DNA from: Rhodocyclaceae bacterium
GTDB lineage: Bacteria > Pseudomonadota > Gammaproteobacteria > Burkholderiales > CAIKXV01
Direction of reading: 5' to 3'
Length of the DNA: 64,000 nucleotides
Assembly: GCA_020248265.1 (NCBI GenBank)
Contig: JADCHX010000011.1
Span: 388,670 to 452,669 of the forward strand
Shown: positions 1-64,000 of the stretch, one piece after another
Layout: every line of letters starts with the position of its first letter
How positions within the stretch are numbered: position 1 is the stretch's first letter
Made by a program: the position numbers and the translations under genes
Notes under the pieces: model-generated
Told to the model about the DNA's origin: nothing
The model's input: the letters and a program-made list of their open reading frames with translations, nothing else
Database searches by the model: none

Positions 1-71
1 CGCGGGATGCCCTTTCTGTCTGGCGCGCGCTCGACGCGTCCAACCCCACAGGCACAAGACCTCACCCTTGA
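1..71 (+). CDS. folP: Dihydropteroate synthase, C-terminal end (partial)
   Basis: Reading from base 3, the frame gives a short tail beginning [10 protein letters not shown] and ends at TGA 69-71. This resembles the last helix of FolP, which makes dihydropteroate in folate synthesis and commonly precedes glmM in proteobacteria. The stop overlaps the glmM TTG start (TTGA), so the two genes look translationally coupled. Only 22 residues are visible; the call rests on that tail and on the neighbour. Confidence 0.6.
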
Positions 72-1450
72 CCCGCAAGTACTTCGGCACCGACGGCGTG
101 CGCGGCCGCGTAGGCCAGCCCCCGATCACCCCTGATTTCGTGATGCGCCTGGGCAATGCCGCCGGCCGCGTGCTGGCGGGCTTCGCCGAGCAGCCCGGCG
201 AGGGCTCCACGCCCGGGCCGGGCCGCGCGCCGGCGCAGCCGGCGGTGGTCATCGGCAAGGACACGCGTGTGTCCGGTTACATGCTCGAATCCGCTCTGCA
301 GGCCGGGCTGTCTGCCGCCGGGGTCGATGTATACCTGTGTGGTCCGATGCCGACGCCCGCGGTCGCCTACCTCGCGCGCGCGCTGCGTCTGTCGGCAGGT
401 ATCGTGATCAGTGCCTCGCACAATCCGTACGAGGACAACGGCATCAAGTTTTTCTCCGGCGATGGCAACAAGCTGCCGGACGCGGTCGAGCTCGAGATAG
501 AGCGGGTGGTAGATGAACCGATGATCACGCGCGAATCCGCCAGTCTTGGCCGCGCGCGGCGGATCACCGATGCCGGCGGGCGCTACATCGAGTTCTGCAA
601 GGGCACCTTCCCGGCCGAGCGCGACCTGCGCGGGCTTCGCATCGTGGTCGATTCTGCCCATGGCGCGACCTACCATGTCGCCGGGCCGGTGTTCCACGAA
701 CTGGGCGCCGATGTGATCCCGATCGGCAACCAGCCCGACGGCTTCAATATCAACCGCAGCTTCGGGGCGACCCATCCGGCCGCGCTGCGCGACGCGGTGA
801 AGGCCAATCGCGCCCACCTCGGCATCGCGCTGGACGGCGACGGCGACCGTCTGCTGATGTGCGACCAGGACGGCACCGTCTACGACGGCGACCAGCTGCT
901 GCATGCGATCGTGGTCGATCGCCACGAGCACGGCGAGCTGGTCGGTGGCGTGGTCGGTACGCTGATGACGAACCTCGCGCTTGAGCGCGCGCTGGCGGCG
1001 CGCGGCATTCCGTTCGCGCGCGCGGCGGTCGGCGACCGCTACGTGCTCGAGCAGTTGCGCGCGCGCGGCTGGCAGGTCGGTGGCGAAAATTCCGGGCATA
1101 TCCTCTGTCTCGACCGCCATACCACCGGCGACGGCATCGTCTCGGCGCTGCAGGTGCTTGCTGCAATGCAGCGAGGGCAGCGGACCCTGGCCGAGATCGC
1201 GGGTTCGCTGGTGTTGTTCCCGCAGGTACTCATCAACGTCCGCACCGACAAGCCGGCGGCCTACCGCGACGATCCTGACGTTGTGAAGGCAGTGGCCGAT
1301 GCCGGCGAGGCGCTGGGATCGCGCGGACGCGTGCTGTTGCGGCCATCGGGGACCGAGCCGGTGGTGCGGGTGATGGTCGAGTCGGACAGGGAATCGTTGT
1401 CGCGCGGCTGCGCCGAATCGATCGCGGCGGCGATCGGCAAGGCTGGCTGA
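68..1450 (+). CDS. glmM: Phosphoglucosamine mutase GlmM
   Basis: Cytoplasmic enzyme that interconverts glucosamine-6-phosphate and glucosamine-1-phosphate on the way to UDP-GlcNAc for peptidoglycan and LPS. The protein (460 aa) has the N-terminal [10 protein letters not shown] motif, the phosphoserine loop ISASHNP (the phosphorylated serine should be Ser117, the one before HNP), the metal-binding loop LDGDGDR and the C-terminal phosphate-binding RPSGTEP. Length is normal apart from a short Pro/Gly-rich insertion near residues 42-57. TTG 68 is taken as start because the family N-terminus begins right there; it overlaps the folP stop. Confidence 0.97.
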
Positions 1451-1472
1451 AGCCTTCGGCGTGGGGATTTGA

Positions 1473-1506
1473 CAGTAACAGTCCTGTCATGTGGTGGCGC
1501 TAGACT
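1473..1506 (+). promoter_or_regulatory. Candidate Pho box and -10 element of pstS
   Basis: CTGTCAT at 1484-1490 is an exact match to one half of the PhoB consensus. Eleven bases upstream, CAGTAAC (1473-1479) is a weaker second half. TAGACT at 1501-1506 would serve as -10, at the distance usual for PhoB-dependent promoters, with the Pho box replacing a -35 element. Phosphate-starvation control of pstSCAB is inferred. Confidence 0.5.
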
Positions 1507-1540
1507 CGGCCGCAAACCAGACGAAGAGGAAATCGACGAC

Positions 1541-2584
1541 ATGAAACTGAGCCGCCTGCTTGCCGCCGCAACCGCCACGTTGACTTTCGTGGCAGCCTCG
1601 GCTGCGATCGCCCAGGTTACCGAGATCACCGGCGCCGGCGCGACCTTCCCTGCGCCGCTGTACGCGCGCTGGGCCGCTGATTACAACAAGGCCACCGGCG
1701 TGCGCATGAACTACCAGTCGATCGGATCCGGTGGCGGTCTGCGCCAGATCCGTGGCAAGACGGTGTTTTTCGGCGCGTCGGACGTGCCGCTCACCGATGA
1801 GGAACTGGCCAAGGACGGACTGTTCCAGTTCCCCACGGTCATCGGCGGCGTAGTGCCGATCATCAACATTGCCGGCCTGCAGGCGCGCCAGCTTCGGCTG
1901 ACCGGCGAGATCCTGGCCGACATCTATCTGGGCAAGATCACCCGCTGGAACGACCCGGTGATCGTCAAGCTCAATCCGGGTGTCAAGCTGCCGGACGCGC
2001 AGATCGCGCCGGTGCGGCGCGCCGACGGCTCCGGGACGACCTTCATCTTCACCAACTACCTGTCGAAGGTCAGCGCAGAGTGGCAGTCGAAGGTGGGCGA
2101 GGGCGCCTCGGTCAACTGGCCTACGGGCGCCGGTGGCAAGGGCAACGAGGGCGTGACCGCGTTCGTGCAGCGCCTGCCGAACTCGATCGGTTACGTCGAA
2201 TACTCGTATGCACGGCAGAACAAGCTGCCCTATGCGCTGATGGGCAATGCTGCAGGCAATTTCGTCGCTCCAGATGATCTGACGTTTGCCGCTGCGGCCG
2301 CAGGTGCCGACTGGTCGAAATCGTTCTACCAGATCCTGACCAACCAGCGTGGCAAGGATGCCTGGCCGATTACCGGCGCGACGTTCATCATGATGCATCG
2401 CGTCCAGGAACGTCCCGAGAATGCGACGGCAGTAGTTCGCTTCTTCGACTGGGCATACGAGAATGGCAGCAAGACGGCTCTCGAACTCGACTACGTGCCG
2501 ATGCCGCCGAGCGTCGTGAAGTCGGTACGGGCTCTCTGGAGCGAGATGCGCGATACGAACGGCAAGCCGGTACCGACGAAGTAG
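1541..2584 (+). CDS. pstS: Phosphate ABC transporter, periplasmic phosphate-binding protein PstS
   Basis: Binds phosphate in the periplasm and delivers it to PstCA. From ATG 1541 the protein is 347 aa with a Sec signal peptide ending SAAIAQ, followed by the phosphate-site motif GAGATFPAPLY, SIGSGGG and the RRADGSGTT loop that contacts phosphate in this family. An earlier in-frame codon at 1469 would add 24 charged residues before the signal peptide and lie inside the promoter, so ATG 1541, preceded by the purine-rich GAAGAGGAA, is preferred. First gene of pstSCAB. Confidence 0.96.
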   Translation: MKLSRLLAAATATLTFVAASAAIAQVTEITGAGATFPAPLYARWAADYNKATGVRMNYQSIGSGGGLRQIRGKTVFFGASDVPLTDEELAKDGLFQFPTVIGGVVPIINIAGLQARQLRLTGEILADIYLGKITRWNDPVIVKLNPGVKLPDAQIAPVRRADGSGTTFIFTNYLSKVSAEWQSKVGEGASVNWPTGAGGKGNEGVTAFVQRLPNSIGYVEYSYARQNKLPYALMGNAAGNFVAPDDLTFAAAAAGADWSKSFYQILTNQRGKDAWPITGATFIMMHRVQERPENATAVVRFFDWAYENGSKTALELDYVPMPPSVVKSVRALWSEMRDTNGKPVPTK

Positions 2585-2659
2585 CGGCGGTTTCCTGTCC
2601 CTTGGACGGGCCGGTGGAAGAACCGGTCCCGTTCCTTCGTCCGAAGCCGGGAGAATGTG

Positions 2660-3673
2660 ATGGCGGCGATCCTGCCCGTAAGTGCAACTGACCAGACTGC
2701 AGAGCCGCGCCCCCCGGCACCAACAGCAATTCGTCGTGACGACCGGCTTGGCGACCAGGTCTTCGCCGTCCTGACGACCGGTGCCGCGCTGATTACCCTC
2801 GGGCTTCTGCTCGGAATCCTTCTTTCCCTGGTCGCGGGCGCGATCCCGTCCATGCGCGAATTCGGCCTGTCCTTCCTCTGGACAGCTGAATGGGACCCGG
2901 TGAAGGAGCGTTTCGGCGGGCTGGTGATGATCTACGGCACGCTGGTGACGTCGCTCATTGCGCTGCTGATCGCGGTGCCTGTCAGCTTCGGCATTGCGAT
3001 CTTTCTGACAGAGCTGTCGCCGGGCTGGTTGCGGCGTCCGCTCGGCACGGCCATCGAGTTGCTGGCGGCCATTCCGTCCATCGTCTACGGCATGTGGGGC
3101 CTGCTGGTGTTCGCGCCCATCTTCTCCGATTACGTGCAGATTCCCCTGCAGAAGGCTTTCGGCGACGTGCCCGGGCTCGGCGCATTGTTCCAGGGCCCGC
3201 CGGTAGGTATCGGCATCCTGTGCGCGTCCGTGATCCTGGCGATCATGATCATCCCGTTCATCGCCTCGGTGATGCGCGACGTGTTCGAGGTGACGCCGCC
3301 GATGCTGAAGGAGTCCGCGTATGGCCTTGGCGCGACAACCTGGGAAGTCGTCTGGCGCATCGTGCTGCCGTACACCAAGGCTGGCGTGATCGGCGGCATC
3401 ATGCTCGGCCTCGGCCGCGCCCTGGGCGAGACGATGGCGATCACCTTCGTGATCGGTAACGTGAACCAGCTGAACAGTGTGTCGCTTTTCGATGCCGCGA
3501 ACAGCATCACCTCGGCGCTCGCGAACGAGTTTTCCGAGGCCAATCCAGGCAGCCTGCACGAGGCGTCGCTGATCCAGCTCGGGCTGATCCTGTTCCTGAT
3601 CACGTTCGTCGTTCTCACCTCATCCAAGGTGCTGCTCGCCCGCCTGGAACGTGCCGAAGGGGGGCGTTCATGA
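2660..3673 (+). CDS. pstC: Phosphate ABC transporter permease PstC
   Basis: Inner-membrane permease half of the Pst importer, about 337 aa, with six or so hydrophobic segments and the EAA-type cytoplasmic loop near [17 protein letters not shown] that contacts the PstB ATPase. ATG 2660 (or GTG 2657 just before it) follows a GGGAG ribosome site. Its stop overlaps the start of pstA (ATGA), indicating translational coupling. Confidence 0.95.
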
Positions 3674-4536
3674 GCGCGCTGGCGGCAAACGCGCAGCGGC
3701 TGGCAGCGCATCGCCGCCGCAAGCTGGTGAACATCATCGCCCTGAGCCTGTCGCTGACCGCGATGGCGTTCGGGCTGGTGTGGCTGATCTGGATCCTGGC
3801 CGACACCGTGGTCCGCGGCATCGGCGGCCTCTCGATTGCCATCTTCACCGAGATGACACCGGCGCCCAACGTCGAGGGGGGCGGCCTGGCGAACGCCATC
3901 TACGGTTCGCTGGTGATCGTGGGCCTGGCCACGCTTATCGGCACGCCGATCGGCGTGCTGGCGGGGGTGTATCTGGGCGAATACGGCCAGCGCACGTTGC
4001 TCGGCAACGTGACGCGCTTTGTCAACGACATCCTGCTGTCGGCCCCGTCGATCGTGATCGGTCTGTTCATCTACGCCGTGATCGTGGCGAAGACGCGCAC
4101 CTTTTCCGGTTTCGCCGGCGTGCTCGCGCTGGCGCTTATCGTCATACCGGTCGTGGTGCGCACGACGGAGAACATGCTGCAGCTGATCCCGAATCAGCTG
4201 CGCGAGGCGGCGTACGCGCTCGGCGCGCCGAAGTGGCGGGTGATCACGCTGGTCACGCTCAAGGCCGCGCGCGCCGGCGTGGTGACCGGCGTGCTGCTGG
4301 CGATCGCCCGCATCTCCGGCGAGACCGCGCCGCTGCTGTTCACCGCCCTGTCCAACCAGTTCTGGAGCATGGACCTCTCCGAGCCCATGGCCAACCTGCC
4401 GGTGACCATCTTCAAGTTCGCGCTAAGCCCGTTCGAGAACTGGCAGAAGATGGCGTGGACCGGCGTCTTCCTGATCACCCTTGGTGTACTCGCGCTGAAT
4501 ATCATCGCGCGCGTCATGTTCCGCAAGAAGGACTGA
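3670..4536 (+). CDS. pstA: Phosphate ABC transporter permease PstA
   Basis: Second permease of the Pst phosphate importer (288 aa), forming the membrane channel with PstC. The EAA loop appears as [21 protein letters not shown]. The start overlaps the pstC stop, and pstB begins three bases after its own stop, so the permeases and the ATPase form one transcript. Confidence 0.95.
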
Positions 4537-4539
4537 ACC

Positions 4540-5358
4540 GTGCTCAATGCAGAACTCCAGAAGCCGACCGACGCGCCGCAGGTGCAGGTCCCCGCTTCGG
4601 TCGAGCAGACCAAGATACTGGTCGACAACCTCAACTTCTACTACGGCAAGTTCCATGCGCTGAAGAACATCAACCTGACGATCCCGGAGAAGCGCGTCAC
4701 CGCCTTCATCGGTCCGTCCGGCTGCGGCAAGTCGACGCTCCTGCGCGTGCTCAACCGCATGTTCGAACTGTACCCCGAGCAGCGTGCGGAAGGTCGGGTG
4801 CTGCTCGACGGTGAGGACATCCTTTCGACCAAGGACGATGTCTCGCTGATCCGTGCCCGGGTCGGCATGGTGTTCCAGAAGCCGACGCCCTTTCCGATGA
4901 CGATCTACGAGAACATCGCGTTCGGCGTGCGTCTTTTCGAGAAGATGTCCAGGTCAGACATGGACGAGCGGGTCGAGTGGGCGTTGAACCAGGCGGCGCT
5001 CTGGAAAGAGGTCAAGGACAAGCTGCACCAGAGCGGCACCAGCCTGTCCGGCGGCCAGCAGCAACGACTGTGCATTGCGCGCGGCATTGCGATCAAGCCG
5101 GAAGTGTTGCTGCTCGACGAGCCCTGCTCGGCACTGGACCCGATCTCCACCGCGAAGATCGAGGAACTGATCAACGAACTCAAGCGTGACTATACGGTCG
5201 TCATCGTCACCCACAACATGCAGCAGGCCGCGCGGGTGTCCGACTACACCGCCTACATGTACCTCGGCGAGCTGATCGAGGTCGGCGTCACCGAGTCGAT
5301 CTTCATCAAGCCGACCAGCAAGCAGACCGAGGATTACATCACCGGGCGCTTCGGCTGA
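4540..5358 (+). CDS. pstB: Phosphate ABC transporter ATPase PstB
   Basis: ATPase that powers phosphate import. It has Walker [10 protein letters not shown], the ABC signature LSGGQQQR, Walker [14 protein letters not shown] and the H-loop VTHNMQQA. The N-terminus carries an extra 20-25 residues before the ABC core. The GTG at 4540 is the only start that fits the short gap after pstA. In many bacteria phoU follows pstB; here tpiA follows, so a phoU copy must lie elsewhere or be absent. Confidence 0.97.
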
Positions 5359-5411
5359 CGTCGCCGGGACGACGGCGCGGCTGCCGCAGTCGTAGTCGTA
5401 GTCGTCGAAGT

Positions 5412-5441
5412 TTGACCGGCCTGCGTCTCGGCCGGTACAAT
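5412..5441 (+). promoter_or_regulatory. Candidate sigma-70 promoter of tpiA-secG
   Basis: TTGACC (5412-5417) and TACAAT (5436-5441) are separated by 18 bases, close to the housekeeping consensus. It sits in the gap between pstB and tpiA, separating the two units. The spacer also contains an ACCGGCC/GGCCGGT inverted repeat without a T-run, which could help end pst transcripts. A short TCGTAG repetition lies just upstream (about 5389-5406). Confidence 0.55.
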
Positions 5442-5514
5442 CCCGCGGTTCTACTTCAGATAAAAGCGGGATGCGTGCCGGCGATATGAGCACCAGGCGT
5501 TGGGGGACGATGCG

Positions 5515-6270
5515 TTGAGGACGAGGCGCGTCGTGGGCAACTGGAAGATGAACGGCACACTGGCGGGAAACGCGGTGCTGCTGGGCGACTGCGCGTCGGC
5601 GTTCCCGGCAGCGGCAGCTGGCGCCACGGCGGCCCTCGAGGTGGCGGTCTGCGTGCCGTTTCCCTATCTTGCCCAGGCGCGAGACCGCCTGTCCGGGAGT
5701 GCGGTGCGCTGGGGTGCGCAGGATGTCAGTGTCCACCCATCGGGTGCGCATACTGGCGAAGTGTCGGCGGCGATGATCGCCGACTTCGGCGGATCGTTCG
5801 TGATCGTTGGCCACTCCGAGCGGCGGGCGCATCATTCCGAGACCAGCGCGCAGGTCGCCGGGAAGGCCGCCGCGGCCCTCGCCGTCGGCCTGACGCCGAT
5901 CATCTGCCTGGGCGAGACGCTCGAGGAACGCGAGACCGACATGACCGAGGTCGTGATCTCCGGCCAGTTGTCGGTCTGTATCGAAGTGCTTGGCCACGAC
6001 CATGTCGCGCAATGCGTGATCGCCTACGAACCGGTGTGGGCGATCGGCACCGGCCGCAATGCAACGCCCGACCAGGTTCAATCCGTCCATGCCTTCCTGC
6101 GCAGACGGCTCGGCCCGGCCGGTGCCTCGGTGTCTCTGCTGTACGGCGGCAGCGTCAAGGCTTCGAATGCCGCCGAACTCTTCGCGATGCCCGACGTCGA
6201 TGGCGGCCTCATCGGCGGTGCCTCGTTGAAGATGGCCGATTTCGAGCCCATCTGCCGCGCCTGCGCCTGA
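5515..6270 (+). CDS. tpiA: Triose-phosphate isomerase
   Basis: Glycolysis/gluconeogenesis enzyme interconverting dihydroxyacetone phosphate and glyceraldehyde-3-phosphate in the cytoplasm. Catalytic features are visible: Lys in VGNWKMNG, the His in VGHSERR, the Glu in AYEPVWAIGTG and the phosphate-binding LYGGSVK. TTG 5515 gives the usual family N-terminus directly before VGNWKMNG and has GGGGGA eight bases upstream; TTG 5500 in the same frame would add five residues. ATGs further upstream are in a frame that closes at 5518. About 251 aa, normal length. Confidence 0.95.
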   Translation: MRTRRVVGNWKMNGTLAGNAVLLGDCASAFPAAAAGATAALEVAVCVPFPYLAQARDRLSGSAVRWGAQDVSVHPSGAHTGEVSAAMIADFGGSFVIVGHSERRAHHSETSAQVAGKAAAALAVGLTPIICLGETLEERETDMTEVVISGQLSVCIEVLGHDHVAQCVIAYEPVWAIGTGRNATPDQVQSVHAFLRRRLGPAGASVSLLYGGSVKASNAAELFAMPDVDGGLIGGASLKMADFEPICRACA

Positions 6271-6322
6271 CCCTCGCCGGCTACCCTCGGCCTGCACTGC
6301 CGGAACCACAGGAATCCACCAG

Positions 6323-6727
6323 ATGCTCCAGAATTTCATCCTCCTCTTTCACGTGCTTGCCGCCGGCGCGATCGTCGTCTTCGTGCTGCTTCAGCAGGGC
6401 AAGGGCGCCGACATGGGCGCGGCATTCGGCAGCGGCTCGGCCGGCAGCCTGTTCGGTTCCAGCGGATCGGCCAACTTCATGAGCCGGATGACCGCGATCA
6501 TGGCCACGGTATTCTTCATCACGAGCCTTGTGCTGACCTATGTCGCGGCCAACACCGGTGCCTCTCGCGGTCTGATGGAGCGGGTGCCGGCGGCTCCGGC
6601 CACGCCGGCCTCGCAGATCCCGGTGCCGGGTGCCCCGGCTGCTGGTGCGCCCGCGGTACCGGTGCCTTCCGTTCCTGCCGAAGCCGTAAAGGGCGGAGCA
6701 TCGAAGGCGCAAGATATTCCGAAGTAA
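6323..6727 (+). CDS. secG: Preprotein translocase subunit SecG
   Basis: Small inner-membrane partner of SecYE that assists Sec export. It has two hydrophobic segments (about residues 3-22 and 54-74) joined by the Gly/Ser-rich loop GKGADMGAAFGSGSAGSLFG typical of SecG, followed by a Pro/Ala-rich tail to 134 aa. It follows tpiA and precedes tRNA-Leu and nuo, a conserved betaproteobacterial order. Confidence 0.93.
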   Translation: MLQNFILLFHVLAAGAIVVFVLLQQGKGADMGAAFGSGSAGSLFGSSGSANFMSRMTAIMATVFFITSLVLTYVAANTGASRGLMERVPAAPATPASQIPVPGAPAAGAPAVPVPSVPAEAVKGGASKAQDIPK

Positions 6728-6791
6728 AACGCAGGACGGATGAACCCGGAAGGACGAAAGTAGGCGACAATACGGGGGTCGCAGGCAGTTT

Positions 6792-6876
6792 GCCCACGTG
6801 GTGGAATTGGTAGACACGCTGTCTTGAGGGGGCAGTGGCGAAAGCCGTATCAGTTCGAGTCTGATCGTGGGCACCA
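6792..6876 (+). tRNA. tRNA-Leu (anticodon GAG)
   Basis: An 85-base class II tRNA. The acceptor stem pairs GCCCACG at 6792-6798 with CGTGGGC near the 3' end, and CCA is encoded at 6874-6876. The D-loop carries TGGTAGACAC, the anticodon stem is CTGTC/GGCAG with loop TTGAGGG (anticodon GAG at 6826-6828), the long variable arm follows, and the T-arm has GTTCGAGTC. It resembles other bacterial tRNA-Leu(GAG) genes and sits between secG and nuoA. Confidence 0.95.
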
Positions 6877-7156
6877 GCAGTTCCGGGTTCCGTGCAGTGC
6901 ATGGGTCCGGCGAAAGTGATGGATCGGCAGCATGGCAAGGCGCAAAGCGGTCCCTCGCGCCGCGCCTGATGCCTCCAGACGCGTGATTGCAGCGCACGCC
7001 ACTCGTTCGGGTCGTGATGTTCCGGACGAGCGCAGCGGCTGCGTTATCGTGGCCCTCGCACGGTCCGGCCGACCTCCGGCAGGCCGGCCGACGCGCGAGG
7101 GTGTACCGGGTAAGCCGGGGGGCCAAAGATGTGCATAGTCGACGGTTGAGCTAGCT

Positions 7157-7525
7157 GTGCTGGAAAGTTACCTGCCCATTCTGTTGTTCATCGGCGTCGG
7201 GCTCGCTTTCGGGCTCGTGCTTCCGTTGGTCGGCTGGATCGCCAGTTCCGCGACCGGCGCCAACAGGCCCGATCCCGAGAAACTGTCGCCCTACGAGTGC
7301 GGTTTCGAGGCGTTCGAGGATGCGCGCATGAAGTTCGACGTGCGCTACTACCTCGTCGCCATCCTGTTCATCCTGTTCGACCTCGAGATCGCCTTCCTGT
7401 TTCCGTGGGCGGTGGTGCTGGAAGACATCGGGTGGTTCGGGCTCGGTGCGATGTTCATCTTCCTGATGGTGCTGGTGGTGGGCTTCGTCTACGAATGGAA
7501 GAAGGGTGCGCTGGAATGGGAATGA
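7157..7525 (+). CDS. nuoA: NADH-quinone oxidoreductase subunit A
   Basis: Membrane subunit of respiratory complex I, 122 aa with three transmembrane helices and the conserved YECGFE and [19 protein letters not shown] segments. GTG 7157 gives the usual N-terminus. The 280 bases between the tRNA and this gene contain no convincing gene. First of 14 contiguous nuo genes. Confidence 0.96.
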
Positions 7526-7550
7526 CCGGCGGCATCGAAAGGAGCAGCCG

Positions 7551-8075
7551 ATGAGCGATCTCGCCATGCCCGCTGCAGGTGTGCAGTCGGGTGCGCCCGC
7601 GCCGGTATTCCCGGGCGCCGACCGTGGCTTCGTGACCACCTCGGCCGACAAACTGATCAACTGGACACGCACCGGATCGCTCTGGCCGATGACCTTCGGT
7701 CTTGCCTGCTGCGCGGTCGAGATGATGCATGCGGGCGCGGCGCGCTACGACATGGACCGCTTCGGCGTGATCTTCCGCCCGAGCCCGCGCCAGTCCGACG
7801 TGATGATCGTCGCCGGCACGCTGTGCAACAAGATGGCTCCGGCCCTGCGCAAGGTCTATGACCAGATGGCCGAGCCGCGCTGGGTGATTTCCATGGGCTC
7901 ATGCGCGAACGGCGGCGGCTACTACCACTATTCGTATTCCGTGGTGCGCGGCTGCGACCGTATCGTCCCGGTGGACATATACGTCCCAGGCTGTCCGCCG
8001 ACCGCCGAGGCGCTGCTCTACGGGATCATCCAGTTGCAGAACAAGATCAAGCGGCAGAGCACGATCGCACGATGA
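7551..8075 (+). CDS. nuoB: NADH-quinone oxidoreductase subunit B
   Basis: Peripheral-arm subunit that holds iron-sulfur cluster N2, the last electron carrier before quinone. Cluster ligands are visible in [16 protein letters not shown] and [12 protein letters not shown] 7551 is chosen because AAAGGAG lies just upstream; 174 aa, with a slightly long N-terminal extension of low-complexity residues. The stop overlaps the nuoC start. Confidence 0.96.
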
Positions 8076-8686
8076 GCCTTCCTCCCGATCAACTTCAGTC
8101 GAGGGTGCAGACCGCGCTCGGTGATGCGGCAGCGAACGTCGAGTTCGCGTGCGACGAACTGACGGTGACGGTGGCGCCGGCCAGGCTCATCGAGGCGATG
8201 ACCCGGCTTCGCGACGAGGCCGGGCTGCGCTTCGCGCAACTCGTCGACCTCTGTGGTGTCGACTGGTCGGGCTACGGCGACGGTGCCTGGGATGGTGCAC
8301 GCTACTCGGCGGTCTATCACCTGCTCTCCCTCGAACACAATGCCCGGCTGCGTGTACGCGCCTTCGCGACCGACGACGACTTCCCGGTGCTGCCTTCGGT
8401 GACCGGCGTCTGGGCCGGCGCGAACTGGTACGAGCGCGAGGCCTTCGACCTGTTCGGCATCGTGTTCGAAGGCCACCCCGACCTGCGCCGTATCCTCACC
8501 GACTACGGCTTCGTCGGACATCCGTTCCGCAAGGATTTCCCGGTCTCGGGGTACGTCGAGATGCGCTACGACCCGGACCAGCGGCGGGTGATCTACCAGC
8601 CGGTCAGCATCGAACCCCGCGAGGTCGTGCCCCGCGTGATCCGCGAAGACAACTACGCCGACAGCGAAGGCTTCCGCAAGGGCTGA
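8072..8686 (+). CDS. nuoC: NADH-quinone oxidoreductase subunit C (30 kDa)
   Basis: Hydrophilic complex I subunit of 204 aa. The family signature runs from [12 protein letters not shown] through [20 protein letters not shown]. The ATG at 8072 overlaps the nuoB stop (ATGA). The open frame upstream of 8072 belongs to the nuoB shadow frame. Confidence 0.96.
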
Positions 8687-8694
8687 GCAAGCGT

Positions 8695-9948
8695 ATGGCC
8701 GAAATCAAGAACTACACGATGAACTTCGGGCCGCAGCATCCGGCGGCCCACGGCGTCCTGCGCCTCGTCCTCGAGCTCGATGGCGAGGTGATCGAGCGCG
8801 CCGACCCGCACATCGGACTGCTGCACCGGGCCACCGAGAAGCTGGCCGAGACACGCACGTTCCTGCAGTCGGTGCCGTACATGGACCGTCTCGATTACGT
8901 GTCGATGATGTGCAACGAGCACGCGTACGTGATGGCGATCGAGAAGCTCACGGGCGTGGCGCCACCGATCCGCGCGCAGTACATCCGCGTGATGTTCGAC
9001 GAGATCACGCGCACGCTGAACCACCTGCTCTGGCTGGGCGCGCACGGGCTCGACATCGGCGCGATGACCGTCTTCCTGTACTGTTTCCGCGAGCGCGAAG
9101 ACCTGATGGACTGCTACGAGGCGGTTTCGGGCGCGCGCATGCACGCGGCGTACTACCGGCCGGGGGGCGTGTACCGCGACCTTCCCGGGCGCATGCCGCA
9201 GTATGACCCGTCGCCGCTGCGCAGCGAGTCCGACCTCAGGCGGCTGAACGAGCATCGCCAGGGTTCCCTGCTCGACTTCATCGAGGCATTCACCGAGCGA
9301 TTCCCGGGCTGTGTCGACGAGTACGAGACGCTGCTCACCGACAACCGCATCTGGAAGCAGCGCACCGTCGGCATCGGCGTGGTGTCGCCCGAGCGCGCGC
9401 TCCAGCTCGGATTCAGCGGTCCGATGCTGCGCGGCTCCGGCATCGAATGGGACCTGCGCAAGAAGCAGCCGTACGAAGTCTATGATCAGCTCGACTTCGA
9501 CATCCCGGTGGGCACCAACGGCGACTGCTACGACCGCTACCTCGTCCGCATCGAGGAGATGCGCCAGTCGAACCGCATCATCCGGCAGTGCGTCGACTGG
9601 CTGCGCAAGCACCCGGGCCCGGTGATCAGCGACAGTCACAAGGTCGCCGCGCCGCACCGGGTCGACATGAAGATGAACATGGAAGAGCTGATCCACCACT
9701 TCAAGCTGTTCACCGAAGGCATGCATGTGCCGGCCGGCGAGGCCTACGCGGCGGTCGAGCATCCTAAGGGCGAATTCGGCATCTACCTGGTGTCCGACGG
9801 GGCGAACAAGCCCTACCGCCTGAAGATACGCGCGCCGGGCTTCCCGCACCTGGCGGCGATCGACGAGATGGCCCGCGGCCACATGATCGCGGACGTGGTC
9901 GCGATCATCGGCACCCAGGACATCGTGTTCGGCGAAATTGATCGATGA
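8695..9948 (+). CDS. nuoD: NADH-quinone oxidoreductase subunit D (49 kDa)
   Basis: Lines the quinone pocket together with NuoB. The 417-aa protein starts [20 protein letters not shown], the diagnostic N-terminus, and contains [11 protein letters not shown] and [13 protein letters not shown] 8695 is eight bases after the nuoC stop. The open frame continuing upstream is not coding. Confidence 0.97.
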
Positions 9949-9993
9949 GCGACCGGTGAGCAACCCGATGACCGATGGATTGACCCCCGCGCG

Positions 9994-10581
9994 ATGAACG
10001 CACCCGTGCCAGCGGCCGAAGGCGGCCGCACCTCCGCCAGTCCCGACGGTGAGGCCGTGCTGTCGGCCGGCGCGATCTTGCGCATCGATCGCGCGATTGC
10101 CAAGTACCCGGCGGACCAGCGCCAGTCCGCGGTGATGGCCGCGCTGGCGATCGCCCAGGAAGAAAACGGCTGGCTGTCCACGGCCGTGATGGATGCCGTC
10201 GCCCGGCATATCGGCATGCCGGCAGTGGCGGTGTATGAAGTCGCGACGTTCTACACCATGTACGACCTGGCGCCGGTCGGTCGCAACAAGCTCACGCTGT
10301 GCACGAACCTGCCCTGCCAGCTGCAGGGCGCGGGTGCCGCGGCCGAACACCTGAAGGCGACGCTCGGCATCGGCTTCGGCGAGACCACCGCCGACGGCTG
10401 CTTCACGCTAAAGGAGGGCGAGTGCATGGGCGCCTGCGGCGATGCTCCGGTGATGATGCGCAACAACCGTGCAATGCTCTCCTGGATGACGCCCGAACGC
10501 ATCGATGCACTGGTCGAACAGCTGCGCGCCGAGCACCGCGCGGGCGCAGCCGGTGCCACGCCGAAGGAGGGCGGCCGATGA
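9994..10581 (+). CDS. nuoE: NADH-quinone oxidoreductase subunit E (24 kDa)
   Basis: Binds a [2Fe-2S] cluster (N1a) in the NADH-oxidising module. Ligands appear as CTNLPC and CMGAC (C-x4-C and C-x3-C). At 195 aa it has an Ala/Gly-rich N-terminal lead and a short C-terminal tail beyond the usual core. Its stop overlaps the nuoF start. Confidence 0.95.
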
Positions 10582-11891
10582 ACGCACCGCTGCCCCCGTT
10601 CGAGGCCGGCATCTACGGCCCCGATGCGGTGATCCTGAAGGGCCTGGACGGCACCAACTGGCGCCTGCGCGACTACGAGGCGCGCGGTGGATACCAGGCG
10701 ATCCGCAGGATCCTGTCCGAGAAGATCCCGCCGGACGTGGTGATCGGCGAGCTGAAGAAGTCCGCGTTGCGCGGGCGCGGCGGTGCCGGGTTCCCGACCG
10801 GCCTGAAGTGGAGCTTCATGCCGAAGAACTACACCGGCCAGAAGTACCTCGTCTGCAACTCCGACGAGGGCGAGCCGGGCACGTTCAAGGACCGCGACAT
10901 CATGCGCTACAACCCGCACATCCTGATCGAGGGGATGGCGATCGGAGCGTATGCGATGGGCATCACGGTCGGCTACAACTACATCCACGGCGAGATCTGG
11001 GATGTCTACGAGCGCTTCGAGGAAGCTCTCGAAGAGGCGCGCGCCGCAGGCTACCTCGGCGAGAACATCCTGGGCAGCGAATTCAGCTTCCAGCTGCATG
11101 CGCACCACGGCTACGGCGCCTACATCTGCGGCGAAGAGACCGCGCTGCTCGAGTCGCTCGAGGGCAAGAAGGGACAGCCGCGCTTCAAGCCGCCGTTCCC
11201 GGCCACCTTCGGCCTGTACGGCAAGCCGACCACGATCAACAACACCGAGACCTTCGCCGCGGTGCCGTGGATCATCAACAACGGCGGCGAGGCGTTCCTG
11301 AACCTCGGCAAGCCGAACAACGGCGGCACGAAGATCTTCTCGGTCAGCGGCGACGTCGCACGCCCGGGCAACTACGAGGTCAAGCTCGGCACGCCGTTCG
11401 CGAAGCTGCTCGAGATGGCCGGTGGCATGCGCGATGGCGCGAAGCTGAAGGCGGTGATCCCCGGCGGCTCGTCGATGCCGGTGCTGCCTGCCGACACCAT
11501 GATGGCACTCGACATGGACTACGACTCGATCCAGAAGGCCGGGTCGTTCCTCGGGTCGGGCGCGGTGATCGTGATGAACGAGACCCGCTGCATGGTGCGC
11601 TGCCTGCACCGCCTGTCCTACTTCTACTACGAGGAATCGTGCGGCCAGTGCACGCCGTGCCGCGAAGGCACCGGCTGGCTGTACCGGGTCGTCGACCGCA
11701 TCGAGCACGGCAAGGGCCGGCAAGAAGACCTCGACCTCCTGCTGAACCTCTGCGACAACATCCAGGGGCGCACGATCTGCGCACTGGGCGATGCGGCCGC
11801 GATGCCGGTACGGGCCTTCATCAAGGCCTTCCGCGACGAGTTCCAGTACCACGTCGACCACAAGCGGTGCCTGGTCGGCCCGTACGTCTGA
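10578..11891 (+). CDS. nuoF: NADH-quinone oxidoreductase subunit F (51 kDa)
   Basis: Carries FMN, the NADH site and cluster N3. The glycine-rich [13 protein letters not shown] binds NADH/FMN, and the C-terminal [10 protein letters not shown] plus a later Cys ligate the [4Fe-4S] cluster. ATG 10578 overlaps the nuoE stop; 437 aa, normal length. Confidence 0.97.
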
Positions 11892-11907
11892 GAGAGCGAT
11901 AGCAACG

Positions 11908-14301
11908 ATGGCCAAGCTGGAAGTCGACGGCAAACCGGTCGAGGTACGCGACGGCGCGATGGTGATGGAAGCCGCGAATGCGCTCGGCATCTACGTGCCG
12001 CATTTCTGCTACCACAAGAAGCTGACCATCGCCGCCAACTGCCGGATGTGCCTGGTCGAGGTCGAGAAGGCGCCCAAGCCGTTGCCCGCCTGCGCGACGC
12101 CGGTCACCGAAGGCATGAAGGTATCCACCCACTCGCCCAAGGCCGTGCAGGCGCAGAAGGGCGTGATGGAGTTCCTGCTGATCAACCATCCGCTCGATTG
12201 CCCGATCTGCGACCAGGGCGGCGAATGCCAGTTGCAGGACCTCGCGGTCGGGTACGGCGCGAGCGAGTCGCGCTACGACGAAATGAAGCGGGTAGTGCCC
12301 AACAAGAACCTCGGCGCGTTGATCGCCACCGACATGACGCGCTGCATCCACTGCACGCGCTGCGTGCGGTTCGGACAGGAAATCGCCGGGGTGATGGAAC
12401 TGGGCATGGCAGGCCGCGGCGAGCACAGCGAGATCATGCCGTTCGTCGCGCGCACCGTCGATTCGGAACTGTCCGGCAACATGATCGATGTCTGTCCGGT
12501 GGGGGCGCTGACTTCCAAGCCGTTCCGGTTCACCGCCCGCACCTGGGAACTGACGCGCCGCAAGTCGGTGAGCCCGCACGACAGCCTCGGCTCGAACCTG
12601 ATGGTGCAGGTGAAGGGCAACCGCGTGATGCGCGTGCTGCCACTGGAAAACGAGGCGATCAACGAGTGCTGGATCTCCGACAAGGACCGATTCTCCTACG
12701 AAGCGCTGAATGCCGAGACGCGGCTCGTACAGCCGCTGCTCAAGCGTGACGGGCGCTGGGAACAGGTCGACTGGCCGCAGGCGCTCGAACACGTGGCAGG
12801 CCGGCTGAAGTCGATCGCGACCAGCCACGGCACCGATTCGATCGGCGCGCTGGCCTCGCCGCACCAGACCGTCGAGGAACTGTACCTGCTGGCGAAGCTG
12901 GTGCGTGGCCTCGGCTCGGACAACGTCGACCATCGCCTGCGCCAGGTCGACTTCCGTCTCGACGGATCGCGCAGTGGCGCACCCTGGCTGGGGCTGCCGG
13001 TGGCCGAGGTCGGCCAGGCGGATGCTGTCCTGGTGGTCGGCAGCGTACTGCGCAAGGACCATCCGCTGCTCGCGCAGCGGCTGCGCCAGGCCGCGAAGCG
13101 GCAGGCACGGGTACACCTGCTCAATCCGCTCGCCCAGGATCCGCTGATGCCGCTGGCGGGCGAGCAGGTGGTCGCACCGTCGGCAATGGTTGCCACGCTG
13201 GCCGCCGTGGTGAAGGCTGCCGCAGAGGCGAAGGGTGCCGCGCTTCCGGCCGGCCTCGACGCCGCGCTGGCCGAGGTCACGGTGTCTGCGCAGTCCAGGC
13301 AGGCTGCCGACGATCTCGTGCGCGCGGCGCACGGGGTGGTCTGGCTCGGCAACCTGGCCGTGCAGCATCCGCGCTATGCCGAGCTCGAAGTCCTCGCGCA
13401 GGCGCTGGCGACCTTGACCGGCGCGCGCTTCGGCCATCTCGGCGCAGCCGCCAACAGCGTCGGTGCGGTACTGGCCGGTGCGCTGCCGTCCGGCGGTGGC
13501 CTCGATGCACGGGCGATGATCGCATCGCCCCGGAAGGCCTACGTGCTGCTCGGCGTCGAGCCCGAACTCGACTGCGCCGATGGCGCGGCAGCGCTGGCCG
13601 CGATGAAGTCCGCCGAGTTCGTCGTCGCGATGTCGCCGTTCGAACACCGTGCGCTCGACTACGCCGAAGTGATCCTGCCGGTCGCCCCGTTCACCGAGAC
13701 CGCGGGTACCTTCGTGAACGCCGAGGGCCGCGCGCAGTCGTTCGCCGGCGTGGTGCGCCCGCTGGGCGACACCCGCCCGGCGTGGAAGGTACTGCGCGTG
13801 CTGGGCAACCTGCTCGGCCTGCCGGGGTTCGACCAGGATTCGTCCGATGCCGTGCGGGCTGCGCTGTCGCTCGACGGCCTGCCGGCGGCCGGTTGCGACA
13901 ATGCGCTGCGCGCGTCGCTGGCCGTCGATGCGTCGCCCGCTGCGCCGACGGGTATCGAACGGGTCGCGCCGGTACGCATCCACGATGCCGACGCGCTCGC
14001 GCGCCGCTCGCCGCCGCTGCAGAAGACGCGCGATGCGGCGCCGCTGGAAGCGGCACTGGCGACGGACCTCTGGCAGGGCGCCGGCCTGCAGCCTGGCGAT
14101 TCGGTGCGCATCGGCACCGGCGGCGCAAGTGCGCTGTTTCCTGCCGTGCTCGACCCTCGGCTGCCCGCGGGCTGCCTGCTGCTTGCGGCCGGGCATGCAT
14201 CGACGTTCCCGCTCGGCGCCCCCGCCGGCGGCACTGGTGCGCTCTCGATCGAGCGCATTGCGGCGCCCGCCCGGGCCGTGCCTGCCGAGACCGTGAGCTG
14301 A
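11908..14301 (+). CDS. nuoG: NADH-quinone oxidoreductase subunit G (75 kDa)
   Basis: Largest peripheral subunit, 797 aa. The N-terminal ferredoxin-like domain holds [2Fe-2S] ligands (CYHKK, CRMC, ACATP) and the next domain has [14 protein letters not shown] and [10 protein letters not shown] for [4Fe-4S] clusters, followed by [14 protein letters not shown] and a molybdopterin-oxidoreductase-like fold that is non-catalytic in complex I. ATG 11908 gives the family N-terminus MAKLEVDG. Confidence 0.96.
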
Positions 14302-14311
14302 GGGGGCGACG

Positions 14312-15400
14312 ATGGAATTCTTCGAGAACCTGTTCGGCCCGGCCTGGCCCGTGGTCTGGACCCTGGTGAAGATCCTCGCGATCGTGCTGCCGATCACGAT
14401 CTGCGTGGCCTTCCTGACGCTGGCGGAGCGCAAGGTGATCGGCTACATGCAGCTGCGCATCGGACCGAACCGGGTGATGGCGTTCGGGATGGGCTGGACG
14501 GCGGGTCTGGCGCAACCGTTCGCAGACGTGTTCAAGCTGATCTTCAAGGAGATCATCGTCCCGACCGGGTCGAACCGGTTCCTGTTCCTGATCGCCCCGA
14601 CCCTGTCGATCATGCCGGCGCTGGCCGCCTGGGCGGTGCTGCCGTTCGGTCCCGAGGCGGTGCTCGCTGACATCGATGCGAGCCTTCTTTACGTGCTCGC
14701 GCTGACCTCGATGGGGGTCTACGGCGTGATCGTTGCCGGCTGGGCGTCGAACTCGAAGTACGCCTTCCTCGGCGCGATGCGCTCGGCGGCGCAGATCGTG
14801 TCCTACGAAATCGCGATGGGCTTCGCGCTGGTCGGGGTCCTGATGGTCTCCGGCACGCTGAACCTGGGCGGCATCGTCGATGCGCAGAAGGGCGGCGGCT
14901 TCTGGTCGTGGAACCTGCTGCCGCTGCTGCCGCTGTTCCTCGTCTACTTCATCGCCGGCGTCGCCGAGACCAACCGCGCGCCGTTCGACGTGGCGGAGGG
15001 CGAGTCCGAGATCGTCGCCGGCTTCCATGTCGAGTATTCCGGCACCGCGTTCGCGGTGTTCTTCCTGGCCGAATACGCGAACATGATCCTGATCTCGGCG
15101 CTGGCCTCGCTGATGTTCCTCGGCGGCTGGCTGCCGCCGGTGCAGGTCGATTCGCTGGCTGCGATCCCGGTCGTGGGCCTGCTGTTCGGACCTGGCGCGC
15201 ACTGGCTGTTCCTGAAGATCGCATTCCTGCTGTTCTGTTTCCTGTGGTTGCGTGCGACCTTCCCGCGCTACCGCTACGACCAGATCATGCGCCTGGGCTG
15301 GAAGGTGTTCATCCCGCTGACGCTGGTCTGGATCATGGTGGTCGGCGTTGCGTTGATGGATCCGATCCGCAACTGGCCGCCGTTCAGCTGGTGGTTCTGA
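14312..15400 (+). CDS. nuoH: NADH-quinone oxidoreductase subunit H
   Basis: Membrane subunit that forms part of the quinone channel, 362 aa, about eight helices. Characteristic loops: [18 protein letters not shown] and [18 protein letters not shown] with their conserved acidic residues. Confidence 0.97.
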
Positions 15401-15426
15401 GCCATGGAAATGCGCAGAGGCCCCCG

Positions 15427-15918
15427 ATGATGACCCGCATCCAGAGTTTCTTCCGATCGTTCCTGCTGCTCGAACTGCTGCGCGGCATGATGCTGACCGG
15501 GCGCAACCTGTTCGCCCGCAAGATCACCGTGCAGTATCCGGAGGAGAAGACCCCGCAGAGTCCGCGCTTCCGCGGCCTGCATGCGCTGCGCCGCTATCCG
15601 AACGGCGAGGAACGCTGCATCGCGTGCAAGCTTTGCGAGGCCGTGTGTCCGGCGATGGCCATCACCATCGAGTCCGATGTACGCGATGACGGCACCCGGC
15701 GCACGACGCGCTATGACATCGACCTCACCAAGTGCATCTTCTGCGGGCTGTGCGAGGAGTCCTGCCCGGTGGATTCGATCGTCGAGACGCGCACCCTCGA
15801 GTACCACGGCGAGCGGCGCGGCGACCTGGTCTACACCAAGGAAATGCTGCTGGCGATCGGTGACCGCTACGAGGAACAGATCGCCCGCGACAGGATGGCC
15901 GATGCGAACTACCGCTGA
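15427..15918 (+). CDS. nuoI: NADH-quinone oxidoreductase subunit I
   Basis: Ferredoxin-type subunit with two [4Fe-4S] clusters (N6a, N6b): [12 protein letters not shown] and [12 protein letters not shown]. 163 aa from ATG 15427 (MMTRIQSFF), the normal length. An open frame extends upstream through nuoH but is a shadow. Confidence 0.97.
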
Positions 15919-15981
15919 CAAGACGCCCGGCGCGGTGCCGGCGACCCAGACCCCCGCTGCGTCCGCTGACCGGGGGGCGCA

Positions 15982-16641
15982 ATGAACTTCCAGTCCGCGG
16001 TGTTCTTCGTGCTGGCTGCGGTGCTGGTGCTGTCGGCGCTGCGCGTGATCACCGCGCGCAATCCGGTGCACGCGGCGCTGTTCCTGGTGCTCTCGTTCGC
16101 CTCGGCGGCCGGGCTTTGGCTGCTCCTGCATGCCGAGTTCCTCGCGATCACCCTGATCCTGGTCTACGTCGGCGCGGTGATGGTCCTGTTCCTGTTCGTG
16201 ATCATGATGCTCGACATCAACGTCGACCGGCTGCGCGAGGGCTTCTGGAACATCCTGCCGATCGCGCTGCCGGTGGCAGTACTGCTGCTCGGGGTAATGG
16301 GTGCGACGCTGATGGGGCCCTATTTCGGCCTGTCGGTACGGCCGCCGCCGCCGGAGGTGGCCGAGGGCTACAGCAACACGCGTGCGATCGGCATGGTGCT
16401 CTACACGGAATACCTGTATCCGTTCGAACTGGCCGCGGTGATCCTGCTGGTGGCGATCGTGGCCGCGATCGCGCTCACGCTGCGCGCACGCAAGAACACC
16501 CGCAGCATCGATCCGTCGGTCCAGGTCGCCGCGACCCGCGAAGGGCGCGTGCGGCTGGTCTCGATGCCCTCCGAGAAGAAGGGCGTGCCAGCGCCCCCGC
16601 CGGAACCCGCCCCGGCGGAAACACCGCAACAGCCCAAATGA
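15982..16641 (+). CDS. nuoJ: NADH-quinone oxidoreductase subunit J
   Basis: Membrane subunit, 219 aa, five hydrophobic segments and the conserved TLILVYVGAVMVLFLFVIMML helix. The last 40 residues form a charged then Pro/Ala-rich cytoplasmic tail (VPAPPPEPAPAETPQQPK) as in other betaproteobacterial NuoJ. Confidence 0.95.
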   Translation: MNFQSAVFFVLAAVLVLSALRVITARNPVHAALFLVLSFASAAGLWLLLHAEFLAITLILVYVGAVMVLFLFVIMMLDINVDRLREGFWNILPIALPVAVLLLGVMGATLMGPYFGLSVRPPPPEVAEGYSNTRAIGMVLYTEYLYPFELAAVILLVAIVAAIALTLRARKNTRSIDPSVQVAATREGRVRLVSMPSEKKGVPAPPPEPAPAETPQQPK

Positions 16642-16719
16642 CCGAAGCCCGCGTGCAGACCATGCCTCGACGGTGCGCCGGTCCGTGGAACAAGCAGGAA
16701 CACTAGGGGAGCGAAGCCG

Positions 16720-17025
16720 TTGGTGCCGCTGTCGTACTACCTGATTCTGGGCGCGATCCTTTTTGCGATCAGCGTGCTCGGCATCTTCCTCAACCGGAAG
16801 AACGTGATCATCCTGCTGATGGCGATCGAGCTGAACCTCCTGGCGGTGAACCTGAACTTCATCGCCTTCAGCTACTACCTGCAGGACATCGCCGGGCAGG
16901 TTTTCGTGTTCTTCATCCTGACCGTCGCCGCGGCCGAATCGGCGATCGGGCTGGCCATCCTGGTCGCGCTGTTCCGCAACCTGCGTACCATCCATGTCGA
17001 CGACCTCGACACGTTGAAAGGGTGA
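16720..17025 (+). CDS. nuoK: NADH-quinone oxidoreductase subunit K
   Basis: Small proton-channel subunit, 101 aa, three helices with the essential membrane glutamates in [11 protein letters not shown] and further along. Start is TTG 16720 (GTG 16723 is the alternative), placed by the AGGGGAG site at 16705-16711 and the standard family length. Confidence 0.95.
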
Positions 17026-17035
17026 GGGCGCCGCG

Positions 17036-19054
17036 ATGACGATGCAGACGGTCTACCTGCTGGTTCCCCTCGCGCCGCTGTTCGGGGCGCTCGTCGCGGG
17101 CCTGTTCGGTCGCCAGGTCGGGCGTACCGGCGCGCACCTGGTCACCATCGCCGGGGTCGCGGTATCGCTGGCCGCTTCGGTCTGCGTGTTCCTCGACGTG
17201 CTCGAGGGCAACACGTTCAACGGTACGGTCTACACCTGGCTCACCTCCGGCGACCTGCGCCTTGAGGTGGGCTTCCTGATCGACAGCCTGACGGCCACCA
17301 TGATGCTGGTGGTGACCTCGGTGTCGCTGATGGTGCACGTCTACACCATCGGCTACATGCGCGACGACCCGGGCTACCAGCGGTTCTTCTCTTACATCTC
17401 GCTGTTCACCTTCTCGATGCTCATGCTGGTGATGAGCAACAACTTCCTGCAGCTGTTCTTCGGCTGGGAAGCGGTCGGGCTGGTGTCCTACCTGCTCATT
17501 GGCTTCTGGTACAAGCGCCCGACAGCCACCTATGCGAACCTGAAAGCCTTCCTGGTGAACCGGGTCGGCGACTTCGGGTTCCTGCTCGGCATCGGCCTGG
17601 TGCTCGCGTTCTTCGGCACCCTCGACTACCAGCAGGTGTTCGAGCGCGCGCCCGAGATGGCCACCGCCGGCATCGAGATCCTGCCCGGCATGAACTGGTC
17701 GCTGGTGACGGTCACCTGCATCCTGCTGTTCATCGGCGCGATGGGAAAGTCCGCGCAGTTCCCCCTGCATGTCTGGCTGCCCGATTCCATGGAAGGCCCG
17801 ACGCCGATCTCGGCGCTGATCCACGCGGCGACGATGGTCACTGCGGGCATCTTCATGGTCGCGCGCATGTCTCCGCTGTTCGAGCTGTCCGATGCCGCGC
17901 TGTCGTTCGTGCTCGTCACCGGCGCGATCACCGCCCTGTTCATGGGCCTGCTCGGCATCGTCCAGAACGACATCAAGCGCGTGGTGGCGTATTCGACGCT
18001 GTCGCAACTGGGCTACATGACGGTTGCACTCGGCGCCTCCGCCTACCCGGTCGCGATCTTCCACCTGATGACCCACGCGTTCTTCAAGGCGCTGCTGTTC
18101 CTCGCCGCCGGTTCGGTGATCATCGGGATGCACCACAACCAGGACATCCGCTGGATGGGCGGGGTACGCAAGTACATGCCCATCACCTGGATCACCTCGC
18201 TGGTCGGGTCGCTCGCGCTCATCGGCACGCCGTTCCTGTCGGGCTTCTATTCGAAAGACTCGATCATCGTCGCGGTCTCCGAGGCCGATATCGCCGGCTC
18301 GGGCTTTGCGGCCTTCGCGGTGATCGCCGGCGTATTCATCACCGCGTTCTACTCGTTCCGCATGTACTTCCTCGTGTTCCACGGCGAAGAGCGCTACCAC
18401 CTGAAGCCGCACGATCCGCACGACGCACACGCAGACGATCACGGGCACGGCCATGGCCATGACGAAAAACCGCACGAGTCGCCCTGGGTGGTGACGCTGC
18501 CACTGGTCGTGCTGGCGATCCCGTCGGTGGCGATCGGCTACCTGGCGCTGTCGCCGATGGTACTCGGCGACTGGTTCTCCGACGCGATCTTCGTCGATCC
18601 CGCCCATGGCGCGCTCGAGCACCTGAAGGCGCATGTGCACGGTCCGCTAGAGATGGCGCTGCACGGTTTCGTCACAGCACCGTTCTGGCTTGCACTGGCC
18701 GGTGTCGTGCTCGCCTGGTTCCTCTACCTGAAGCGGCCCGACCTGCCTGCCGCGATGGCCGGGAAGATGAAGGGCCTGCATGCGCTGCTGCTGAACAAGT
18801 ACTACATCGACGAGGTCTACGCCTTCCTGTTCCGCGACGGGCTGCGCAAGCTGGGTACCTTTCTCTGGAAGGTCGGCGACGTGAAGCTGATCGACGGCGT
18901 GATGGTCAACGGCACGGCCTGGGTAGTCGGGCAGGTAGCACGGCTGTCGCGGCAACTCCAGTCGGGATACCTCTACACCTATGCGTTCACGATGCTGATC
19001 GGGGTGCTCGGCCTGCTGCTGCTGTGGGTCGTGCGCACGCGCGCGGTGCTCTGA
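17036..19054 (+). CDS. nuoL: NADH-quinone oxidoreductase subunit L
   Basis: Antiporter-like proton-pumping subunit, 672 aa with many transmembrane helices and the long C-terminal lateral helix. Conserved WEAVGLVSYLLIGFWY and the HAATMVTAGIFMVARMSPLFE helix are present. A His/Asp-rich hydrophilic loop (about residues 459-483, bases 18410-18480) is inserted between helices. Confidence 0.96.
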   Translation: MTMQTVYLLVPLAPLFGALVAGLFGRQVGRTGAHLVTIAGVAVSLAASVCVFLDVLEGNTFNGTVYTWLTSGDLRLEVGFLIDSLTATMMLVVTSVSLMVHVYTIGYMRDDPGYQRFFSYISLFTFSMLMLVMSNNFLQLFFGWEAVGLVSYLLIGFWYKRPTATYANLKAFLVNRVGDFGFLLGIGLVLAFFGTLDYQQVFERAPEMATAGIEILPGMNWSLVTVTCILLFIGAMGKSAQFPLHVWLPDSMEGPTPISALIHAATMVTAGIFMVARMSPLFELSDAALSFVLVTGAITALFMGLLGIVQNDIKRVVAYSTLSQLGYMTVALGASAYPVAIFHLMTHAFFKALLFLAAGSVIIGMHHNQDIRWMGGVRKYMPITWITSLVGSLALIGTPFLSGFYSKDSIIVAVSEADIAGSGFAAFAVIAGVFITAFYSFRMYFLVFHGEERYHLKPHDPHDAHADDHGHGHGHDEKPHESPWVVTLPLVVLAIPSVAIGYLALSPMVLGDWFSDAIFVDPAHGALEHLKAHVHGPLEMALHGFVTAPFWLALAGVVLAWFLYLKRPDLPAAMAGKMKGLHALLLNKYYIDEVYAFLFRDGLRKLGTFLWKVGDVKLIDGVMVNGTAWVVGQVARLSRQLQSGYLYTYAFTMLIGVLGLLLLWVVRTRAVL

Positions 19055-19087
19055 CCGAAAACACGAATCGAAAATGACTGATCGAAA

Positions 19088-20572
19088 ATGACTCCGCTGC
19101 TGACACTGGCCATCTGGGTGCCCATCGCCAGCGCGATCCTCGTGCTGGCTACCGGCTCCGACCGCAACGCCGGGATCGCGCGGGCGCTTGCCCTTGCCGG
19201 AGCGCTGGCGGGGTTCGCGGTCACGCTGCCGCTCTGGTTCGGGTTCGACCCCCAGCAATCCGGCCTGCAGTTCGTCGAATTCATGGCCTGGGTGCCGGCG
19301 TTCAACATCAACTACCACCTGGGCATCGACGGCATCTCGCTGCTGCTGATCCTTCTGAACAGCTTCACCACCGTGCTGGTGGTGCTGGCAGGCTGGAAGG
19401 TGATCGACAATCGGGTGGCGCAGTACATGGCCGCCTTCCTGTTCCTGTCGGGCCTGATGAACGGCGTTTTCTGCGCGATGGATGCGCTGCTGTTCTATTT
19501 CTTCTTCGAGGCGACGCTGATTCCGATGTTCATCGTGATCGGCATCTGGGGTGGGCCGAACCGCGTCTACGCTTCGGTCAAGTTCTTCCTCTACACACTG
19601 ATGGGCTCGCTGCTGATGCTGGTGGCGCTGATCTACCTGTTCATGCTGTCCGACGGCAGCTTCGCCCTGTCCGAGTGGTACCGGTTGCAGATTCCGTTCC
19701 AGGCGCAGGTGCTGATCTTCATTGCCTTCTTCCTGGCCTTCGCGGTAAAGATCCCCATGTGGCCGGTGCACACCTGGCTGCCCGATGCGCACGTCGAGGC
19801 GCCGACCGGCGGCTCCGTGGTGCTGGCTGCAATCATGCTGAAGCTCGGTGGCTACGGTTTTCTGCGCTTCTCGCTGCCTGTAGTGCCCGACGCCAGCCAG
19901 GCGCTGGCCGGCGTGGTGATCGCCCTGTCGCTGGTGGCGGTCGTGTACATCGGCCTGGTCGCGCTGGTTCAGACCGACATGAAGAAGCTGATCGCCTATT
20001 CGTCGATCGCCCACATGGGCTTCGTCACGCTCGGGCTGTTCCTGTTCAATGCGCTGGGTATCGAAGGCGCGATCGTGCAGATGATCTCGCACGGTTTCAT
20101 CTCGGCGGCGATGTTCCTCTGCGTCGGCGTGCTCTATGACCGTGTGCACAGCCGGGCGATCGCCGACTACGGCGGCGTGGCCAACACCATGCCGGTATTC
20201 GCCGCCTTCTTCATGCTGTTCGCGATGGCAAACGCAGGGCTGCCGGGCACCAGCGGCTTCGTCGGCGAGTTCATGGTGATCATGGCGGCGATCGAGGTCA
20301 ACTTCTGGTACGCAGTCCTGGCCTCGACCACGCTCATCTTCGGCGCTGCATACACGCTCTGGATGTACCGACGGGTGGTGTTCGGCGAGGTCGCCAATGC
20401 CGCGGTCGCTGGGCTGAAGGACCTCTCCGCCCGCGAGGCGCTGGTGCTCGGCCTGCTGGCGGTCGCCGTGCTCGGCATGGGCCTCTGGCCGCTGCCTTTC
20501 ACCGAAGTGCTGCACACCTCGGTCAACGATCTGGTCGCGCATGTCGGCCAGAGCAAACTGCCGGCGCGCTGA
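19088..20572 (+). CDS. nuoM: NADH-quinone oxidoreductase subunit M
   Basis: Second antiporter-like proton channel, 494 aa. It carries the conserved [18 protein letters not shown] helix with its glutamate, the [20 protein letters not shown] loop and the later helix with the pumping lysine. Confidence 0.96.
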
Positions 20573-20573
20573 C

Positions 20574-22019
20574 ATGATCATCCCGATTCCCGACCTCGCC
20601 CCGGCGGCGACCGAGCTGTTCCTGCTGACGGCCGCCTGCGCAGTGCTGCTGATCGACCTGTTCATCAGCGACGGGCGCCGGTGGATCACCCAGATGCTTG
20701 CCCAACTGGTCCTGGTCGGTTGCGCCGCGATCCTGATCGCCACCGCGAGCAGCGGCACCGCGTTCACGTTCAGCGTGATGTTCATCGACGACCCTCTGGC
20801 CGACGCACTGAAGCTGATGATCATCGTCGCGGTGTCGATGCTGCTCGTCTATTCGCGGCGCTACCTGGCCGACCGCGGCATGTATCGCGGCGAGTTCTTC
20901 ACGCTGACGCTGTTCTCGGTACTGGGCATGATGGTGATGGTGTCGGCCAACCACTTCATCACGCTCTACCTCGGCCTCGAGTTGCTGTCGCTGTCGCTGT
21001 ACGCGATGATCGCCCTGCAGCGGGATTCTGCGGTCGCCACGGAAGCGGCGATGAAGTACTTCATTCTGGGTGCCCTGGCCTCCGGCATGCTTCTGTATGG
21101 CATGTCGATGGTGTACGGCGCGACGGGTACGCTGCAGTTGGGCGACATCGCCGCGATGATCGCCCGCGGCGAGGGTAGCCGGACGGTGCTCGTGTTCGGA
21201 CTGGTGTTCATCGTGGCCGGGCTGGGCTTCAAGCTGGGCGTGGTGCCGTTCCACATGTGGGTGCCGGATGTCTACCACGGTGCGCCGACGGCAGTGACGC
21301 TGCTGATCAGCTCGGCCCCGAAGGTGGCGGCCTTCGCGTTCTTCATGCGGATTCTCGGCGAGGCGCTCGGCGGGCTGACGGCCGACTGGCGCAGCATGCT
21401 GGTGGTGATGGCAGTGCTGTCGCTGGCGCTCGGCAACATCGCGGCCATCGCGCAGACGAACCTCAAGCGCATGCTCGCCTATTCGAGCATCTCGCACATG
21501 GGCTTCCTGCTGCTCGGCTTCCTGGCGGGCAATGCGTTCGGCTTCGCCGCCGCGATGTTCTACGTGGCTGTGTACGTGCTGATGAACCTCGGCACCTTCG
21601 GCATGATCCTGCTGCTCGCGCGCTCCGGTTTCGAGGCGGACCAGCTCGACGACTATCGCGGTCTCGCGCGCCGTGCGCCCTGGCAGGCCTTTCTCATGCT
21701 CCTGCTGATGTTCTCGATGGCCGGGTTGCCGCCGATGGTCGGCTTCTACGCGAAACTGACCGTGCTGTCCGCCGTTGTGGACATCGGGATGGTGTGGCTG
21801 GCCGTGTTCGCGGTGATGATGTCGCTGGTCGGGGCGTTCTACTACCTGCGTATCGTCAAGCTGATGTACTTCGACGAGCCTGCAGACACCGTGCCGTTTA
21901 CGGCGGCCGCCGACGCGCGCCTGCTGATGACGATGAACGGCCTGGCGGTGCTGGCGCTGGGCCTGCTGCCGCAGCCCCTGATGGCCTGGTGTCTGTTTGT
22001 GATCGAACGATCGATGTAG
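20574..22019 (+). CDS. nuoN: NADH-quinone oxidoreductase subunit N
   Basis: Third antiporter-like subunit and last gene of the nuo operon, 481 aa from ATG 20574, one base after the nuoM stop. Conserved features include [14 protein letters not shown] and [19 protein letters not shown]. Confidence 0.96.
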
Positions 22020-22051
22020 GCCCGCAGCGGCGCGGGCCGGCGAGGGGCCGG

Positions 22052-22600
22052 ATGGACGATTTCACCGAACGCCAGATCGATTCCACCGCGGTGTTCGACG
22101 GTGCGCTGCTGAAGGTGCGGCGCGACCGTGTCCGCCTGCCCGACGGGCGCGAGGCGCTGCGCGAGTACATCCTGCACCCCGGGGCGGCGATCATCCTGCC
22201 GGTGCTCGATGATGGACGGGTGATCCTGGTGCGTCAGTACCGCTACCCGGTCGGGCGCGAGACGCTCGAGTTCCCTGCCGGCAAGATCGACGCGGGAGAG
22301 TCCTCGCGCGCGACGGCCGAGCGTGAACTGCTGGAGGAGACCGGCTACCGCGCCGGATGCCTCGAGTTCGCGTTCACGGTGCATCCGTGCGTTGGCTATG
22401 CCGACGAACGGATCGACTACTACCTGGCGACCCGGCTCGTGCACGTCGGTCATCCGGGAGAGGACGGCGAGTTCCTGTCCACGGTCGTGTCGCCGCTCGA
22501 CGAGCTGCTGCGGCAGGCCGATGCCGGGGAGCAGACGGAGGCCAAGACGCTGCTCGGTGCCTACTGGCTCGCGCGCCGCCGGGACCGCTCGGGCGGTTGA
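22052..22600 (+). CDS. Nudix hydrolase, ADP-ribose pyrophosphatase type
   Basis: Likely hydrolyses ADP-ribose or similar nucleoside diphosphates to AMP and a sugar phosphate. The full Nudix box spans residues 77-99 (GKIDAGE, then REL and EETGY) with all metal-binding glutamates, and the preceding VRQYRYPVGRETLEFPAG is typical of the ADP-ribose branch. It closes the plus-strand nuo block 32 bases after nuoN; many betaproteobacteria have a Nudix gene here. 182 aa from ATG 22052; substrate inferred from family. Confidence 0.88.
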   Translation: MDDFTERQIDSTAVFDGALLKVRRDRVRLPDGREALREYILHPGAAIILPVLDDGRVILVRQYRYPVGRETLEFPAGKIDAGESSRATAERELLEETGYRAGCLEFAFTVHPCVGYADERIDYYLATRLVHVGHPGEDGEFLSTVVSPLDELLRQADAGEQTEAKTLLGAYWLARRRDRSGG

Positions 22601-22722
22601 GGGCTCACGCCGGTGGCCAGCCAGGCCGGCCGCAGCGTCGCTTCCAGCATGCGAGCCGGGCCAAATGCAGGTGTTCGCGATGCTTCATCAGGCGGACCAG
22701 ACTAGCCCGCGTACTTGATGTT

Positions 22723-23382
22723 TCACCCATAGGCCTGGCTGAGCGGCCGGGATACCGGCTTGCCGGCACGGGCCTCCTCGATCGCCGCGAGCGCGAGGTT
22801 CCTCGCCTTGCGCACGTCGCGCATGCTGCGCTGGTCGTCGATCGCACCAGCATAGATCAATGTACCCGACGGATCGACCACGTAGGTATGGGGCGTCACC
22901 ATCGCGCCGTAGGCGCGCCCGGTCTGACCGTCTGGATCCTGCAGCATCGCGGTCTGGTTGGCCTTCCACTGGCTGAGTATCGCGCCGGAGCGCTTCGCAT
23001 CGACGAAGCTCGGGTGCGCGGGGTGGGTGGAGTCGATAGACAGCCATATCGCGCCGCTGGCCCTTGCACGCCGTTGCGCTGCCTGCATCGCTCCCGCGCC
23101 GTAGTGCGTGTTGATCGCGAAGCAATCGCTGTTCCACCATTCCAGCACGACGTACTTGCCGCGGAAATCGGACAACGACACCTTGCGTCCGTCGATCGTC
23201 GACAGGGTGAAGGGCGGCGCAGGGTCACCGACGCGCGCCAGCGACGGCTGCGCCAGTGCAGGCCGGGCGAACAGCAGCGCCGCCCCCAGGCACAGCAGGT
23301 ACAGCAGACCCGGCAGGCGATGTCGTCGCCACCGCAGGCCTCCTGGTGGATGGGCGCCTCGGCCCGGGCAGGACAGGATCAT
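22723..23382 (-). CDS. Exported redoxin (AhpC/TSA/TlpA-like thioredoxin-fold protein)
   Basis: 219 aa with an N-terminal hydrophobic signal ending FARPALAQ, then a redoxin domain (VGDPAPPFTLSTIDGRKVSL). The active-site stretch reads EWWNSDCFAINTHY: it has one cysteine (Cys87), where relatives usually have NPDCPFV. Probably periplasmic, and perhaps a peroxidase or reductase fed by the DsbD-like protein encoded just upstream on the same strand (41 bases). A GGAG lies 10 bases before the start. Last gene of the three-gene minus-strand operon; it converges with the Nudix gene. Confidence 0.8.
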   Translation of the reverse strand: MILSCPGRGAHPPGGLRWRRHRLPGLLYLLCLGAALLFARPALAQPSLARVGDPAPPFTLSTIDGRKVSLSDFRGKYVVLEWWNSDCFAINTHYGAGAMQAAQRRARASGAIWLSIDSTHPAHPSFVDAKRSGAILSQWKANQTAMLQDPDGQTGRAYGAMVTPHTYVVDPSGTLIYAGAIDDQRSMRDVRKARNLALAAIEEARAGKPVSRPLSQAYG

Positions 23383-23421
23383 CAGGATGTCGCTCCGTTA
23401 TCTGATGGACAACGACGGGCC

Positions 23422-25725
23422 TCAGCGTGCGCCGGCGGTCGATGGCGAATGGGCAGCCAGCGCCGAGAGCACGATGTCGCGCGTCAGCAGTTCGGGCAGC
23501 AGGACGGGTGCATCGCGCCCTGGCAGGTAAAGGACGTACACAGGTACGCCACTGCGACCATAGCCTGCGAGGGCTGCGCTGATGGCCGGATCCCTGCGTG
23601 TCCAGTCGGCGCGCAGCGTCGCTGCGCCCACGCGGGCGAACGCCTGGCGTACCGCGACGGTATCCAGCACCAGCTGCTTGTTGGCCTGGCATGTCACGCA
23701 CCATGCGGCGGTGAAGTCGATGAACACCGGCCGACCCTCGACGCGCAGTGTGGCGACCCGGTCGGGCGACCAGGCCTGCCAGGGTTCGCGGGTATCGCCG
23801 CGCCGCGCCGCGTCGGGCCGGCCGGCCGGCGCATCTGCAGCCATGGACGGCCATGCAGCGTAGCCACCTGCGACGGCGAAGCCCAGTGCGCAGCCGATCG
23901 CGATCGCCCGGCTGCGCCGGCTTGCAGCCGGTAGCGCGAACCGTCCGTACAGCCAGGCGGCGAGGGCAATGAGCACCAGTCCGGCGAGCAGGCCGAACAC
24001 GGCATCGACGCCCGCCTGCAGGCCGAGCACCCACGCCAGCCACGCCACCGTGGCCAGCAACGGGAACACCATCGCCTGCCGGAACGTGACCATCCATCGA
24101 CCGGGGCGAGGCAGCATCCGTGCAAGGCCGGGCACGAACGACAGCAGCAGGTAGGGCAGGGCCATGCCCAGCGCGAGAGCAGCGAACACCGCCAGTGCAT
24201 GCGGTGCGGGCTGCGCCAGCGCATAGCCGAGCGCTGCGCCCATGAACGGAGCGGTGCATGGCGCGGCCACCGCGACTGCGAGCACTCCGCTGAAGAACGA
24301 ACCCGCCGGCCCCTTGCGCTCGGGCAGGCTGCCGGCCAGCGCGGCCACCCGCGATCCCACTTCGAACACCCCCGCGAGGTTCAGGGCAAGCAGCGTGAAC
24401 AGGATAGCCATGGCTGCGACGAACGGTGGCGATTGCAGCTGGAACCCCCAGCCGACCTGCTCGCCCCCGGCGCGCAACGCGATGAGCGTGCCGGCCAGCG
24501 CCCAGAAGGACACCAGCACGCCGGCACCGAACGCCAGGCCACCCTTGCGCAGGCCGCGCGGGTCGGCACTGGCCTCGCCGACCATGGCCAGGGCCTTGAG
24601 CGACAGTACCGGGAACACGCATGGCATCAGGTTCAGTACCAGGCCGCCAGCCAGTGCCAGCAACAATGCCAGCAGCAGCCCCGCTGCCGGGGCGCCGTCC
24701 TGCAGCGACGGGGCTGCGGCAGCGGGCTGGCCAGTGCGCCCGGCGACCGACGCTCCCGCGCCGCCGACGGTCGTCGTGTCGAGAAGGGGGCCCAGGTCAG
24801 GCAACGTCGGCGCCAGCGCGGCGCTGAGGGTTGCCGCCGTCGGCTGACCCGGACCGAAGCCGGCTGCGGCCACCAGCAGCCCGTCCATGCGCTGTACCGG
24901 CGTCACCGGCTGAGGCTGCAGAGGCACGTCGATGACCAGCCCGTCACGGTGGCGGGACACCGTCTGGGCCGCCGCATGCGCGACCTGGCCTTCGGTCGCA
25001 TTGAAGAAATAGACCTCACCCGCGGGCGCCGGACTGCCCTCGGGCGCGCGCAGTGCGATGCGCAACCGGCCGTCTGCGACGCTGGCCGTCGCGGTCCAGG
25101 CGGGGAGGCTGCCGGGAAGCGCGGCGCGCGCTGCGGCAAACAGCGCTGCCGTGCGCGGGTCGGCCAGCGCGGCGATCGGTGCCACCGGCAACTGGAAGCC
25201 GACTGCTGCGGACTCCGGAATGCATACATCCTTGCAGACGAGCCACTCGGCTGTTGCCGCGACCCGCAGCACCGGATCGCTGAATCCGGCCGGTACCGTG
25301 ACCTGCATCGGCAGCAGTACTTCATTCTCATAGCCGTAGTTCATCAGCGGCCCGACCGGCAGCCGCTTCGGCACCGGCCAGGACAGGGGGCCAGCGGTCA
25401 CGCCGGCTGGCAGCTGCCACTCCAGGCTGGTCGCGAGGCCTGAATCGCCCGGATTCATCCAGTACGTGTGCCAGCCGGGCGCGATGCGCATGCGCAGCAG
25501 GGCCTGGAACGGCTCGCCCGGGCGGGCTGTGCTGGGCTCTGCCAACAACTCGACCCGGACCCTGTTCTGCCCGGTCGACAGCGACTGTCCGATGGCAGCC
25601 GTCGAGGCCAGCAACGCAGCCAGGGCAAGCAGCGCGCAAAGCCGGATTGCTGCCGGCGGCAGCATCCGCCGTCTCCGTGCTGCGTGCTCGGTGCCAGGGG
25701 CTGGATTCATCACAACGTCTGCCAT
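23422..25725 (-). CDS. DsbD-family thiol:disulfide interchange protein
   Basis: Inner-membrane protein that moves reducing power from cytoplasmic thioredoxin to periplasmic thiols. About 767 aa: signal peptide, N-terminal periplasmic beta domain (roughly 30-260) with PGWHTYWMNPGDSG as in the ScsB/DsbD branch, then eight or so membrane helices holding the two redox cysteines (NLMPCVFPVLSLK and APCTAPFMGAA), and a C-terminal thioredoxin domain with CVTC at 676-679. ATG 25725 is the chosen start; ATG 25710 is possible. The open frame runs far upstream through the neighbouring gene but is not coding there. Its redoxin partner follows directly. Confidence 0.9.
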   Translation of the reverse strand: MADVVMNPAPGTEHAARRRRMLPPAAIRLCALLALAALLASTAAIGQSLSTGQNRVRVELLAEPSTARPGEPFQALLRMRIAPGWHTYWMNPGDSGLATSLEWQLPAGVTAGPLSWPVPKRLPVGPLMNYGYENEVLLPMQVTVPAGFSDPVLRVAATAEWLVCKDVCIPESAAVGFQLPVAPIAALADPRTAALFAAARAALPGSLPAWTATASVADGRLRIALRAPEGSPAPAGEVYFFNATEGQVAHAAAQTVSRHRDGLVIDVPLQPQPVTPVQRMDGLLVAAAGFGPGQPTAATLSAALAPTLPDLGPLLDTTTVGGAGASVAGRTGQPAAAAPSLQDGAPAAGLLLALLLALAGGLVLNLMPCVFPVLSLKALAMVGEASADPRGLRKGGLAFGAGVLVSFWALAGTLIALRAGGEQVGWGFQLQSPPFVAAMAILFTLLALNLAGVFEVGSRVAALAGSLPERKGPAGSFFSGVLAVAVAAPCTAPFMGAALGYALAQPAPHALAVFAALALGMALPYLLLSFVPGLARMLPRPGRWMVTFRQAMVFPLLATVAWLAWVLGLQAGVDAVFGLLAGLVLIALAAWLYGRFALPAASRRSRAIAIGCALGFAVAGGYAAWPSMAADAPAGRPDAARRGDTREPWQAWSPDRVATLRVEGRPVFIDFTAAWCVTCQANKQLVLDTVAVRQAFARVGAATLRADWTRRDPAISAALAGYGRSGVPVYVLYLPGRDAPVLLPELLTRDIVLSALAAHSPSTAGAR

Positions 25726-25835
25726 GGAACGGTCGGAACCTCGGGAGGGTCGGGAGCTGCCGTCGCTTCGTGCAGCGCGCTGGATCCTCCGGTGAACTGC
25801 GCGCGCCGCAAGGTCGAGCGACCTGTCCGGCGCGC

Positions 25836-27512
25836 TCAGTTGACCAGGAACGCCCGTGGCACCGTTTCTATCACCAGCCGCCGGTAGGCCATCTGCGCAT
25901 CGGCGATGTCGAGCGAGATCGAGTTGCGCGCATCGGTGATGATCGCTCCTCGGCGCAGGGTATCCGCATCGAGCTTGTTCGGTCGCTCCAGCATCGTCTG
26001 CAGCATCGCCGCGTGCCGGGGCGGGGCCTCGCGCAGGCGCACCGGCGAGGGTGGCACCAGTGTGCCGGCGCTGGCCACCACGAAGCTGTTGACGTGCCGC
26101 GAGCCTGCCGCGTCCGGGCGATAGACCACGATCTCCGGCAGTTCCGAGTGCAGCGTGACCAGGAAGTTGGCGTACACCGTGGGCCGGTCGAGGTCGACGA
26201 ACGTGTTGAATACCACCACGCCATCGGGCTTCAGGCATCCGCGCAGGTCGTGGAAGAAGTCTCGCGTGATGAGGTACTCGGGGATGCCGTCGCCGTGGAA
26301 AAGGTCCACCACCACGGTGTCGTACTCGCCATTGCAGCCGCGCAGGTAGGTCCGGGCGTCGGCCTCTATCGTGCGGACCCGGGAGGGGTCGAAGCCGAAA
26401 TGCTTTCGTGCGACCTCGAACGACACCGGGTCGATCTCGACCGCGGTCACTTCGATGCCATGCCGCGCGAGCGACATGGGCACCACGCCGGCGCCCAGAC
26501 CGAGTACCAGTGCACGCGTGGCCCGGGGCTTGAACGACTGCACCAGCCCCTCCAGGCCGTAGGTGAAGAAGGACTGCGACCGATTCTGCGCGTCGAGCGT
26601 GTTCTGCACCAGGCCATCCTGAAAGTAGATGCGCAGCTGGTCGTCCGGGTTTGCGCCCGCCGGGCCGGCGAGGATCTTCACCGTACCGAACAGCGAGCCG
26701 TATTCGGCCTTCTTCTGCCATTCGACACCACCATAGCGGGCGGGCCACAGGCGGTCGAGATAGCTGTCGGAGAAGACGAGCAGGCCGCCCGAGGCGAGCG
26801 TTGCCGCCATGCCCACGGCCAGCAGGCGCCGCCGGCTGGCTACCGGCACCGGCGGGCGCACCGCACCGGCGAGCGACAACAGCGACAGCACCAAAGCGAC
26901 CGCCAGCACGGCGTTGTAGTTGGATACATAAGGCATCAGCACGAAGGCGGTGACGATCACGCCGGCGACAGAACCGACGGTACTCACGAAGAAGACCCGG
27001 CCCGACCCGGCATCCAGCTGCTCGAGTGGCGCCGCGCCTTTCGATGCGCTCGCGTCTGCGTTGGCGCGCGACGACTGCGTCATGATCGCGACCAGCAGCG
27101 GGTTCATCGCCGAGGTGGTCAGCAGTGGCAGGAACAGCAGCACGATACAGGCCACGAACGAGCCGATCACCAGGTCGAAGCTCGCCAGTGAGTGGAACGC
27201 GTACGGATAGACCAGGCAGGCAGCGACGATGGTCAGCCCGGCCAGCGCCGGCTGCTCGAGGTACCACTGCGCGAGGCGTTCGATCGACGGCTTGCGGCGT
27301 GCATGGGTGACCCGCCCGCCGTACCAGTAGCCGGCGGCCAGCGCGATCAGGGTGATCGACAGGATGCCGGTCCAGATGTAGATGCTGACCCCGAAGTAGG
27401 GCGTCATGATCCGTGAGGCGAGCAGTTCCAGCGCGAGGATCGCGCCGCCGGTGGAGAAGATGATCGCATGCAGCAGGAACATGGTCTGGATCCGCAGCGG
27501 CCCGCGGGCCAT
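25836..27512 (-). CDS. Membrane-bound spermidine-synthase-like protein (fused MFS/spermidine synthase family)
   Basis: About 558 aa. The N-terminal third to half has seven or so hydrophobic helices starting FLLHAIIFSTGGAILALELL. The C-terminal part is a spermidine-synthase-like Rossmann domain with LVLGLGAGVVPMSLARHG, an acidic VEIDP after the second strand, and VVDLFHGDGIPEYL. Members are annotated as aminopropyltransferases, but many lack proof of activity. First gene of the minus-strand operon, divergent from the methyltransferase-like array across a 122-base gap. ATG 27482 is an alternative start. Confidence 0.82.
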   Translation of the reverse strand: MARGPLRIQTMFLLHAIIFSTGGAILALELLASRIMTPYFGVSIYIWTGILSITLIALAAGYWYGGRVTHARRKPSIERLAQWYLEQPALAGLTIVAACLVYPYAFHSLASFDLVIGSFVACIVLLFLPLLTTSAMNPLLVAIMTQSSRANADASASKGAAPLEQLDAGSGRVFFVSTVGSVAGVIVTAFVLMPYVSNYNAVLAVALVLSLLSLAGAVRPPVPVASRRRLLAVGMAATLASGGLLVFSDSYLDRLWPARYGGVEWQKKAEYGSLFGTVKILAGPAGANPDDQLRIYFQDGLVQNTLDAQNRSQSFFTYGLEGLVQSFKPRATRALVLGLGAGVVPMSLARHGIEVTAVEIDPVSFEVARKHFGFDPSRVRTIEADARTYLRGCNGEYDTVVVDLFHGDGIPEYLITRDFFHDLRGCLKPDGVVVFNTFVDLDRPTVYANFLVTLHSELPEIVVYRPDAAGSRHVNSFVVASAGTLVPPSPVRLREAPPRHAAMLQTMLERPNKLDADTLRRGAIITDARNSISLDIADAQMAYRRLVIETVPRAFLVN

Positions 27513-27634
27513 GGAGGGCCGGGCAGCCCGGCGGTCGCGGATTGTACGGCGGCGGCGGGCCTTTCGCAGCGGTGGGATTGCGTATCCGCACCGTTTGCTA
27601 GACTCGACGCCTCGTTGTCCCGGAAAGGCCGTCG

Positions 27635-28576
27635 ATGAAGTCGTACACCCCTCCCTTGCGCGTATGGTCCGCGCTGCTGCTGTCCGTTGCCATCGGCGCG
27701 GCACTGCAGCCTGCCGCGTCGTTCGCCCAGGCGGGTACCGCCCCGACAACGCAGTCGCCCGCCGATGCCGGCATCGTCGACGAGGATACCGATACCCCGT
27801 ATGTGCCGACGCCGATCGACGTGGTCGAGCGGATGCTCCATCTGGCCGGCGTCGGTCCGTCGGATTACCTGATCGACATCGGCTCGGGGGACGGCCGGAT
27901 CGTGCTGACGGCGGTCTCGAAGTTCGGCGCGCGCGGCCATGGCATCGAGATCGATCCGCGCCTGATCGAACGCAGCCGGCAGGCCGCGGCGAAGCTCGGC
28001 ATCGGCGATCGCGCCCAGTTCCTGACCCAGGACCTTTTCGAGTCCGATTTTTCAAAGGCAACCGTGGTCAGCGTGTACCTGCTGCCCAAGGTGATGCAAC
28101 TGCTCACGCCGAAGCTCGCTGCGCTGCGGCCCGGCACCCGGATCGTTTCGCACGACTACGCCATGCTCGGCGACTGGCAGCCGGACATGACGCTGCGCAT
28201 GTACGTGCCTGACAAGCCGGTCGGCCGCGACAAACACAGTACGCTGATGCTCTGGACGGTACCGGCACCGGTCGCTGGCCGGTGGCAGTTCGACCTGCCG
28301 AAGGCCCAGGGTGGCGCCCGCGTCGAGATCGCGGTGTCGCAGGCCCGGCAGATCCTCACCGGCAAGGCGACCCTGAACGGACAGCCGGTCGACCTCCTGG
28401 GCCTGCGCATCGACGGCGAACGGCTGCGTTTCGCGCTGGAGCCGTCCGGTCGCGTGGAACGGTTCCGCCATGAATTCGACGGCGTGGTGAAAGGCGACAG
28501 CGTGTCGGGTACGGCTACCTACCACGCGCGCGCGGCGTCGGTGGCGGCAAGATGGGAGGCCAGGCTGGCGCGCTGA
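27635..28576 (+). CDS. Exported FAM173-like methyltransferase paralog 1
   Basis: 313 aa. Signal peptide of Sec type ending ASFAQ, then YVPTP (56-60), motif I DIGSGDGRI (81-89), the acidic strand-2 residue in GIEID, QDLFESDFSKATVVSVYLLP and VSHDY (171-175). From about residue 205 a beta-rich domain follows. These are hallmarks of class I SAM methyltransferases closest in pattern to the FAM173/ATPSCKMT lysine methyltransferases. Stands alone ahead of the main block, divergent from the spermidine-synthase-like gene. GGAAAGG precedes the ATG and CTAGACT (27598-27604) may be its -10. Substrate and activity unknown. Confidence 0.82.
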   Translation: MKSYTPPLRVWSALLLSVAIGAALQPAASFAQAGTAPTTQSPADAGIVDEDTDTPYVPTPIDVVERMLHLAGVGPSDYLIDIGSGDGRIVLTAVSKFGARGHGIEIDPRLIERSRQAAAKLGIGDRAQFLTQDLFESDFSKATVVSVYLLPKVMQLLTPKLAALRPGTRIVSHDYAMLGDWQPDMTLRMYVPDKPVGRDKHSTLMLWTVPAPVAGRWQFDLPKAQGGARVEIAVSQARQILTGKATLNGQPVDLLGLRIDGERLRFALEPSGRVERFRHEFDGVVKGDSVSGTATYHARAASVAARWEARLAR

Positions 28577-28659
28577 CGTGAATGCCTGCTACCAGGGGCG
28601 GGCGCGTTCGCTGCGTATCCGTCGCCTGCGTCCCGATTCGCAACCTGAAGGAGCGTTCC

Positions 28660-29160
28660 ATGGGCAAGAGCAACGGAAAGAAAGCACCTGTCATCGACAT
28701 CGGCATCAGCGACAAGGACCGTGCGGCAATCGCCCAGGGCCTGTCGAGGCTGCTCGCCGACACCTACACCCTGTACCTGACCACGCACAATTTCCACTGG
28801 AACGTGACCGGGCCGATGTTCAACACGCTGCACACCATGTTCATGGTCCAGTACACGGAGCTCTGGAACGCGGTCGATCCGATCGCGGAGCGGATCCGCT
28901 CGCTCGGCCATGTCGCGCCGGGCTCCTATGCCCAGTTCGGGCGCCTCACGTCCCTCAAGGACGCACCCGAGACGCGGCCGGGCGCATTGGAAATGGTCGC
29001 GATCCTGGTCCAGGGCCACGAGGCGGTCGCGCGCACCGCACGGTCGATCTTCCCGGCCGCCCAGAAGGCGGATGACGAGCCGACGGCCGACCTGCTGACC
29101 CAGCGCCTCACGGTGCACGAGCAGTCTGCGTGGATGCTGCGATCGCTGCTCGAGGAATGA
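28660..29160 (+). CDS. dps: Dps-like ferritin (DNA-binding protein from starved cells)
   Basis: Dodecameric iron-storage protein that protects DNA from peroxide. 166 aa from ATG 28660, placed by AAGGAG at 28648-28653. The ferroxidase ligands appear in [19 protein letters not shown] and in the following [18 protein letters not shown] helix. It has a short Lys/Gly-rich N-terminus that could contact DNA. Lies between array copies 1 and 2 without an obvious functional link. Confidence 0.93.
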
Positions 29161-29200
29161 CGCGGCGCGACAGCGGCGGGGACTGACCCTGCTTCGGGGC

Positions 29201-29235
29201 TGTGCGCCCTTGCCATTGCATGGCAAAGGCGCACA
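29201..29235. repeat. 35-base near-perfect inverted repeat
   Basis: Arms TGTGCGCC and GGCGCACA, one C/A mismatch, inner arms TTGCCAT and ATGGCAA, loop TGC. It lies in the gap between dps and the lipoprotein gene. No T-run follows, so it is not a standard intrinsic terminator; it may act as an RNA hairpin at the dps 3' end or as an operator for the gene downstream. Confidence 0.75.
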
Positions 29236-29299
29236 CTGCGGTGGACGGTGCGCGGGGGGGATGTGCCGAAGCCCGTCACGACCAAAGGGGGAACCGGGA

Positions 29300-29956
29300 A
29301 TGAAACTCAGGAAATGGGCGCTCGCGGCGTCCGCAACAGTGCTGGCCGGCTGCATGCTGATCGAAGAGCCGAAGTCGCCGATGACCTTCTTCATCACCAG
29401 CGTCGATTCGGGCAAGGGCGCCGATTTCGGTGGTCTCGCCGGTGCCGATGCGCTGTGCCAGAGGCTCGCCGAAGAGGCCGGCGCCGGTGGCCGCCGCACC
29501 TGGCGCGCCTACCTCAGCACGCAGGCCACGCCGGATGCGCCAGCAGTGAACGCGCGCGACCGGATCGGCCGCGGTCCGTGGGTCAACGCGAAGGGCGTGG
29601 TCATCGCCTCCAGCGTCGCCGAACTGCACGGCAACAACAACCTGAACCTGCAGACCGCGCTGACCGACAAGGGCGTTACGCTGAACGGGCGCAGCGACAA
29701 GCCGAACATGCATGACATCCTCACCGGGTCGCAGGCCGACGGCACCGCTTTCCCGGCGGGTGACGACCGTACCTGCGGCAACTGGACGCGCAGCGCCGCC
29801 GGCTCTGCCATGGTCGGTCACCACGACCGCGTCGGGCTCAGGGATGACGAGGCGTCGCGCTCATGGAACGCTTCGCATCCGTCCAAGGCGTGCAGCATCG
29901 AGGCGCTGCGCAGTACCGGCGGCGACGGGCGGCTGTACTGCTTCGCGGCAAACTGA
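29300..29956 (+). CDS. Lipoprotein with DUF1554-like (C-type-lectin/endostatin-like) domain
   Basis: 218 aa; lipoprotein signal with lipobox VLAGC (lipidated Cys18), so anchored in the outer or inner membrane facing the periplasm. The body resembles DUF1554: GGLAGADALCQRLAEEAG, TWRAYLSTQ, IGRGPWVNAKGVVIAS, and C-terminal CGNWTRS plus a Cys pair near the end (KACS, LYCFA). Ligand unknown. ATG 29300 follows a GGGGGAACCGGGA ribosome site. Confidence 0.75.
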   Translation: MKLRKWALAASATVLAGCMLIEEPKSPMTFFITSVDSGKGADFGGLAGADALCQRLAEEAGAGGRRTWRAYLSTQATPDAPAVNARDRIGRGPWVNAKGVVIASSVAELHGNNNLNLQTALTDKGVTLNGRSDKPNMHDILTGSQADGTAFPAGDDRTCGNWTRSAAGSAMVGHHDRVGLRDDEASRSWNASHPSKACSIEALRSTGGDGRLYCFAAN

Positions 29957-30012
29957 GCGAGGCGCCGGTCCACGGCCGCGCACCACCCCGGAAGAGCGGG
30001 GCGGGCGCGATC

Positions 30013-30513
30013 GTGCGCGTGCGTGTTTCCGCCGGCGCGACCTTCTCGCGCGACCGGCTGTACCGATACCGGCTGTGGCGCCACTGGGACCTGTCCCGCG
30101 CGCCGCTGCTGATGATCATGCTCAATCCGTCGACGGCCGACGAGGAGCGCAACGACCCTACGGTCGAACGTTGCGAGCGTCGCGCGCGTGCGAGCGGTTT
30201 CGGCGGCCTGCTGGTGGCGAACATCTTCGCGCTGCGCAGCACCGATCCGAAAGCCCTGTACGCACATCCGTCCCCGGTCGGGCCGCGCAACGATGCGGCG
30301 ATCCTGGCGATGGCTGGCGAGGCGGGGCAGGTGGTCTGCGCCTGGGGCGTGCACGGGGCCCTGTCCGACCGCGGGCAGCGCGTGGCCTCGCGCCTCGGCC
30401 GCGAGGGCATACGCCTGGGCGTACTCGGGCTGACCCGGGAAGGGCATCCGCGCCATCCGCTCTACATGGCCAGCGCGACGGCGATCGCGCCCTGGGAGGG
30501 CTATGTTCGCTGA
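30013..30513 (+). CDS. DUF1643 family protein
   Basis: 166 aa, soluble, function unknown. Typical DUF1643 signatures: YRYRLWRHWD, LMIMLNPSTADEERNDPTVERC and GFGGLLVANIFALRSTDP. GTG 30013 is preferred because the upstream part of the open frame overlaps the lipoprotein gene. Followed at 30505-30518 (GTTCG/CGAAC) and 30528-30545 (CCGGCCC/GGGCCGG) by two hairpins without T-runs that may end this transcript before the methyltransferase block. Confidence 0.78.
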   Translation: MRVRVSAGATFSRDRLYRYRLWRHWDLSRAPLLMIMLNPSTADEERNDPTVERCERRARASGFGGLLVANIFALRSTDPKALYAHPSPVGPRNDAAILAMAGEAGQVVCAWGVHGALSDRGQRVASRLGREGIRLGVLGLTREGHPRHPLYMASATAIAPWEGYVR

Positions 30514-30613
30514 CGAACGCCTGCTCGCCGGCCCGTCCGGGCCGGAACGATCGGTCGAAGGCGCCATGCTAGACTTCGCGCCTTCGCAACGTCTGTCCTC
30601 GCCCACACGGTTG

Positions 30614-31549
30614 ATGCCGCCGAATCCCCGCCGTCGCTCGCTGCTCGCCGCGCTGTCGGCCACTGTCGGCAGCACGCTCGCGTTGCCGTCCGGCAGTGCC
30701 CGCGCTCAACTGAAGCTCGACGTTCCGTTTGCGCCGACCAATTTCACCCTGATCGACACGATGTTGCGTGTGGCGAACGTGGTGCCCGGCGACTTCGTGA
30801 TCGATCTCGGGTCGGGCGACGGACGCATCAACATCGCGGCGGCGCGCGAGTGGGGCGCGCCCGGCATCGGGTACGAGATCGATCCCGCGCTGGTGCGAGA
30901 GAGCATCGAACTGGCCAGGGTCGCCGGCGTCTCCGGGCAGGTGCAGTTCACCGAGCAGAACCTGTTCGACGCAGATCTGTCGAGGGCGACCGTCGTCACG
31001 CTCTACCTCGGGGTAAAGGTCAACCTGCGCGTGCGTCCGAAGCTGCTGTCCGAACTGCGACCCGGCACGCGCATCGTATCGCACGACTTCGACCTCGGCG
31101 ACTGGAAGCCTGACCTGCACATCCGCCTGCGCGACTACGGCAGCCAGGTATTCTTCTGGTGGGTCCCCGCGCGCATCGCGGGTATCTGGACGGCCCGGCT
31201 GGACCTGCCCGGCATCGGGCCGCGTGACCACGAGATCGTGCTGCGCCAGCGCTTCCAGGACATCGATGCCGAAGTGAAGGCCGATGGTGCGAAGGTCGGC
31301 CTGCGCGACATCCGGCTCGCCGGCGACCGCCTCACCTTCATCATGATGGAAGAGGTGAACCGGCAGTTCACCTTCCGCCGTTTCTTCGGGCGCGTGGTGC
31401 GTGGTCCGGGCTCGACCGGCAACACCATCGAAGGCTACTTCCGCACCGAGACCGAAGGCCGGCGCAGCGAGTCGCCGTTCCGGATGACCCGTGCCACGGT
31501 CGTCGAGCCCGGGCCGGAAGGCGCCTGGACTTACGTCCGCGGCAGCTGA
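30614..31549 (+). CDS. Exported FAM173-like methyltransferase paralog 2
   Basis: 311 aa from ATG 30614. N-terminus PRRRSLLAALSATVG looks like a Tat signal and ends SARAQ. Motif I is DLGSGDGRI (64-72), with YEID as strand-2 acidic site, VVTLYLGVKVNLRVRPKLL and RIVSHDFDLGDWKPD. The motif before the fold is FAPTN, a variant of YVPTP, and LYLLP has become LYLGV. First gene of the ten-copy block; CTAGACT at 30569-30575 could be its -10, although no clear -35 was found. The stop overlaps the next start (TGATG). ATG 30566 is a less likely start. Confidence 0.8.
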   Translation: MPPNPRRRSLLAALSATVGSTLALPSGSARAQLKLDVPFAPTNFTLIDTMLRVANVVPGDFVIDLGSGDGRINIAAAREWGAPGIGYEIDPALVRESIELARVAGVSGQVQFTEQNLFDADLSRATVVTLYLGVKVNLRVRPKLLSELRPGTRIVSHDFDLGDWKPDLHIRLRDYGSQVFFWWVPARIAGIWTARLDLPGIGPRDHEIVLRQRFQDIDAEVKADGAKVGLRDIRLAGDRLTFIMMEEVNRQFTFRRFFGRVVRGPGSTGNTIEGYFRTETEGRRSESPFRMTRATVVEPGPEGAWTYVRGS

Positions 31550-32466
31550 TGAAGCGCGTGCGCATGCGCAGGCGCGGGATGCTGGCGCTGGCCTCGGGGC
31601 TCGGCGGTGCCGGGCTGGGACTCGGCGCGATGCCGCTGCTGGCACAGTCCCCGGCTGCCACGAAGCCGCTCGACCGTAACGGCGGTCCGTATGTGCCGAC
31701 GCCCTGGCCGGTGGTCGACCAGATGATCCGCACCGCAACCATCGGCGCGCAAGACCTGGTGATGGACCTCGGCTGCGGCGATGGCCGGCTGGTGATCGCC
31801 GCGGCGAAACGCCACGGTGCCCGCGGCTATGGCGTGGACATCGACGGCGAGCTGGTCCGCCTCGCCAACGACACCGCGGCCCGCGAGGGCGTCGGCCACC
31901 TGGTGCGATTCGAGGAGCGCAACATCTTCGACACCGACGTGCGCGAGGCGACGGTACTCACGCTGTACCTGCTGCCGTGGATGATGATGAAGCTGCGCCC
32001 GCGTTTCCTTTCAGACCTGCGGCCGGGCACGCGTATCGTCGCGCACGACTATCATTTCGAGGACTGGCGCGCCGCGAGCGAATTCACCTTTGACGTGCCG
32101 GAGAAGGTCGCGATCACCGGCATACCGACCACGACGGTCTACCTGTTCCTGGTTCCGGCGCGCGTCGAGGGCCGCTGGGCGGTCGAGGCCCCCGGGGTCG
32201 CAGCCCTGGATCGCGGCGAACTCGTACTGCGCAAGACGCTGAATGATTTCGAGGGCACGATCGGACTCGGCGGGCGCGTGCCGCGCCGGCTGGACGCGAC
32301 CTCGCTCAGGGGACTCGACCTGCGCTTCGCCCTCCCGGTCGATGGCCCGGGTGGCCGGCCCGGCCGGGCCATCGTGCGCGCGCGGGTCGATGGCGACCGC
32401 ATGGAAGGTACGATCGAATCGACGCTCTCGGCGACGACGCGGTTTGCCGCATCGAGGCTCAAATGA
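31549..32466 (+). CDS. Exported FAM173-like methyltransferase paralog 3
   Basis: 305 aa. Tat-like signal (MRRRGMLALASGLGG) ending LLAQ. YVPTP at 48-52, motif I DLGCGDGRL (73-81), GVDID, VLTLYLLP and RIVAHDYHFEDW. The serine of motif I is cysteine here, a conservative change that many active enzymes have. Coupled to copy 2 by TGATG and to copy 4 by a short overlap region. The beta-rich C-terminal domain is present but more diverged than in the other copies. Confidence 0.8.
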   Translation: MKRVRMRRRGMLALASGLGGAGLGLGAMPLLAQSPAATKPLDRNGGPYVPTPWPVVDQMIRTATIGAQDLVMDLGCGDGRLVIAAAKRHGARGYGVDIDGELVRLANDTAAREGVGHLVRFEERNIFDTDVREATVLTLYLLPWMMMKLRPRFLSDLRPGTRIVAHDYHFEDWRAASEFTFDVPEKVAITGIPTTTVYLFLVPARVEGRWAVEAPGVAALDRGELVLRKTLNDFEGTIGLGGRVPRRLDATSLRGLDLRFALPVDGPGGRPGRAIVRARVDGDRMEGTIESTLSATTRFAASRLK

Positions 32467-32474
32467 AGGTTCCC

Positions 32475-32480
32475 GGAGGT
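32475..32480 (+). promoter_or_regulatory. Ribosome binding site that sets the start of paralog 4
   Basis: GGAGGT is placed six bases before ATG 32487. The earlier in-frame ATG 32463, which overlaps the paralog 3 stop, has no such site, so 32487 is the better start. Confidence 0.6.
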
Positions 32481-32486
32481 ACATCG

Positions 32487-33446
32487 ATGGATTCGAAACG
32501 TTCGTCGCACGCGTCGCGGCAACTGCTGCCTGCCGACCCGCTGCGCCGGCGGATGCTCGGCGTTGCCGCAGCTGCCGGTGCGGGCGCGCTGGCATCGGCG
32601 CCGCTGCTGCGGGCGCAGACCGGAGCCGGGGACGTGGTCTACGTACCCACGCCGCAGGTGGTGGTCAACCGGATGATGTCGATGGCGCGCGTCGGTCCCG
32701 CCGACTTCGTGATCGACCTGGGTTCGGGCGACGGACGCCAGCTGATCACGGCGGTGGCGAAGTTCGGCGCCAGGGGCGGCCGCGGCTACGACCTCGACGA
32801 CGAACTGCTGCGCCAGGCGAACGACAACGCGAAGAAGCAGGGCGTCGCCGAGCGGGTCACCTTCGAGAAGCGGAACATGTTCGAGACCGACGTCAGCGCG
32901 GCGAGCGTCATCACGCTGTACCTGCTGCCGGACCTGAACCTGAGGCTGCGGCCGAAACTCCTGGCCGAACTGCGCCCCGGTTCCCGCATCGTCTCGCACG
33001 ACTACAACATGGGCGACTGGCGGGCGGAAGAGGCGGTCACGATGCAGGTTCCCGAGAAGCAGGTCGGCAATCCGGGGGTCAGCTACGTCTATCTGTGGAT
33101 CGTGCCAGCCAACGTCTCCGGCACCTGGCAGTGGAAGCTGCCTGGCGGCCAGCCGGTCGAGATGTCGGTGCGCCAGCGGTTGCAGGAGATCGAGGTACGC
33201 GGCACCGCCGGCGGCAAGCCGGTCAACGTGACGCTGGCCACCGTGCGCGGAGAGGACCTGCGCATCACCGCCATGGTCGACATCAACGGACGAACGCTGC
33301 GGCACGACTTCACGGGCAAGGTACGGGGCGATACGGTCGAGGGCATGCTGCGCCTGTTCGACAAGGTCGAGTCGAGCGTGCCCTGGGCCGCCTCGCGCAC
33401 CGGTGGCAAGGTGGTGTCGATCGATCCGTCGGCAGGGGTGCGCTAG
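32487..33446 (+). CDS. Exported FAM173-like methyltransferase paralog 4
   Basis: 319 aa from ATG 32487. Twin-arginine stretch PLRRRMLGVAAAAGA then a hydrophobic run ending LLRAQ. YVPTP (52-56), motif I DLGSGDGRQ (77-85), YDLD, VITLYLLPDLNLRLRPKLL and RIVSHDYNMGDW. The strand-2 segment ARGGRGYDLD carries one more residue than its paralogs (compare ARGFGVDL). C-terminal beta-rich domain from about 215. The next gene starts on the base after its TAG stop. Confidence 0.8.
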   Translation: MDSKRSSHASRQLLPADPLRRRMLGVAAAAGAGALASAPLLRAQTGAGDVVYVPTPQVVVNRMMSMARVGPADFVIDLGSGDGRQLITAVAKFGARGGRGYDLDDELLRQANDNAKKQGVAERVTFEKRNMFETDVSAASVITLYLLPDLNLRLRPKLLAELRPGSRIVSHDYNMGDWRAEEAVTMQVPEKQVGNPGVSYVYLWIVPANVSGTWQWKLPGGQPVEMSVRQRLQEIEVRGTAGGKPVNVTLATVRGEDLRITAMVDINGRTLRHDFTGKVRGDTVEGMLRLFDKVESSVPWAASRTGGKVVSIDPSAGVR

Positions 33447-34379
33447 ATGGCGACCGGCCTTCCCGACCTCGGGCGCCGCCGCATCGCCGTGGCGTGCGCT
33501 GGCGGCTGGCTCGCCATGCCCGCGCTGCCGCTGGTGCTCGCGGGGCGCGCGGCGTGGGCCCAGGACGACAAGCCGTTCTCGCCGTTCATCACCACCCCGA
33601 CCAACACGGTGATGCGCATGCTGTCGATCGCCTCCGTAGGCAAGGACGACCATGTGATCGATCTCGGGTCCGGCGACGGCCGCATCCCGATCACCGCCGC
33701 CCTGAAGTTCGGTGCCAGCGGTGCCGGCGTCGACCTCGATGCGAGGCTGGTCGAACTGTCGAACCGCAATGCCGCCGAGGCCGGCGTCGCCGCGCGGGTG
33801 CGTTTCGAGCGCGGCGACGTGTTCGCAGCCGATGTGCGCAAGGCGACAGTCGTTACGCTCTACATGCTGCCACCGATCATCCAGGGCCTGCGTCCGGTGC
33901 TGCTGCGCCAGTTGCGCCCCGGCAGTCGCATCGTCAGCCACGACTTTCCGTTCGAGGGCTGGCGGGCCGATGCCACCGAAACGTTCTTCGCGCCGGAAAA
34001 GAACAACGGGCGCGGCGGCGACAGCACGGTTTTCCTGTACGTGGTGCCGGCCGAAATCCATGGCCGCTGGGCGCTGACGCTGACCGGAACGTCACCCGAG
34101 GACCTGCCCCAGGGTCCGCTCGAACTGCGTTTGCTGCAGGTCAACCAGATCCTCGATGCCGAAGTGAGCGTGGGGCGCGAGATCCTGGAGGCACGCGATG
34201 CCCGGCTCGCCGGTGATCGACTGCGCTTTGCCACGGTATTGCCGGTCCGCGCCGGCGGACCACCGGCAATGCCCTGGCAGTTCGAAGGCCGGGTAGAAGG
34301 TGAAACGATGTCCGGGGTGGCGCGCAACCACCGCGGCGCGGAAGTCCGCTGGCAGGCCCGGAGGACCGCGAGGCGGTGA
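33447..34379 (+). CDS. Exported FAM173-like methyltransferase paralog 5
   Basis: 310 aa; ATG directly abuts the previous stop. N-terminal LGRRRIAVACAGGWLAMPA and AWAQ suggest a Tat signal. The pre-fold motif is FITTPTN rather than YVPTP. Motif I DLGSGDGRI (72-80), GVDLD, VVTLYMLPPIIQGLRP and RIVSHDFPFEGW are intact. Last of the tightly coupled run of copies 2-5; a 161-base gap follows. Confidence 0.8.
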   Translation: MATGLPDLGRRRIAVACAGGWLAMPALPLVLAGRAAWAQDDKPFSPFITTPTNTVMRMLSIASVGKDDHVIDLGSGDGRIPITAALKFGASGAGVDLDARLVELSNRNAAEAGVAARVRFERGDVFAADVRKATVVTLYMLPPIIQGLRPVLLRQLRPGSRIVSHDFPFEGWRADATETFFAPEKNNGRGGDSTVFLYVVPAEIHGRWALTLTGTSPEDLPQGPLELRLLQVNQILDAEVSVGREILEARDARLAGDRLRFATVLPVRAGGPPAMPWQFEGRVEGETMSGVARNHRGAEVRWQARRTARR

Positions 34380-34540
34380 CTCGGGGGCGGGCAGCAGGCC
34401 GCAAGGCCGATCGAATCCGTTCGACGCGCTGACATTCGGCGCCGTTGCAGGCAAACTGCGCTCCGCGATTCTCCGCACCTGGCGTGCGGGACAGTTCGCG
34501 CATCGAAAAGACCATACGCGCCACGGGAACCGGACCGGAA

Positions 34541-35533
34541 ATGCCACACCAGCTGTGCAACGACCAAGCGAGGGCGGGGGGCGCAACGGCAGTGGCCGAT
34601 CGAATCCCCCGCGTGCCGCGCGGCGCTGCAGGGCTGGCCGCCGCGGCCCTGCTGTTGCTCGGCCTGGTCGCCGCCCCGCTGTCGGCAGTTGCGCAGGAGC
34701 GCTTCTCGCTGTATGTCCCGAGCCCGCAGAGCGTGGCCGAGGCGATGGCGAAGATGGCCGGCGTCGGCAAGTCGGACGTCGTGGTCGACCTCGGGTCCGG
34801 AGACGGTCGTATCGTCACCACTGCCGCCCGGTTGCACGGCGCGCGCGGATTCGGGGTCGACATCAACCCGGAACTGGTGGACCTCGCCGCGTCGATCGCG
34901 AAGAAGTCGGGCGTGAGCGACCGGGTCACCTTCATTCAGCAGAATGTGTTCGATGCCGACCTGCGCAAGGCGACGGTCGTCAACCTGTACCTGTTCCCCG
35001 AACTGATGCGGATGCTGCGCCCGAAACTGCTGAACGAACTGCAGCCGGGAACGCGCATCGTCAGCCATGACTTCAATTTCGGCACCTGGGATCCGGACGA
35101 GCAGATCAGCTTCTTCGCGCCGGACAAGTTCGGCGGTGCCGGCGCGGAGGCGCGGATCAGCCTGTGGATCGTGCCTGCGAAGATCCACGGCTACTGGAAC
35201 TGGTCCCTGCCGGTCGGCGGCCAGCCTGTGAATTACGCATCGATCGTCGAGCAGCGCTTCCAGGTGGGCGAAGGCATCGTCCGCGTGGGCAATCGGCGCG
35301 GCCTGTTCACCGACCTCAGGCTGCGTGGTGACCAGGTGTCGTTCGGCCTGCGCATCACGATCGATCCCGGAGTGCTGGTGACGCACGAGTTCCGCGGCAC
35401 GGTGAAGGGCGATGCCATCGAGGGTACGGTGCGAGTCACCCCGGATGGCGGCAAGGCCGTCACTTTGCCCTGGCGCGCGGCCCGTACCAGCAGCACGACC
35501 TATTTCCAGCCCACCGGGCTGGCGGCGAAGTGA
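34541..35533 (+). CDS. Exported FAM173-like methyltransferase paralog 6
   Basis: About 330 aa from ATG 34541; GTG 34592 would give a shorter, cleaner signal peptide and has GGGCGGGGGG upstream. Signal ends SAVAQ. Then ERFSLYVPSPQ, motif I DLGSGDGRI (83-91), GVDIN, VVNLYLFPELMRMLRP and RIVSHDFNFGTWDPD. It bridges the two sequence types of the array: it has the ERFSL lead and LFPELMR stretch of copies 8 and 10 but keeps the VSHDF motif of the others. It ends FQPTGLAAK, a tail shared with copies 7-10 (xxTGxxxK). Confidence 0.8.
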   Translation: MPHQLCNDQARAGGATAVADRIPRVPRGAAGLAAAALLLLGLVAAPLSAVAQERFSLYVPSPQSVAEAMAKMAGVGKSDVVVDLGSGDGRIVTTAARLHGARGFGVDINPELVDLAASIAKKSGVSDRVTFIQQNVFDADLRKATVVNLYLFPELMRMLRPKLLNELQPGTRIVSHDFNFGTWDPDEQISFFAPDKFGGAGAEARISLWIVPAKIHGYWNWSLPVGGQPVNYASIVEQRFQVGEGIVRVGNRRGLFTDLRLRGDQVSFGLRITIDPGVLVTHEFRGTVKGDAIEGTVRVTPDGGKAVTLPWRAARTSSTTYFQPTGLAAK

Positions 35534-35547
35534 ACCACGGAGGCTAC

Positions 35548-36459
35548 ATGGGCTTTGACATCCTGCGGCGCGCCCGCGCCATCCTGATTGCCGGGCTTCT
35601 GCTGCCGGCCGTTGCCGCCGCGCAGGAACAGTGGTCGTTTCCTGCCGGCAGCAGCCCGTTCATCATCGACCGCATGGTCAAGGTCGCCGCCCTGCGCGAC
35701 GGCGACGTGGTGGTCGACCTCGGCTCGTTCGACGGGCGCATCGTGCTCGCGGCGGTACGCAGCAACCCGAAGGTGCGCGGCTGGGGTGTCGACATCGAAG
35801 CGAGCCTGGTGGCGGCCGCCAACGAGACGGCGAAGAAGGAAGGCCTGTCCGACCGCGCGCAGTTCTTCCATCGCAATGCGTTCGACGTCGACCTGCGCGA
35901 GGTCACGGTGATCAACATGTGGCTCTTCCGCAGCCTGACGCAGTTGCTGCGGCCGAAGATCCTCGCCGAAGCGCGGCCCGGTACCCGGGTGATCGTCAAC
36001 GGCGCGCTGATCGACAACGGCAACATGATGGGCAACTGGCAACCCGACCGCGTCGACCGCGGCGACGGCAGCCAGAGCCCGATCCTCGTGTGGGTCGTGC
36101 CTGCCCGTGTCGAGGGTGCGTGGTCGTGGCAACTGCCGCTCGGCGGCGAGGCACGCCCGTACGACCTGCTGCTCAGCCAGCAGTTCCAGATGATCGAAGG
36201 GCATGCACGCGTCGGCAACCGCCGCGAGTCGGTCAGCGACGCGCGGCTGCAGGGTGCCGACATCTCGTTCGCGATGGAGATCACGGTCGAAGGCGTCGGG
36301 CGCACGCGCCATGCGTTCTCCGGCAAGGTCGAGGGCGACGAGATCCGGGGCACGGTCACCGTGACCCCGGCCGAGGGCAAGCCGCAGCAGCTGCCCTGGG
36401 TTGCACGCCGCGGTACGGCCGCGTCCTGGTTCAGGACCACTGGCGTCAACATCAAGTAA
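35548..36459 (+). CDS. Exported FAM173-like methyltransferase paralog 7 (altered motif I)
   Basis: 303 aa from ATG 35548, set by ACGGAGG at 35537-35543; GTG 35530 is also in frame. Sec-type signal ending VAAAQ. Motif I reads DLGSFDGRI (57-65): the middle glycine of GxGxG is phenylalanine, which should disturb SAM binding. The VSHDF motif is replaced by VIVNGALIDN and YVPTP by FPAGSSP. The rest of the fold (NPKVRGWGVDIE, VTVINMWLF) matches copies 8-10. Possibly a non-catalytic member. Confidence 0.78.
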   Translation: MGFDILRRARAILIAGLLLPAVAAAQEQWSFPAGSSPFIIDRMVKVAALRDGDVVVDLGSFDGRIVLAAVRSNPKVRGWGVDIEASLVAAANETAKKEGLSDRAQFFHRNAFDVDLREVTVINMWLFRSLTQLLRPKILAEARPGTRVIVNGALIDNGNMMGNWQPDRVDRGDGSQSPILVWVVPARVEGAWSWQLPLGGEARPYDLLLSQQFQMIEGHARVGNRRESVSDARLQGADISFAMEITVEGVGRTRHAFSGKVEGDEIRGTVTVTPAEGKPQQLPWVARRGTAASWFRTTGVNIK

Positions 36460-36510
36460 GCCATCTCACGCAATGCACGTTTCCGACCGATCGAGTAACC
36501 GAGGATGAAG

Positions 36511-37410
36511 ATGACCACCCATTCCCTGACTGGCCCAGGGCTGCGTACGCTGCTCGCCGCTTCGATACTTTTCCTGTGCAGCGGCGCTGCCGTCGCGCAG
36601 GAACGCTTCTCGCTGTTCGTCCCCAGTGCCCAGCCGACGGTCGAACGCCTGGTCAAGCTGGCGCGCATCCAGGAAAACGACGTCGTGGTCGACCTCGGTT
36701 CGGGTGACGGGCGCATCGTGCTCACCGCGGCGCGCGACAACCCGAAGGTGCGCGGCTGGGGCGTCGACATCAACGAGAACCTGGTGCGCCAGTCGAACGA
36801 GGCGGCGAAGAAGCAGGGCGTGTCCGACCGCGTCCAGTTCTTCCACCGCAACGTGTTCGACGCCGACATCCGCGATGTCACCGTGATCAACATGTGGCTG
36901 TTCCCGGAACTGATGCGCCTGCTGCGCCCGAAGATCCTCGCCGAGGCGCGGCCGGGTACGCGCGTGCTGACCCACCTGTTCGACATGGGTTCGTGGCAAG
37001 CCGACGAGTGGGACAAGGAAGCAGGCTCCGCGGTCGGCCTGTGGATCGTGCCGGCGAAGGTCGAGGGCAACTGGTCCTGGCAGTACACGCTGAACGGCAT
37101 CCCGTTCAGCCATGATGCGATCCTCGAGCAGCGTTTCCAGATGGCCGAGGGGGTGACCCGGGCCGGCAACCGCCGCGGCGTGCTGCAGAACGTGAAGCTC
37201 AGGGGCGAGGACTTCTCGTTCTCGCTCGAGATGACGCTCGACGGCGTTGGCCTCACGCGCCACGATTTCGCCGGCAAGGTGAGCGGTGACCAGATCAAGG
37301 GCACGGTGAAGATCGGCATGCCCGACGGCAAGAACGTCGAACTGCCGTGGACTGCACGGCGCACGGTGACGACCGCGTATTTCCGTCCGACGGGGGTCGA
37401 GACGAAGTAA
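36511..37410 (+). CDS. Exported FAM173-like methyltransferase paralog 8
   Basis: 299 aa. GAGG at 36501-36504 fits ATG 36511 better than ATG 36505, which it touches. Sec-type signal ending AAVAQ, then ERFSLFVPSAQ, motif I DLGSGDGRI (61-69), NPKVRGWGVDIN, VTVINMWLFPELMRLLRP and RVLTHLFDMGSW in place of RIVSHDF. The C-terminal domain contains LEQRFQMAEGV and NVKLRGEDFSFSLEM, segments nearly repeated in copies 6, 9 and 10. Confidence 0.8.
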   Translation: MTTHSLTGPGLRTLLAASILFLCSGAAVAQERFSLFVPSAQPTVERLVKLARIQENDVVVDLGSGDGRIVLTAARDNPKVRGWGVDINENLVRQSNEAAKKQGVSDRVQFFHRNVFDADIRDVTVINMWLFPELMRLLRPKILAEARPGTRVLTHLFDMGSWQADEWDKEAGSAVGLWIVPAKVEGNWSWQYTLNGIPFSHDAILEQRFQMAEGVTRAGNRRGVLQNVKLRGEDFSFSLEMTLDGVGLTRHDFAGKVSGDQIKGTVKIGMPDGKNVELPWTARRTVTTAYFRPTGVETK

Positions 37411-37478
37411 TCATGCGCCTGCGGACCGGGGGGCCGGGCCGCAGGCGTCCACAGGCAACAGGGACAGGGAGAACACAG

Positions 37479-38405
37479 ATGGAACAGCAGTCGCGTCGCA
37501 CGTTCATCGCCGGGGCCACGGCCGCAGCCGGGATGCTCGCCGGTGCATTCGGTCCGATCCGGGCCGCACTGGCGCAGGAGTATGCAACGCCGTTCGGGCC
37601 GAGCAGCCAGGACGCGGTGAACCGCATGATCAAGCTTGCGGCGCTGAAGGACGGCGACGTGGTCGCCGACCTCGGCTCGGGTAACGGCCAGATCATCATC
37701 GCGGCCGCGAAGAGCAACCCGAAGGTGCGCGGCTGGGGCGTCGATCTGCAGGAATGGCTGGTCAAGACCGCCACGGAAGAGGCGGCAAAGCAGGGCGTGT
37801 CCGACCGTGCCCAGTTCAGCCAGCGCAACGCGTTCGACGTCGACCTGAGCCAGGTGAACGTGATCAACATGTGGCTGTTCGCCAACCTGACCCGGTTGCT
37901 GCAGCCGAAGATCCTCGCCGAGGCCAGGCCGGGCACGCGCGTCATCGTCAACGGCCAGCTGATCGGCACCGACAACATCCTCGGTCTGTGGCAGCCGGAC
38001 GTGATCGACCGCGAAGGTTCCAGCCCGATCATGCTCTGGATCGTACCGGCGCGCGTGGCGGGTTACTGGACATGGGACCTGCCGCTCAACGGTGCCACCC
38101 AGACCTACGACGCGATCATGAACCAGGCGTTCCAGAATGCCGAGGGCTTCGCCCGCGTCGGCAACCGGCGCGAGAGCCTGACCGACGTCAAGCTGCGCGG
38201 CGAAGACCTTTCGTTCGTATTCGACATGACGCTCACCGGCGTGGGCCGCACGAAGCACGAGTTCTCCGGCAAGGTGAACGGCGACACCATCAAGGGTTCG
38301 GTGAAGGTGGCGATCCCCGAGGGCAAGCCGGTCGAGCTGCCGTGGACGGCACGGCGGGTCGCGAAGAGCGGCTGGTTCCGTCCGACCGGCATAGACCTCA
38401 AGTGA
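37479..38405 (+). CDS. Exported FAM173-like methyltransferase paralog 9 (Tat signal, altered motif I)
   Basis: 308 aa from ATG 37479 (GGGAG seven bases upstream). The N-terminus MEQQSRRTFIAGATAAAG is a textbook Tat signal (S-R-R-x-F), ending ALAQ. Motif I is DLGSGNGQI (64-72), changing both the Asp and Arg of the GDGR stretch, and VSHDF is replaced by VIVNGQLIGT as in copy 7. The strand-2 segment NPKVRGWGVDLQ and NVINMWLFANLTRLLQP place it with copies 7, 8 and 10. Confidence 0.8.
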   Translation: MEQQSRRTFIAGATAAAGMLAGAFGPIRAALAQEYATPFGPSSQDAVNRMIKLAALKDGDVVADLGSGNGQIIIAAAKSNPKVRGWGVDLQEWLVKTATEEAAKQGVSDRAQFSQRNAFDVDLSQVNVINMWLFANLTRLLQPKILAEARPGTRVIVNGQLIGTDNILGLWQPDVIDREGSSPIMLWIVPARVAGYWTWDLPLNGATQTYDAIMNQAFQNAEGFARVGNRRESLTDVKLRGEDLSFVFDMTLTGVGRTKHEFSGKVNGDTIKGSVKVAIPEGKPVELPWTARRVAKSGWFRPTGIDLK

Positions 38406-38407
38406 GC

Positions 38408-39373
38408 ATGCGCCGCGAACCGACGCCAGTCGGTATCCCCGGAGACCGGCCCGGAGCGGCCATCGGTCCTGCCGACGCTGTGCTGCCATCGCGGCAACGC
38501 CGGGCCTGCCTGTCGCTGCTGGCCGGCGCCGCGCTGCTGCCCGGCGCCGCGCGCGCACAGGAGCGTTTCTCACTTTTCGTCGGCAGCCCGCAGTTCACCG
38601 TCGACCGCATGATCCGGATGGCGCAACTGCGCGACGACGACGTGGTGGTCGACCTCGGCTCGGGCGATGGCCGCATCGTGCTCACTGCATTGAAGGCGAA
38701 CCCGAAGGTGCGTGGCTGGGGCGTGGACATCAACCCGGAGCTGGTGGCCGAGGCGACTGCGAATGCGCGCGAGCAGGGCCTCGACGGTCGTGCGCAGTTC
38801 TTCCACCGCAACGTGTTCGATGCCGACATCGGGCAGGCGACGGTGATCACCATGTGGCTGTTCCCGGAGTTGATGCGGCTGCTCAGGCCGAAGCTGCTGG
38901 CCGAGGCGCGGCCGGGTACCCGGCTGGTGTCCAACGGCTTCGAGATGCCCGGCTGGGAGCCCGACTTCACCGACACCGAAGGTGGCCGGGTACTGGTCTG
39001 GATCGTCCCGGCTCGTGTCCAGGGATACTGGAACTGGGAGCTCCCGGTCACCGGCAGCGCGCAGCGCTACGATGCCCTGCTCGAGCAGCGTTTCCAGGTG
39101 GCGGAGGGCATCTGCCGCGTCGGCGATCGGCGCGGCGTATGCACCGACGTCAAGCTGCGCGGTGAAGACCTGTCGTTCGCCATGGAGATCACCCTCGACA
39201 AGGTCGGGCTCACCCGCCAGGAGTTTTCCGGCAAGGTGCGCGGGGACCGCATCGACGGCAGCGTCAAGGTCGTCTACCGTGACGACCCCGACTACAAGGC
39301 CGTCACCTATCCGTGGCGCGCGGTGCGCACGCCCGCCACGGCCTACTTCCGCCCCACCGGACTGGTGAAATGA
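38408..39373 (+). CDS. Exported FAM173-like methyltransferase paralog 10
   Basis: 321 aa. The ATG is two bases after the stop of copy 9 (GTG 38402 in the same frame overlaps it). A longer lead precedes the SRQRRACLSLLAGAALL signal, ending AARAQ. Then ERFSLFVGSPQ, motif I DLGSGDGRI (82-90), NPKVRGWGVDIN, ATVITMWLFPELMRLLRP and RLVSNGFEMPGWEPD. C-terminal domain shares CRVGDRRGVCTDVKLRGEDLSF with copies 6-9. The stop overlaps the next start (ATGA). Confidence 0.8.
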   Translation: MRREPTPVGIPGDRPGAAIGPADAVLPSRQRRACLSLLAGAALLPGAARAQERFSLFVGSPQFTVDRMIRMAQLRDDDVVVDLGSGDGRIVLTALKANPKVRGWGVDINPELVAEATANAREQGLDGRAQFFHRNVFDADIGQATVITMWLFPELMRLLRPKLLAEARPGTRLVSNGFEMPGWEPDFTDTEGGRVLVWIVPARVQGYWNWELPVTGSAQRYDALLEQRFQVAEGICRVGDRRGVCTDVKLRGEDLSFAMEITLDKVGLTRQEFSGKVRGDRIDGSVKVVYRDDPDYKAVTYPWRAVRTPATAYFRPTGLVK

Positions 39374-40365
39374 AATCCTCCGACACCGCTTTCCGAATGG
39401 CCCTGCTGACGATGTCCGGGGCGGCAGTTCCGGCCGTAACCCGACGCTCGGTGCTGCAGGCATGTGCTGCGGGTGCCGCTGGCATCGTGCTGTCCCCGGC
39501 CGCACACGCGCAGGCAGTCGCCCGCGATGCAGTGGTGATCCGGTCGGACTCTTCGCCTTATGTGCCTACACCGCAGAAAGTGGTCGACGAGATGCTGCGC
39601 ATGGGACGTCTTGGCGCAAAGGACTTCATCGTCGACCTCGGGTCGGGGGATGGGCGGATCATCATCACCGCAGCGCAGCGGATGGGTGTGCGCGGCTTCG
39701 GCGTCGACCTCGATGCAGAACTGGTGCGTTACGCCAATGCGGGTGCGAAGCAGGCAGGCGTGTCCGATCGGGTCGAGTTCTTCCAGCGCGACATCTTCAA
39801 GACCGACCTGTCCGGAGCGGACGTGGTCACGATGTACCTGCTGCCGGAAGTGAACATGATGGCGCGGCCGAAGCTGCTCGCCGAACTGCGGCCGGGTGCG
39901 CGTGTGGTCACGCACGATTATCACTTCGAGGACTGGCTCCCCGACGACCGGATCACGCTCGACGTGCCGGAGAAGAAGGTCGGTACGCCTGGGCTCGCCT
40001 ATGTGTACATGTGGATCGTGCCGGGGCAGGGCGCAGGCCGCTGGCAGGGCAGGATGCCGGTCGCGGGCGGGCAGACGCTGCCGGTCGAGCTCGACCTCGA
40101 ACAGCGGTTCCAGATCCTGACCGGGACGGTCAGCCTCGGCGGTCGCCCCGCGAAGCTGGTGTTCGCCGAGATGATCGGCAACGACCTCAGCGTGATCTTC
40201 AGCGCGGAGGTCGGTGGCCGCCAGGTTCGCCATGAAATCCGCGCTCCGATGCGTGGCGATGAAGCGGCCGGCACCGTACGGGCTGGCCACGAGACGCCGC
40301 CGCCAGTGCTTCCGGGGCAGGCAGTCCTTTCCCGGACCGTGAAGCGGAAGGCCTATCTCGGCTGA
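39370..40365 (+). CDS. Exported FAM173-like methyltransferase paralog 11
   Basis: 331 aa; ATG 39370 overlaps the copy 10 stop. Tat-like signal AVTRRSVLQACAAGAAG ending AAHAQ. YVPTP (64-68), motif I DLGSGDGRI (89-97), GVDLD, DVVTMYLLPEVNMMARPKLL and RVVTHDYHFEDW. It returns to the YVPTP/LYLLP type of copies 1-5. The C-terminus is extended by about 25 residues, rich in Pro and basic residues. Last gene of the ten-copy block. Confidence 0.8.
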   Translation: MKSSDTAFRMALLTMSGAAVPAVTRRSVLQACAAGAAGIVLSPAAHAQAVARDAVVIRSDSSPYVPTPQKVVDEMLRMGRLGAKDFIVDLGSGDGRIIITAAQRMGVRGFGVDLDAELVRYANAGAKQAGVSDRVEFFQRDIFKTDLSGADVVTMYLLPEVNMMARPKLLAELRPGARVVTHDYHFEDWLPDDRITLDVPEKKVGTPGLAYVYMWIVPGQGAGRWQGRMPVAGGQTLPVELDLEQRFQILTGTVSLGGRPAKLVFAEMIGNDLSVIFSAEVGGRQVRHEIRAPMRGDEAAGTVRAGHETPPPVLPGQAVLSRTVKRKAYLG

Positions 40366-40511
40366 GCGATCGTCGTGAAGTGAAGTAAACTGACGGTTTG
40401 CTGATGTCGGCGGCCGCGCAACCGGATCACAGAGTCCTGGCGTGCTTCACGACACGACTGCACCGGCGTGCCAGTCCGGCCGGCTGCGTGAATCCACAAG
40501 AGGAGCAGTTG

Positions 40512-41528
40512 ATGACCCACGATACGTACCGGGCCCCGGCCTGCCTTTCACCCGCGGCCCTGCTGTCGATGTCCGCAGTGGCGATCGCCGTGCTGTCTGC
40601 TTTGCCTGCCGCCGCGCAGGCGCAGGCCTATCCTGCCAAGCCGATCCGCATGATCGTACCGTTCCCGCCCGGCGGCAACACCGACATCATCGCGCGCGGT
40701 GTCGCCAACCGGATGCAGGAACTGCTCGGCCAGACCTTCGTGATCGAGAACCGGGGCGGGGCTGGCAGCACGATCGGCACCGAGGTGCTGGCGCGTTCGC
40801 CGGCCGATGGCTACGTGGTCGGTTTCGTGTCCTCTGCGCATGTGTTCAATGCTGCGATCCTGCCCAAGCTGCCGTACGACAGCATCAAGGACTTCACCAT
40901 GCTGGGCGTGGCCGCCGACGTGCCGACGCTGGTGGTCGCGCATCCGTCGCTGCCGGTGAAGAACGTGCGCGAGCTGGCCGCGCTGGCGCGCAAGAATCCG
41001 GGCAAGCTGAACTATGCGTCCTCCGGTTCGGGTACGGTCGGGCACCTTGCGATGGAACTGCTGACCTCGATGAACGGCGGCAGTTACGTGCACGTGCCGT
41101 ACAAGGGCTCGGGCCAGGCGATCACCGACGTGGTCGGTGGCTACGTGATCCTGATGGCTGCGTCGATGCCGGTGTTCGTGTCGCATGTGAAGGCAGGCAA
41201 GCTGAAGCCGCTCGGGGTGACCAGCGTGAAGCGCTCCCCGGCGCTGCCCGACGTGCCGACCATCGCCGAACAGGGGTTCCCCGGCTACGAGGTGTCGTCC
41301 GGGTTCGGCATGATCGCCCCGGCCAACATCCCGGCGAACGTGGTCAAGGTCGTCAACTCGGCGCTGGTCAAGGCGCTGCAGGACCCGGGCGTGCGCGAGC
41401 GGCTGTCCAGCCAGGGCGCCGAGCCGGTCGGTTCCACGCCGGAGCAGCACGACCAGCTGGTGCGCAGCGAGATCGCGCGCTGGACGAAGATCGTCAAGCA
41501 GGTCGGCATCAAGGTCGACGGCAGCTGA
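40512..41528 (+). CDS. Bug-family (TctC-like) periplasmic solute-binding protein
   Basis: Periplasmic receptor of the tripartite tricarboxylate transporter type, a family heavily expanded in Burkholderiales and often present without its TctAB membrane partners, as here. 338 aa from ATG 40512 (AGGAG six bases upstream). Signal peptide ending AAAQAQA, then the family signature YPAKPIRMIVPFPPGGNTDI, NRGGAGSTIG, and DVPTIAEQGFPGYEVSSGFG. Ligand cannot be told from sequence. Confidence 0.9.
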   Translation: MTHDTYRAPACLSPAALLSMSAVAIAVLSALPAAAQAQAYPAKPIRMIVPFPPGGNTDIIARGVANRMQELLGQTFVIENRGGAGSTIGTEVLARSPADGYVVGFVSSAHVFNAAILPKLPYDSIKDFTMLGVAADVPTLVVAHPSLPVKNVRELAALARKNPGKLNYASSGSGTVGHLAMELLTSMNGGSYVHVPYKGSGQAITDVVGGYVILMAASMPVFVSHVKAGKLKPLGVTSVKRSPALPDVPTIAEQGFPGYEVSSGFGMIAPANIPANVVKVVNSALVKALQDPGVRERLSSQGAEPVGSTPEQHDQLVRSEIARWTKIVKQVGIKVDGS

Positions 41529-41565
41529 CGGTGATGGCGGGCTATCGTGGCAGCAGGAGCGGCCA

Positions 41566-41883
41566 TTGAGTTCACTGGCGCTCTGGTACGACGTGGTCGT
41601 CGTGCTGAAGGCGGTCGCCGAGATCGCCGGGCTCGCGCTGCTCGGGCAGGGCCTGCTGGCGTTGCTGGCCGGTCCGTCCCGGGAAACGAACGTCTTCTAC
41701 CGGGTGCTGGCGGTGATGACTTCGCCGGTGCGGGCGGCGACCCGCTTCATCGCGCCGCGCTTCGTCGTCGACCAGCACATCGGGCTGGCGGCGTTTGCGC
41801 TCGTGCTGATGGCCTGGATCCTCCTCTACGTGGCGAAGGTCTACCTCGTGCTGCGCGTGGCAAGCGAGACCCTTTCGCCCTGA
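41566..41883 (+). CDS. Small membrane protein of unknown function
   Basis: 105 aa with two or three hydrophobic segments (about 10-36 and 70-98) separated by a basic stretch (SPVRAATRFIAPRFV). TTG 41566 is the start, with CAGGAGC just upstream. I do not recognise the family with confidence; the helix-loop-helix layout vaguely resembles YggT. It follows the Bug gene by 37 bases. Confidence 0.6.
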   Translation: MSSLALWYDVVVVLKAVAEIAGLALLGQGLLALLAGPSRETNVFYRVLAVMTSPVRAATRFIAPRFVVDQHIGLAAFALVLMAWILLYVAKVYLVLRVASETLSP

Positions 41884-42240
41884 CCGTCGTCAGCGGGAGA
41901 GGTCGCCTCTGGCCGCATTGCCGCGGCCTGCGAACGCAAGGCCTGTCGTGCATCGGTCAGTTTCCTGCGAAAAGATTCAACGTGGGTCTTGGCATGGCTG
42001 CCGGTACTGGGTACCCTGTGTCATCTGATCGATAAAAAGCCTGCCAAGCCGCGCCAGACGGACGAAGCAGGGACGGGCAGCGCGCCTGTGGCGCGCCAGC
42101 AGCTGAGGACATTGGAATGGTGCCGCGCCTGAAGGGTGCGGTGCATGACAGTGACATGCGCGATCGACCGCAGGACGCGACCGATCGCACGTGCGAGCAG
42201 CCTGCGACGGCTGCGGTTCGCCAACTGGAGGGGGGAATAC
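41884..42240 (+). promoter_or_regulatory. Noncoding gap with candidate promoter of the symporter operon
   Basis: No gene is evident in these 357 bases. TTGGCA (41989-41994) and TACCCT (42012-42017), 17 bases apart, form a plausible promoter, followed by a GATAAAAAGCC stretch. A strong GGAGGGGGGAA ribosome site ends the gap. Confidence 0.35.
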
Positions 42241-42507
42241 ATGCAGCTCACCCAGCGTCATGAGGAATACTGGAGCCGGAACCTCAGGATCACCGCGATC
42301 CTGTTGTCGATCTGGTTCGTCGTCACCTTCGTTGCGAGCTTCTTCGCGCGCGAACTGAACGAGATCGTCATCTTCGGCTTTCCGCTCGGCTTCTACATGG
42401 GCGCGCAGGGGGCGCTGATCGTCTACGTGGCGATCATCGGCTACTACGCCTGGTACATGAACCGGCTCGACAAAGAGTACGGCGTAGCTGAAGGAGACGA
42501 TGAATGA
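42241..42507 (+). CDS. DUF4212 small subunit of a sodium/solute symporter
   Basis: 88 aa with two transmembrane helices (LRITAILLSIWFVVTFVASFF and a second near 53-73). DUF4212 proteins are encoded directly before VC_2705-type symporters and are thought to be their small subunit. The stop overlaps the start of the symporter gene (ATGA). ATG 42241 is placed by the strong upstream ribosome site. Confidence 0.9.
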   Translation: MQLTQRHEEYWSRNLRITAILLSIWFVVTFVASFFARELNEIVIFGFPLGFYMGAQGALIVYVAIIGYYAWYMNRLDKEYGVAEGDDE

Positions 42508-44576
42508 GTGCCGTTCCCTTTTCGCAGAAGACCTTCACCCAGCAGCTGACGAAGTACTACACATTCTACACCGGGGGCTTCTTCGTCTTCCTGGTCGGGG
42601 TCGCGATACTCGAATACATGGGCGTCCCGAACAAGACGCTGGGCTACCTGTTCCTGCTGGCGACCATCGGCCTGTATGCCGGCATCGGCATCATGAGCCG
42701 CACCACCGACCTGTCCGAGTATTACGTCGCCGGACGCCGCGTGCCAGCGGTGTTCAACGGGATGGCCACCGGCTCAGACTGGATGTCGGCCGCGTCGTTC
42801 ATCGGCATGGCTGGCGGCCTCTACCTGCAGGGCTACGACGGGCTGGCGTTCATCATGGGATGGACTGGCGGCTACGTGCTGGTCGCGCTGTTCCTGGCAC
42901 CCTACCTGCGCAAGTTCGGCCAGTTCACCATCCCCGACTTCCTCGGCGAACGCTACGGCGGCAACATCGTGCGCACGATCGGGGTGTTCGCCGCGATCCT
43001 CGCCTCGTTCGTCTACGTCGTCGCGCAGATCTATGGCGTCGGGCTGATCACCGCGCGCTTTACCGGGCTCGAGTTCGGCGTCGGCGTGTTCGTCGGCCTG
43101 CTGGGCATCCTGGTGTGTTCGTTCCTCGGCGGCATGCGGGCAGTGACCTGGACCCAGGTGGCGCAGTACATCATCCTGATCGTCGCCTACATGATTCCGG
43201 TGATGATGCTGGCGTACAAGCACACCGGCATCCCGGTGCCGCAGGCGGTCTACGGCACGGTGCTAGAGAAAGTGACCGAGCGCGAGAAGGTTCTGACCGC
43301 CGATCCGAAGGAACTCGAGGTGCGCGGTATCTTCCGCGAGCGCGCCGCCGCGCTCGATGCGCAGATCAAGGGCTTGCCCGCCTCCTGGGAGAAGGGACGC
43401 GCCGACCTCGCGCAGAAGGTGTCCGACCTGAAGGCATCCAATGCGCCCGCCGAGGCGGTCGCGGCCGCCGAGAAGGCCCTCGCTGGCTACCCGGCGAGCG
43501 CGGATGCCGCGCGTACCGCGTGGACCGCGGCACGCAACGCGAACACCGCACGTGCGGCACCGCCGCGTCCGCACGCGACACCGTTCCCGGGCGCCACCGA
43601 AGCTGCACGCGACACCGCGCGCATCAATTTCCTGGCGCTGGTGTTCTGCCTGATGGTGGGTACTGCAGCGCTGCCGCACATCCTGATGCGCTACTACACC
43701 ACGCCGTCGGTGAAGGAGGCCCGGCGCTCGGTGTTCTGGTCGCTGTTCTTCATCTTCCTGCTCTACTTCACCGCGCCGGCGCTGGCGGTGCTGGCCAAGT
43801 TCGATATCTACACGCTGCTGGTCGGTGACAGTTTCTCCGACCTGCCAGCCTGGGTAGCGGCCTGGAGCAAGGTCGATCCGAAGCTGCTGTCGGTGGTCGA
43901 CGTCAACATGGACGGCATCGTTCAGTTGGCCGAGATCACCCTCGGGCAGGACGTGATCGTGCTGGCCACGCCTGAGATTGTCGGCCTGCCGTACGTGATC
44001 TCTGGCCTGGTCGCGGCGGGTGGCCTCGCGGCGGCGCTGTCCACTGCGGACGGCCTGCTGCTGACCATCGCCAACGCGCTCTCGCACGACGTCTACTACA
44101 AGATGGTCAACCCGAGCGCCACGACCCAGAAGCGACTGGTGATGGCCAAGGCGTTGCTGCTGGTGGTGGCGATCGTCGCGGCATACGTGACTTCGCTCAA
44201 CCCCGGGGACATCCTGTTCCTGGTCGGTGCGGCGTTCTCGCTGGCTGCGTCTGCGTTCTTCCCTGCGCTCGTTCTGGGCGTATTCTGGAAGCGTGCGAAC
44301 AAGGCCGGTGCCATCGCCGGCATGCTGACTGGCCTGGCCGTCTGCATGTACTACCAGATCTCGACCTATCCGTTCTTCACCGCGATGACCGGCTACAAGA
44401 TCGACCTCTGGTTCGGCATCGCGCCGATCTCCGCGGGCATCTTCGGCATGCCAGCCGGCATGCTGACGCTGATCGTCGTGTCGCTGCTCACCGCGCCGCC
44501 TGGCCGCTCGGTGCAGGAGATGGTGGAGAACGTGCGCTACCCGGTGCTCGGCAACGAGGCGAAGCAGGGCGCCTGA
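42504..44576 (+). CDS. Sodium:solute symporter (SSS family, VC_2705 type)
   Basis: 690 aa, about 13 helices. SSS features include TTDLSEYYVAGRRVPAVFNGMATGSDWMSAASF split over the first core helices, and the later GLAAALSTADGLLLTIANALSHD. Between roughly residues 250 and 370 is a long hydrophilic Ala-rich insertion. A loop at 466-477 (DVNMDGIVQLAE) matches an EF-hand calcium loop. Relatives with a DUF4212 partner are annotated as acetate or small organic acid transporters; substrate not resolved here. Confidence 0.92.
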   Translation: MSAVPFSQKTFTQQLTKYYTFYTGGFFVFLVGVAILEYMGVPNKTLGYLFLLATIGLYAGIGIMSRTTDLSEYYVAGRRVPAVFNGMATGSDWMSAASFIGMAGGLYLQGYDGLAFIMGWTGGYVLVALFLAPYLRKFGQFTIPDFLGERYGGNIVRTIGVFAAILASFVYVVAQIYGVGLITARFTGLEFGVGVFVGLLGILVCSFLGGMRAVTWTQVAQYIILIVAYMIPVMMLAYKHTGIPVPQAVYGTVLEKVTEREKVLTADPKELEVRGIFRERAAALDAQIKGLPASWEKGRADLAQKVSDLKASNAPAEAVAAAEKALAGYPASADAARTAWTAARNANTARAAPPRPHATPFPGATEAARDTARINFLALVFCLMVGTAALPHILMRYYTTPSVKEARRSVFWSLFFIFLLYFTAPALAVLAKFDIYTLLVGDSFSDLPAWVAAWSKVDPKLLSVVDVNMDGIVQLAEITLGQDVIVLATPEIVGLPYVISGLVAAGGLAAALSTADGLLLTIANALSHDVYYKMVNPSATTQKRLVMAKALLLVVAIVAAYVTSLNPGDILFLVGAAFSLAASAFFPALVLGVFWKRANKAGAIAGMLTGLAVCMYYQISTYPFFTAMTGYKIDLWFGIAPISAGIFGMPAGMLTLIVVSLLTAPPGRSVQEMVENVRYPVLGNEAKQGA

Positions 44577-44611
44577 CTACCGACGTAATCCTGCCTGACC
44601 GGCAACAGGAG

Positions 44612-44634
44612 AAGCCCGCTTCGGCGGGCTTTTT
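44612..44634 (+). terminator. Intrinsic terminator of the symporter operon
   Basis: AAGCCCGC and GCGGGCTT form an eight-pair stem with a TTCG loop, followed by a T-run. It ends the DUF4212-symporter transcript before the second methyltransferase block. Confidence 0.9.
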
Positions 44635-44652
44635 CCGTTGTGGCGGGCGCTT

Positions 44653-44681
44653 TTGCCACTGGCGTGCGCTCGTCATACACT
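44653..44681 (+). promoter_or_regulatory. Candidate promoter of the second methyltransferase block
   Basis: TTGCCA (44653-44658) and TACACT (44676-44681) are exactly 17 bases apart, a good sigma-70 match, just after the terminator. Transcription would begin near 44688 and cover paralogs 12-14. Confidence 0.5.
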
Positions 44682-44780
44682 CGGCACTGTTGCACGGCAG
44701 CGATCGGATGCCGGATGCATCGTTGCGCGGGCGAGCGGACGGCGGACATGGCGGGAATGCAGGCAGACGGAGTGGGAAGG

Positions 44781-45770
44781 ATGGCACCTTGCCCCGGCAC
44801 GCGCCGAAAGGCGCCCGCCGCGATCGCCGCGGCAACTGCTTGCGCCGGCATGCTCTGGCTGGCACCTTCTCCAGTCCCGGTCGGTCGTGCCCTGGCGCAG
44901 CCGGTCGAGGCTGCGCCGGTCGCCGGCGCGCCCTATGTTCCCACGCCGTGGCCGGTGGTCAGGGTGATGCTCGAACTGGCGCGGGTCGGCGATACCGATT
45001 TCGTGGTCGACCTCGGATCTGGAGATGGTCGCGTGGTTATCGAAGCGGCGCGCAGTCGCGGGGCGCGCGGACTGGGCGTCGAGATCGAACCGGACCTGGT
45101 ACGGTCGAGCAACGACGAGGCACGGCAGCTCGGCCTGTCTGCCCGGGTGGCCTTCGAGCGGCGCGACCTGTTCGAGACCGATCTGTCCCAGGCGACCGTG
45201 GTGACGCTCTACCTGCTGCCCAGGCTGCTGATGGAACTGCAGCCGCGGCTCGCCCGCCTGCGGCCGGGCACGCGCATCGTGTCGCACGACTTCCGGCTGG
45301 GCGACTGGAAACCCGATGCCACGATCAAGGTGGACGTGCCAGACCGTGCGTTCGGGCCGCCGTTCAGCACGGTCTACCTCTGGGTGGTCCCGGCCTACGT
45401 ACAAGGCGCCTGGGAGGGCAGCGTCGCCGAGCGTGGACGCAGCGAGCGTTTCCGCGCCGAGCTGCGCCAGGATTACCAGTCTCTGTCCGGCACCCTGCGC
45501 GTAGGGGCGCGCAGCGGCCCGCTCGACCGGGCGGCGATTGCGGGCGACAAGGTCACGTTCGGCGCACGTATCGATGGCCCGGGCGGTCCGGTGCGGCATT
45601 CGTTCGACGGCCGTTCGGTGGCTGGCGAACTCGTGGGCCAGTGGACCGTGGAGGCGGCCGGTCGACCGACAGGCCCGTCGGCCGCAGCGGCCGCGCCAGC
45701 CTTCGCCACGACCGTCGCCATCACCGCGAGGCGTGCCGAACCGTTGGCCGTGCCTGCGCGCCGCCCGTGA
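44781..45770 (+). CDS. Exported FAM173-like methyltransferase paralog 12
   Basis: 329 aa from ATG 44781, which has GGAG eight bases upstream; earlier in-frame ATGs (44715, 44748, 44757) lack a good site. N-terminus GTRRKAPAAIAAATA is a basic, Tat-like or Sec-like signal ending ALAQ. YVPTP (52-56), motif I DLGSGDGRV (77-85), GVEIE, VVTLYLLPRLLMELQPRL and RIVSHDFRLGDWKPD. The beta-rich domain is followed by a Pro/Ala-rich tail of about 40 residues. Confidence 0.8.
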   Translation: MAPCPGTRRKAPAAIAAATACAGMLWLAPSPVPVGRALAQPVEAAPVAGAPYVPTPWPVVRVMLELARVGDTDFVVDLGSGDGRVVIEAARSRGARGLGVEIEPDLVRSSNDEARQLGLSARVAFERRDLFETDLSQATVVTLYLLPRLLMELQPRLARLRPGTRIVSHDFRLGDWKPDATIKVDVPDRAFGPPFSTVYLWVVPAYVQGAWEGSVAERGRSERFRAELRQDYQSLSGTLRVGARSGPLDRAAIAGDKVTFGARIDGPGGPVRHSFDGRSVAGELVGQWTVEAAGRPTGPSAAAAAPAFATTVAITARRAEPLAVPARRP

Positions 45771-45828
45771 AGCGCCCGACGATCGCATTTCTCCCCCGAT
45801 GACTCTGCACCCGAGGACCTTCCGAACC

Positions 45829-46719
45829 ATGGACATGCACGCAACAGGACCAGGCCTTACTGCGCGCCGTCGCATCCTGCAGGCGCTGCTCGCCGGTACA
45901 GGCGCGGTCGCCCTGCCGGCGCTGGCGCAGCCGATGGACCGGCCGCTCGACGTGCCGTTCGTACCGACCAGCGACGAGACGGTCGATCGCATGCTGCGCA
46001 TGGCCGGCGTCGGCCCCAAGGACTATCTGATCGACCTCGGTTCCGGCGATGGCCGGATCGTGATCAACGCGGCGAAGCAGTTCGGCGCGACCGGCTTCGG
46101 CGTAGAGCTGAACACCGAGCGCTGGAAGCTGTCGCTGCGCAATGCCGAGAAGGAGGGCGTGGCCGACCGGGTGGCGTTCTACCAGCGCGACCTGTTCGAG
46201 ACCGACCTGTCGAAGGCGACGGTGCTGACGATGTACCTGCTGCCGACGGTCAATCTCAAGCTGCGGCCGCGCATCCTGTCCGAACTGCGGCCGGGGACGC
46301 GCGTCGTGTCGCACGACTTCGACATGGCCGAGTGGATGCCGGACGCACGCGCTGATCGCGGCTGGACGCGCATCTACCTGTGGATCGTGCCGGCGAAGGT
46401 CGACGGCGAATGGGCATGGCGGCAGCCGGTCGGGAAGGGCACGCCCGAGTTCACGATGGAACTGCGGCAGCAGTTCCAGATGATCAGCGGCCCGGTGAAG
46501 ATCGACAACGACCCCTACTGGCTGATGGATGCGCGCCTGCGCGGCGAGGAGATCTCGTTCACCGTGATCGGCGACGCCGGTGGCCTGCGCATCCGCCATG
46601 AGTACAGCGGGCGGGTCGCGGGCAATGCGATCAAGGGCACGGTGCGCATGGTCAATGGCGACAACGCCGCACCGATGAGCGCGCCCTGGTCTGCGGTGCG
46701 CCTGCCGAAGAAGCCGTGA
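45829..46719 (+). CDS. Exported FAM173-like methyltransferase paralog 13
   Basis: 296 aa from ATG 45829 (GAGGA upstream); ATG 45799 and ATG 45835 are alternatives. Tat-like signal TARRRILQALLAGTG ending ALAQ. Pre-fold motif FVPTSDE, motif I DLGSGDGRI (69-77), GVELN, VLTMYLLPTVNLKLRP and RVVSHDFDMAEWMPD. C-terminal domain contains LRQQFQMISGPVK. The stop overlaps the GTG start of copy 14. Confidence 0.8.
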   Translation: MDMHATGPGLTARRRILQALLAGTGAVALPALAQPMDRPLDVPFVPTSDETVDRMLRMAGVGPKDYLIDLGSGDGRIVINAAKQFGATGFGVELNTERWKLSLRNAEKEGVADRVAFYQRDLFETDLSKATVLTMYLLPTVNLKLRPRILSELRPGTRVVSHDFDMAEWMPDARADRGWTRIYLWIVPAKVDGEWAWRQPVGKGTPEFTMELRQQFQMISGPVKIDNDPYWLMDARLRGEEISFTVIGDAGGLRIRHEYSGRVAGNAIKGTVRMVNGDNAAPMSAPWSAVRLPKKP

Positions 46720-47636
46720 CCGTTTTGCGGCGGCGGTTGCTCGGTGGCGCGGCGGCCAGCCTCGCCGGGACGGCGATGGCATCGGTGTCGGGCGCTGTGT
46801 CGCGCGCCTTGCTGCTGCCGGCAGTGCTGCCTGCGCTGCTGCCGACCCGTGCCATCGCGCAGCAGCGCTTCGACGTGCCGTACGTACCCACCCGCCAGTT
46901 GGTGGTCGACGAGATGCTGCGGCTGGCTGCCGTCGACGGCAATGACTTCCTGATCGACCTCGGGTCGGGCGACGGCCGTATCGTCGTGACGGCCGCGCGT
47001 GCATTCGGCATCCGTGGCATCGGCTTCGACATCGATCCGCAGCGGATCGCCGAGGCGCGCGTGAACGCCCGCACGGCAGGTGTGCAGAAACTGGTCGAGT
47101 TTCGCGAGGAGAACATCTTCGCCGCCGATTTCAGCAAGGCGACGGTGGTCACGATGTACCTGCTGACCGCGGTCAACCTGCGGTTGCGGCCGAAGCTGCT
47201 GGCCGAACTCAAGCCGGGCACCCGGGTGGTGTCGCACGACTTCCACATGGACGACTGGGAGCCCGACCGCCGGCTGGTCGTCGGCAAGACGCTCTACCTG
47301 TGGATCATCCCGGCCCGGGTCGAGGGTAAGTGGCGTGTCGATGCGGGCGACCGCCGGTTCGACCTGGCGCTGCGCCAGCGCTTCCAGAAGCTGGAAGGCT
47401 CGGCCACCATCGGCAGCCGCACGGCGCGGCTGTGGGAGGGGCGCCTCGACGGCGAGCGGATCGGCTTCACCCTGACCTACGTTCCCGGCGGCGACGCTTC
47501 GCCGATCGAGCACGACGATGCCGAACGCGCGCACCGCTTCGAAGGAAGGGTCGAAGGCGATACCATCGCTGGTCTGGTCACCGTCGGCATCGGGAAATCC
47601 CGGCGTCAGATGCCATTCACTGCGATGCGCGGCTGA
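46716..47636 (+). CDS. Exported FAM173-like methyltransferase paralog 14
   Basis: 306 aa; GTG 46716 overlaps the stop of copy 13 (GTGA). Signal begins LRRRLLGGAAASLAG, Tat-like, with an unusually long hydrophobic run, ending AIAQ. YVPTR (56-60), motif I DLGSGDGRI (81-89), GFDID, VVTMYLLTAVNLRLRPKLL and RVVSHDFHMDDWEPD. The beta-rich domain includes LRQRFQKLEGSA. Last copy of the array. Confidence 0.8.
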   Translation: MTVLRRRLLGGAAASLAGTAMASVSGAVSRALLLPAVLPALLPTRAIAQQRFDVPYVPTRQLVVDEMLRLAAVDGNDFLIDLGSGDGRIVVTAARAFGIRGIGFDIDPQRIAEARVNARTAGVQKLVEFREENIFAADFSKATVVTMYLLTAVNLRLRPKLLAELKPGTRVVSHDFHMDDWEPDRRLVVGKTLYLWIIPARVEGKWRVDAGDRRFDLALRQRFQKLEGSATIGSRTARLWEGRLDGERIGFTLTYVPGGDASPIEHDDAERAHRFEGRVEGDTIAGLVTVGIGKSRRQMPFTAMRG

Positions 47637-47744
47637 TCGCCGCGCATCGCCTGCACTCCACCCTGGAACCAGTCAACCCTCAAACCCACCCGGGCAGGGA
47701 CCGCGGCCACCACCGCCCCACGACCCACAGAAGGAAGGAACGGC

Positions 47745-49106
47745 ATGTCGCAAGGCTCGGCAGCACCCCGGCAGTCCCTGTCGGTTTTCGATGCCACCGC
47801 TCTGATGGTCGGCATGGTGATCGGCGTCGGCATCTTCGGCACGCCCTGGCTGGTCGCGCTCAACTCACCCGATGCCGGCTGGTACATCGCGCTCTGGGTG
47901 GTCGGCGGGCTGGTGTCGCTGCTCGGCGTGCTCTGCTATGCCGAACTGGCCGGTCGCTATCCGGATTCCGGCGGGGAGTACAACTTCCTCTCCCGCGCCT
48001 ACGGCAAGGGGCTGGGCTTCCTGTTCGCGTGGGGGCGGCTGACAGTGATCCAGGCCGGCATCATCGCGGCGATCGGCTATCTGTTCGCGCAATACATGAC
48101 ACGCCTGTCGGCGTTCGACGGCTTCGGCTGGGCCAACTTCGGGGCACTGAGCGAGCCGCTGTGGGCGGCGATCCTGATCGTCGCGCTCTCGTTCATCAAC
48201 TACCTCGGCACGAAACAGAGTACGTGGCTGCAGAACGTGCTGACCGTCACGCTGGTCTGCGCGTTTGCGGTGATCATCGTGCTCGGTTTGACGGTGACGC
48301 CGACGGGTCCGATCCCGGCCCTGTCCAAACCATTCGACCCGGCCAATGCCGCGGTCGGCTTTGCCTTCGTCTTCGTGATGCTCACCTACGGTGGCTGGAA
48401 CGAGACGGTGTACCTGTCCGGGGAACTGAAGGACCCGAAGCGCAACATGGTGCGCGTGTTCCTGATGGGGCTGGCGGTGGTGACGGTGATCTACCTGCTG
48501 CTCAACCTGGCTTACCTCAACGTGCTGGGCATCGACGGCATCCGCGCCAGCCGCGCGGTCGGCACCGACATGATGAAGGCTGTCGCCGGCGCCACCGGCG
48601 CGGTGATCATCACGATCGTCATCCTGACCGAGATCGGCACCACGCTCAACGCGACGATCTTCACCGGTGCGCGCACGAACTACGCGCTCGGGCGTGACTT
48701 CCGCATCTTCTCGTTCATGGGCCGCTGGAACGAAGGCCGCAATACGCCGGCCAATGCACTTCTGGTGCAGACAGTGCTTGCGCTGGCGCTGGTGGTGTTC
48801 GGCGCCATCCAGAAGGATGGCTTCAAGGTGCTGGTCGAGTACACCGCACCGGTGTTCTGGACCTTCATGCTGCTCAACGGCATCGCACTGTTCATCTTCC
48901 GCGCCCGCGAAGGCAAGCCGGTGAACTCGTACGCGGTGCACTTCTACCCGGTGGTGCCTGTCCTGTTCTGCGTGTTCTGCGCGTACATGCTTTGGTCGGG
49001 CATCAACTACGCGAAGTTCAACGGCCTGATCGCGGTCGGCGTGCTGCTGGCCGGCATCCCGGTCTACCTGTGGGCGCGCGCGGCGAACGAACGCGCGCCA
49101 GCCTGA
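47745..49106 (+). CDS. Amino acid permease (APC superfamily)
   Basis: Inner-membrane amino acid or amine transporter, 453 aa, 12 helices. APC signatures: MVGMVIGVGIFGTP at the first helix, and the CYAELAGRYPDSGGEYNFLSRAYG loop and helix 3. GAAGGAAGG precedes the ATG. Substrate unknown; it opens the catabolic stretch that continues to 55 kb. Confidence 0.9.
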   Translation: MSQGSAAPRQSLSVFDATALMVGMVIGVGIFGTPWLVALNSPDAGWYIALWVVGGLVSLLGVLCYAELAGRYPDSGGEYNFLSRAYGKGLGFLFAWGRLTVIQAGIIAAIGYLFAQYMTRLSAFDGFGWANFGALSEPLWAAILIVALSFINYLGTKQSTWLQNVLTVTLVCAFAVIIVLGLTVTPTGPIPALSKPFDPANAAVGFAFVFVMLTYGGWNETVYLSGELKDPKRNMVRVFLMGLAVVTVIYLLLNLAYLNVLGIDGIRASRAVGTDMMKAVAGATGAVIITIVILTEIGTTLNATIFTGARTNYALGRDFRIFSFMGRWNEGRNTPANALLVQTVLALALVVFGAIQKDGFKVLVEYTAPVFWTFMLLNGIALFIFRAREGKPVNSYAVHFYPVVPVLFCVFCAYMLWSGINYAKFNGLIAVGVLLAGIPVYLWARAANERAPA

Positions 49107-49141
49107 CCGGCCTGCGGACGAATATCGACAAGGAGAGCTTC

Positions 49142-50032
49142 ATGAAACTGGTGACTTTTTCCGACGCCGCCGGCATCCGTATCGGTGTGCTCGACGATGC
49201 ACGCGAGTCGATCACCGACCTGTCCGTGGCGGCGCCGTCGCTGCCGCGCGAGATGGGTGCGTTCATCGCAGCCGGTGCACCAGCCCTCGATGCTGCGCGC
49301 AACGCTGTCGCCTCGGGCAGCGGCCGTATCGCGCTCGACCGTGTGCGCCTGCTCGCGCCGATTCCGCGCCCGGCAAAGAACATCCTGTGCGTGGGCAAGA
49401 ACTACCACGAGCATGCAAAGGAATTCCACCAGTCGGGCTTCGACGCCAGTGCCGGCAAGGATGCGATACCGGACGTGCCGATCATCTTCACCAAGTGGCC
49501 GAACTCGGTGACAGGGCCGGGCGATGCGATTCCCAGCGCCAACGACCCGACGAATTCGGTCGACTACGAGGGCGAGCTGACCGTCGTCATCGGCTCTGTC
49601 GCGCGCAACGTGAAAAAGGCCGATGCGTTCAGGCATGTGTACGGCTACACGATCATCAACGACGCCACCGCGCGTACCCTGCAGCACCGGCACAAACAGT
49701 GGTTCCTGGGCAAGAGCCTCGACGGCTTCTGCCCGATGGGCCCGTGCATCGTCACCGCCGACGAGGTGCCGGACGTGACGAAGCTGCAGTTGCAGACCCG
49801 GGTCAACGGTGAACTGCGCCAGGATGCGCCGGTGTCTGACCTGATCTTCGACATCCCGACGCTGATCGAGGAGATCTCGGGCCTGATGACGCTCGAGCCC
49901 GGTGACCTGATCGCCACCGGCACCTGCGCCGGGGTCGGCATCGGCTTCAATCCGCCGAAGTACCTCCAGGCGGGCGACGTGGTCGCGGTGACGATCGAGC
50001 CGATCGGCACGCTGACCAACCCGGTCGGCTGA
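49142..50032 (+). CDS. Fumarylacetoacetate hydrolase family protein
   Basis: Cytoplasmic C-C bond hydrolase or decarboxylase acting on ring-cleavage or keto-acid intermediates. 296 aa from ATG 49142 (AAGGAGAG upstream). Family features: CVGKNYHEHAKEF, the metal site SVDYEGELTVVIG, GYTIINDATAR and TLEPGDLIATGTCAGVG. Exact substrate cannot be assigned. Confidence 0.9.
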   Translation: MKLVTFSDAAGIRIGVLDDARESITDLSVAAPSLPREMGAFIAAGAPALDAARNAVASGSGRIALDRVRLLAPIPRPAKNILCVGKNYHEHAKEFHQSGFDASAGKDAIPDVPIIFTKWPNSVTGPGDAIPSANDPTNSVDYEGELTVVIGSVARNVKKADAFRHVYGYTIINDATARTLQHRHKQWFLGKSLDGFCPMGPCIVTADEVPDVTKLQLQTRVNGELRQDAPVSDLIFDIPTLIEEISGLMTLEPGDLIATGTCAGVGIGFNPPKYLQAGDVVAVTIEPIGTLTNPVG

Positions 50033-50060
50033 ACCTGGCTGCGGCAGCGAGGCCTTGGCG

Positions 50061-50903
50061 ATGTGCGAGGGTGGCGGTCTCGAGGTGCGCCGCGTGGCCG
50101 GCGCCCTGGGCGCCGAGGTGCACGGCATCGACCTGTGCAGCGACCAGCCGCCCGAGGTCATTGCCGCGCTGCGCCGGACCTGGCTGGCGCATGGCGTGCT
50201 GTTCTTCCGTGACCAGCCGCTGTCGCCTGCGCAGTACCTCCGGCTGGCCGGCTGGTTCGGCCAGCCGGTCGACTATCCGTTCATCAAGGGGATCGACGGC
50301 TTCCCGATGATCACCCCGGTGGTCAAGCTGGAGCACGAGCGCAGCAACTTCGGCGGTATCTGGCATTCCGACACTACCTACCTCGAGCAGCCACCAATGG
50401 CCTCGATGCTGATCGCGCGCGAAGTGCCGCCGTTCGGCGGCGACACCCTGTTCGCCTGCCAGTACCGTGCCCTCGATGCGCTCTCGCCGGCGCTGCAGGC
50501 CACGCTGGCGACGCTGGCCGGCGTGTCGAGCTCGTCGAAGGCGGACGTGAGCCGCACGCGCGAGGATCGCATCCGCGATGGCGGCCGCGAAGACGCGCGG
50601 CGCGAGTATGTCGCCGAGCATCCCGTGGTGCGCACCCATCCGGAGACCGGGCGCCGCGCGCTGTATGTGAATGTCGCGCACACCGCGCGTTTCGCGGGCT
50701 GGACGGAGGCGGAGAGCGCGCCGCTGCTCGACTACCTGTTTGCGCACCAGGTCAGCCCGGAATTCACCTGCCGGTTCGCCTGGCAGCCCGGTTCGATCGC
50801 GATCTGGGACAATCGGTGCGTGCAGCACAATCCGGTCAACGATTACCACGGGTTCCGGCGCGTGATGCACCGGATCACCCTCGCCGGCGACCGTCCGCGC
50901 TGA
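50061..50903 (+). CDS. TauD/TfdA-family Fe(II)/2-oxoglutarate dioxygenase
   Basis: 280 aa from ATG 50061 (GAGG eight bases upstream). The facial triad is visible as H102 and D104 in WHSDTTYLEQPP and H256 in RCVQHNPVNDY, with a downstream arginine in GFRRVMHR for 2-oxoglutarate. The enzymes oxidise taurine, aryloxyacetates, or similar carboxylates/sulfonates; substrate unknown here. Lies between the FAH gene and a Bug protein, consistent with a catabolic operon. Confidence 0.92.
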   Translation: MCEGGGLEVRRVAGALGAEVHGIDLCSDQPPEVIAALRRTWLAHGVLFFRDQPLSPAQYLRLAGWFGQPVDYPFIKGIDGFPMITPVVKLEHERSNFGGIWHSDTTYLEQPPMASMLIAREVPPFGGDTLFACQYRALDALSPALQATLATLAGVSSSSKADVSRTREDRIRDGGREDARREYVAEHPVVRTHPETGRRALYVNVAHTARFAGWTEAESAPLLDYLFAHQVSPEFTCRFAWQPGSIAIWDNRCVQHNPVNDYHGFRRVMHRITLAGDRPR

Positions 50904-50965
50904 ATGTCGCGGGCTATGCCGTACAGCCCGGCCCAGGCGGACCCAGTCGGACCCAGGAGGATTCA

Positions 50966-51994
50966 ATGCCCCGAGATCGAACGCAATATCGCCGGACCGT
51001 AGCTGCTGCCTGCCTGGCGGCTGCCATCGGCAGCGCGCCCCTGCCGTTGCTGGCGCAGGTGCCGGCGGCCGCACCTGCCGCGGCGCAGCCACAGGCGTGG
51101 CCGACACGTGCGATCCGGCTGGTGGTGCCGCAGACGCCAGGCGGTGCCTCCGACGCGCTGGCGCGCATCATCGGCCAGCAACTGGCCGATGGCTGGGGCC
51201 AGCAGGTACTCGTCGACAACCGTCCGGGTGCCGGCGGCAACATCGGCAACGATCTTGTCGCCAAGGCCACGCCGGACGGCTACACCTGGTTGCTCGGTTT
51301 CGTCGGCACCCATGCGATCAACCCGAGCCTGTACAAGGGGCTGACCTGGGATCCGCAGAAGAGCTTCACTCCGTTGGCCACGCTGGCCAGCGTACCGTTT
51401 GTCGTCGCCGTGCACGGTCCCCTGCCCGTGAAGAGTATCGGCGAACTGGTCGCACTCGCACGCGCGAAGCCCGGCGATGTGCGCTTCGGCTCGGCTGGCA
51501 ACGGTACGGTCAATCACCTGCTGGGCCCGATGCTCGCGAGCGCGGGCAAGGTCCAGTTCACGCACATCCCCTACAAGGGTGCGGCCGGTGCGATCACCGA
51601 CACCCTGTCCGGGCAGGTGCAGTTCACGTTCGCCAGCATGCCGTCGGTGATCGGCCACCTGAAGGCCGGGTCGCTGCGCGCGATCGCCGTCACCAGCGGG
51701 CGTCGGGCCGCGCTGCTCAAGGATGTGCCGACCATCGCGGAGTCCGGGTTCCCCGGGTTCGACGTCACGCCGTGGTTCGGCGTCCTCGGGCCGGCGGGCA
51801 TGCCACCGTCGGTAGTCACGCGCATCAATGCCGACATCAATCGTCTGCTGGTATCGCGCGACATCGTCGAGCGGTTCGCGGCGCAGGGCGCGGAGCCTCT
51901 GGTGACCACGCCTGCACAGTTCGGCGCGATCATCGCGGCCGATGTCTCGCTCTGGAGCCGTATCGTCCGAGAAACGGGCGCGACGGTGGATTGA
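50966..51994 (+). CDS. Bug-family (TctC-like) periplasmic solute-binding protein
   Basis: 342 aa from ATG 50966 (AGGAGGA upstream). Signal peptide ending LPLLAQ, then an Ala/Pro linker, WPTRAIRLVVPQTPGGASDALAR, NRPGAGGNIGNDLVAKA and DVPTIAESGFPGFDV. Likely delivers the substrate for the neighbouring dioxygenase or dehydrogenase; no TctAB genes are in the window. Confidence 0.9.
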   Translation: MPRDRTQYRRTVAAACLAAAIGSAPLPLLAQVPAAAPAAAQPQAWPTRAIRLVVPQTPGGASDALARIIGQQLADGWGQQVLVDNRPGAGGNIGNDLVAKATPDGYTWLLGFVGTHAINPSLYKGLTWDPQKSFTPLATLASVPFVVAVHGPLPVKSIGELVALARAKPGDVRFGSAGNGTVNHLLGPMLASAGKVQFTHIPYKGAAGAITDTLSGQVQFTFASMPSVIGHLKAGSLRAIAVTSGRRAALLKDVPTIAESGFPGFDVTPWFGVLGPAGMPPSVVTRINADINRLLVSRDIVERFAAQGAEPLVTTPAQFGAIIAADVSLWSRIVRETGATVD

Positions 51995-51996
51995 CG

Positions 51997-53187
51997 GTGG
52001 GCTTCGGTAGCGCGACTGCGGCTGGCCGGCCCGAGTTCGCCATCGTCGGCGGTGGCCTGGTCGGATGGTCGATTGCCTACGGGCTTGCCCGCCAGGGCCG
52101 CCGGGTCGTCGTGCACGACGAAGGCGACGTTGCGCTGCGTGCGGCGCGTGGCAACTTCGGCCAGGTCTGGGTGCAGGACAAGGGTGCAGGCGTGCCGGAA
52201 TACCACCGGCTGACTCGTGAGTCGGCCGTGCAGTGGGGCGACCTCGCGCGCGGCCTGCGCGATGCCAGCGGCATCGATACGGGACTGCAGCAGCCGGGCG
52301 GCTTTTCTTTCTGTTTCGACGTCGCTGCCTTCGAGGCTCGCGCGCGCCTGATGCGCCGGATTCAGACCGAGGCGGGGGACTTCGGCTTCGAATTCGAGAT
52401 GCTCGACCGCGGCAGCCTCGATCGCCGTCTGTGCGGCGGGCCCGCGCTGGGACCGAAGGTGGTCGGGGCGTCGTACACGCCCTACGACGGGCATGTGAAT
52501 CCGCTGCGGTTGTTGCGGGCGCTCTACCAGTCGGCCATCGCGCTCGGCGCCACGCATCGGTTCGGTGCTGCGGTCGAGGCGGTGGATCCGGTGGTCGGTG
52601 GCGACGGGTTCTAGGTACGCACGTCCTGGGGCAGCGCCTGGGTACCGCAGGTCGTGCTGGCTGCCGGGCTCGGCAACGAGCGGCTGGCACGGATGGTCGG
52701 CATCCGCTGCCCGGTACGGCCCGTGCGCGGGCAGATCCTGGTCACCGAGAAGGTGCAGCCGGTGCTGTCATTCCCGACCGCCGACATCCGGCAGACCGAC
52801 GAGGGCGGTCTGCTGCTGGGGTCGTCGCAGGAGGAGGCTGGCTTCGACGACCGGGTGACCGTCGGCAATTCGGGCGCGATCGCGCGGCGCGCGGTCGACA
52901 CCTTTCCGTTCATCGGCAACCTGCGCATCGTGCGCAGCTGGGCGGCGCTGCGGGTGATGACGCCCGACGGTCTGCCGGTCTACGAGGCATCGCCAACCCA
53001 TCCGGGAGCCTGGGCGGTGTCCTGTCACAGTGGTGTCACGCTGGCCGCAGTGCATGTGTATGGCGTCGCCGCTGCGATCGCACGCGGCCGCCTGCCGCCG
53101 CAGTATGCGCACTGCTCGGCGGTCCGCTTCGCTGCGCCTGCGCCAGGCAGCTCAGACAAGGAGGCGCATGTTCCGCAGCCTGCGTGA
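51997..53187 (+). pseudogene. HcnC/DadA-like FAD-dependent amine oxidoreductase, interrupted by TAG
   Basis: Translated as one frame this is 396 codons, the normal length for the FAD subunit of HcnABC/opine or hydroxyproline dehydrogenases. GTG 51997 leads into the FAD-binding FAIVGGGLVGWSIAYGLARQG; the C-terminal half has LAAGLGNERLARM, PVRGQILVTEK and the late FAD contact DGLPVYEASPTHPGAW. A single TAG at 52612-52614 (codon 206) splits it; both sides stay in the same frame and look fully coding. Either a recent nonsense mutation or a sequence error. The partner subunits downstream are intact. Confidence 0.75.
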
Positions 53188-53485
53188 CGACGACGTCGAT
53201 CCGCAGCGGCCCGGGGTCACGCTGTCGGTCGATGGCGAGCCCTGTACCGTGCCGCTTGGTGCCCCGGTGGCCAGCGCGCTGCTCCAGTGCGGTGCTGTCT
53301 CGCGCCTCAGCGGCCTGTCGGGCAGCCCGCGTGCGCCTTACTGCATGATGGGCGTGTGCTTCGAATGCCTGGTGGAGATCGACGGCGTGCCCAACCAGCA
53401 GGCATGCATGGTGGTGGCGGAGGCCGGGATGATCGTCCGTTGCCAGGTCGGCTACCGCACCGCGGCTGGCGGCGCGACCCGATGA
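53168..53485 (+). CDS. (2Fe-2S)-binding small subunit (HcnA/opine oxidase gamma-like)
   Basis: 105 aa from ATG 53168, directly after AAGGAGG. A ferredoxin-like fold with cysteines in PYCMMGVCFECLVEIDG and QQACM that should hold one [2Fe-2S] cluster, passing electrons between the two flavin subunits. It overlaps the end of the FAD-subunit frame by 20 bases and the start of the next gene by 4. Confidence 0.9.
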   Translation: MFRSLRDDDVDPQRPGVTLSVDGEPCTVPLGAPVASALLQCGAVSRLSGLSGSPRAPYCMMGVCFECLVEIDGVPNQQACMVVAEAGMIVRCQVGYRTAAGGATR

Positions 53486-54999
53486 GCGAACAGCATTTCG
53501 ACCTCGCGATCGTCGGCGCCGGCCCGGCGGGGATGGCTGCGGCACTCGAGGCTCGGCGGCACCGGCTGCGTACCGTCGTGCTCGACGAACAGCCCGATCC
53601 GGGCGGGCAGGTGTGGCGCAATGTCGAGGCGATCACCACGCGGCGGCCCCAGGATCTCTTCCTGTTCGGCACGGAGTATGCGGACGGTTTCGCGTTCGCC
53701 CAGCGGTTCCGCGGCTGCGGTGCCGACTACCGGCCCGGCGCACGGGTCTGGCAGGTCGAACTCGCGCTGCCGGTGCCGAAACCGCCGGCACCGCTGGCGC
53801 TGCCGACCGATGGCGCGATCGATACCGGTCCGGACGACGAGGCCGTACATGACGAGCGTCGGCGCACCGGCGCAGACCGCCATCTGTTCTATACCGACGC
53901 GCGCGGCACCCACCACATCGCCGCGCGCCATGTGCTGGTGGCGACCGGCGCCTGCGAACGCCCCATGCCGCTGCCCGGCTGGACGCTGCCTGGCGTCCTG
54001 ACCTGCGGTGCCGCGCAGGTGCTGATGAAGTCGGCGGCGATGGTACCCGCGGCACCGCCGGTGCTGGTGGGCTCCGGACCGCTGGTGCTGCTGCTCGCCG
54101 TGCAGTTGATGCGCGCCGGCGTGAAGCCGGCTGCGGTCGTCGGCACCGTGCCGGCCGGAAACCGTCTGCGGGCGGCAGCACGACTGCTGCCGGCACTGCT
54201 GGCGCCCGGCTACCTGTCCAGGGGACTGTCGCTGCTCGGAGCGCTGCGCCGCGCGGGCGTGCCGGCTTTCGCGTCGGCGACCGATCTGCGGATAGAGGGC
54301 AGCGAACGGGCCGAGGCCGTGGCCTTTCGCAGCCGCGGACGCGAACATCGAATCGCCGCGCGGACCGTGCTGCTGCACCAGGGTGTGGTGCCGAACGCGA
54401 GCCTCTGGCAGTCGCTCGGCATGGAACAGTACTGGGATGCCGCACAGCGGTGCTTCCGCCCGGTGGTCGACATCTGGGGCAACACGACGCTGCCCGGCGT
54501 GCTGGTGGCAGGCGACAGCGCCGGTATCGGCGGCGCCGAGGCGGCCCTTTGTGCCGGCGAACTGTCCGGTCTGTCGGTCGCGTGGCAGCAGCGACGCATC
54601 GACACCGCAGAGCGCGACCGCCGCGCCCGGCTGGCTCGGCGTGCGCTGAGGGCGCACTGGAGCGTGCGGCCGTTCCTCGACTGGCTGTACCAGCCTCCAC
54701 CCGCCCTGCGCGTGCCGGCAGGCGACGACACGATCGTCTGTCGCTGCGAGGAAGTGACGGCTGGCGAACTGCGGGGGCTCGCGCTCGGCGGCGTGGCCGG
54801 ACCGAACCAGATGAAGGCTTTCAGCCGTTGCGGGATGGGTCCGTGCCAGGGCCGACTGTGCGGGCTCACGGTAACCGAACTGATCGCGGCGACGCAGCAC
54901 CGGCCGCCGGCCGAGGTCGGCTGCTACCGTGTTCGCGCACCGGTGCTGCCGGTCACGGTGGGGCAGGTCGCGGGGCTGGACTGGATACCCGGCGGCTGA
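53482..54999 (+). CDS. HcnB/opine oxidase alpha-like FAD/NAD(P) oxidoreductase
   Basis: 505 aa. N-terminal FAD site LAIVGAGPAGMAAALEA, a second nucleotide-binding region near VLVGSGPLVLLLAVQLM, and a C-terminal BFD-type [2Fe-2S] region with CRCEEV and CGMGPCQGRLC. With the small ferredoxin subunit and the HcnC-like subunit it would form a heterotrimeric membrane-linked dehydrogenase for an imino or amino acid. ATG 53482 overlaps the previous stop. Confidence 0.9.
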   Translation: MSEQHFDLAIVGAGPAGMAAALEARRHRLRTVVLDEQPDPGGQVWRNVEAITTRRPQDLFLFGTEYADGFAFAQRFRGCGADYRPGARVWQVELALPVPKPPAPLALPTDGAIDTGPDDEAVHDERRRTGADRHLFYTDARGTHHIAARHVLVATGACERPMPLPGWTLPGVLTCGAAQVLMKSAAMVPAAPPVLVGSGPLVLLLAVQLMRAGVKPAAVVGTVPAGNRLRAAARLLPALLAPGYLSRGLSLLGALRRAGVPAFASATDLRIEGSERAEAVAFRSRGREHRIAARTVLLHQGVVPNASLWQSLGMEQYWDAAQRCFRPVVDIWGNTTLPGVLVAGDSAGIGGAEAALCAGELSGLSVAWQQRRIDTAERDRRARLARRALRAHWSVRPFLDWLYQPPPALRVPAGDDTIVCRCEEVTAGELRGLALGGVAGPNQMKAFSRCGMGPCQGRLCGLTVTELIAATQHRPPAEVGCYRVRAPVLPVTVGQVAGLDWIPGG

Positions 55000-55104
55000 G
55001 CGGTCCGGTCCGCCCGGGCAGGAGGCCCCGAAGCCTGCAAGCTTGGCGAAAGGAGGCACCTGTATACGTCTTGAACGTGTAACAGAGCCGGTCATTCCGC
55101 ATCC

Positions 55105-56271
55105 ATGCTGTCGATCCACCGCTGCATCCCAGGCTCATCCGGCGACATCGCGCTCCCGCTCAGATCCTGCCCCGCCCGGCGCCTCGGTGCCGCACTGGTC
55201 GCAGGCCTGCTGCTTACAGCCTCCGGCTGCCGGGAGGCGCCGGTGGCCAAGATCCCGGCACCAGCCCGCGACCGGCAGGCGACGATACTGACGCCCGAGC
55301 AGATCGGGTTCCTCAAGATCGAGGAGGTCGGCGGCGGCGGCGATGCCCCGTCTGCCGCAGTCCCCGGGCGGGTGGCCTACCGGCCGCAGGCGCTGTCGAG
55401 TCTCGGTGCGCCGTTCTCGGGTCGGATCACCTCGGTCTCGGTGCGGCCGGGCGAGCGGGTCAGGGCCGGTGCGCCACTGGTCGTGCTGCAGAGCGCCGAT
55501 GCCTCCGCCGCACGCTCTCAGCTCGAGCAGGCCACCGCTCGCGCCAGTGCCGCCGAGGACCAGCTACGCCGCCAGACCGAGATGATGGCGCGCGGCGTCG
55601 GCCTGGAGGTCGAGCGGGTCGAGGCCGAGGCGCGGGCGAAGGAGGCACGCGCCGAACTTGAACGTACCCGGCGTGCGATCGCGTTCGCCGGCGGCGGGCA
55701 GGGCAGTGAAGTGATCCTGCGTGCACCGGCGGCCGGCGTGGTTGTCTCGGTGCGCGCCTCGGCCGGGGCGATCGCCGAGCCGGGCGGCGAGCCGTTGGTC
55801 GAACTGGCCGATCCGGGCCGGGTCTGGGTGGTGGCGGAAGTGCCCGAGCCGGAGGTGGCGCGCATCGCCGCCGGCCAGCAGGTCCGGGTCCGCGTGCCCG
55901 CGATCGATGCCACGCTGGAGGGCGTGGTCGACGGTATCGGTTCCGCGGTGGACGCCACCAGCCGCCGGCTACCGGTCTACATCGCGCTGAAGGTGCCGCC
56001 GGCAAGCCTGACGCCGGGCATGCTGGCCGAGGTCCGGTTCGCCGGCTCGCGCGACGGCCTGTCGGTGCCGGTATCCGCGGTGCTCATCAAGGACGGCCAC
56101 CGGCGGGTGGTGTACCTGCAGCGGGCGGACGGAAAGTTCGAAGTGCGCGAGGTGCGAACCGGGCGCTCGTCCGGTGGCCGGATCGCGATCCTTGAGGGCC
56201 TGAGCGTCGGCGAACGGATCGTCGTCAAGGGCGCGCTGCTGCTCGACGGCGAAGCCGAGCTGCTGCTCTGA
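55105..56271 (+). CDS. RND efflux periplasmic adaptor (CzcB/CusB type)
   Basis: 388 aa. N-terminal signal with a possible lipobox LTASGC (Cys42), then a membrane-fusion-protein layout: barrel-sandwich half GAPFSGRITSVSVRPGERVRAG, a coiled-coil hairpin about 130-190, second lipoyl half ILRAPAAGVVVSV and beta-barrel. Links the CzcA-type pump to the outer-membrane channel. No His-rich metal-binding extension is seen. No good ribosome site precedes the ATG, so the start is uncertain. Confidence 0.88.
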   Translation: MLSIHRCIPGSSGDIALPLRSCPARRLGAALVAGLLLTASGCREAPVAKIPAPARDRQATILTPEQIGFLKIEEVGGGGDAPSAAVPGRVAYRPQALSSLGAPFSGRITSVSVRPGERVRAGAPLVVLQSADASAARSQLEQATARASAAEDQLRRQTEMMARGVGLEVERVEAEARAKEARAELERTRRAIAFAGGGQGSEVILRAPAAGVVVSVRASAGAIAEPGGEPLVELADPGRVWVVAEVPEPEVARIAAGQQVRVRVPAIDATLEGVVDGIGSAVDATSRRLPVYIALKVPPASLTPGMLAEVRFAGSRDGLSVPVSAVLIKDGHRRVVYLQRADGKFEVREVRTGRSSGGRIAILEGLSVGERIVVKGALLLDGEAELLL

Positions 56272-56278
56272 GGCCACG

Positions 56279-59200
56279 ATGCTGAAGTTCCTGATCGAGG
56301 CCTGCGTCCACCGGCGCATTGCCGCCGTGTTCTTCACGCTGGTGGTGGCCGCCTTCGGCGTGCGTGCATACCTCGACACGCCGATCGAGGCCTTCCCGGA
56401 CGTCACCAACGCCCAGGTGACGGTGATCACCCAGATGCCCGGCTATGCCGCGCCCGAGATCGAGCGTCTGATCACGGTGCCGGTCGAGCGGGTGCTCAAC
56501 GGTACGCCGGGCATGACGCTGATCCGCTCGCAGAGCCTGTTCGGCCTGTCGCTGGTGACGCTGACCTTCCGCGACGGTGCCGATCCCTTCAACGCCCGGC
56601 TGCTGGTCGCGCAGCGGCTGACCCAGGTGGAGCTGCCTGAGCAGGTGCAGCCGAAGCTCGCCGCCGAGGCGACCCCGCTCGGACAGGTCTACCAGTTCCG
56701 CATCACCAGCGACCGGCACGACCTGTACGAACTGCGCTCCGAACTCGAGTTCACCGTGACACGGGTGATCCGCCAGGTGCAGGGGGTCGCCGACCTGGTG
56801 TCCTTCGGCGGCTACCTGAAGGAGGTGCATGTCGAGCCGGACCCGGCGCGCCTGCATGCCGCCGGCATCACCCTGGTCGAACTCGACGACGCGCTGTCGC
56901 GCTCGAGCAGCAATGTGGGCGGCGGCTTCCTGCGCCGCGGCGAGCAGGAGCTGACCATCCGCAGCCTCGGCTTCCTGGAGACCGCCGAGGACATCAAGAG
57001 CATCGTGCTGCGCAGCCGGGGCGGCAGCCCGATCACCGTCGGCGACATCGCCGACGTCAAGCAGTCGCATACCCCGCGCCGCGGCAGCGTCGGCTGGAAC
57101 GAAAAGCCCGACGTGGTGATCGGCACCGTGCTGATGCGCCGTGGCGAGAACCCGTCGCTGGTGCTCGACGGCATCCACCAGAAGGTGCGCCAGCTCAACG
57201 AGGAGATCCTGCCCTCGGGCATGAAGATCGAGCCGACCTACGACCGCAGCACGCTGATCGGCCTGACGCTGGCCACGGTGCACACCAACCTGCTGCACGG
57301 CTTCGTGCTGGTGGTGGCGATCGTCTGGCTGTTCCTGCGCAGCATCTACGGCTCGGCGATCGTCGCCGTCGTCATCCCGCTCGCCCTGCTGTCGGCCTTC
57401 CTCGGGCTGCATGCGCTCGGGCTGCCGGCCAACCTGATCTCGATGGGCGCGATCGACTTCGGTATCCTGGTCGATGGCGCGGTGGTGCTGGTCGAGAACG
57501 TGCAGCATGCGCTGCGCCACCAGCGGCCGAAGGACCGGCGCGAGGTGATCCGGGTGGTCATCCAGTCGGCGATCGACGTCGGCAAGCCCACCCTCTATGC
57601 GATGCTGATCATCATCGTCGCGCTGCTGCCGGTGTTCACGCTGCAGTCGGTCGAGGGGCGCATCTTCCGGCCGCTGGCACTGACCTATGCGTTCGCCCTG
57701 CTCGGTGCGCTGGTGTTCGCGCTGACGGTGGTGCCGGCGCTCTGCGCGTTCGCGTTCCGTCCGTCCGACGCGGACAAGCAGGAGCCCCGCTGGCAGGTCG
57801 CGCTGGCCGACGGCTACCGCCGCCTGCTGCGCTGGCTGCTGAAGCGGCGCTGGGTGGCCCTGGTGTTCGCGCTGGTGCTGCTCGGTGGTGGCGTGCTGGC
57901 GGGCAAGGGCGTGGGCACCGAGTTCCTGCCCGAGCTGGACGAGGGCGACTTCACCGTGTTCGTCGAGATGCCGGCGAGCGTGTCGCTGCAGCGCGGGCAG
58001 GAGATCCTGGCCGAGGTGCGCAGCCGGATCATGAAGTTCCCCGAGGTACGCGAGACGCTGTCTGCGCAGGGACGGCCCGAGGACGGCACCGACAACGAAG
58101 GCGTCAACGCGTCGGAGACCTACGTACGGCTGAAGCCGCGTGGCGAGTGGCGCAAGGGCATCGACAAGACGGCGCTGACCCGCGAGATGCGCGCCTCGCT
58201 CGCGGAGATCCCGGGCGTGCGCTACAACTTCTCGCAGCCGATCAAGGACAACGTCGAGGAAGCGGTCAGCGGCGTGCGCGGCAAGGTGGTGCTGAAGATC
58301 TTCGGCGAAGACCTCGCTGCCATGCGCGCGTCGCTGGTCGAGGCGATCGCGGTGCTGCGCAAGGTCGAGGGCGTGGTCGAACTCGACCTGTTCCGCGACG
58401 CCACCACGCCGCAGCTGCAGATCAAGCTCGACCGGCAGGCGCTGGCGCGGGCGGGCATCGAAGTCGCTGCTGCGCAAACGGTGATCGAGACCGCGCTCGC
58501 AGGCAAGATAGTCACCCGGTTCTGGGAAGGCGAACGGGTGGTGCCGGTACGTGTCGTGCTTCCGATCGGCGCGCGCGACGACGCGGAGCGCATCGGCGCG
58601 ATCACCCTCGACGGTGCCGGCGGTGCGCGCATCCCGCTGTCCGAGCTGGCGTCGATTACCTCGACTACCGGCCTGGCGAAGATCAACCGCGAGGGCAACA
58701 CCCGTTTCCTCGCGCTGAAGTTCAACATCGAGGACCGGGATATCGGTTCGACCGTGACCGAGGCGATCCGCGCGGTGCGCGAGCAGGTCAAGCCTCCCGA
58801 GGGGCACCGCTTCGTGTGGGGCGGCGAGTTCGAGAACCAGCAGCGTGCCATTGCGCGGCTGAAGCTGGTGGTGCCGGTGGCGGTGCTGCTGGTGCTGGCG
58901 CTGCTCTATGCCGCGATGAACAGCGGGCGCACGGTGCTGGCGATCCTGCTGACCGTACCCTTCGCGCAGAGCGGTGGTGCGTTTGCTCTGCTGATCGCCG
59001 ACGTGCCGCTGTCGGTCAGCGCGGCGATCGGCTTCATCACGCTGCTCGGGCAGGTGTCGCTGATGGGCCTGCTGCTGCTCGGGGCGACCGAGGCGCGCCG
59101 GCTGGCCGGGGAAGCGCTCGACTCGGCGCTGGTCGAGGGCTGTGTCGAGCGGCTGCGGCCGGTGCTGATGGCCTCGATGCTGGCCATGTTCGGCCTGATG

Positions 59201-59368
59201 CCGATGGCGGTGGCGACCAGCGTCGGGTCCGAGACCCAGCGGCCGTTCGCCCTGGTGGTGGTGGGCGGCATGGCGACGACGCTGCTGGTGTCGCTGTTCG
59301 TGCTGCCGGTGGTCTACCGGATGCTCACGCCGAAGAAACTGATGACGCCGGAACAGGAGGACGCATGA
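56279..59368 (+). CDS. Heavy-metal RND efflux pump (CzcA family)
   Basis: 1029 aa, twelve helices and two large periplasmic loops; proton-driven export of metal ions. The helix-4 signature DFGILVDGAVVLVEN marks the HME subgroup exporting divalent cations (Co, Zn, Cd, Ni) rather than the Cu/Ag CusA subgroup. Begins seven bases after the adaptor; stop overlaps the next gene start. Metal specificity inferred from the motif. Confidence 0.93.
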   Translation: MLKFLIEACVHRRIAAVFFTLVVAAFGVRAYLDTPIEAFPDVTNAQVTVITQMPGYAAPEIERLITVPVERVLNGTPGMTLIRSQSLFGLSLVTLTFRDGADPFNARLLVAQRLTQVELPEQVQPKLAAEATPLGQVYQFRITSDRHDLYELRSELEFTVTRVIRQVQGVADLVSFGGYLKEVHVEPDPARLHAAGITLVELDDALSRSSSNVGGGFLRRGEQELTIRSLGFLETAEDIKSIVLRSRGGSPITVGDIADVKQSHTPRRGSVGWNEKPDVVIGTVLMRRGENPSLVLDGIHQKVRQLNEEILPSGMKIEPTYDRSTLIGLTLATVHTNLLHGFVLVVAIVWLFLRSIYGSAIVAVVIPLALLSAFLGLHALGLPANLISMGAIDFGILVDGAVVLVENVQHALRHQRPKDRREVIRVVIQSAIDVGKPTLYAMLIIIVALLPVFTLQSVEGRIFRPLALTYAFALLGALVFALTVVPALCAFAFRPSDADKQEPRWQVALADGYRRLLRWLLKRRWVALVFALVLLGGGVLAGKGVGTEFLPELDEGDFTVFVEMPASVSLQRGQEILAEVRSRIMKFPEVRETLSAQGRPEDGTDNEGVNASETYVRLKPRGEWRKGIDKTALTREMRASLAEIPGVRYNFSQPIKDNVEEAVSGVRGKVVLKIFGEDLAAMRASLVEAIAVLRKVEGVVELDLFRDATTPQLQIKLDRQALARAGIEVAAAQTVIETALAGKIVTRFWEGERVVPVRVVLPIGARDDAERIGAITLDGAGGARIPLSELASITSTTGLAKINREGNTRFLALKFNIEDRDIGSTVTEAIRAVREQVKPPEGHRFVWGGEFENQQRAIARLKLVVPVAVLLVLALLYAAMNSGRTVLAILLTVPFAQSGGAFALLIADVPLSVSAAIGFITLLGQVSLMGLLLLGATEARRLAGEALDSALVEGCVERLRPVLMASMLAMFGLMPMAVATSVGSETQRPFALVVVGGMATTLLVSLFVLPVVYRMLTPKKLMTPEQEDA

Positions 59369-60741
59369 TGCCTGGGCGGGTTCCTTCCGCGGCGGTACCG
59401 CGCCCGGCCCTGCGCATGTTCTGCCTGCTTGCGCTGTGCGTGGCCGCGCTGGCCGCGCCGCAGCCTGCCTTCCCGGCCGAGGCCCCGCAGGCCGTCGCGC
59501 CGGCCCTGCCGGCACAGGTCGACCTGCCAGCCGTTCTTGCGCTGGCGCGTGAAGCCAGTCCGCGCCTGCAGATCGAGCGCGAGGCGGTGTCCGCTGCCGA
59601 GGCCCGCCGCATCTCCGCCGGCGCGCTGCCCAATCCGAGGATCGCGATCGGCCGCAGCCGCCCGGCAGGCGGCAGTGCCACGATGTTCGACGGGCGCAAC
59701 CAGACCGACACCTCGGTCGAGTTCCCGCTGCTGCTGGCCGGCCAGCGCCGCGCACGTATCGAGGCTGCGGAGCGCTTCATCGATGCAGCGCGCGCCCGGG
59801 TGCGCGTCGGCGAGAACCAGCTGGCGGAGGAAGCGGCGGTCGCGTTCGTGGCGATCCTCGCCGTACAGGAACGCATCGACGCGCTGACCGATTCGATCGA
59901 GCGCATCGGCCGCATCCGCGACATCGTAGCGGCGCGCGAATCGAGTGGCCTCGCCAGCCGCTACGACGTGGCGCGCGTCGAGATGGAGCGTGCGGCGCTG
60001 CAGGCCCGGCTGGCCGAACAGGAAGGCGACCGCGCCGATGCCACCGGTGCGCTGGCGGTGCTGCTCGGCGTGCCGGGCTGGACGCCGAAGGCCTCCGGCC
60101 GCCTGGCACCGATCGCTGACGGGATGCCGGTCCACGGCACTGCCGGCAGCGGCCCCTCGCTGCCCGGCAGCCCGTCCGGTGCAGCCCCGGCGCTGCGCCC
60201 GGCGCTCGCCGCTGGCCATCCATCGGTGCAGTCCGCCCTGCGCGAGGAAGCAGCCGCAGCCGCAGCGATCGAAGTCGCCCGACGCGACCGCATCCCGGTG
60301 CCGTCGCTGGGCATCGGCCGCATGTGGACCCGCGATCCCTACGGTGCCGCGAACTTCCTCGGCCTGTCGGTCGAGGTGCCGCTGTTCGATACCCGGCGCG
60401 GCCCGCTTGAAGAGGCGCTGTCCGAGGCGCGTGCGGCCACCCTCCGGCGCACGCTGGCCGAGGCCCAGGTCGCCGCGAGCCTCGACCGCTACGCCATTGT
60501 GGTGCAGCGACGCAGCGAAGCCCTGCAGCGGTTCGAGGCCGACGCCGCGTCACGCCTGCCGATGCTCCAGGTGATGTCCGAGGATGCCTATCGCTTCGGC
60601 CGGGCCAGCATCCTCGAATGGCTCGACGCCATGCGTACCCACCATGAGCAGCGCCTGGTCAGGGTCGACCTGCTGTCCGGCCTGGCCGAGGCGAGGATCC
60701 GGCTGGACGCGGCGCAGGGTCTGTTCGGGGCGGCGCGGTAG
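59368..60741 (+). CDS. Outer-membrane efflux protein (TolC/CzcC family)
   Basis: About 457 aa. GGAGG at 59356-59360 fits ATG 59368; ATG 59365 is adjacent and overlaps the czcA-like stop. Signal peptide ends PAFPAEA. Two repeats of the outer-membrane efflux fold with long coiled helices; typical LARYDVARVEMERAALQARLAEQEGDR and the final GRASILEWLDAMRTHHEQRL stretch. Completes a CzcBAC-like tripartite pump. Confidence 0.9.
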   Translation: MPGRVPSAAVPRPALRMFCLLALCVAALAAPQPAFPAEAPQAVAPALPAQVDLPAVLALAREASPRLQIEREAVSAAEARRISAGALPNPRIAIGRSRPAGGSATMFDGRNQTDTSVEFPLLLAGQRRARIEAAERFIDAARARVRVGENQLAEEAAVAFVAILAVQERIDALTDSIERIGRIRDIVAARESSGLASRYDVARVEMERAALQARLAEQEGDRADATGALAVLLGVPGWTPKASGRLAPIADGMPVHGTAGSGPSLPGSPSGAAPALRPALAAGHPSVQSALREEAAAAAAIEVARRDRIPVPSLGIGRMWTRDPYGAANFLGLSVEVPLFDTRRGPLEEALSEARAATLRRTLAEAQVAASLDRYAIVVQRRSEALQRFEADAASRLPMLQVMSEDAYRFGRASILEWLDAMRTHHEQRLVRVDLLSGLAEARIRLDAAQGLFGAAR

Positions 60742-60756
60742 GGGACGACCGGCGCG

Positions 60757-61836
60757 TCAGGTGCCGCGCGTGACCGTAGGCCCGGCGAACAGCGACGTGA
60801 TCGTGACCTTGCGGATCTCGGGCTGGTCGGGCACCACGTACAGGATCGGGGTCACCAGTTCTTCGAAGATGCCGCGCAGGCTGCGCGCGCCGGTGCGGTA
60901 TTCGAGCGCGAGGTCGGCGATCTCCTCGAACACCCTCGGTTCGATGGTCAGGGCTACCTGCTCGGCCTCGAAAACGGCCTGGCACTGGCGGTAGAGGGAA
61001 TTGCGCGGCTCGGTCATGATGCGCACCAGCGCCGCGCGATCGAGGTCCTGCAGCCGGGCGACCACCGGCAGGCGGCCGGTAAACTCGGGGATCAGTCCGA
61101 ACAGCATCAGGTCGGTCGGCTTCACCCGCGCATTCAGGCGATCGAGGATGGTCCGATCGTCTGTGCCCGTGGTGGAGATGAAGCCATAGCTCTGGTTGCG
61201 CGCCATGATGTCGTTCAGGCCGACGAAGGCACCGCCGCAGATGAACAGGATGCCGGTGGTGTCGATGTAGCGCGCCTGCCCGTCGGCGTCGCTGCCGCGC
61301 AGGCGTACCAGCGCGCCTTCCATGACGCGCAGCAGCGCATGCTGCACCGATTCGCCGGACACGGCCGCCGGCTGGCCATCGCGTGCCTTGAGCTTGTCGA
61401 TCTCGTCGATGAACACGATGCCGCGCTGGGCGGCGGCGAGGTCGCCGTCGGCATGGTCGAGCAGCCGCTGCAGGATCGCCTCGATCTCGTCGTTCACATA
61501 GCGGGTCTGCACCATGGCGGTGGCGTCTGCGGTCACGAAGGGCAGGCCGAGGAAGCGCGCCAGCGTCTCGCACATCAGCGTCTTGCCGGTGCCCGACGGG
61601 CCGATCAGCAGGATGTTGCTCTTCGCCAGCGGCGTCCCGCGCGTGCGTGCCGCCTCGATCTTGCGCTGGTGGGAGTAGATCGCCACCGCCAGGGTCTTCT
61701 TCGCGTCGTCCTGGCCGATCACCTCGAGGTCGAGGTGGCGCACGATCGCCTTGGGGGTGAGCCGCTGCGACAAGGCCGCGCCTGCCTCGGGCGCAGCGCC
61801 TGTGGGAACGTTCGAGGCGGGTGCGTGCTGGCTCAT
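60757..61836 (-). CDS. ClpX-like AAA+ ATPase without zinc-binding domain
   Basis: 359 aa. Starts about where ClpX begins its AAA+ core; the N-terminal C4 zinc domain is missing. Walker A GPSGTGKT (79-86), Walker B IVFIDEIDK, and sensor-2 TGARSLR are intact, so ATP hydrolysis is likely. ClpX hallmarks are altered: pore loop GYVG reads RYVN (112-115), the RKH loop is gone, and the ClpP-docking IGF loop reads SYGF. Probably a specialised unfoldase or remodeller, not the housekeeping ClpX. Its start overlaps the pirin stop (ATGA). Confidence 0.85.
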   Translation of the reverse strand: MSQHAPASNVPTGAAPEAGAALSQRLTPKAIVRHLDLEVIGQDDAKKTLAVAIYSHQRKIEAARTRGTPLAKSNILLIGPSGTGKTLMCETLARFLGLPFVTADATAMVQTRYVNDEIEAILQRLLDHADGDLAAAQRGIVFIDEIDKLKARDGQPAAVSGESVQHALLRVMEGALVRLRGSDADGQARYIDTTGILFICGGAFVGLNDIMARNQSYGFISTTGTDDRTILDRLNARVKPTDLMLFGLIPEFTGRLPVVARLQDLDRAALVRIMTEPRNSLYRQCQAVFEAEQVALTIEPRVFEEIADLALEYRTGARSLRGIFEELVTPILYVVPDQPEIRKVTITSLFAGPTVTRGT

Positions 61837-62693
61837 TGCGCCGGCAGCGGGATGAATTCGGTTTCGCCCGGCACCTGCCCCATCTGCTGCCGGGTCCATC
61901 GGTCCTTCGCGGATTCGATCAGCTCGCGCGAACTGGCGACGAAGTTCCACCAGATGAAGCGTTCGCCATCGAGCGGGGCCCCGCCGAACAGCATTGCGGT
62001 ACAGCCTTGCTGCGATTCGAGCAGCACCGGCTGGCCGGCTGCGGTTACTGCCACATGCTGTGGCGGCAGGGCCTCGCCGTCGATGTCGAGGTTGCCTTCG
62101 ACCAGGTAGATGCCGCGCTCGGCGTATTCGGCCGGCAGCACGAACCGGCCGCCGGGGCGGAACACGGCGGCCAGGTAGAACATCGGCGAATGCACCGGCA
62201 CCGGTGAGCGCAGGCCGAGTGCGTCGCCGGCGATCAGGCGCAACTGCACGCTCGATTCTTCGAACGACGGCAGGCGGTCGGCGGGCACATGCACGAACGA
62301 CGGTGCGGTGCGTTCGGCGGCCCGGGGCAGGGCAATCCAGGTCTGGATGCCGTGCAGGCGGTGACCCGCGGCGCGATCGGAGGGGTCGCTGCGTTCGGAA
62401 TGGACGATACCGTCGCCCGCAGTCATCCAGTTCACTGCGCCAGGCTCGATCCGTTGCACGAAGCCGAGGCTGTCGCGGTGCATCAGCGCGCCGTCGAACA
62501 GGTAGGTGACGGTGGCAAGCCCGATGTGCGGATGTGGACGCACATCGATGCCGTCGCCCGGTGCGAAGGCCGCCGGGCCCATGTGGTCGAAGAAGATGAA
62601 TGGCCCGATCGTACGTATCGCCTGCGCGGGCAGCAGGCGGCGGACGCTGAACCCGCCGAGGTCCTTCACATGCGGCTTCAGCAGCAGTTCCAT
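61833..62693 (-). CDS. Pirin family protein (bicupin)
   Basis: 286 aa. N-terminal cupin has the metal ligands H54, H56 (RPHPHIGL), H98 and E100 (DGIVHSER), as in pirins and bacterial quercetinase-like YhhW. Substrate unknown. First gene of a two-gene minus-strand unit with the ClpX-like ATPase, and divergent from the thioesterase gene. Confidence 0.92.
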   Translation of the reverse strand: MELLLKPHVKDLGGFSVRRLLPAQAIRTIGPFIFFDHMGPAAFAPGDGIDVRPHPHIGLATVTYLFDGALMHRDSLGFVQRIEPGAVNWMTAGDGIVHSERSDPSDRAAGHRLHGIQTWIALPRAAERTAPSFVHVPADRLPSFEESSVQLRLIAGDALGLRSPVPVHSPMFYLAAVFRPGGRFVLPAEYAERGIYLVEGNLDIDGEALPPQHVAVTAAGQPVLLESQQGCTAMLFGGAPLDGERFIWWNFVASSRELIESAKDRWTRQQMGQVPGETEFIPLPAQ

Positions 62694-62787
62694 GCTGGAC
62701 TCCCCCGGCCTTCGGATAACATGCGGTTTCGATGAACGCGACAGCGTGGCAGGCAGCGATGACCACCTGGAACCAGGAGCACCAGAC

Positions 62788-63195
62788 TTGGCATTCGAAC
62801 TGAAGGTACCGGCCGGCAGTCAGGGACGGCACGAGATCACCGTCGCCCATGAGCATACCGCGCCGCACGTGGGCAGTGGCAAGGTCGAGGTGCTCGCCAC
62901 CCCGGTCCTGGTCAACCTGATGGAGGCCGCCGCGCTGCAGGCCGCCGAGCACTTCCTGCCGGAGGGGCACCAGAGCCTGGGCACCCGACTCGAAATCCGG
63001 CATATCGCCGCGACCCCGGTCGGCATGAAGGTGGTGGCGACTGCCGAAGTGATCAAGGTGGAGGGCCGGCTGATCACCTTCCGGGTCGAGGCGCACGACG
63101 AGAAGGAACTGGTCGGCGACGGCCTGCACGACCGCGTGGTGGTCAATGTCGAGCGTTTCGACCAGCGGGTGCAGGACAAGGTCGGCAGGGCCTAG
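62788..63195 (+). CDS. Thioesterase family protein (FlK-like hot-dog fold)
   Basis: 135 aa from TTG 62788, placed by AGGAG eight bases upstream and by the family N-terminus. Segments TPVLVNLMEAAALQAAEHFLP and SLGTRLEIRHIAATPVGMKV are typical of the thioesterase branch that includes fluoroacetyl-CoA thioesterase. Acyl-CoA substrate not predictable. Confidence 0.85.
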   Translation: MAFELKVPAGSQGRHEITVAHEHTAPHVGSGKVEVLATPVLVNLMEAAALQAAEHFLPEGHQSLGTRLEIRHIAATPVGMKVVATAEVIKVEGRLITFRVEAHDEKELVGDGLHDRVVVNVERFDQRVQDKVGRA

Positions 63196-63242
63196 CCACG
63201 CCGTCCGGCGCGGCGAAACGAGAACACCGGGGGAGTACATCC

Positions 63243-63836
63243 ATGTCACGCATTGCACCCTTGCCGATGGGATCCGTCCCCGGCCTCGAGGAGTCCTTCG
63301 ACCGCTACCGGATGGCGCTGGGGTTCGTGCCCAACAGCGCGCTGATCCTGCAGCGCAAGCCTGCAATCCTGAAGGCGCTGGCCGGGCTGGCCTCGTCGAT
63401 CTGGGCGGCGGACGGCGAAGTGCCGGTGTCGTTCAAGCGGCTGGTGTCCTACATGGCCAGCAAGGCGCACGGCTGCAACTATTGAATGGCCCACACTGCC
63501 GGGGCGGCGCTCCGGCTCGGGATCGATGAAGCGAAGTTCGATGCGATCTGGGCGTTTCGCTCCAGCCCGCTCTACAGCGAGGCCGAACGCGTGGCGCTCG
63601 ACTTCGCGATCGCGGCGGCCTCCCAGCCGAACGACGTGACCGACGAACTGATGGACCGCATGAAGCTGCACTGGACCGAGGGGCAGATCGTCGAGATCGC
63701 CGCCACGGTCGCGCTGTTCGGCTTCATGAACCGGTGGAACGACTCGATGGCCACGCCGCTCGAGGAGGAGCCGCTGGAAGTGGGCGAGAAACACTTGGCT
63801 GGCAAGGGCTGGGCGGTGGGCAAGCACACCGGCTGA
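63243..63836 (+). CDS. AhpD/carboxymuconolactone-decarboxylase-like protein, candidate selenoprotein
   Basis: Read through one TGA (63483-63485) this is a 197-residue peroxidase-related protein of the AhpD/CMD fold. The family active site is GCxYCxxH (a CxxC redox pair); here it reads GCNY, TGA, MAHTAG, so the TGA replaces the second active-site cysteine (residue 81; Cys78 is intact). The frame continues with good family sequence to 63836. That position and codon fit selenocysteine (CxxU), as known for some AhpD/CMD-like selenoproteins. Alternatives: nonsense mutation of TGC/TGT or a sequence error. Translation could also restart at ATG 63486. Function inferred: thiol/selenol peroxidase-type redox protein. 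Confidence 0.65.
63498..63516 (+). promoter_or_regulatory. Candidate bacterial SECIS hairpin
   Basis: GCCGGGGC and GCTCCGGC can form an eight-pair stem (one G-T pair) with the loop GGC. The loop begins 20 bases after the in-frame TGA and has G in its first two positions, in the range described for bacterial SECIS elements. High GC content makes chance hairpins common, so this is supportive only. Confidence 0.4.
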
Positions 63837-63893
63837 AAGCCCCCCGCGTATCGTGGGACAATCGCGTTCGTCCACATTCACGGCTGCGATGCA

Positions 63894-64000
63894 ATGGCTC
63901 AGTACGTCTACACGATGCATGGGGTGGGGAAGATCGTCCCGCCCAAGCGCGAGATCCTCAAGAACATCTCGCTGTCCTTCTTCCCCGGCGCCAAGATCGG
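63894..64000 (+). CDS. ettA: Energy-dependent translational throttle protein EttA (ABC-F), N-terminus (partial)
   Basis: The first 35 residues read MAQYVYTMHGVGKIVPPKRE and then the ILKNISLSFFPGAKIG stretch leading to Walker A, nearly identical in pattern to E. coli EttA. EttA is a ribosome-associated ATPase that gates the first elongation steps according to the ATP/ADP ratio. Cut off by the window end. Confidence 0.92.
   Translation, partial: MAQYVYTMHGVGKIVPPKREILKNISLSFFPGAKI

What the first reader, a model, noticed from the sequence alone, without database searches (positions are those of the whole stretch)
27635..47636. Array of 14 paralogous exported methyltransferase-fold proteins
Seen: fourteen plus-strand genes, each with an export signal ending in A-Q or similar, a class I motif I (DLGSGDGRI type), an acidic strand-2 site, a VxxLYLLP/INMWLFPE strand and a VSHDF-type motif, plus a shared C-terminal domain. 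Known: this motif set resembles FAM173/ATPSCKMT lysine methyltransferases, which are intracellular or mitochondrial. Inferred: local duplication has built a secreted family of about 300-residue proteins, many coupled as one transcript. Export of so many SAM-fold proteins to a compartment not known to contain SAM implies either a periplasmic SAM source, export with bound cofactor, or a new ligand-binding role.
Basis: partly seen in the sequence, partly recalled or inferred. Interest (0 to 1): 0.92.

Follow-up and report, generated by a model that had tools for sequence, protein, structure and literature searches.

The report
Exported methyltransferase array with paired transporter
A betaproteobacterium carries fourteen side-by-side genes for methyl-transferring enzymes that appear to be sent out of the cytoplasm, where their methyl donor is not known to exist, and many related genes in other bacteria sit next to one particular amino-acid-type transporter that may supply that donor.

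Summary
Fourteen plus-strand paralogues lie at 27635-47636, each with an export-type leader ending in A-Q. The mature part is an aKMT/FAM173-type SAM-binding domain (model 0.9-1.0 A from SAH-bound 5bxy) followed by a barrel of avidin-like fold without a Pfam match. The array is not an artefact: gene order M01-M14 is conserved in related genomes, the paralogues are under purifying selection, and even the altered SAM motifs of M07 and M09 are conserved between species.

An SLC7/LAT-type APC permease lies directly beside the array. Relatives of it lie beside a family gene in 65 of 101 loci examined and on Agrobacterium, Chelatococcus and Leptolyngbya plasmids. Many larger arrays are bracketed on the other side by a membrane-fused spermidine-synthase-like protein whose catalytic domain is predicted to face the periplasm.

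Best explanation: an extracytoplasmic methylation module fed with SAM by the permease (SAM out, SAH in). Shown by computation: leaders, SAM-site conservation, selection, gene linkage. Inferred: SAM transport, lysine targets, the barrel's role. No biochemistry was possible, and the paper searches made list no description of such a system.

The parts
25836..27512 (-). SpdSynTM: 7-TM membrane protein fused to a spermidine-synthase-like domain, divergent from M01 (start codon inferred)
   Evidence: NCBIfam NF037959 163.5 bits, cutoff 40; Pfam Spermine_synth; next to a family gene in 37 of 37 loci that have it; loop charges put the C-terminal domain outside
27635..28576 (+). M01 exported aKMT-like methyltransferase
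   Evidence: orthologues in G012, G242, G272, G144, L128
30614..31549 (+). M02, RR in leader
31549..32466 (+). M03, RR in leader
   Evidence: groups with the first gene of f46/f6 arrays, support 0.994
32487..33446 (+). M04, RR in leader
   Evidence: groups with the last gene of f46/f6 arrays, support 0.819
33447..34379 (+). M05, RR in leader
34541..35533 (+). M06, leader without RR here
35548..36459 (+). M07, altered motif I (GSFDGR) and NG in place of HD, both conserved between species
36505..37410 (+). M08, leader without RR, THLF
37479..38405 (+). M09, altered motif I (GSGNGQ), NG in place of HD; leader with SRRTFIAG
38408..39373 (+). M10, SNGF in place of SHDF
39370..40365 (+). M11, overlaps M10 by 4 bases
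   Evidence: TIGR01409 Tat signal 16.5 bits, cutoff 16.7
44781..45770 (+). M12
45829..46719 (+). M13, RR in leader
46716..47636 (+). M14, overlaps M13 by 4 bases; mature part modelled: methyltransferase domain plus 8-strand barrel
47745..49106 (+). APC permease of SLC7/LAT type, co-directional, 108 bp after M14
   Evidence: Pfam AA_permease_2 2.6e-49; bacterial chain 6f2g 8.8e-47; adjacent and co-directional in 65 of 65 loci that have a relative of it

Best explanation
This is an extracytoplasmic methylation module. The 14 proteins are made with cleavable leaders, exported (some probably by Tat, some by Sec) and act in the periplasm as aKMT-type SAM-dependent methyltransferases, most likely on amino groups of envelope or secreted proteins. 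Their avidin-like C-terminal barrels help to choose the target. The neighbouring LAT-type exchanger supplies SAM from the cytoplasm and takes SAH back. The membrane-anchored spermidine-synthase-like protein, with its catalytic domain facing the periplasm, is a second consumer of SAM or a SAM derivative. M07 and M09 (and perhaps M08 and M10) have changed or lost catalysis and serve as regulators or partners. Shown by computation: paralogy, leaders, conserved SAM site, selection, synteny, permease and SpdSynTM linkage, folds. Inferred: location in vivo, SAM/SAH exchange, methylation of proteins, role of the barrel, non-catalytic members.
For: SAM site: 335 of 354 distinct family sequences read D-x-G-S/C/A-G-D-G in motif I (of the other 19, ten are the M07-type GSFDGR and eight the M09-type GSGNGQ), and the strand-2 residue is D or E in 352 of 352 with a letter there; model at 0.9-1.0 A from SAH-bound 5bxy and 1.5-1.7 A from aKMT with SAH/SAM. 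Export: hydrophobic leader in 330 of 336 (175.5 expected after shuffling); lipobox-type leaders in L079, L116 and Leptolyngbya; 12 of 14 have no cysteine beyond residue 40. Linkage: APC relative in 65 of 101 loci, in all 65 adjacent and co-directional; 62 of 67 APC-bearing genomes among 399 also have the family, Fisher p 7e-52; 3 of 3 non-own genomes with APC at 44% identity or more in a 349-genome phylum sample have it beside a family gene; adjacent pairs in Agrobacterium, Chelatococcus and Leptolyngbya. LAT/SLC7 carriers exchange amino acids (general knowledge) and SAM and SAH both carry a free amino-acid end; the APC keeps GxG(I/V)F and GGW in 59 of 59 aligned sequences. SpdSynTM: K+R in loops 1-6 averages 1.0, 3.27, 0.42, 2.73, 0.03, 3.18 over 33 sequences, so after 7 helices the catalytic domain lies outside. 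Selection: dN/dS of the methyltransferase domain 0.013-0.175 in three close species. Working analogue: plant Golgi lumen methylation fed by GoSAMT transporters (PMC9946043, passages seen).
Against: Nothing shows that the permease carries SAM: its closest solved relatives are carriers of ordinary amino acids (names), and SAM is much larger. The 80 loci are the best of 571, picked by similarity to the array, so 65 of 101 is not an unbiased rate. Leaders without an adjacent permease also occur (L151, L192), and 15 of 77 family-bearing genomes in the order lack an APC match. In the order 5 of 67 APC genomes lack the family, G329 at 46% identity; in the phylum sample 5 genomes with an APC at 37-39% identity lack it. 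Four of 14 members have altered catalytic-region motifs. RR leaders (138 of 340) exceed shuffles (86.4) but are not far above a TctC control, 6 of 19. The lysine target is inferred from relatives only.
Confidence: 0.5

Rival explanations
1. The exported proteins are SAM/SAH (or nucleoside-amino-acid) binding proteins that hand their ligand to the permease for uptake: a scavenging system, without catalysis.
For: Permease adjacency; second domain with a fold that in avidins binds a ligand; M07 and M09 conserve a non-canonical SAM motif under strong selection.
Against: Most members keep the catalytic-region motifs of aKMT (HD, YLLP); up to 14 paralogues are more than a receptor needs; APC carriers are not known to use binding proteins (general knowledge).
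Confidence: 0.15
2. The methyltransferases act on a small molecule (amino acid, amine or polyamine) that the permease carries; the module makes or detoxifies a methylated metabolite, and SpdSynTM acts on the same amine.
For: The permease is of amino-acid type; spermidine-synthase-like partner; avidin-like barrel could hold a small ligand.
Against: The nearest characterised enzymes (aKMT) methylate protein lysines; periplasmic SAM would still be needed; SpdSynTM was not seen in the single-copy loci, truncated arrays apart.
Confidence: 0.2
3. The proteins leave the cytoplasm by Tat already folded with SAM or SAH bound and act once or act structurally; the permease is unrelated to SAM.
For: RR in the leader of 11 of 14 (by eye), SRRTFIAG in M09, less hydrophobic leaders in RR members.
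Against: RR is lost or gained within orthologue groups M01, M06, M08-M10 while a leader is kept; lipoprotein-type leaders exist; does not explain the permease.
Confidence: 0.1
4. The leaders do not work and the enzymes are ordinary cytoplasmic aKMT-like lysine methyltransferases.
For: Characterised relatives are intracellular; some family members show no leader (3 of 7 non-own genomes of the phylum sample, by eye).
Against: Leader-type stretch in 330 of 336 although its sequence changes fast; lipobox and anchor forms.
Confidence: 0.05

Closest known systems
aKMT (Sulfolobus islandicus; PDB 5fa8, 5fad, 5jwj) and FAM173A/B (ANT-KMT, ATPSc-KMT)
   Same: Methyltransferase domain aligns end to end with aKMT (2.9e-36) and superposes at 1.5-1.7 A on the crystal entries; PYVPTP, TVVTM.LLT and VSH motifs shared. 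FAM173 itself was not compared here; its kinship to aKMT is from the reviews.
   Different: Leader, added avidin-like barrel, arrays, permease; aKMT and FAM173 are intracellular or mitochondrial.
Salinibacter ruber 'RNA methyltransferase' 5bxy (SAH-bound, 158-residue chain)
   Same: Closest solved structure, 5e-51, 0.9-1.0 A, 58-59% identity in the Foldseek alignment.
   Different: No barrel in the solved chain; its natural leader, location and function were not examined here, and the title's 'RNA' is a label.
Outer-membrane protein lysine methyltransferases (Rickettsia PKMT1/2, Acinetobacter KmtA; PMC11784438, abstract and passages seen)
   Same: Methylate surface proteins.
   Different: The passages describe enzymes with further middle and C-terminal domains, which I did not compare by sequence; no permease and no exported enzyme are mentioned in the passages seen.
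Plant Golgi lumen methylation with GoSAMT SAM transporters (PMC9946043, passages seen)
   Same: Works alike if the main reading is right: methyltransferases outside the cytosol fed by a dedicated SAM transporter.
   Different: MFS-type transporter, polysaccharide targets, eukaryotic organelle; no claim of homology.
SLC7/LAT exchangers and the bacterial chain 6f2g (named BasC from recall)
   Same: Permease matches over nearly its whole length, 8.8e-47.
   Different: The serine of the GSGIF motif in y+LAT chains is mostly A, V or I here (A also in 6f2g); substrate unknown.
Fused MFS/spermidine synthase (NF037959)
   Same: SpdSynTM scores 163.5 bits, cutoff 40.
   Different: Its gene neighbourhood, and the prediction that the catalytic domain faces the periplasm; I did not test other NF037959 members for either.

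Membership tests
aKMT/FAM173-type 7-strand lysine methyltransferase | homology across the whole methyltransferase domain | tested here: met
   M14 against 5fa8 2.9e-36 and 5jwj 3.9e-35, residues 6-150; profile and fold:
aKMT/FAM173-type 7-strand lysine methyltransferase | SAM site (motif I, acid after strand 2) | tested here: met
   12 of 14 canonical motif I, 14 of 14 acid; family 335 of 354 and 352 of 352
NF041081 archaeal protein-lysine methyltransferase (equivalog) | curated cutoff 200 bits | tested here: not met
   76-129 bits for the 10 of 14 scanned; so not filed as this equivalog
aKMT/FAM173-type 7-strand lysine methyltransferase | intracellular or mitochondrial location | tested here: not met
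   leader in 14 of 14; prediction only
aKMT/FAM173-type 7-strand lysine methyltransferase | methylation of protein lysine | not testable with these tools
   needs an enzyme assay
SLC7/LAT-type APC exchanger (permease) | near full-length homology, TM1 GxG and TM6 GGW | tested here: met
   which helices these are is from recall
SLC7/LAT-type APC exchanger (permease) | TIGR00911 curated cutoff | tested here: not met
   190.7 bits against 701.8; so not filed as that subfamily
SLC7/LAT-type APC exchanger (permease) | obligate exchange of substrate | not testable with these tools
   needs transport assay
Fused MFS/spermidine synthase NF037959 (SpdSynTM) | curated cutoff 40 bits | tested here: met
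   163.5 bits
Avidin-like barrel (C-terminal domain) | 8-strand barrel fold | tested here: met
Avidin-like barrel (C-terminal domain) | common descent with avidins / biotin binding | tested here: inconclusive
   no avidin among PDB sequence hits up to E 5; Cap15 and designed barrels score within 1 Z
Tat substrates | twin arginine before a moderately hydrophobic leader | tested here: inconclusive
   11 of 14 by eye; M11 16.5 bits against cutoff 16.7; variable within orthologue groups

The most novel reading that the evidence does not exclude
Several groups of bacteria run a SAM economy outside the cytoplasm. A dedicated LAT-type SAM/SAH exchanger feeds one exported methyltransferase or, in some betaproteobacterial lineages, a bank of up to 14 target-specific ones in one array plus a periplasm-facing aminopropyl- or methyltransferase. 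Together they write a methylation code on the envelope.
Probability: 0.4. Interest if true: 0.96.

Novelty: categorically new. Interest (0 to 1): 0.86.

Why it matters
SAM-dependent chemistry is taken to be confined to the cytoplasm in bacteria (general knowledge). A conserved pair of exported SAM enzyme and exchanger, found here in Pseudomonadota, in MAGs titled Bacteroidales and Balneolales-type and in a cyanobacterium, would open a new kind of post-export protein modification. It would also name a candidate bacterial SAM exporter and give a clean route to test it. The label 'categorically new' refers to the module; the folds are known, and plant Golgi methylation is a working parallel.

Tried and rejected
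Assembly artefact: rejected, since order M01-M14 recurs in G012, M01-M13 in G242, M01-M11 on the contig read of G144 and M01-M11 without M07 in L128. Recent duplication: rejected. Export only by Tat: not supported. Neighbours Dps, DUF1554, DUF1643 and SSF as partners: found only in loci of close relatives; TctC-like genes occur in 20 loci and I did not test their adjacency. Other recurrent neighbours in 33 chosen diverse loci: only the family and the permease recurred widely as clear proteins; an RND-type pair and TctC recurred in 4 loci each; the other clusters look like antisense or shadow frames of these genes. Promoter and terminator scan: nothing above chance. C-terminal domain in Pfam: none for M14; best of 85 members E 0.01. 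Viral structure library for the barrel: best E 2e-3, no clear match. Foldseek 'pdb' for the barrel alone was never accepted; it was compared only by pdb_via. Paper searches for exported, periplasmic or secreted methyltransferases, bacterial SAM transport, membrane spermidine synthase and Tat-exported methyltransferases listed nothing that describes this system; listings only were seen (10 of 445 papers), plus the passages.
Full report
WHAT IS THERE. Fourteen plus-strand genes (M01-M14) lie between 27635 and 47636. All encode a leader ending in A-Q, a class I methyltransferase domain and a C-terminal domain of about 100 residues. Identity to M14 is 36-46%. M02-M11 are closely spaced (from an overlap of 4 bases to a gap of 161), as are M12-M14. 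M01 stands alone, followed by Dps, DUF1554-like and DUF1643 genes; a TctC protein, a short ORF, DUF4212 and an SSF symporter separate M11 from M12. The genome holds two more clear relatives: a solo copy on C12 and one on C5 whose match ends before the C-terminal domain. Both have leader-type stretches.

NOT AN ARTEFACT, NOT DECAY. In other genomes of the genus the array recurs in the same order: M01-M14 in G012 at 79-96% identity, M01-M13 in G242, M01-M11 on the contig read of G144 at 61-78%; L128 has M01-M11 without M07 at 67-82%. All four fully scored same-genus genomes have 14-16 copies; the 16 other genomes of that call have from 1 to 19. A tree of 109 sequences groups M03 and M04 with genes at fixed positions in the arrays of two other families (support 0.994 and 0.819), M14 and M01 likewise but less firmly or with fewer members (0.829, 0.657). 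M06-M10 form one clade with a single f3 sequence (support 1.0) and look like a later expansion. Within-paralogue dN/dS of the methyltransferase domain is 0.013-0.175 against G012, G272 and G242, and 0.12-0.40 against the more distant G144. The C-terminal domain has the higher dN/dS in 42 of 44 comparisons. M07 and M09 carry altered SAM motifs (GSFDGR, GSGNGQ) and lack HD, yet these letters are the same in each orthologue printed with its motif (5 and 6 loci, one contig twice for M09) and their domain is under strong selection in the close species (0.037-0.103). They are maintained variants, not relics.

EXPORT. A hydrophobic stretch of leader type precedes the domain in 330 of 336 distinct family sequences, against 175.5 expected from shuffles of the same residues. 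Leaders diverge between orthologues while the mature start is kept. Two Caulobacterales-titled loci (L079, L116) and Leptolyngbya have lipobox-type leaders; L084 and L104 look membrane-anchored. Twelve of 14 have no cysteine beyond residue 40. The twin arginine, present in 11 of 14 leaders by eye, occurs in 138 of 340 family leaders against 86.4 in shuffles. RR leaders are less hydrophobic (median 2.25 against 2.50, p 5e-11), but 6 of 19 TctC leaders also have RR. In the genus it is constant in some orthologue groups and variable in M01, M06 and M08-M10, with one exception in M04 (near-duplicates are included, and M14 is undercounted because a second hydrophobic segment was picked). So export is conserved; the route seems not to be.

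THE NEIGHBOURS. Blast of window genes against the fetched loci gave the main result. The APC permease (47745-49106) has a relative in 65 of 101 loci, and in all 65 it is adjacent (distances between stop-to-stop frames) and co-directional with a family gene. They include records titled Betaproteobacteria, Pseudomonas, several Alphaproteobacteria, Bacteroidales and Aliifodinibius. In an even draw of 399 genomes of the order, 77 have the family, 67 the permease (E 1e-60) and 62 both (Fisher p 7e-52). In a draw of 349 genomes of the phylum, 8 (own included) have the family. The three non-own genomes with a permease at 44% identity or more have it next to a family gene, and those three family proteins have leaders; five with a permease at 37-39% lack the family. 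Of the four family genomes without the permease, three show no leader and one does, by eye. Agrobacterium and Leptolyngbya plasmids have permease then methyltransferase; Chelatococcus has the reverse; Gloeothece has no annotated permease in the stretch seen. Exceptions: 15 family genomes without permease match and 5 permease genomes without the family; in G329 none was found within the 8 kb read.

The second partner, SpdSynTM, is divergent from M01. It has a relative in 37 of 101 loci, in all 37 adjacent to a family gene, and in 25 of 399 genomes, all with family and permease. Across 33 aligned sequences it has seven hydrophobic segments; positive charge lies in loops 2, 4 and 6. This places the spermidine-synthase-like domain in the periplasm. 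Its core DLFHGDG...YL.TR.FF is nearly invariant. METTL13, a methyltransferase, is among its PDB hits beside spermidine synthases, so methyl or aminopropyl transfer is open.

HOW IT LIKELY WORKS. The permease is of SLC7/LAT type, closest by sequence to the bacterial carrier 6f2g and to y+LAT chains. Such carriers exchange amino acids (general knowledge). SAM and SAH both present the amino-acid end that such sites read. An exchanger kept beside exported SAM enzymes is most simply a SAM/SAH exchanger. Eukaryotes offer a working parallel: plant Golgi methyltransferases face the lumen and depend on SAM transporters (PMC9946043, passages). The targets are most likely protein amino groups, because aKMT methylates lysines of many proteins (PMC4639711, passages). 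The fast-evolving barrels would set specificity. Transport, targets and barrel function are inference.

NOVELTY. Bacterial methylation of surface proteins is known: OmpB of Rickettsia and AtaA by KmtA (PMC11784438, abstract and passages). I found no description of exported SAM methyltransferases with a dedicated permease in the searches, which cover only open-licence papers.

LIMITS. No experiment was possible. Loci were found by a motif I pattern, so they favour intact motif I. In the large draws only 5 to 7 candidates per genome were scored for the family, and many genomes are incomplete. Start codons are judged by eye. The organism is named from the titles of related records only.

Noticed in passing
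window 37479-38405 and 35548-36459 (M09, M07): Paralogues with altered SAM motif whose altered letters are conserved in the orthologues printed; M09 is among the most conserved members between the window and G012 (96%).
   Followed up: partly
L139 1680-4803 (G242): M14 was not found but the permease still follows the last methyltransferase gene (M13) directly.
   Followed up: no
L079, L116, L160: Family members with lipoprotein-type leaders in Caulobacterales-titled MAGs and in Leptolyngbya boryana.
   Followed up: partly
L157 and L158: Agrobacterium and Chelatococcus members share a pair of cysteines (CKSWC, CEQWC) before the barrel, possibly a disulfide.
   Followed up: no
window 23422-25743 (-): DsbD-like thiol:disulfide interchange protein directly beyond SpdSynTM; relatives found in 6 of the loci searched.
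   Followed up: no
window 11791-22016 (+): Complex I (nuo) genes upstream of the array region.
   Followed up: no
window 29297-29956 (+): DUF1554-like protein (below Pfam's cutoff) with a leader ending TVLAGC; it, Dps and DUF1643 also occur in the array loci of three other genus genomes (position there not checked).
   Followed up: no
window 55105-59368 (+): HlyD-type adaptor followed by a 1029-residue ORF, perhaps an RND-efflux pair (the ORF was not scanned).
   Followed up: no
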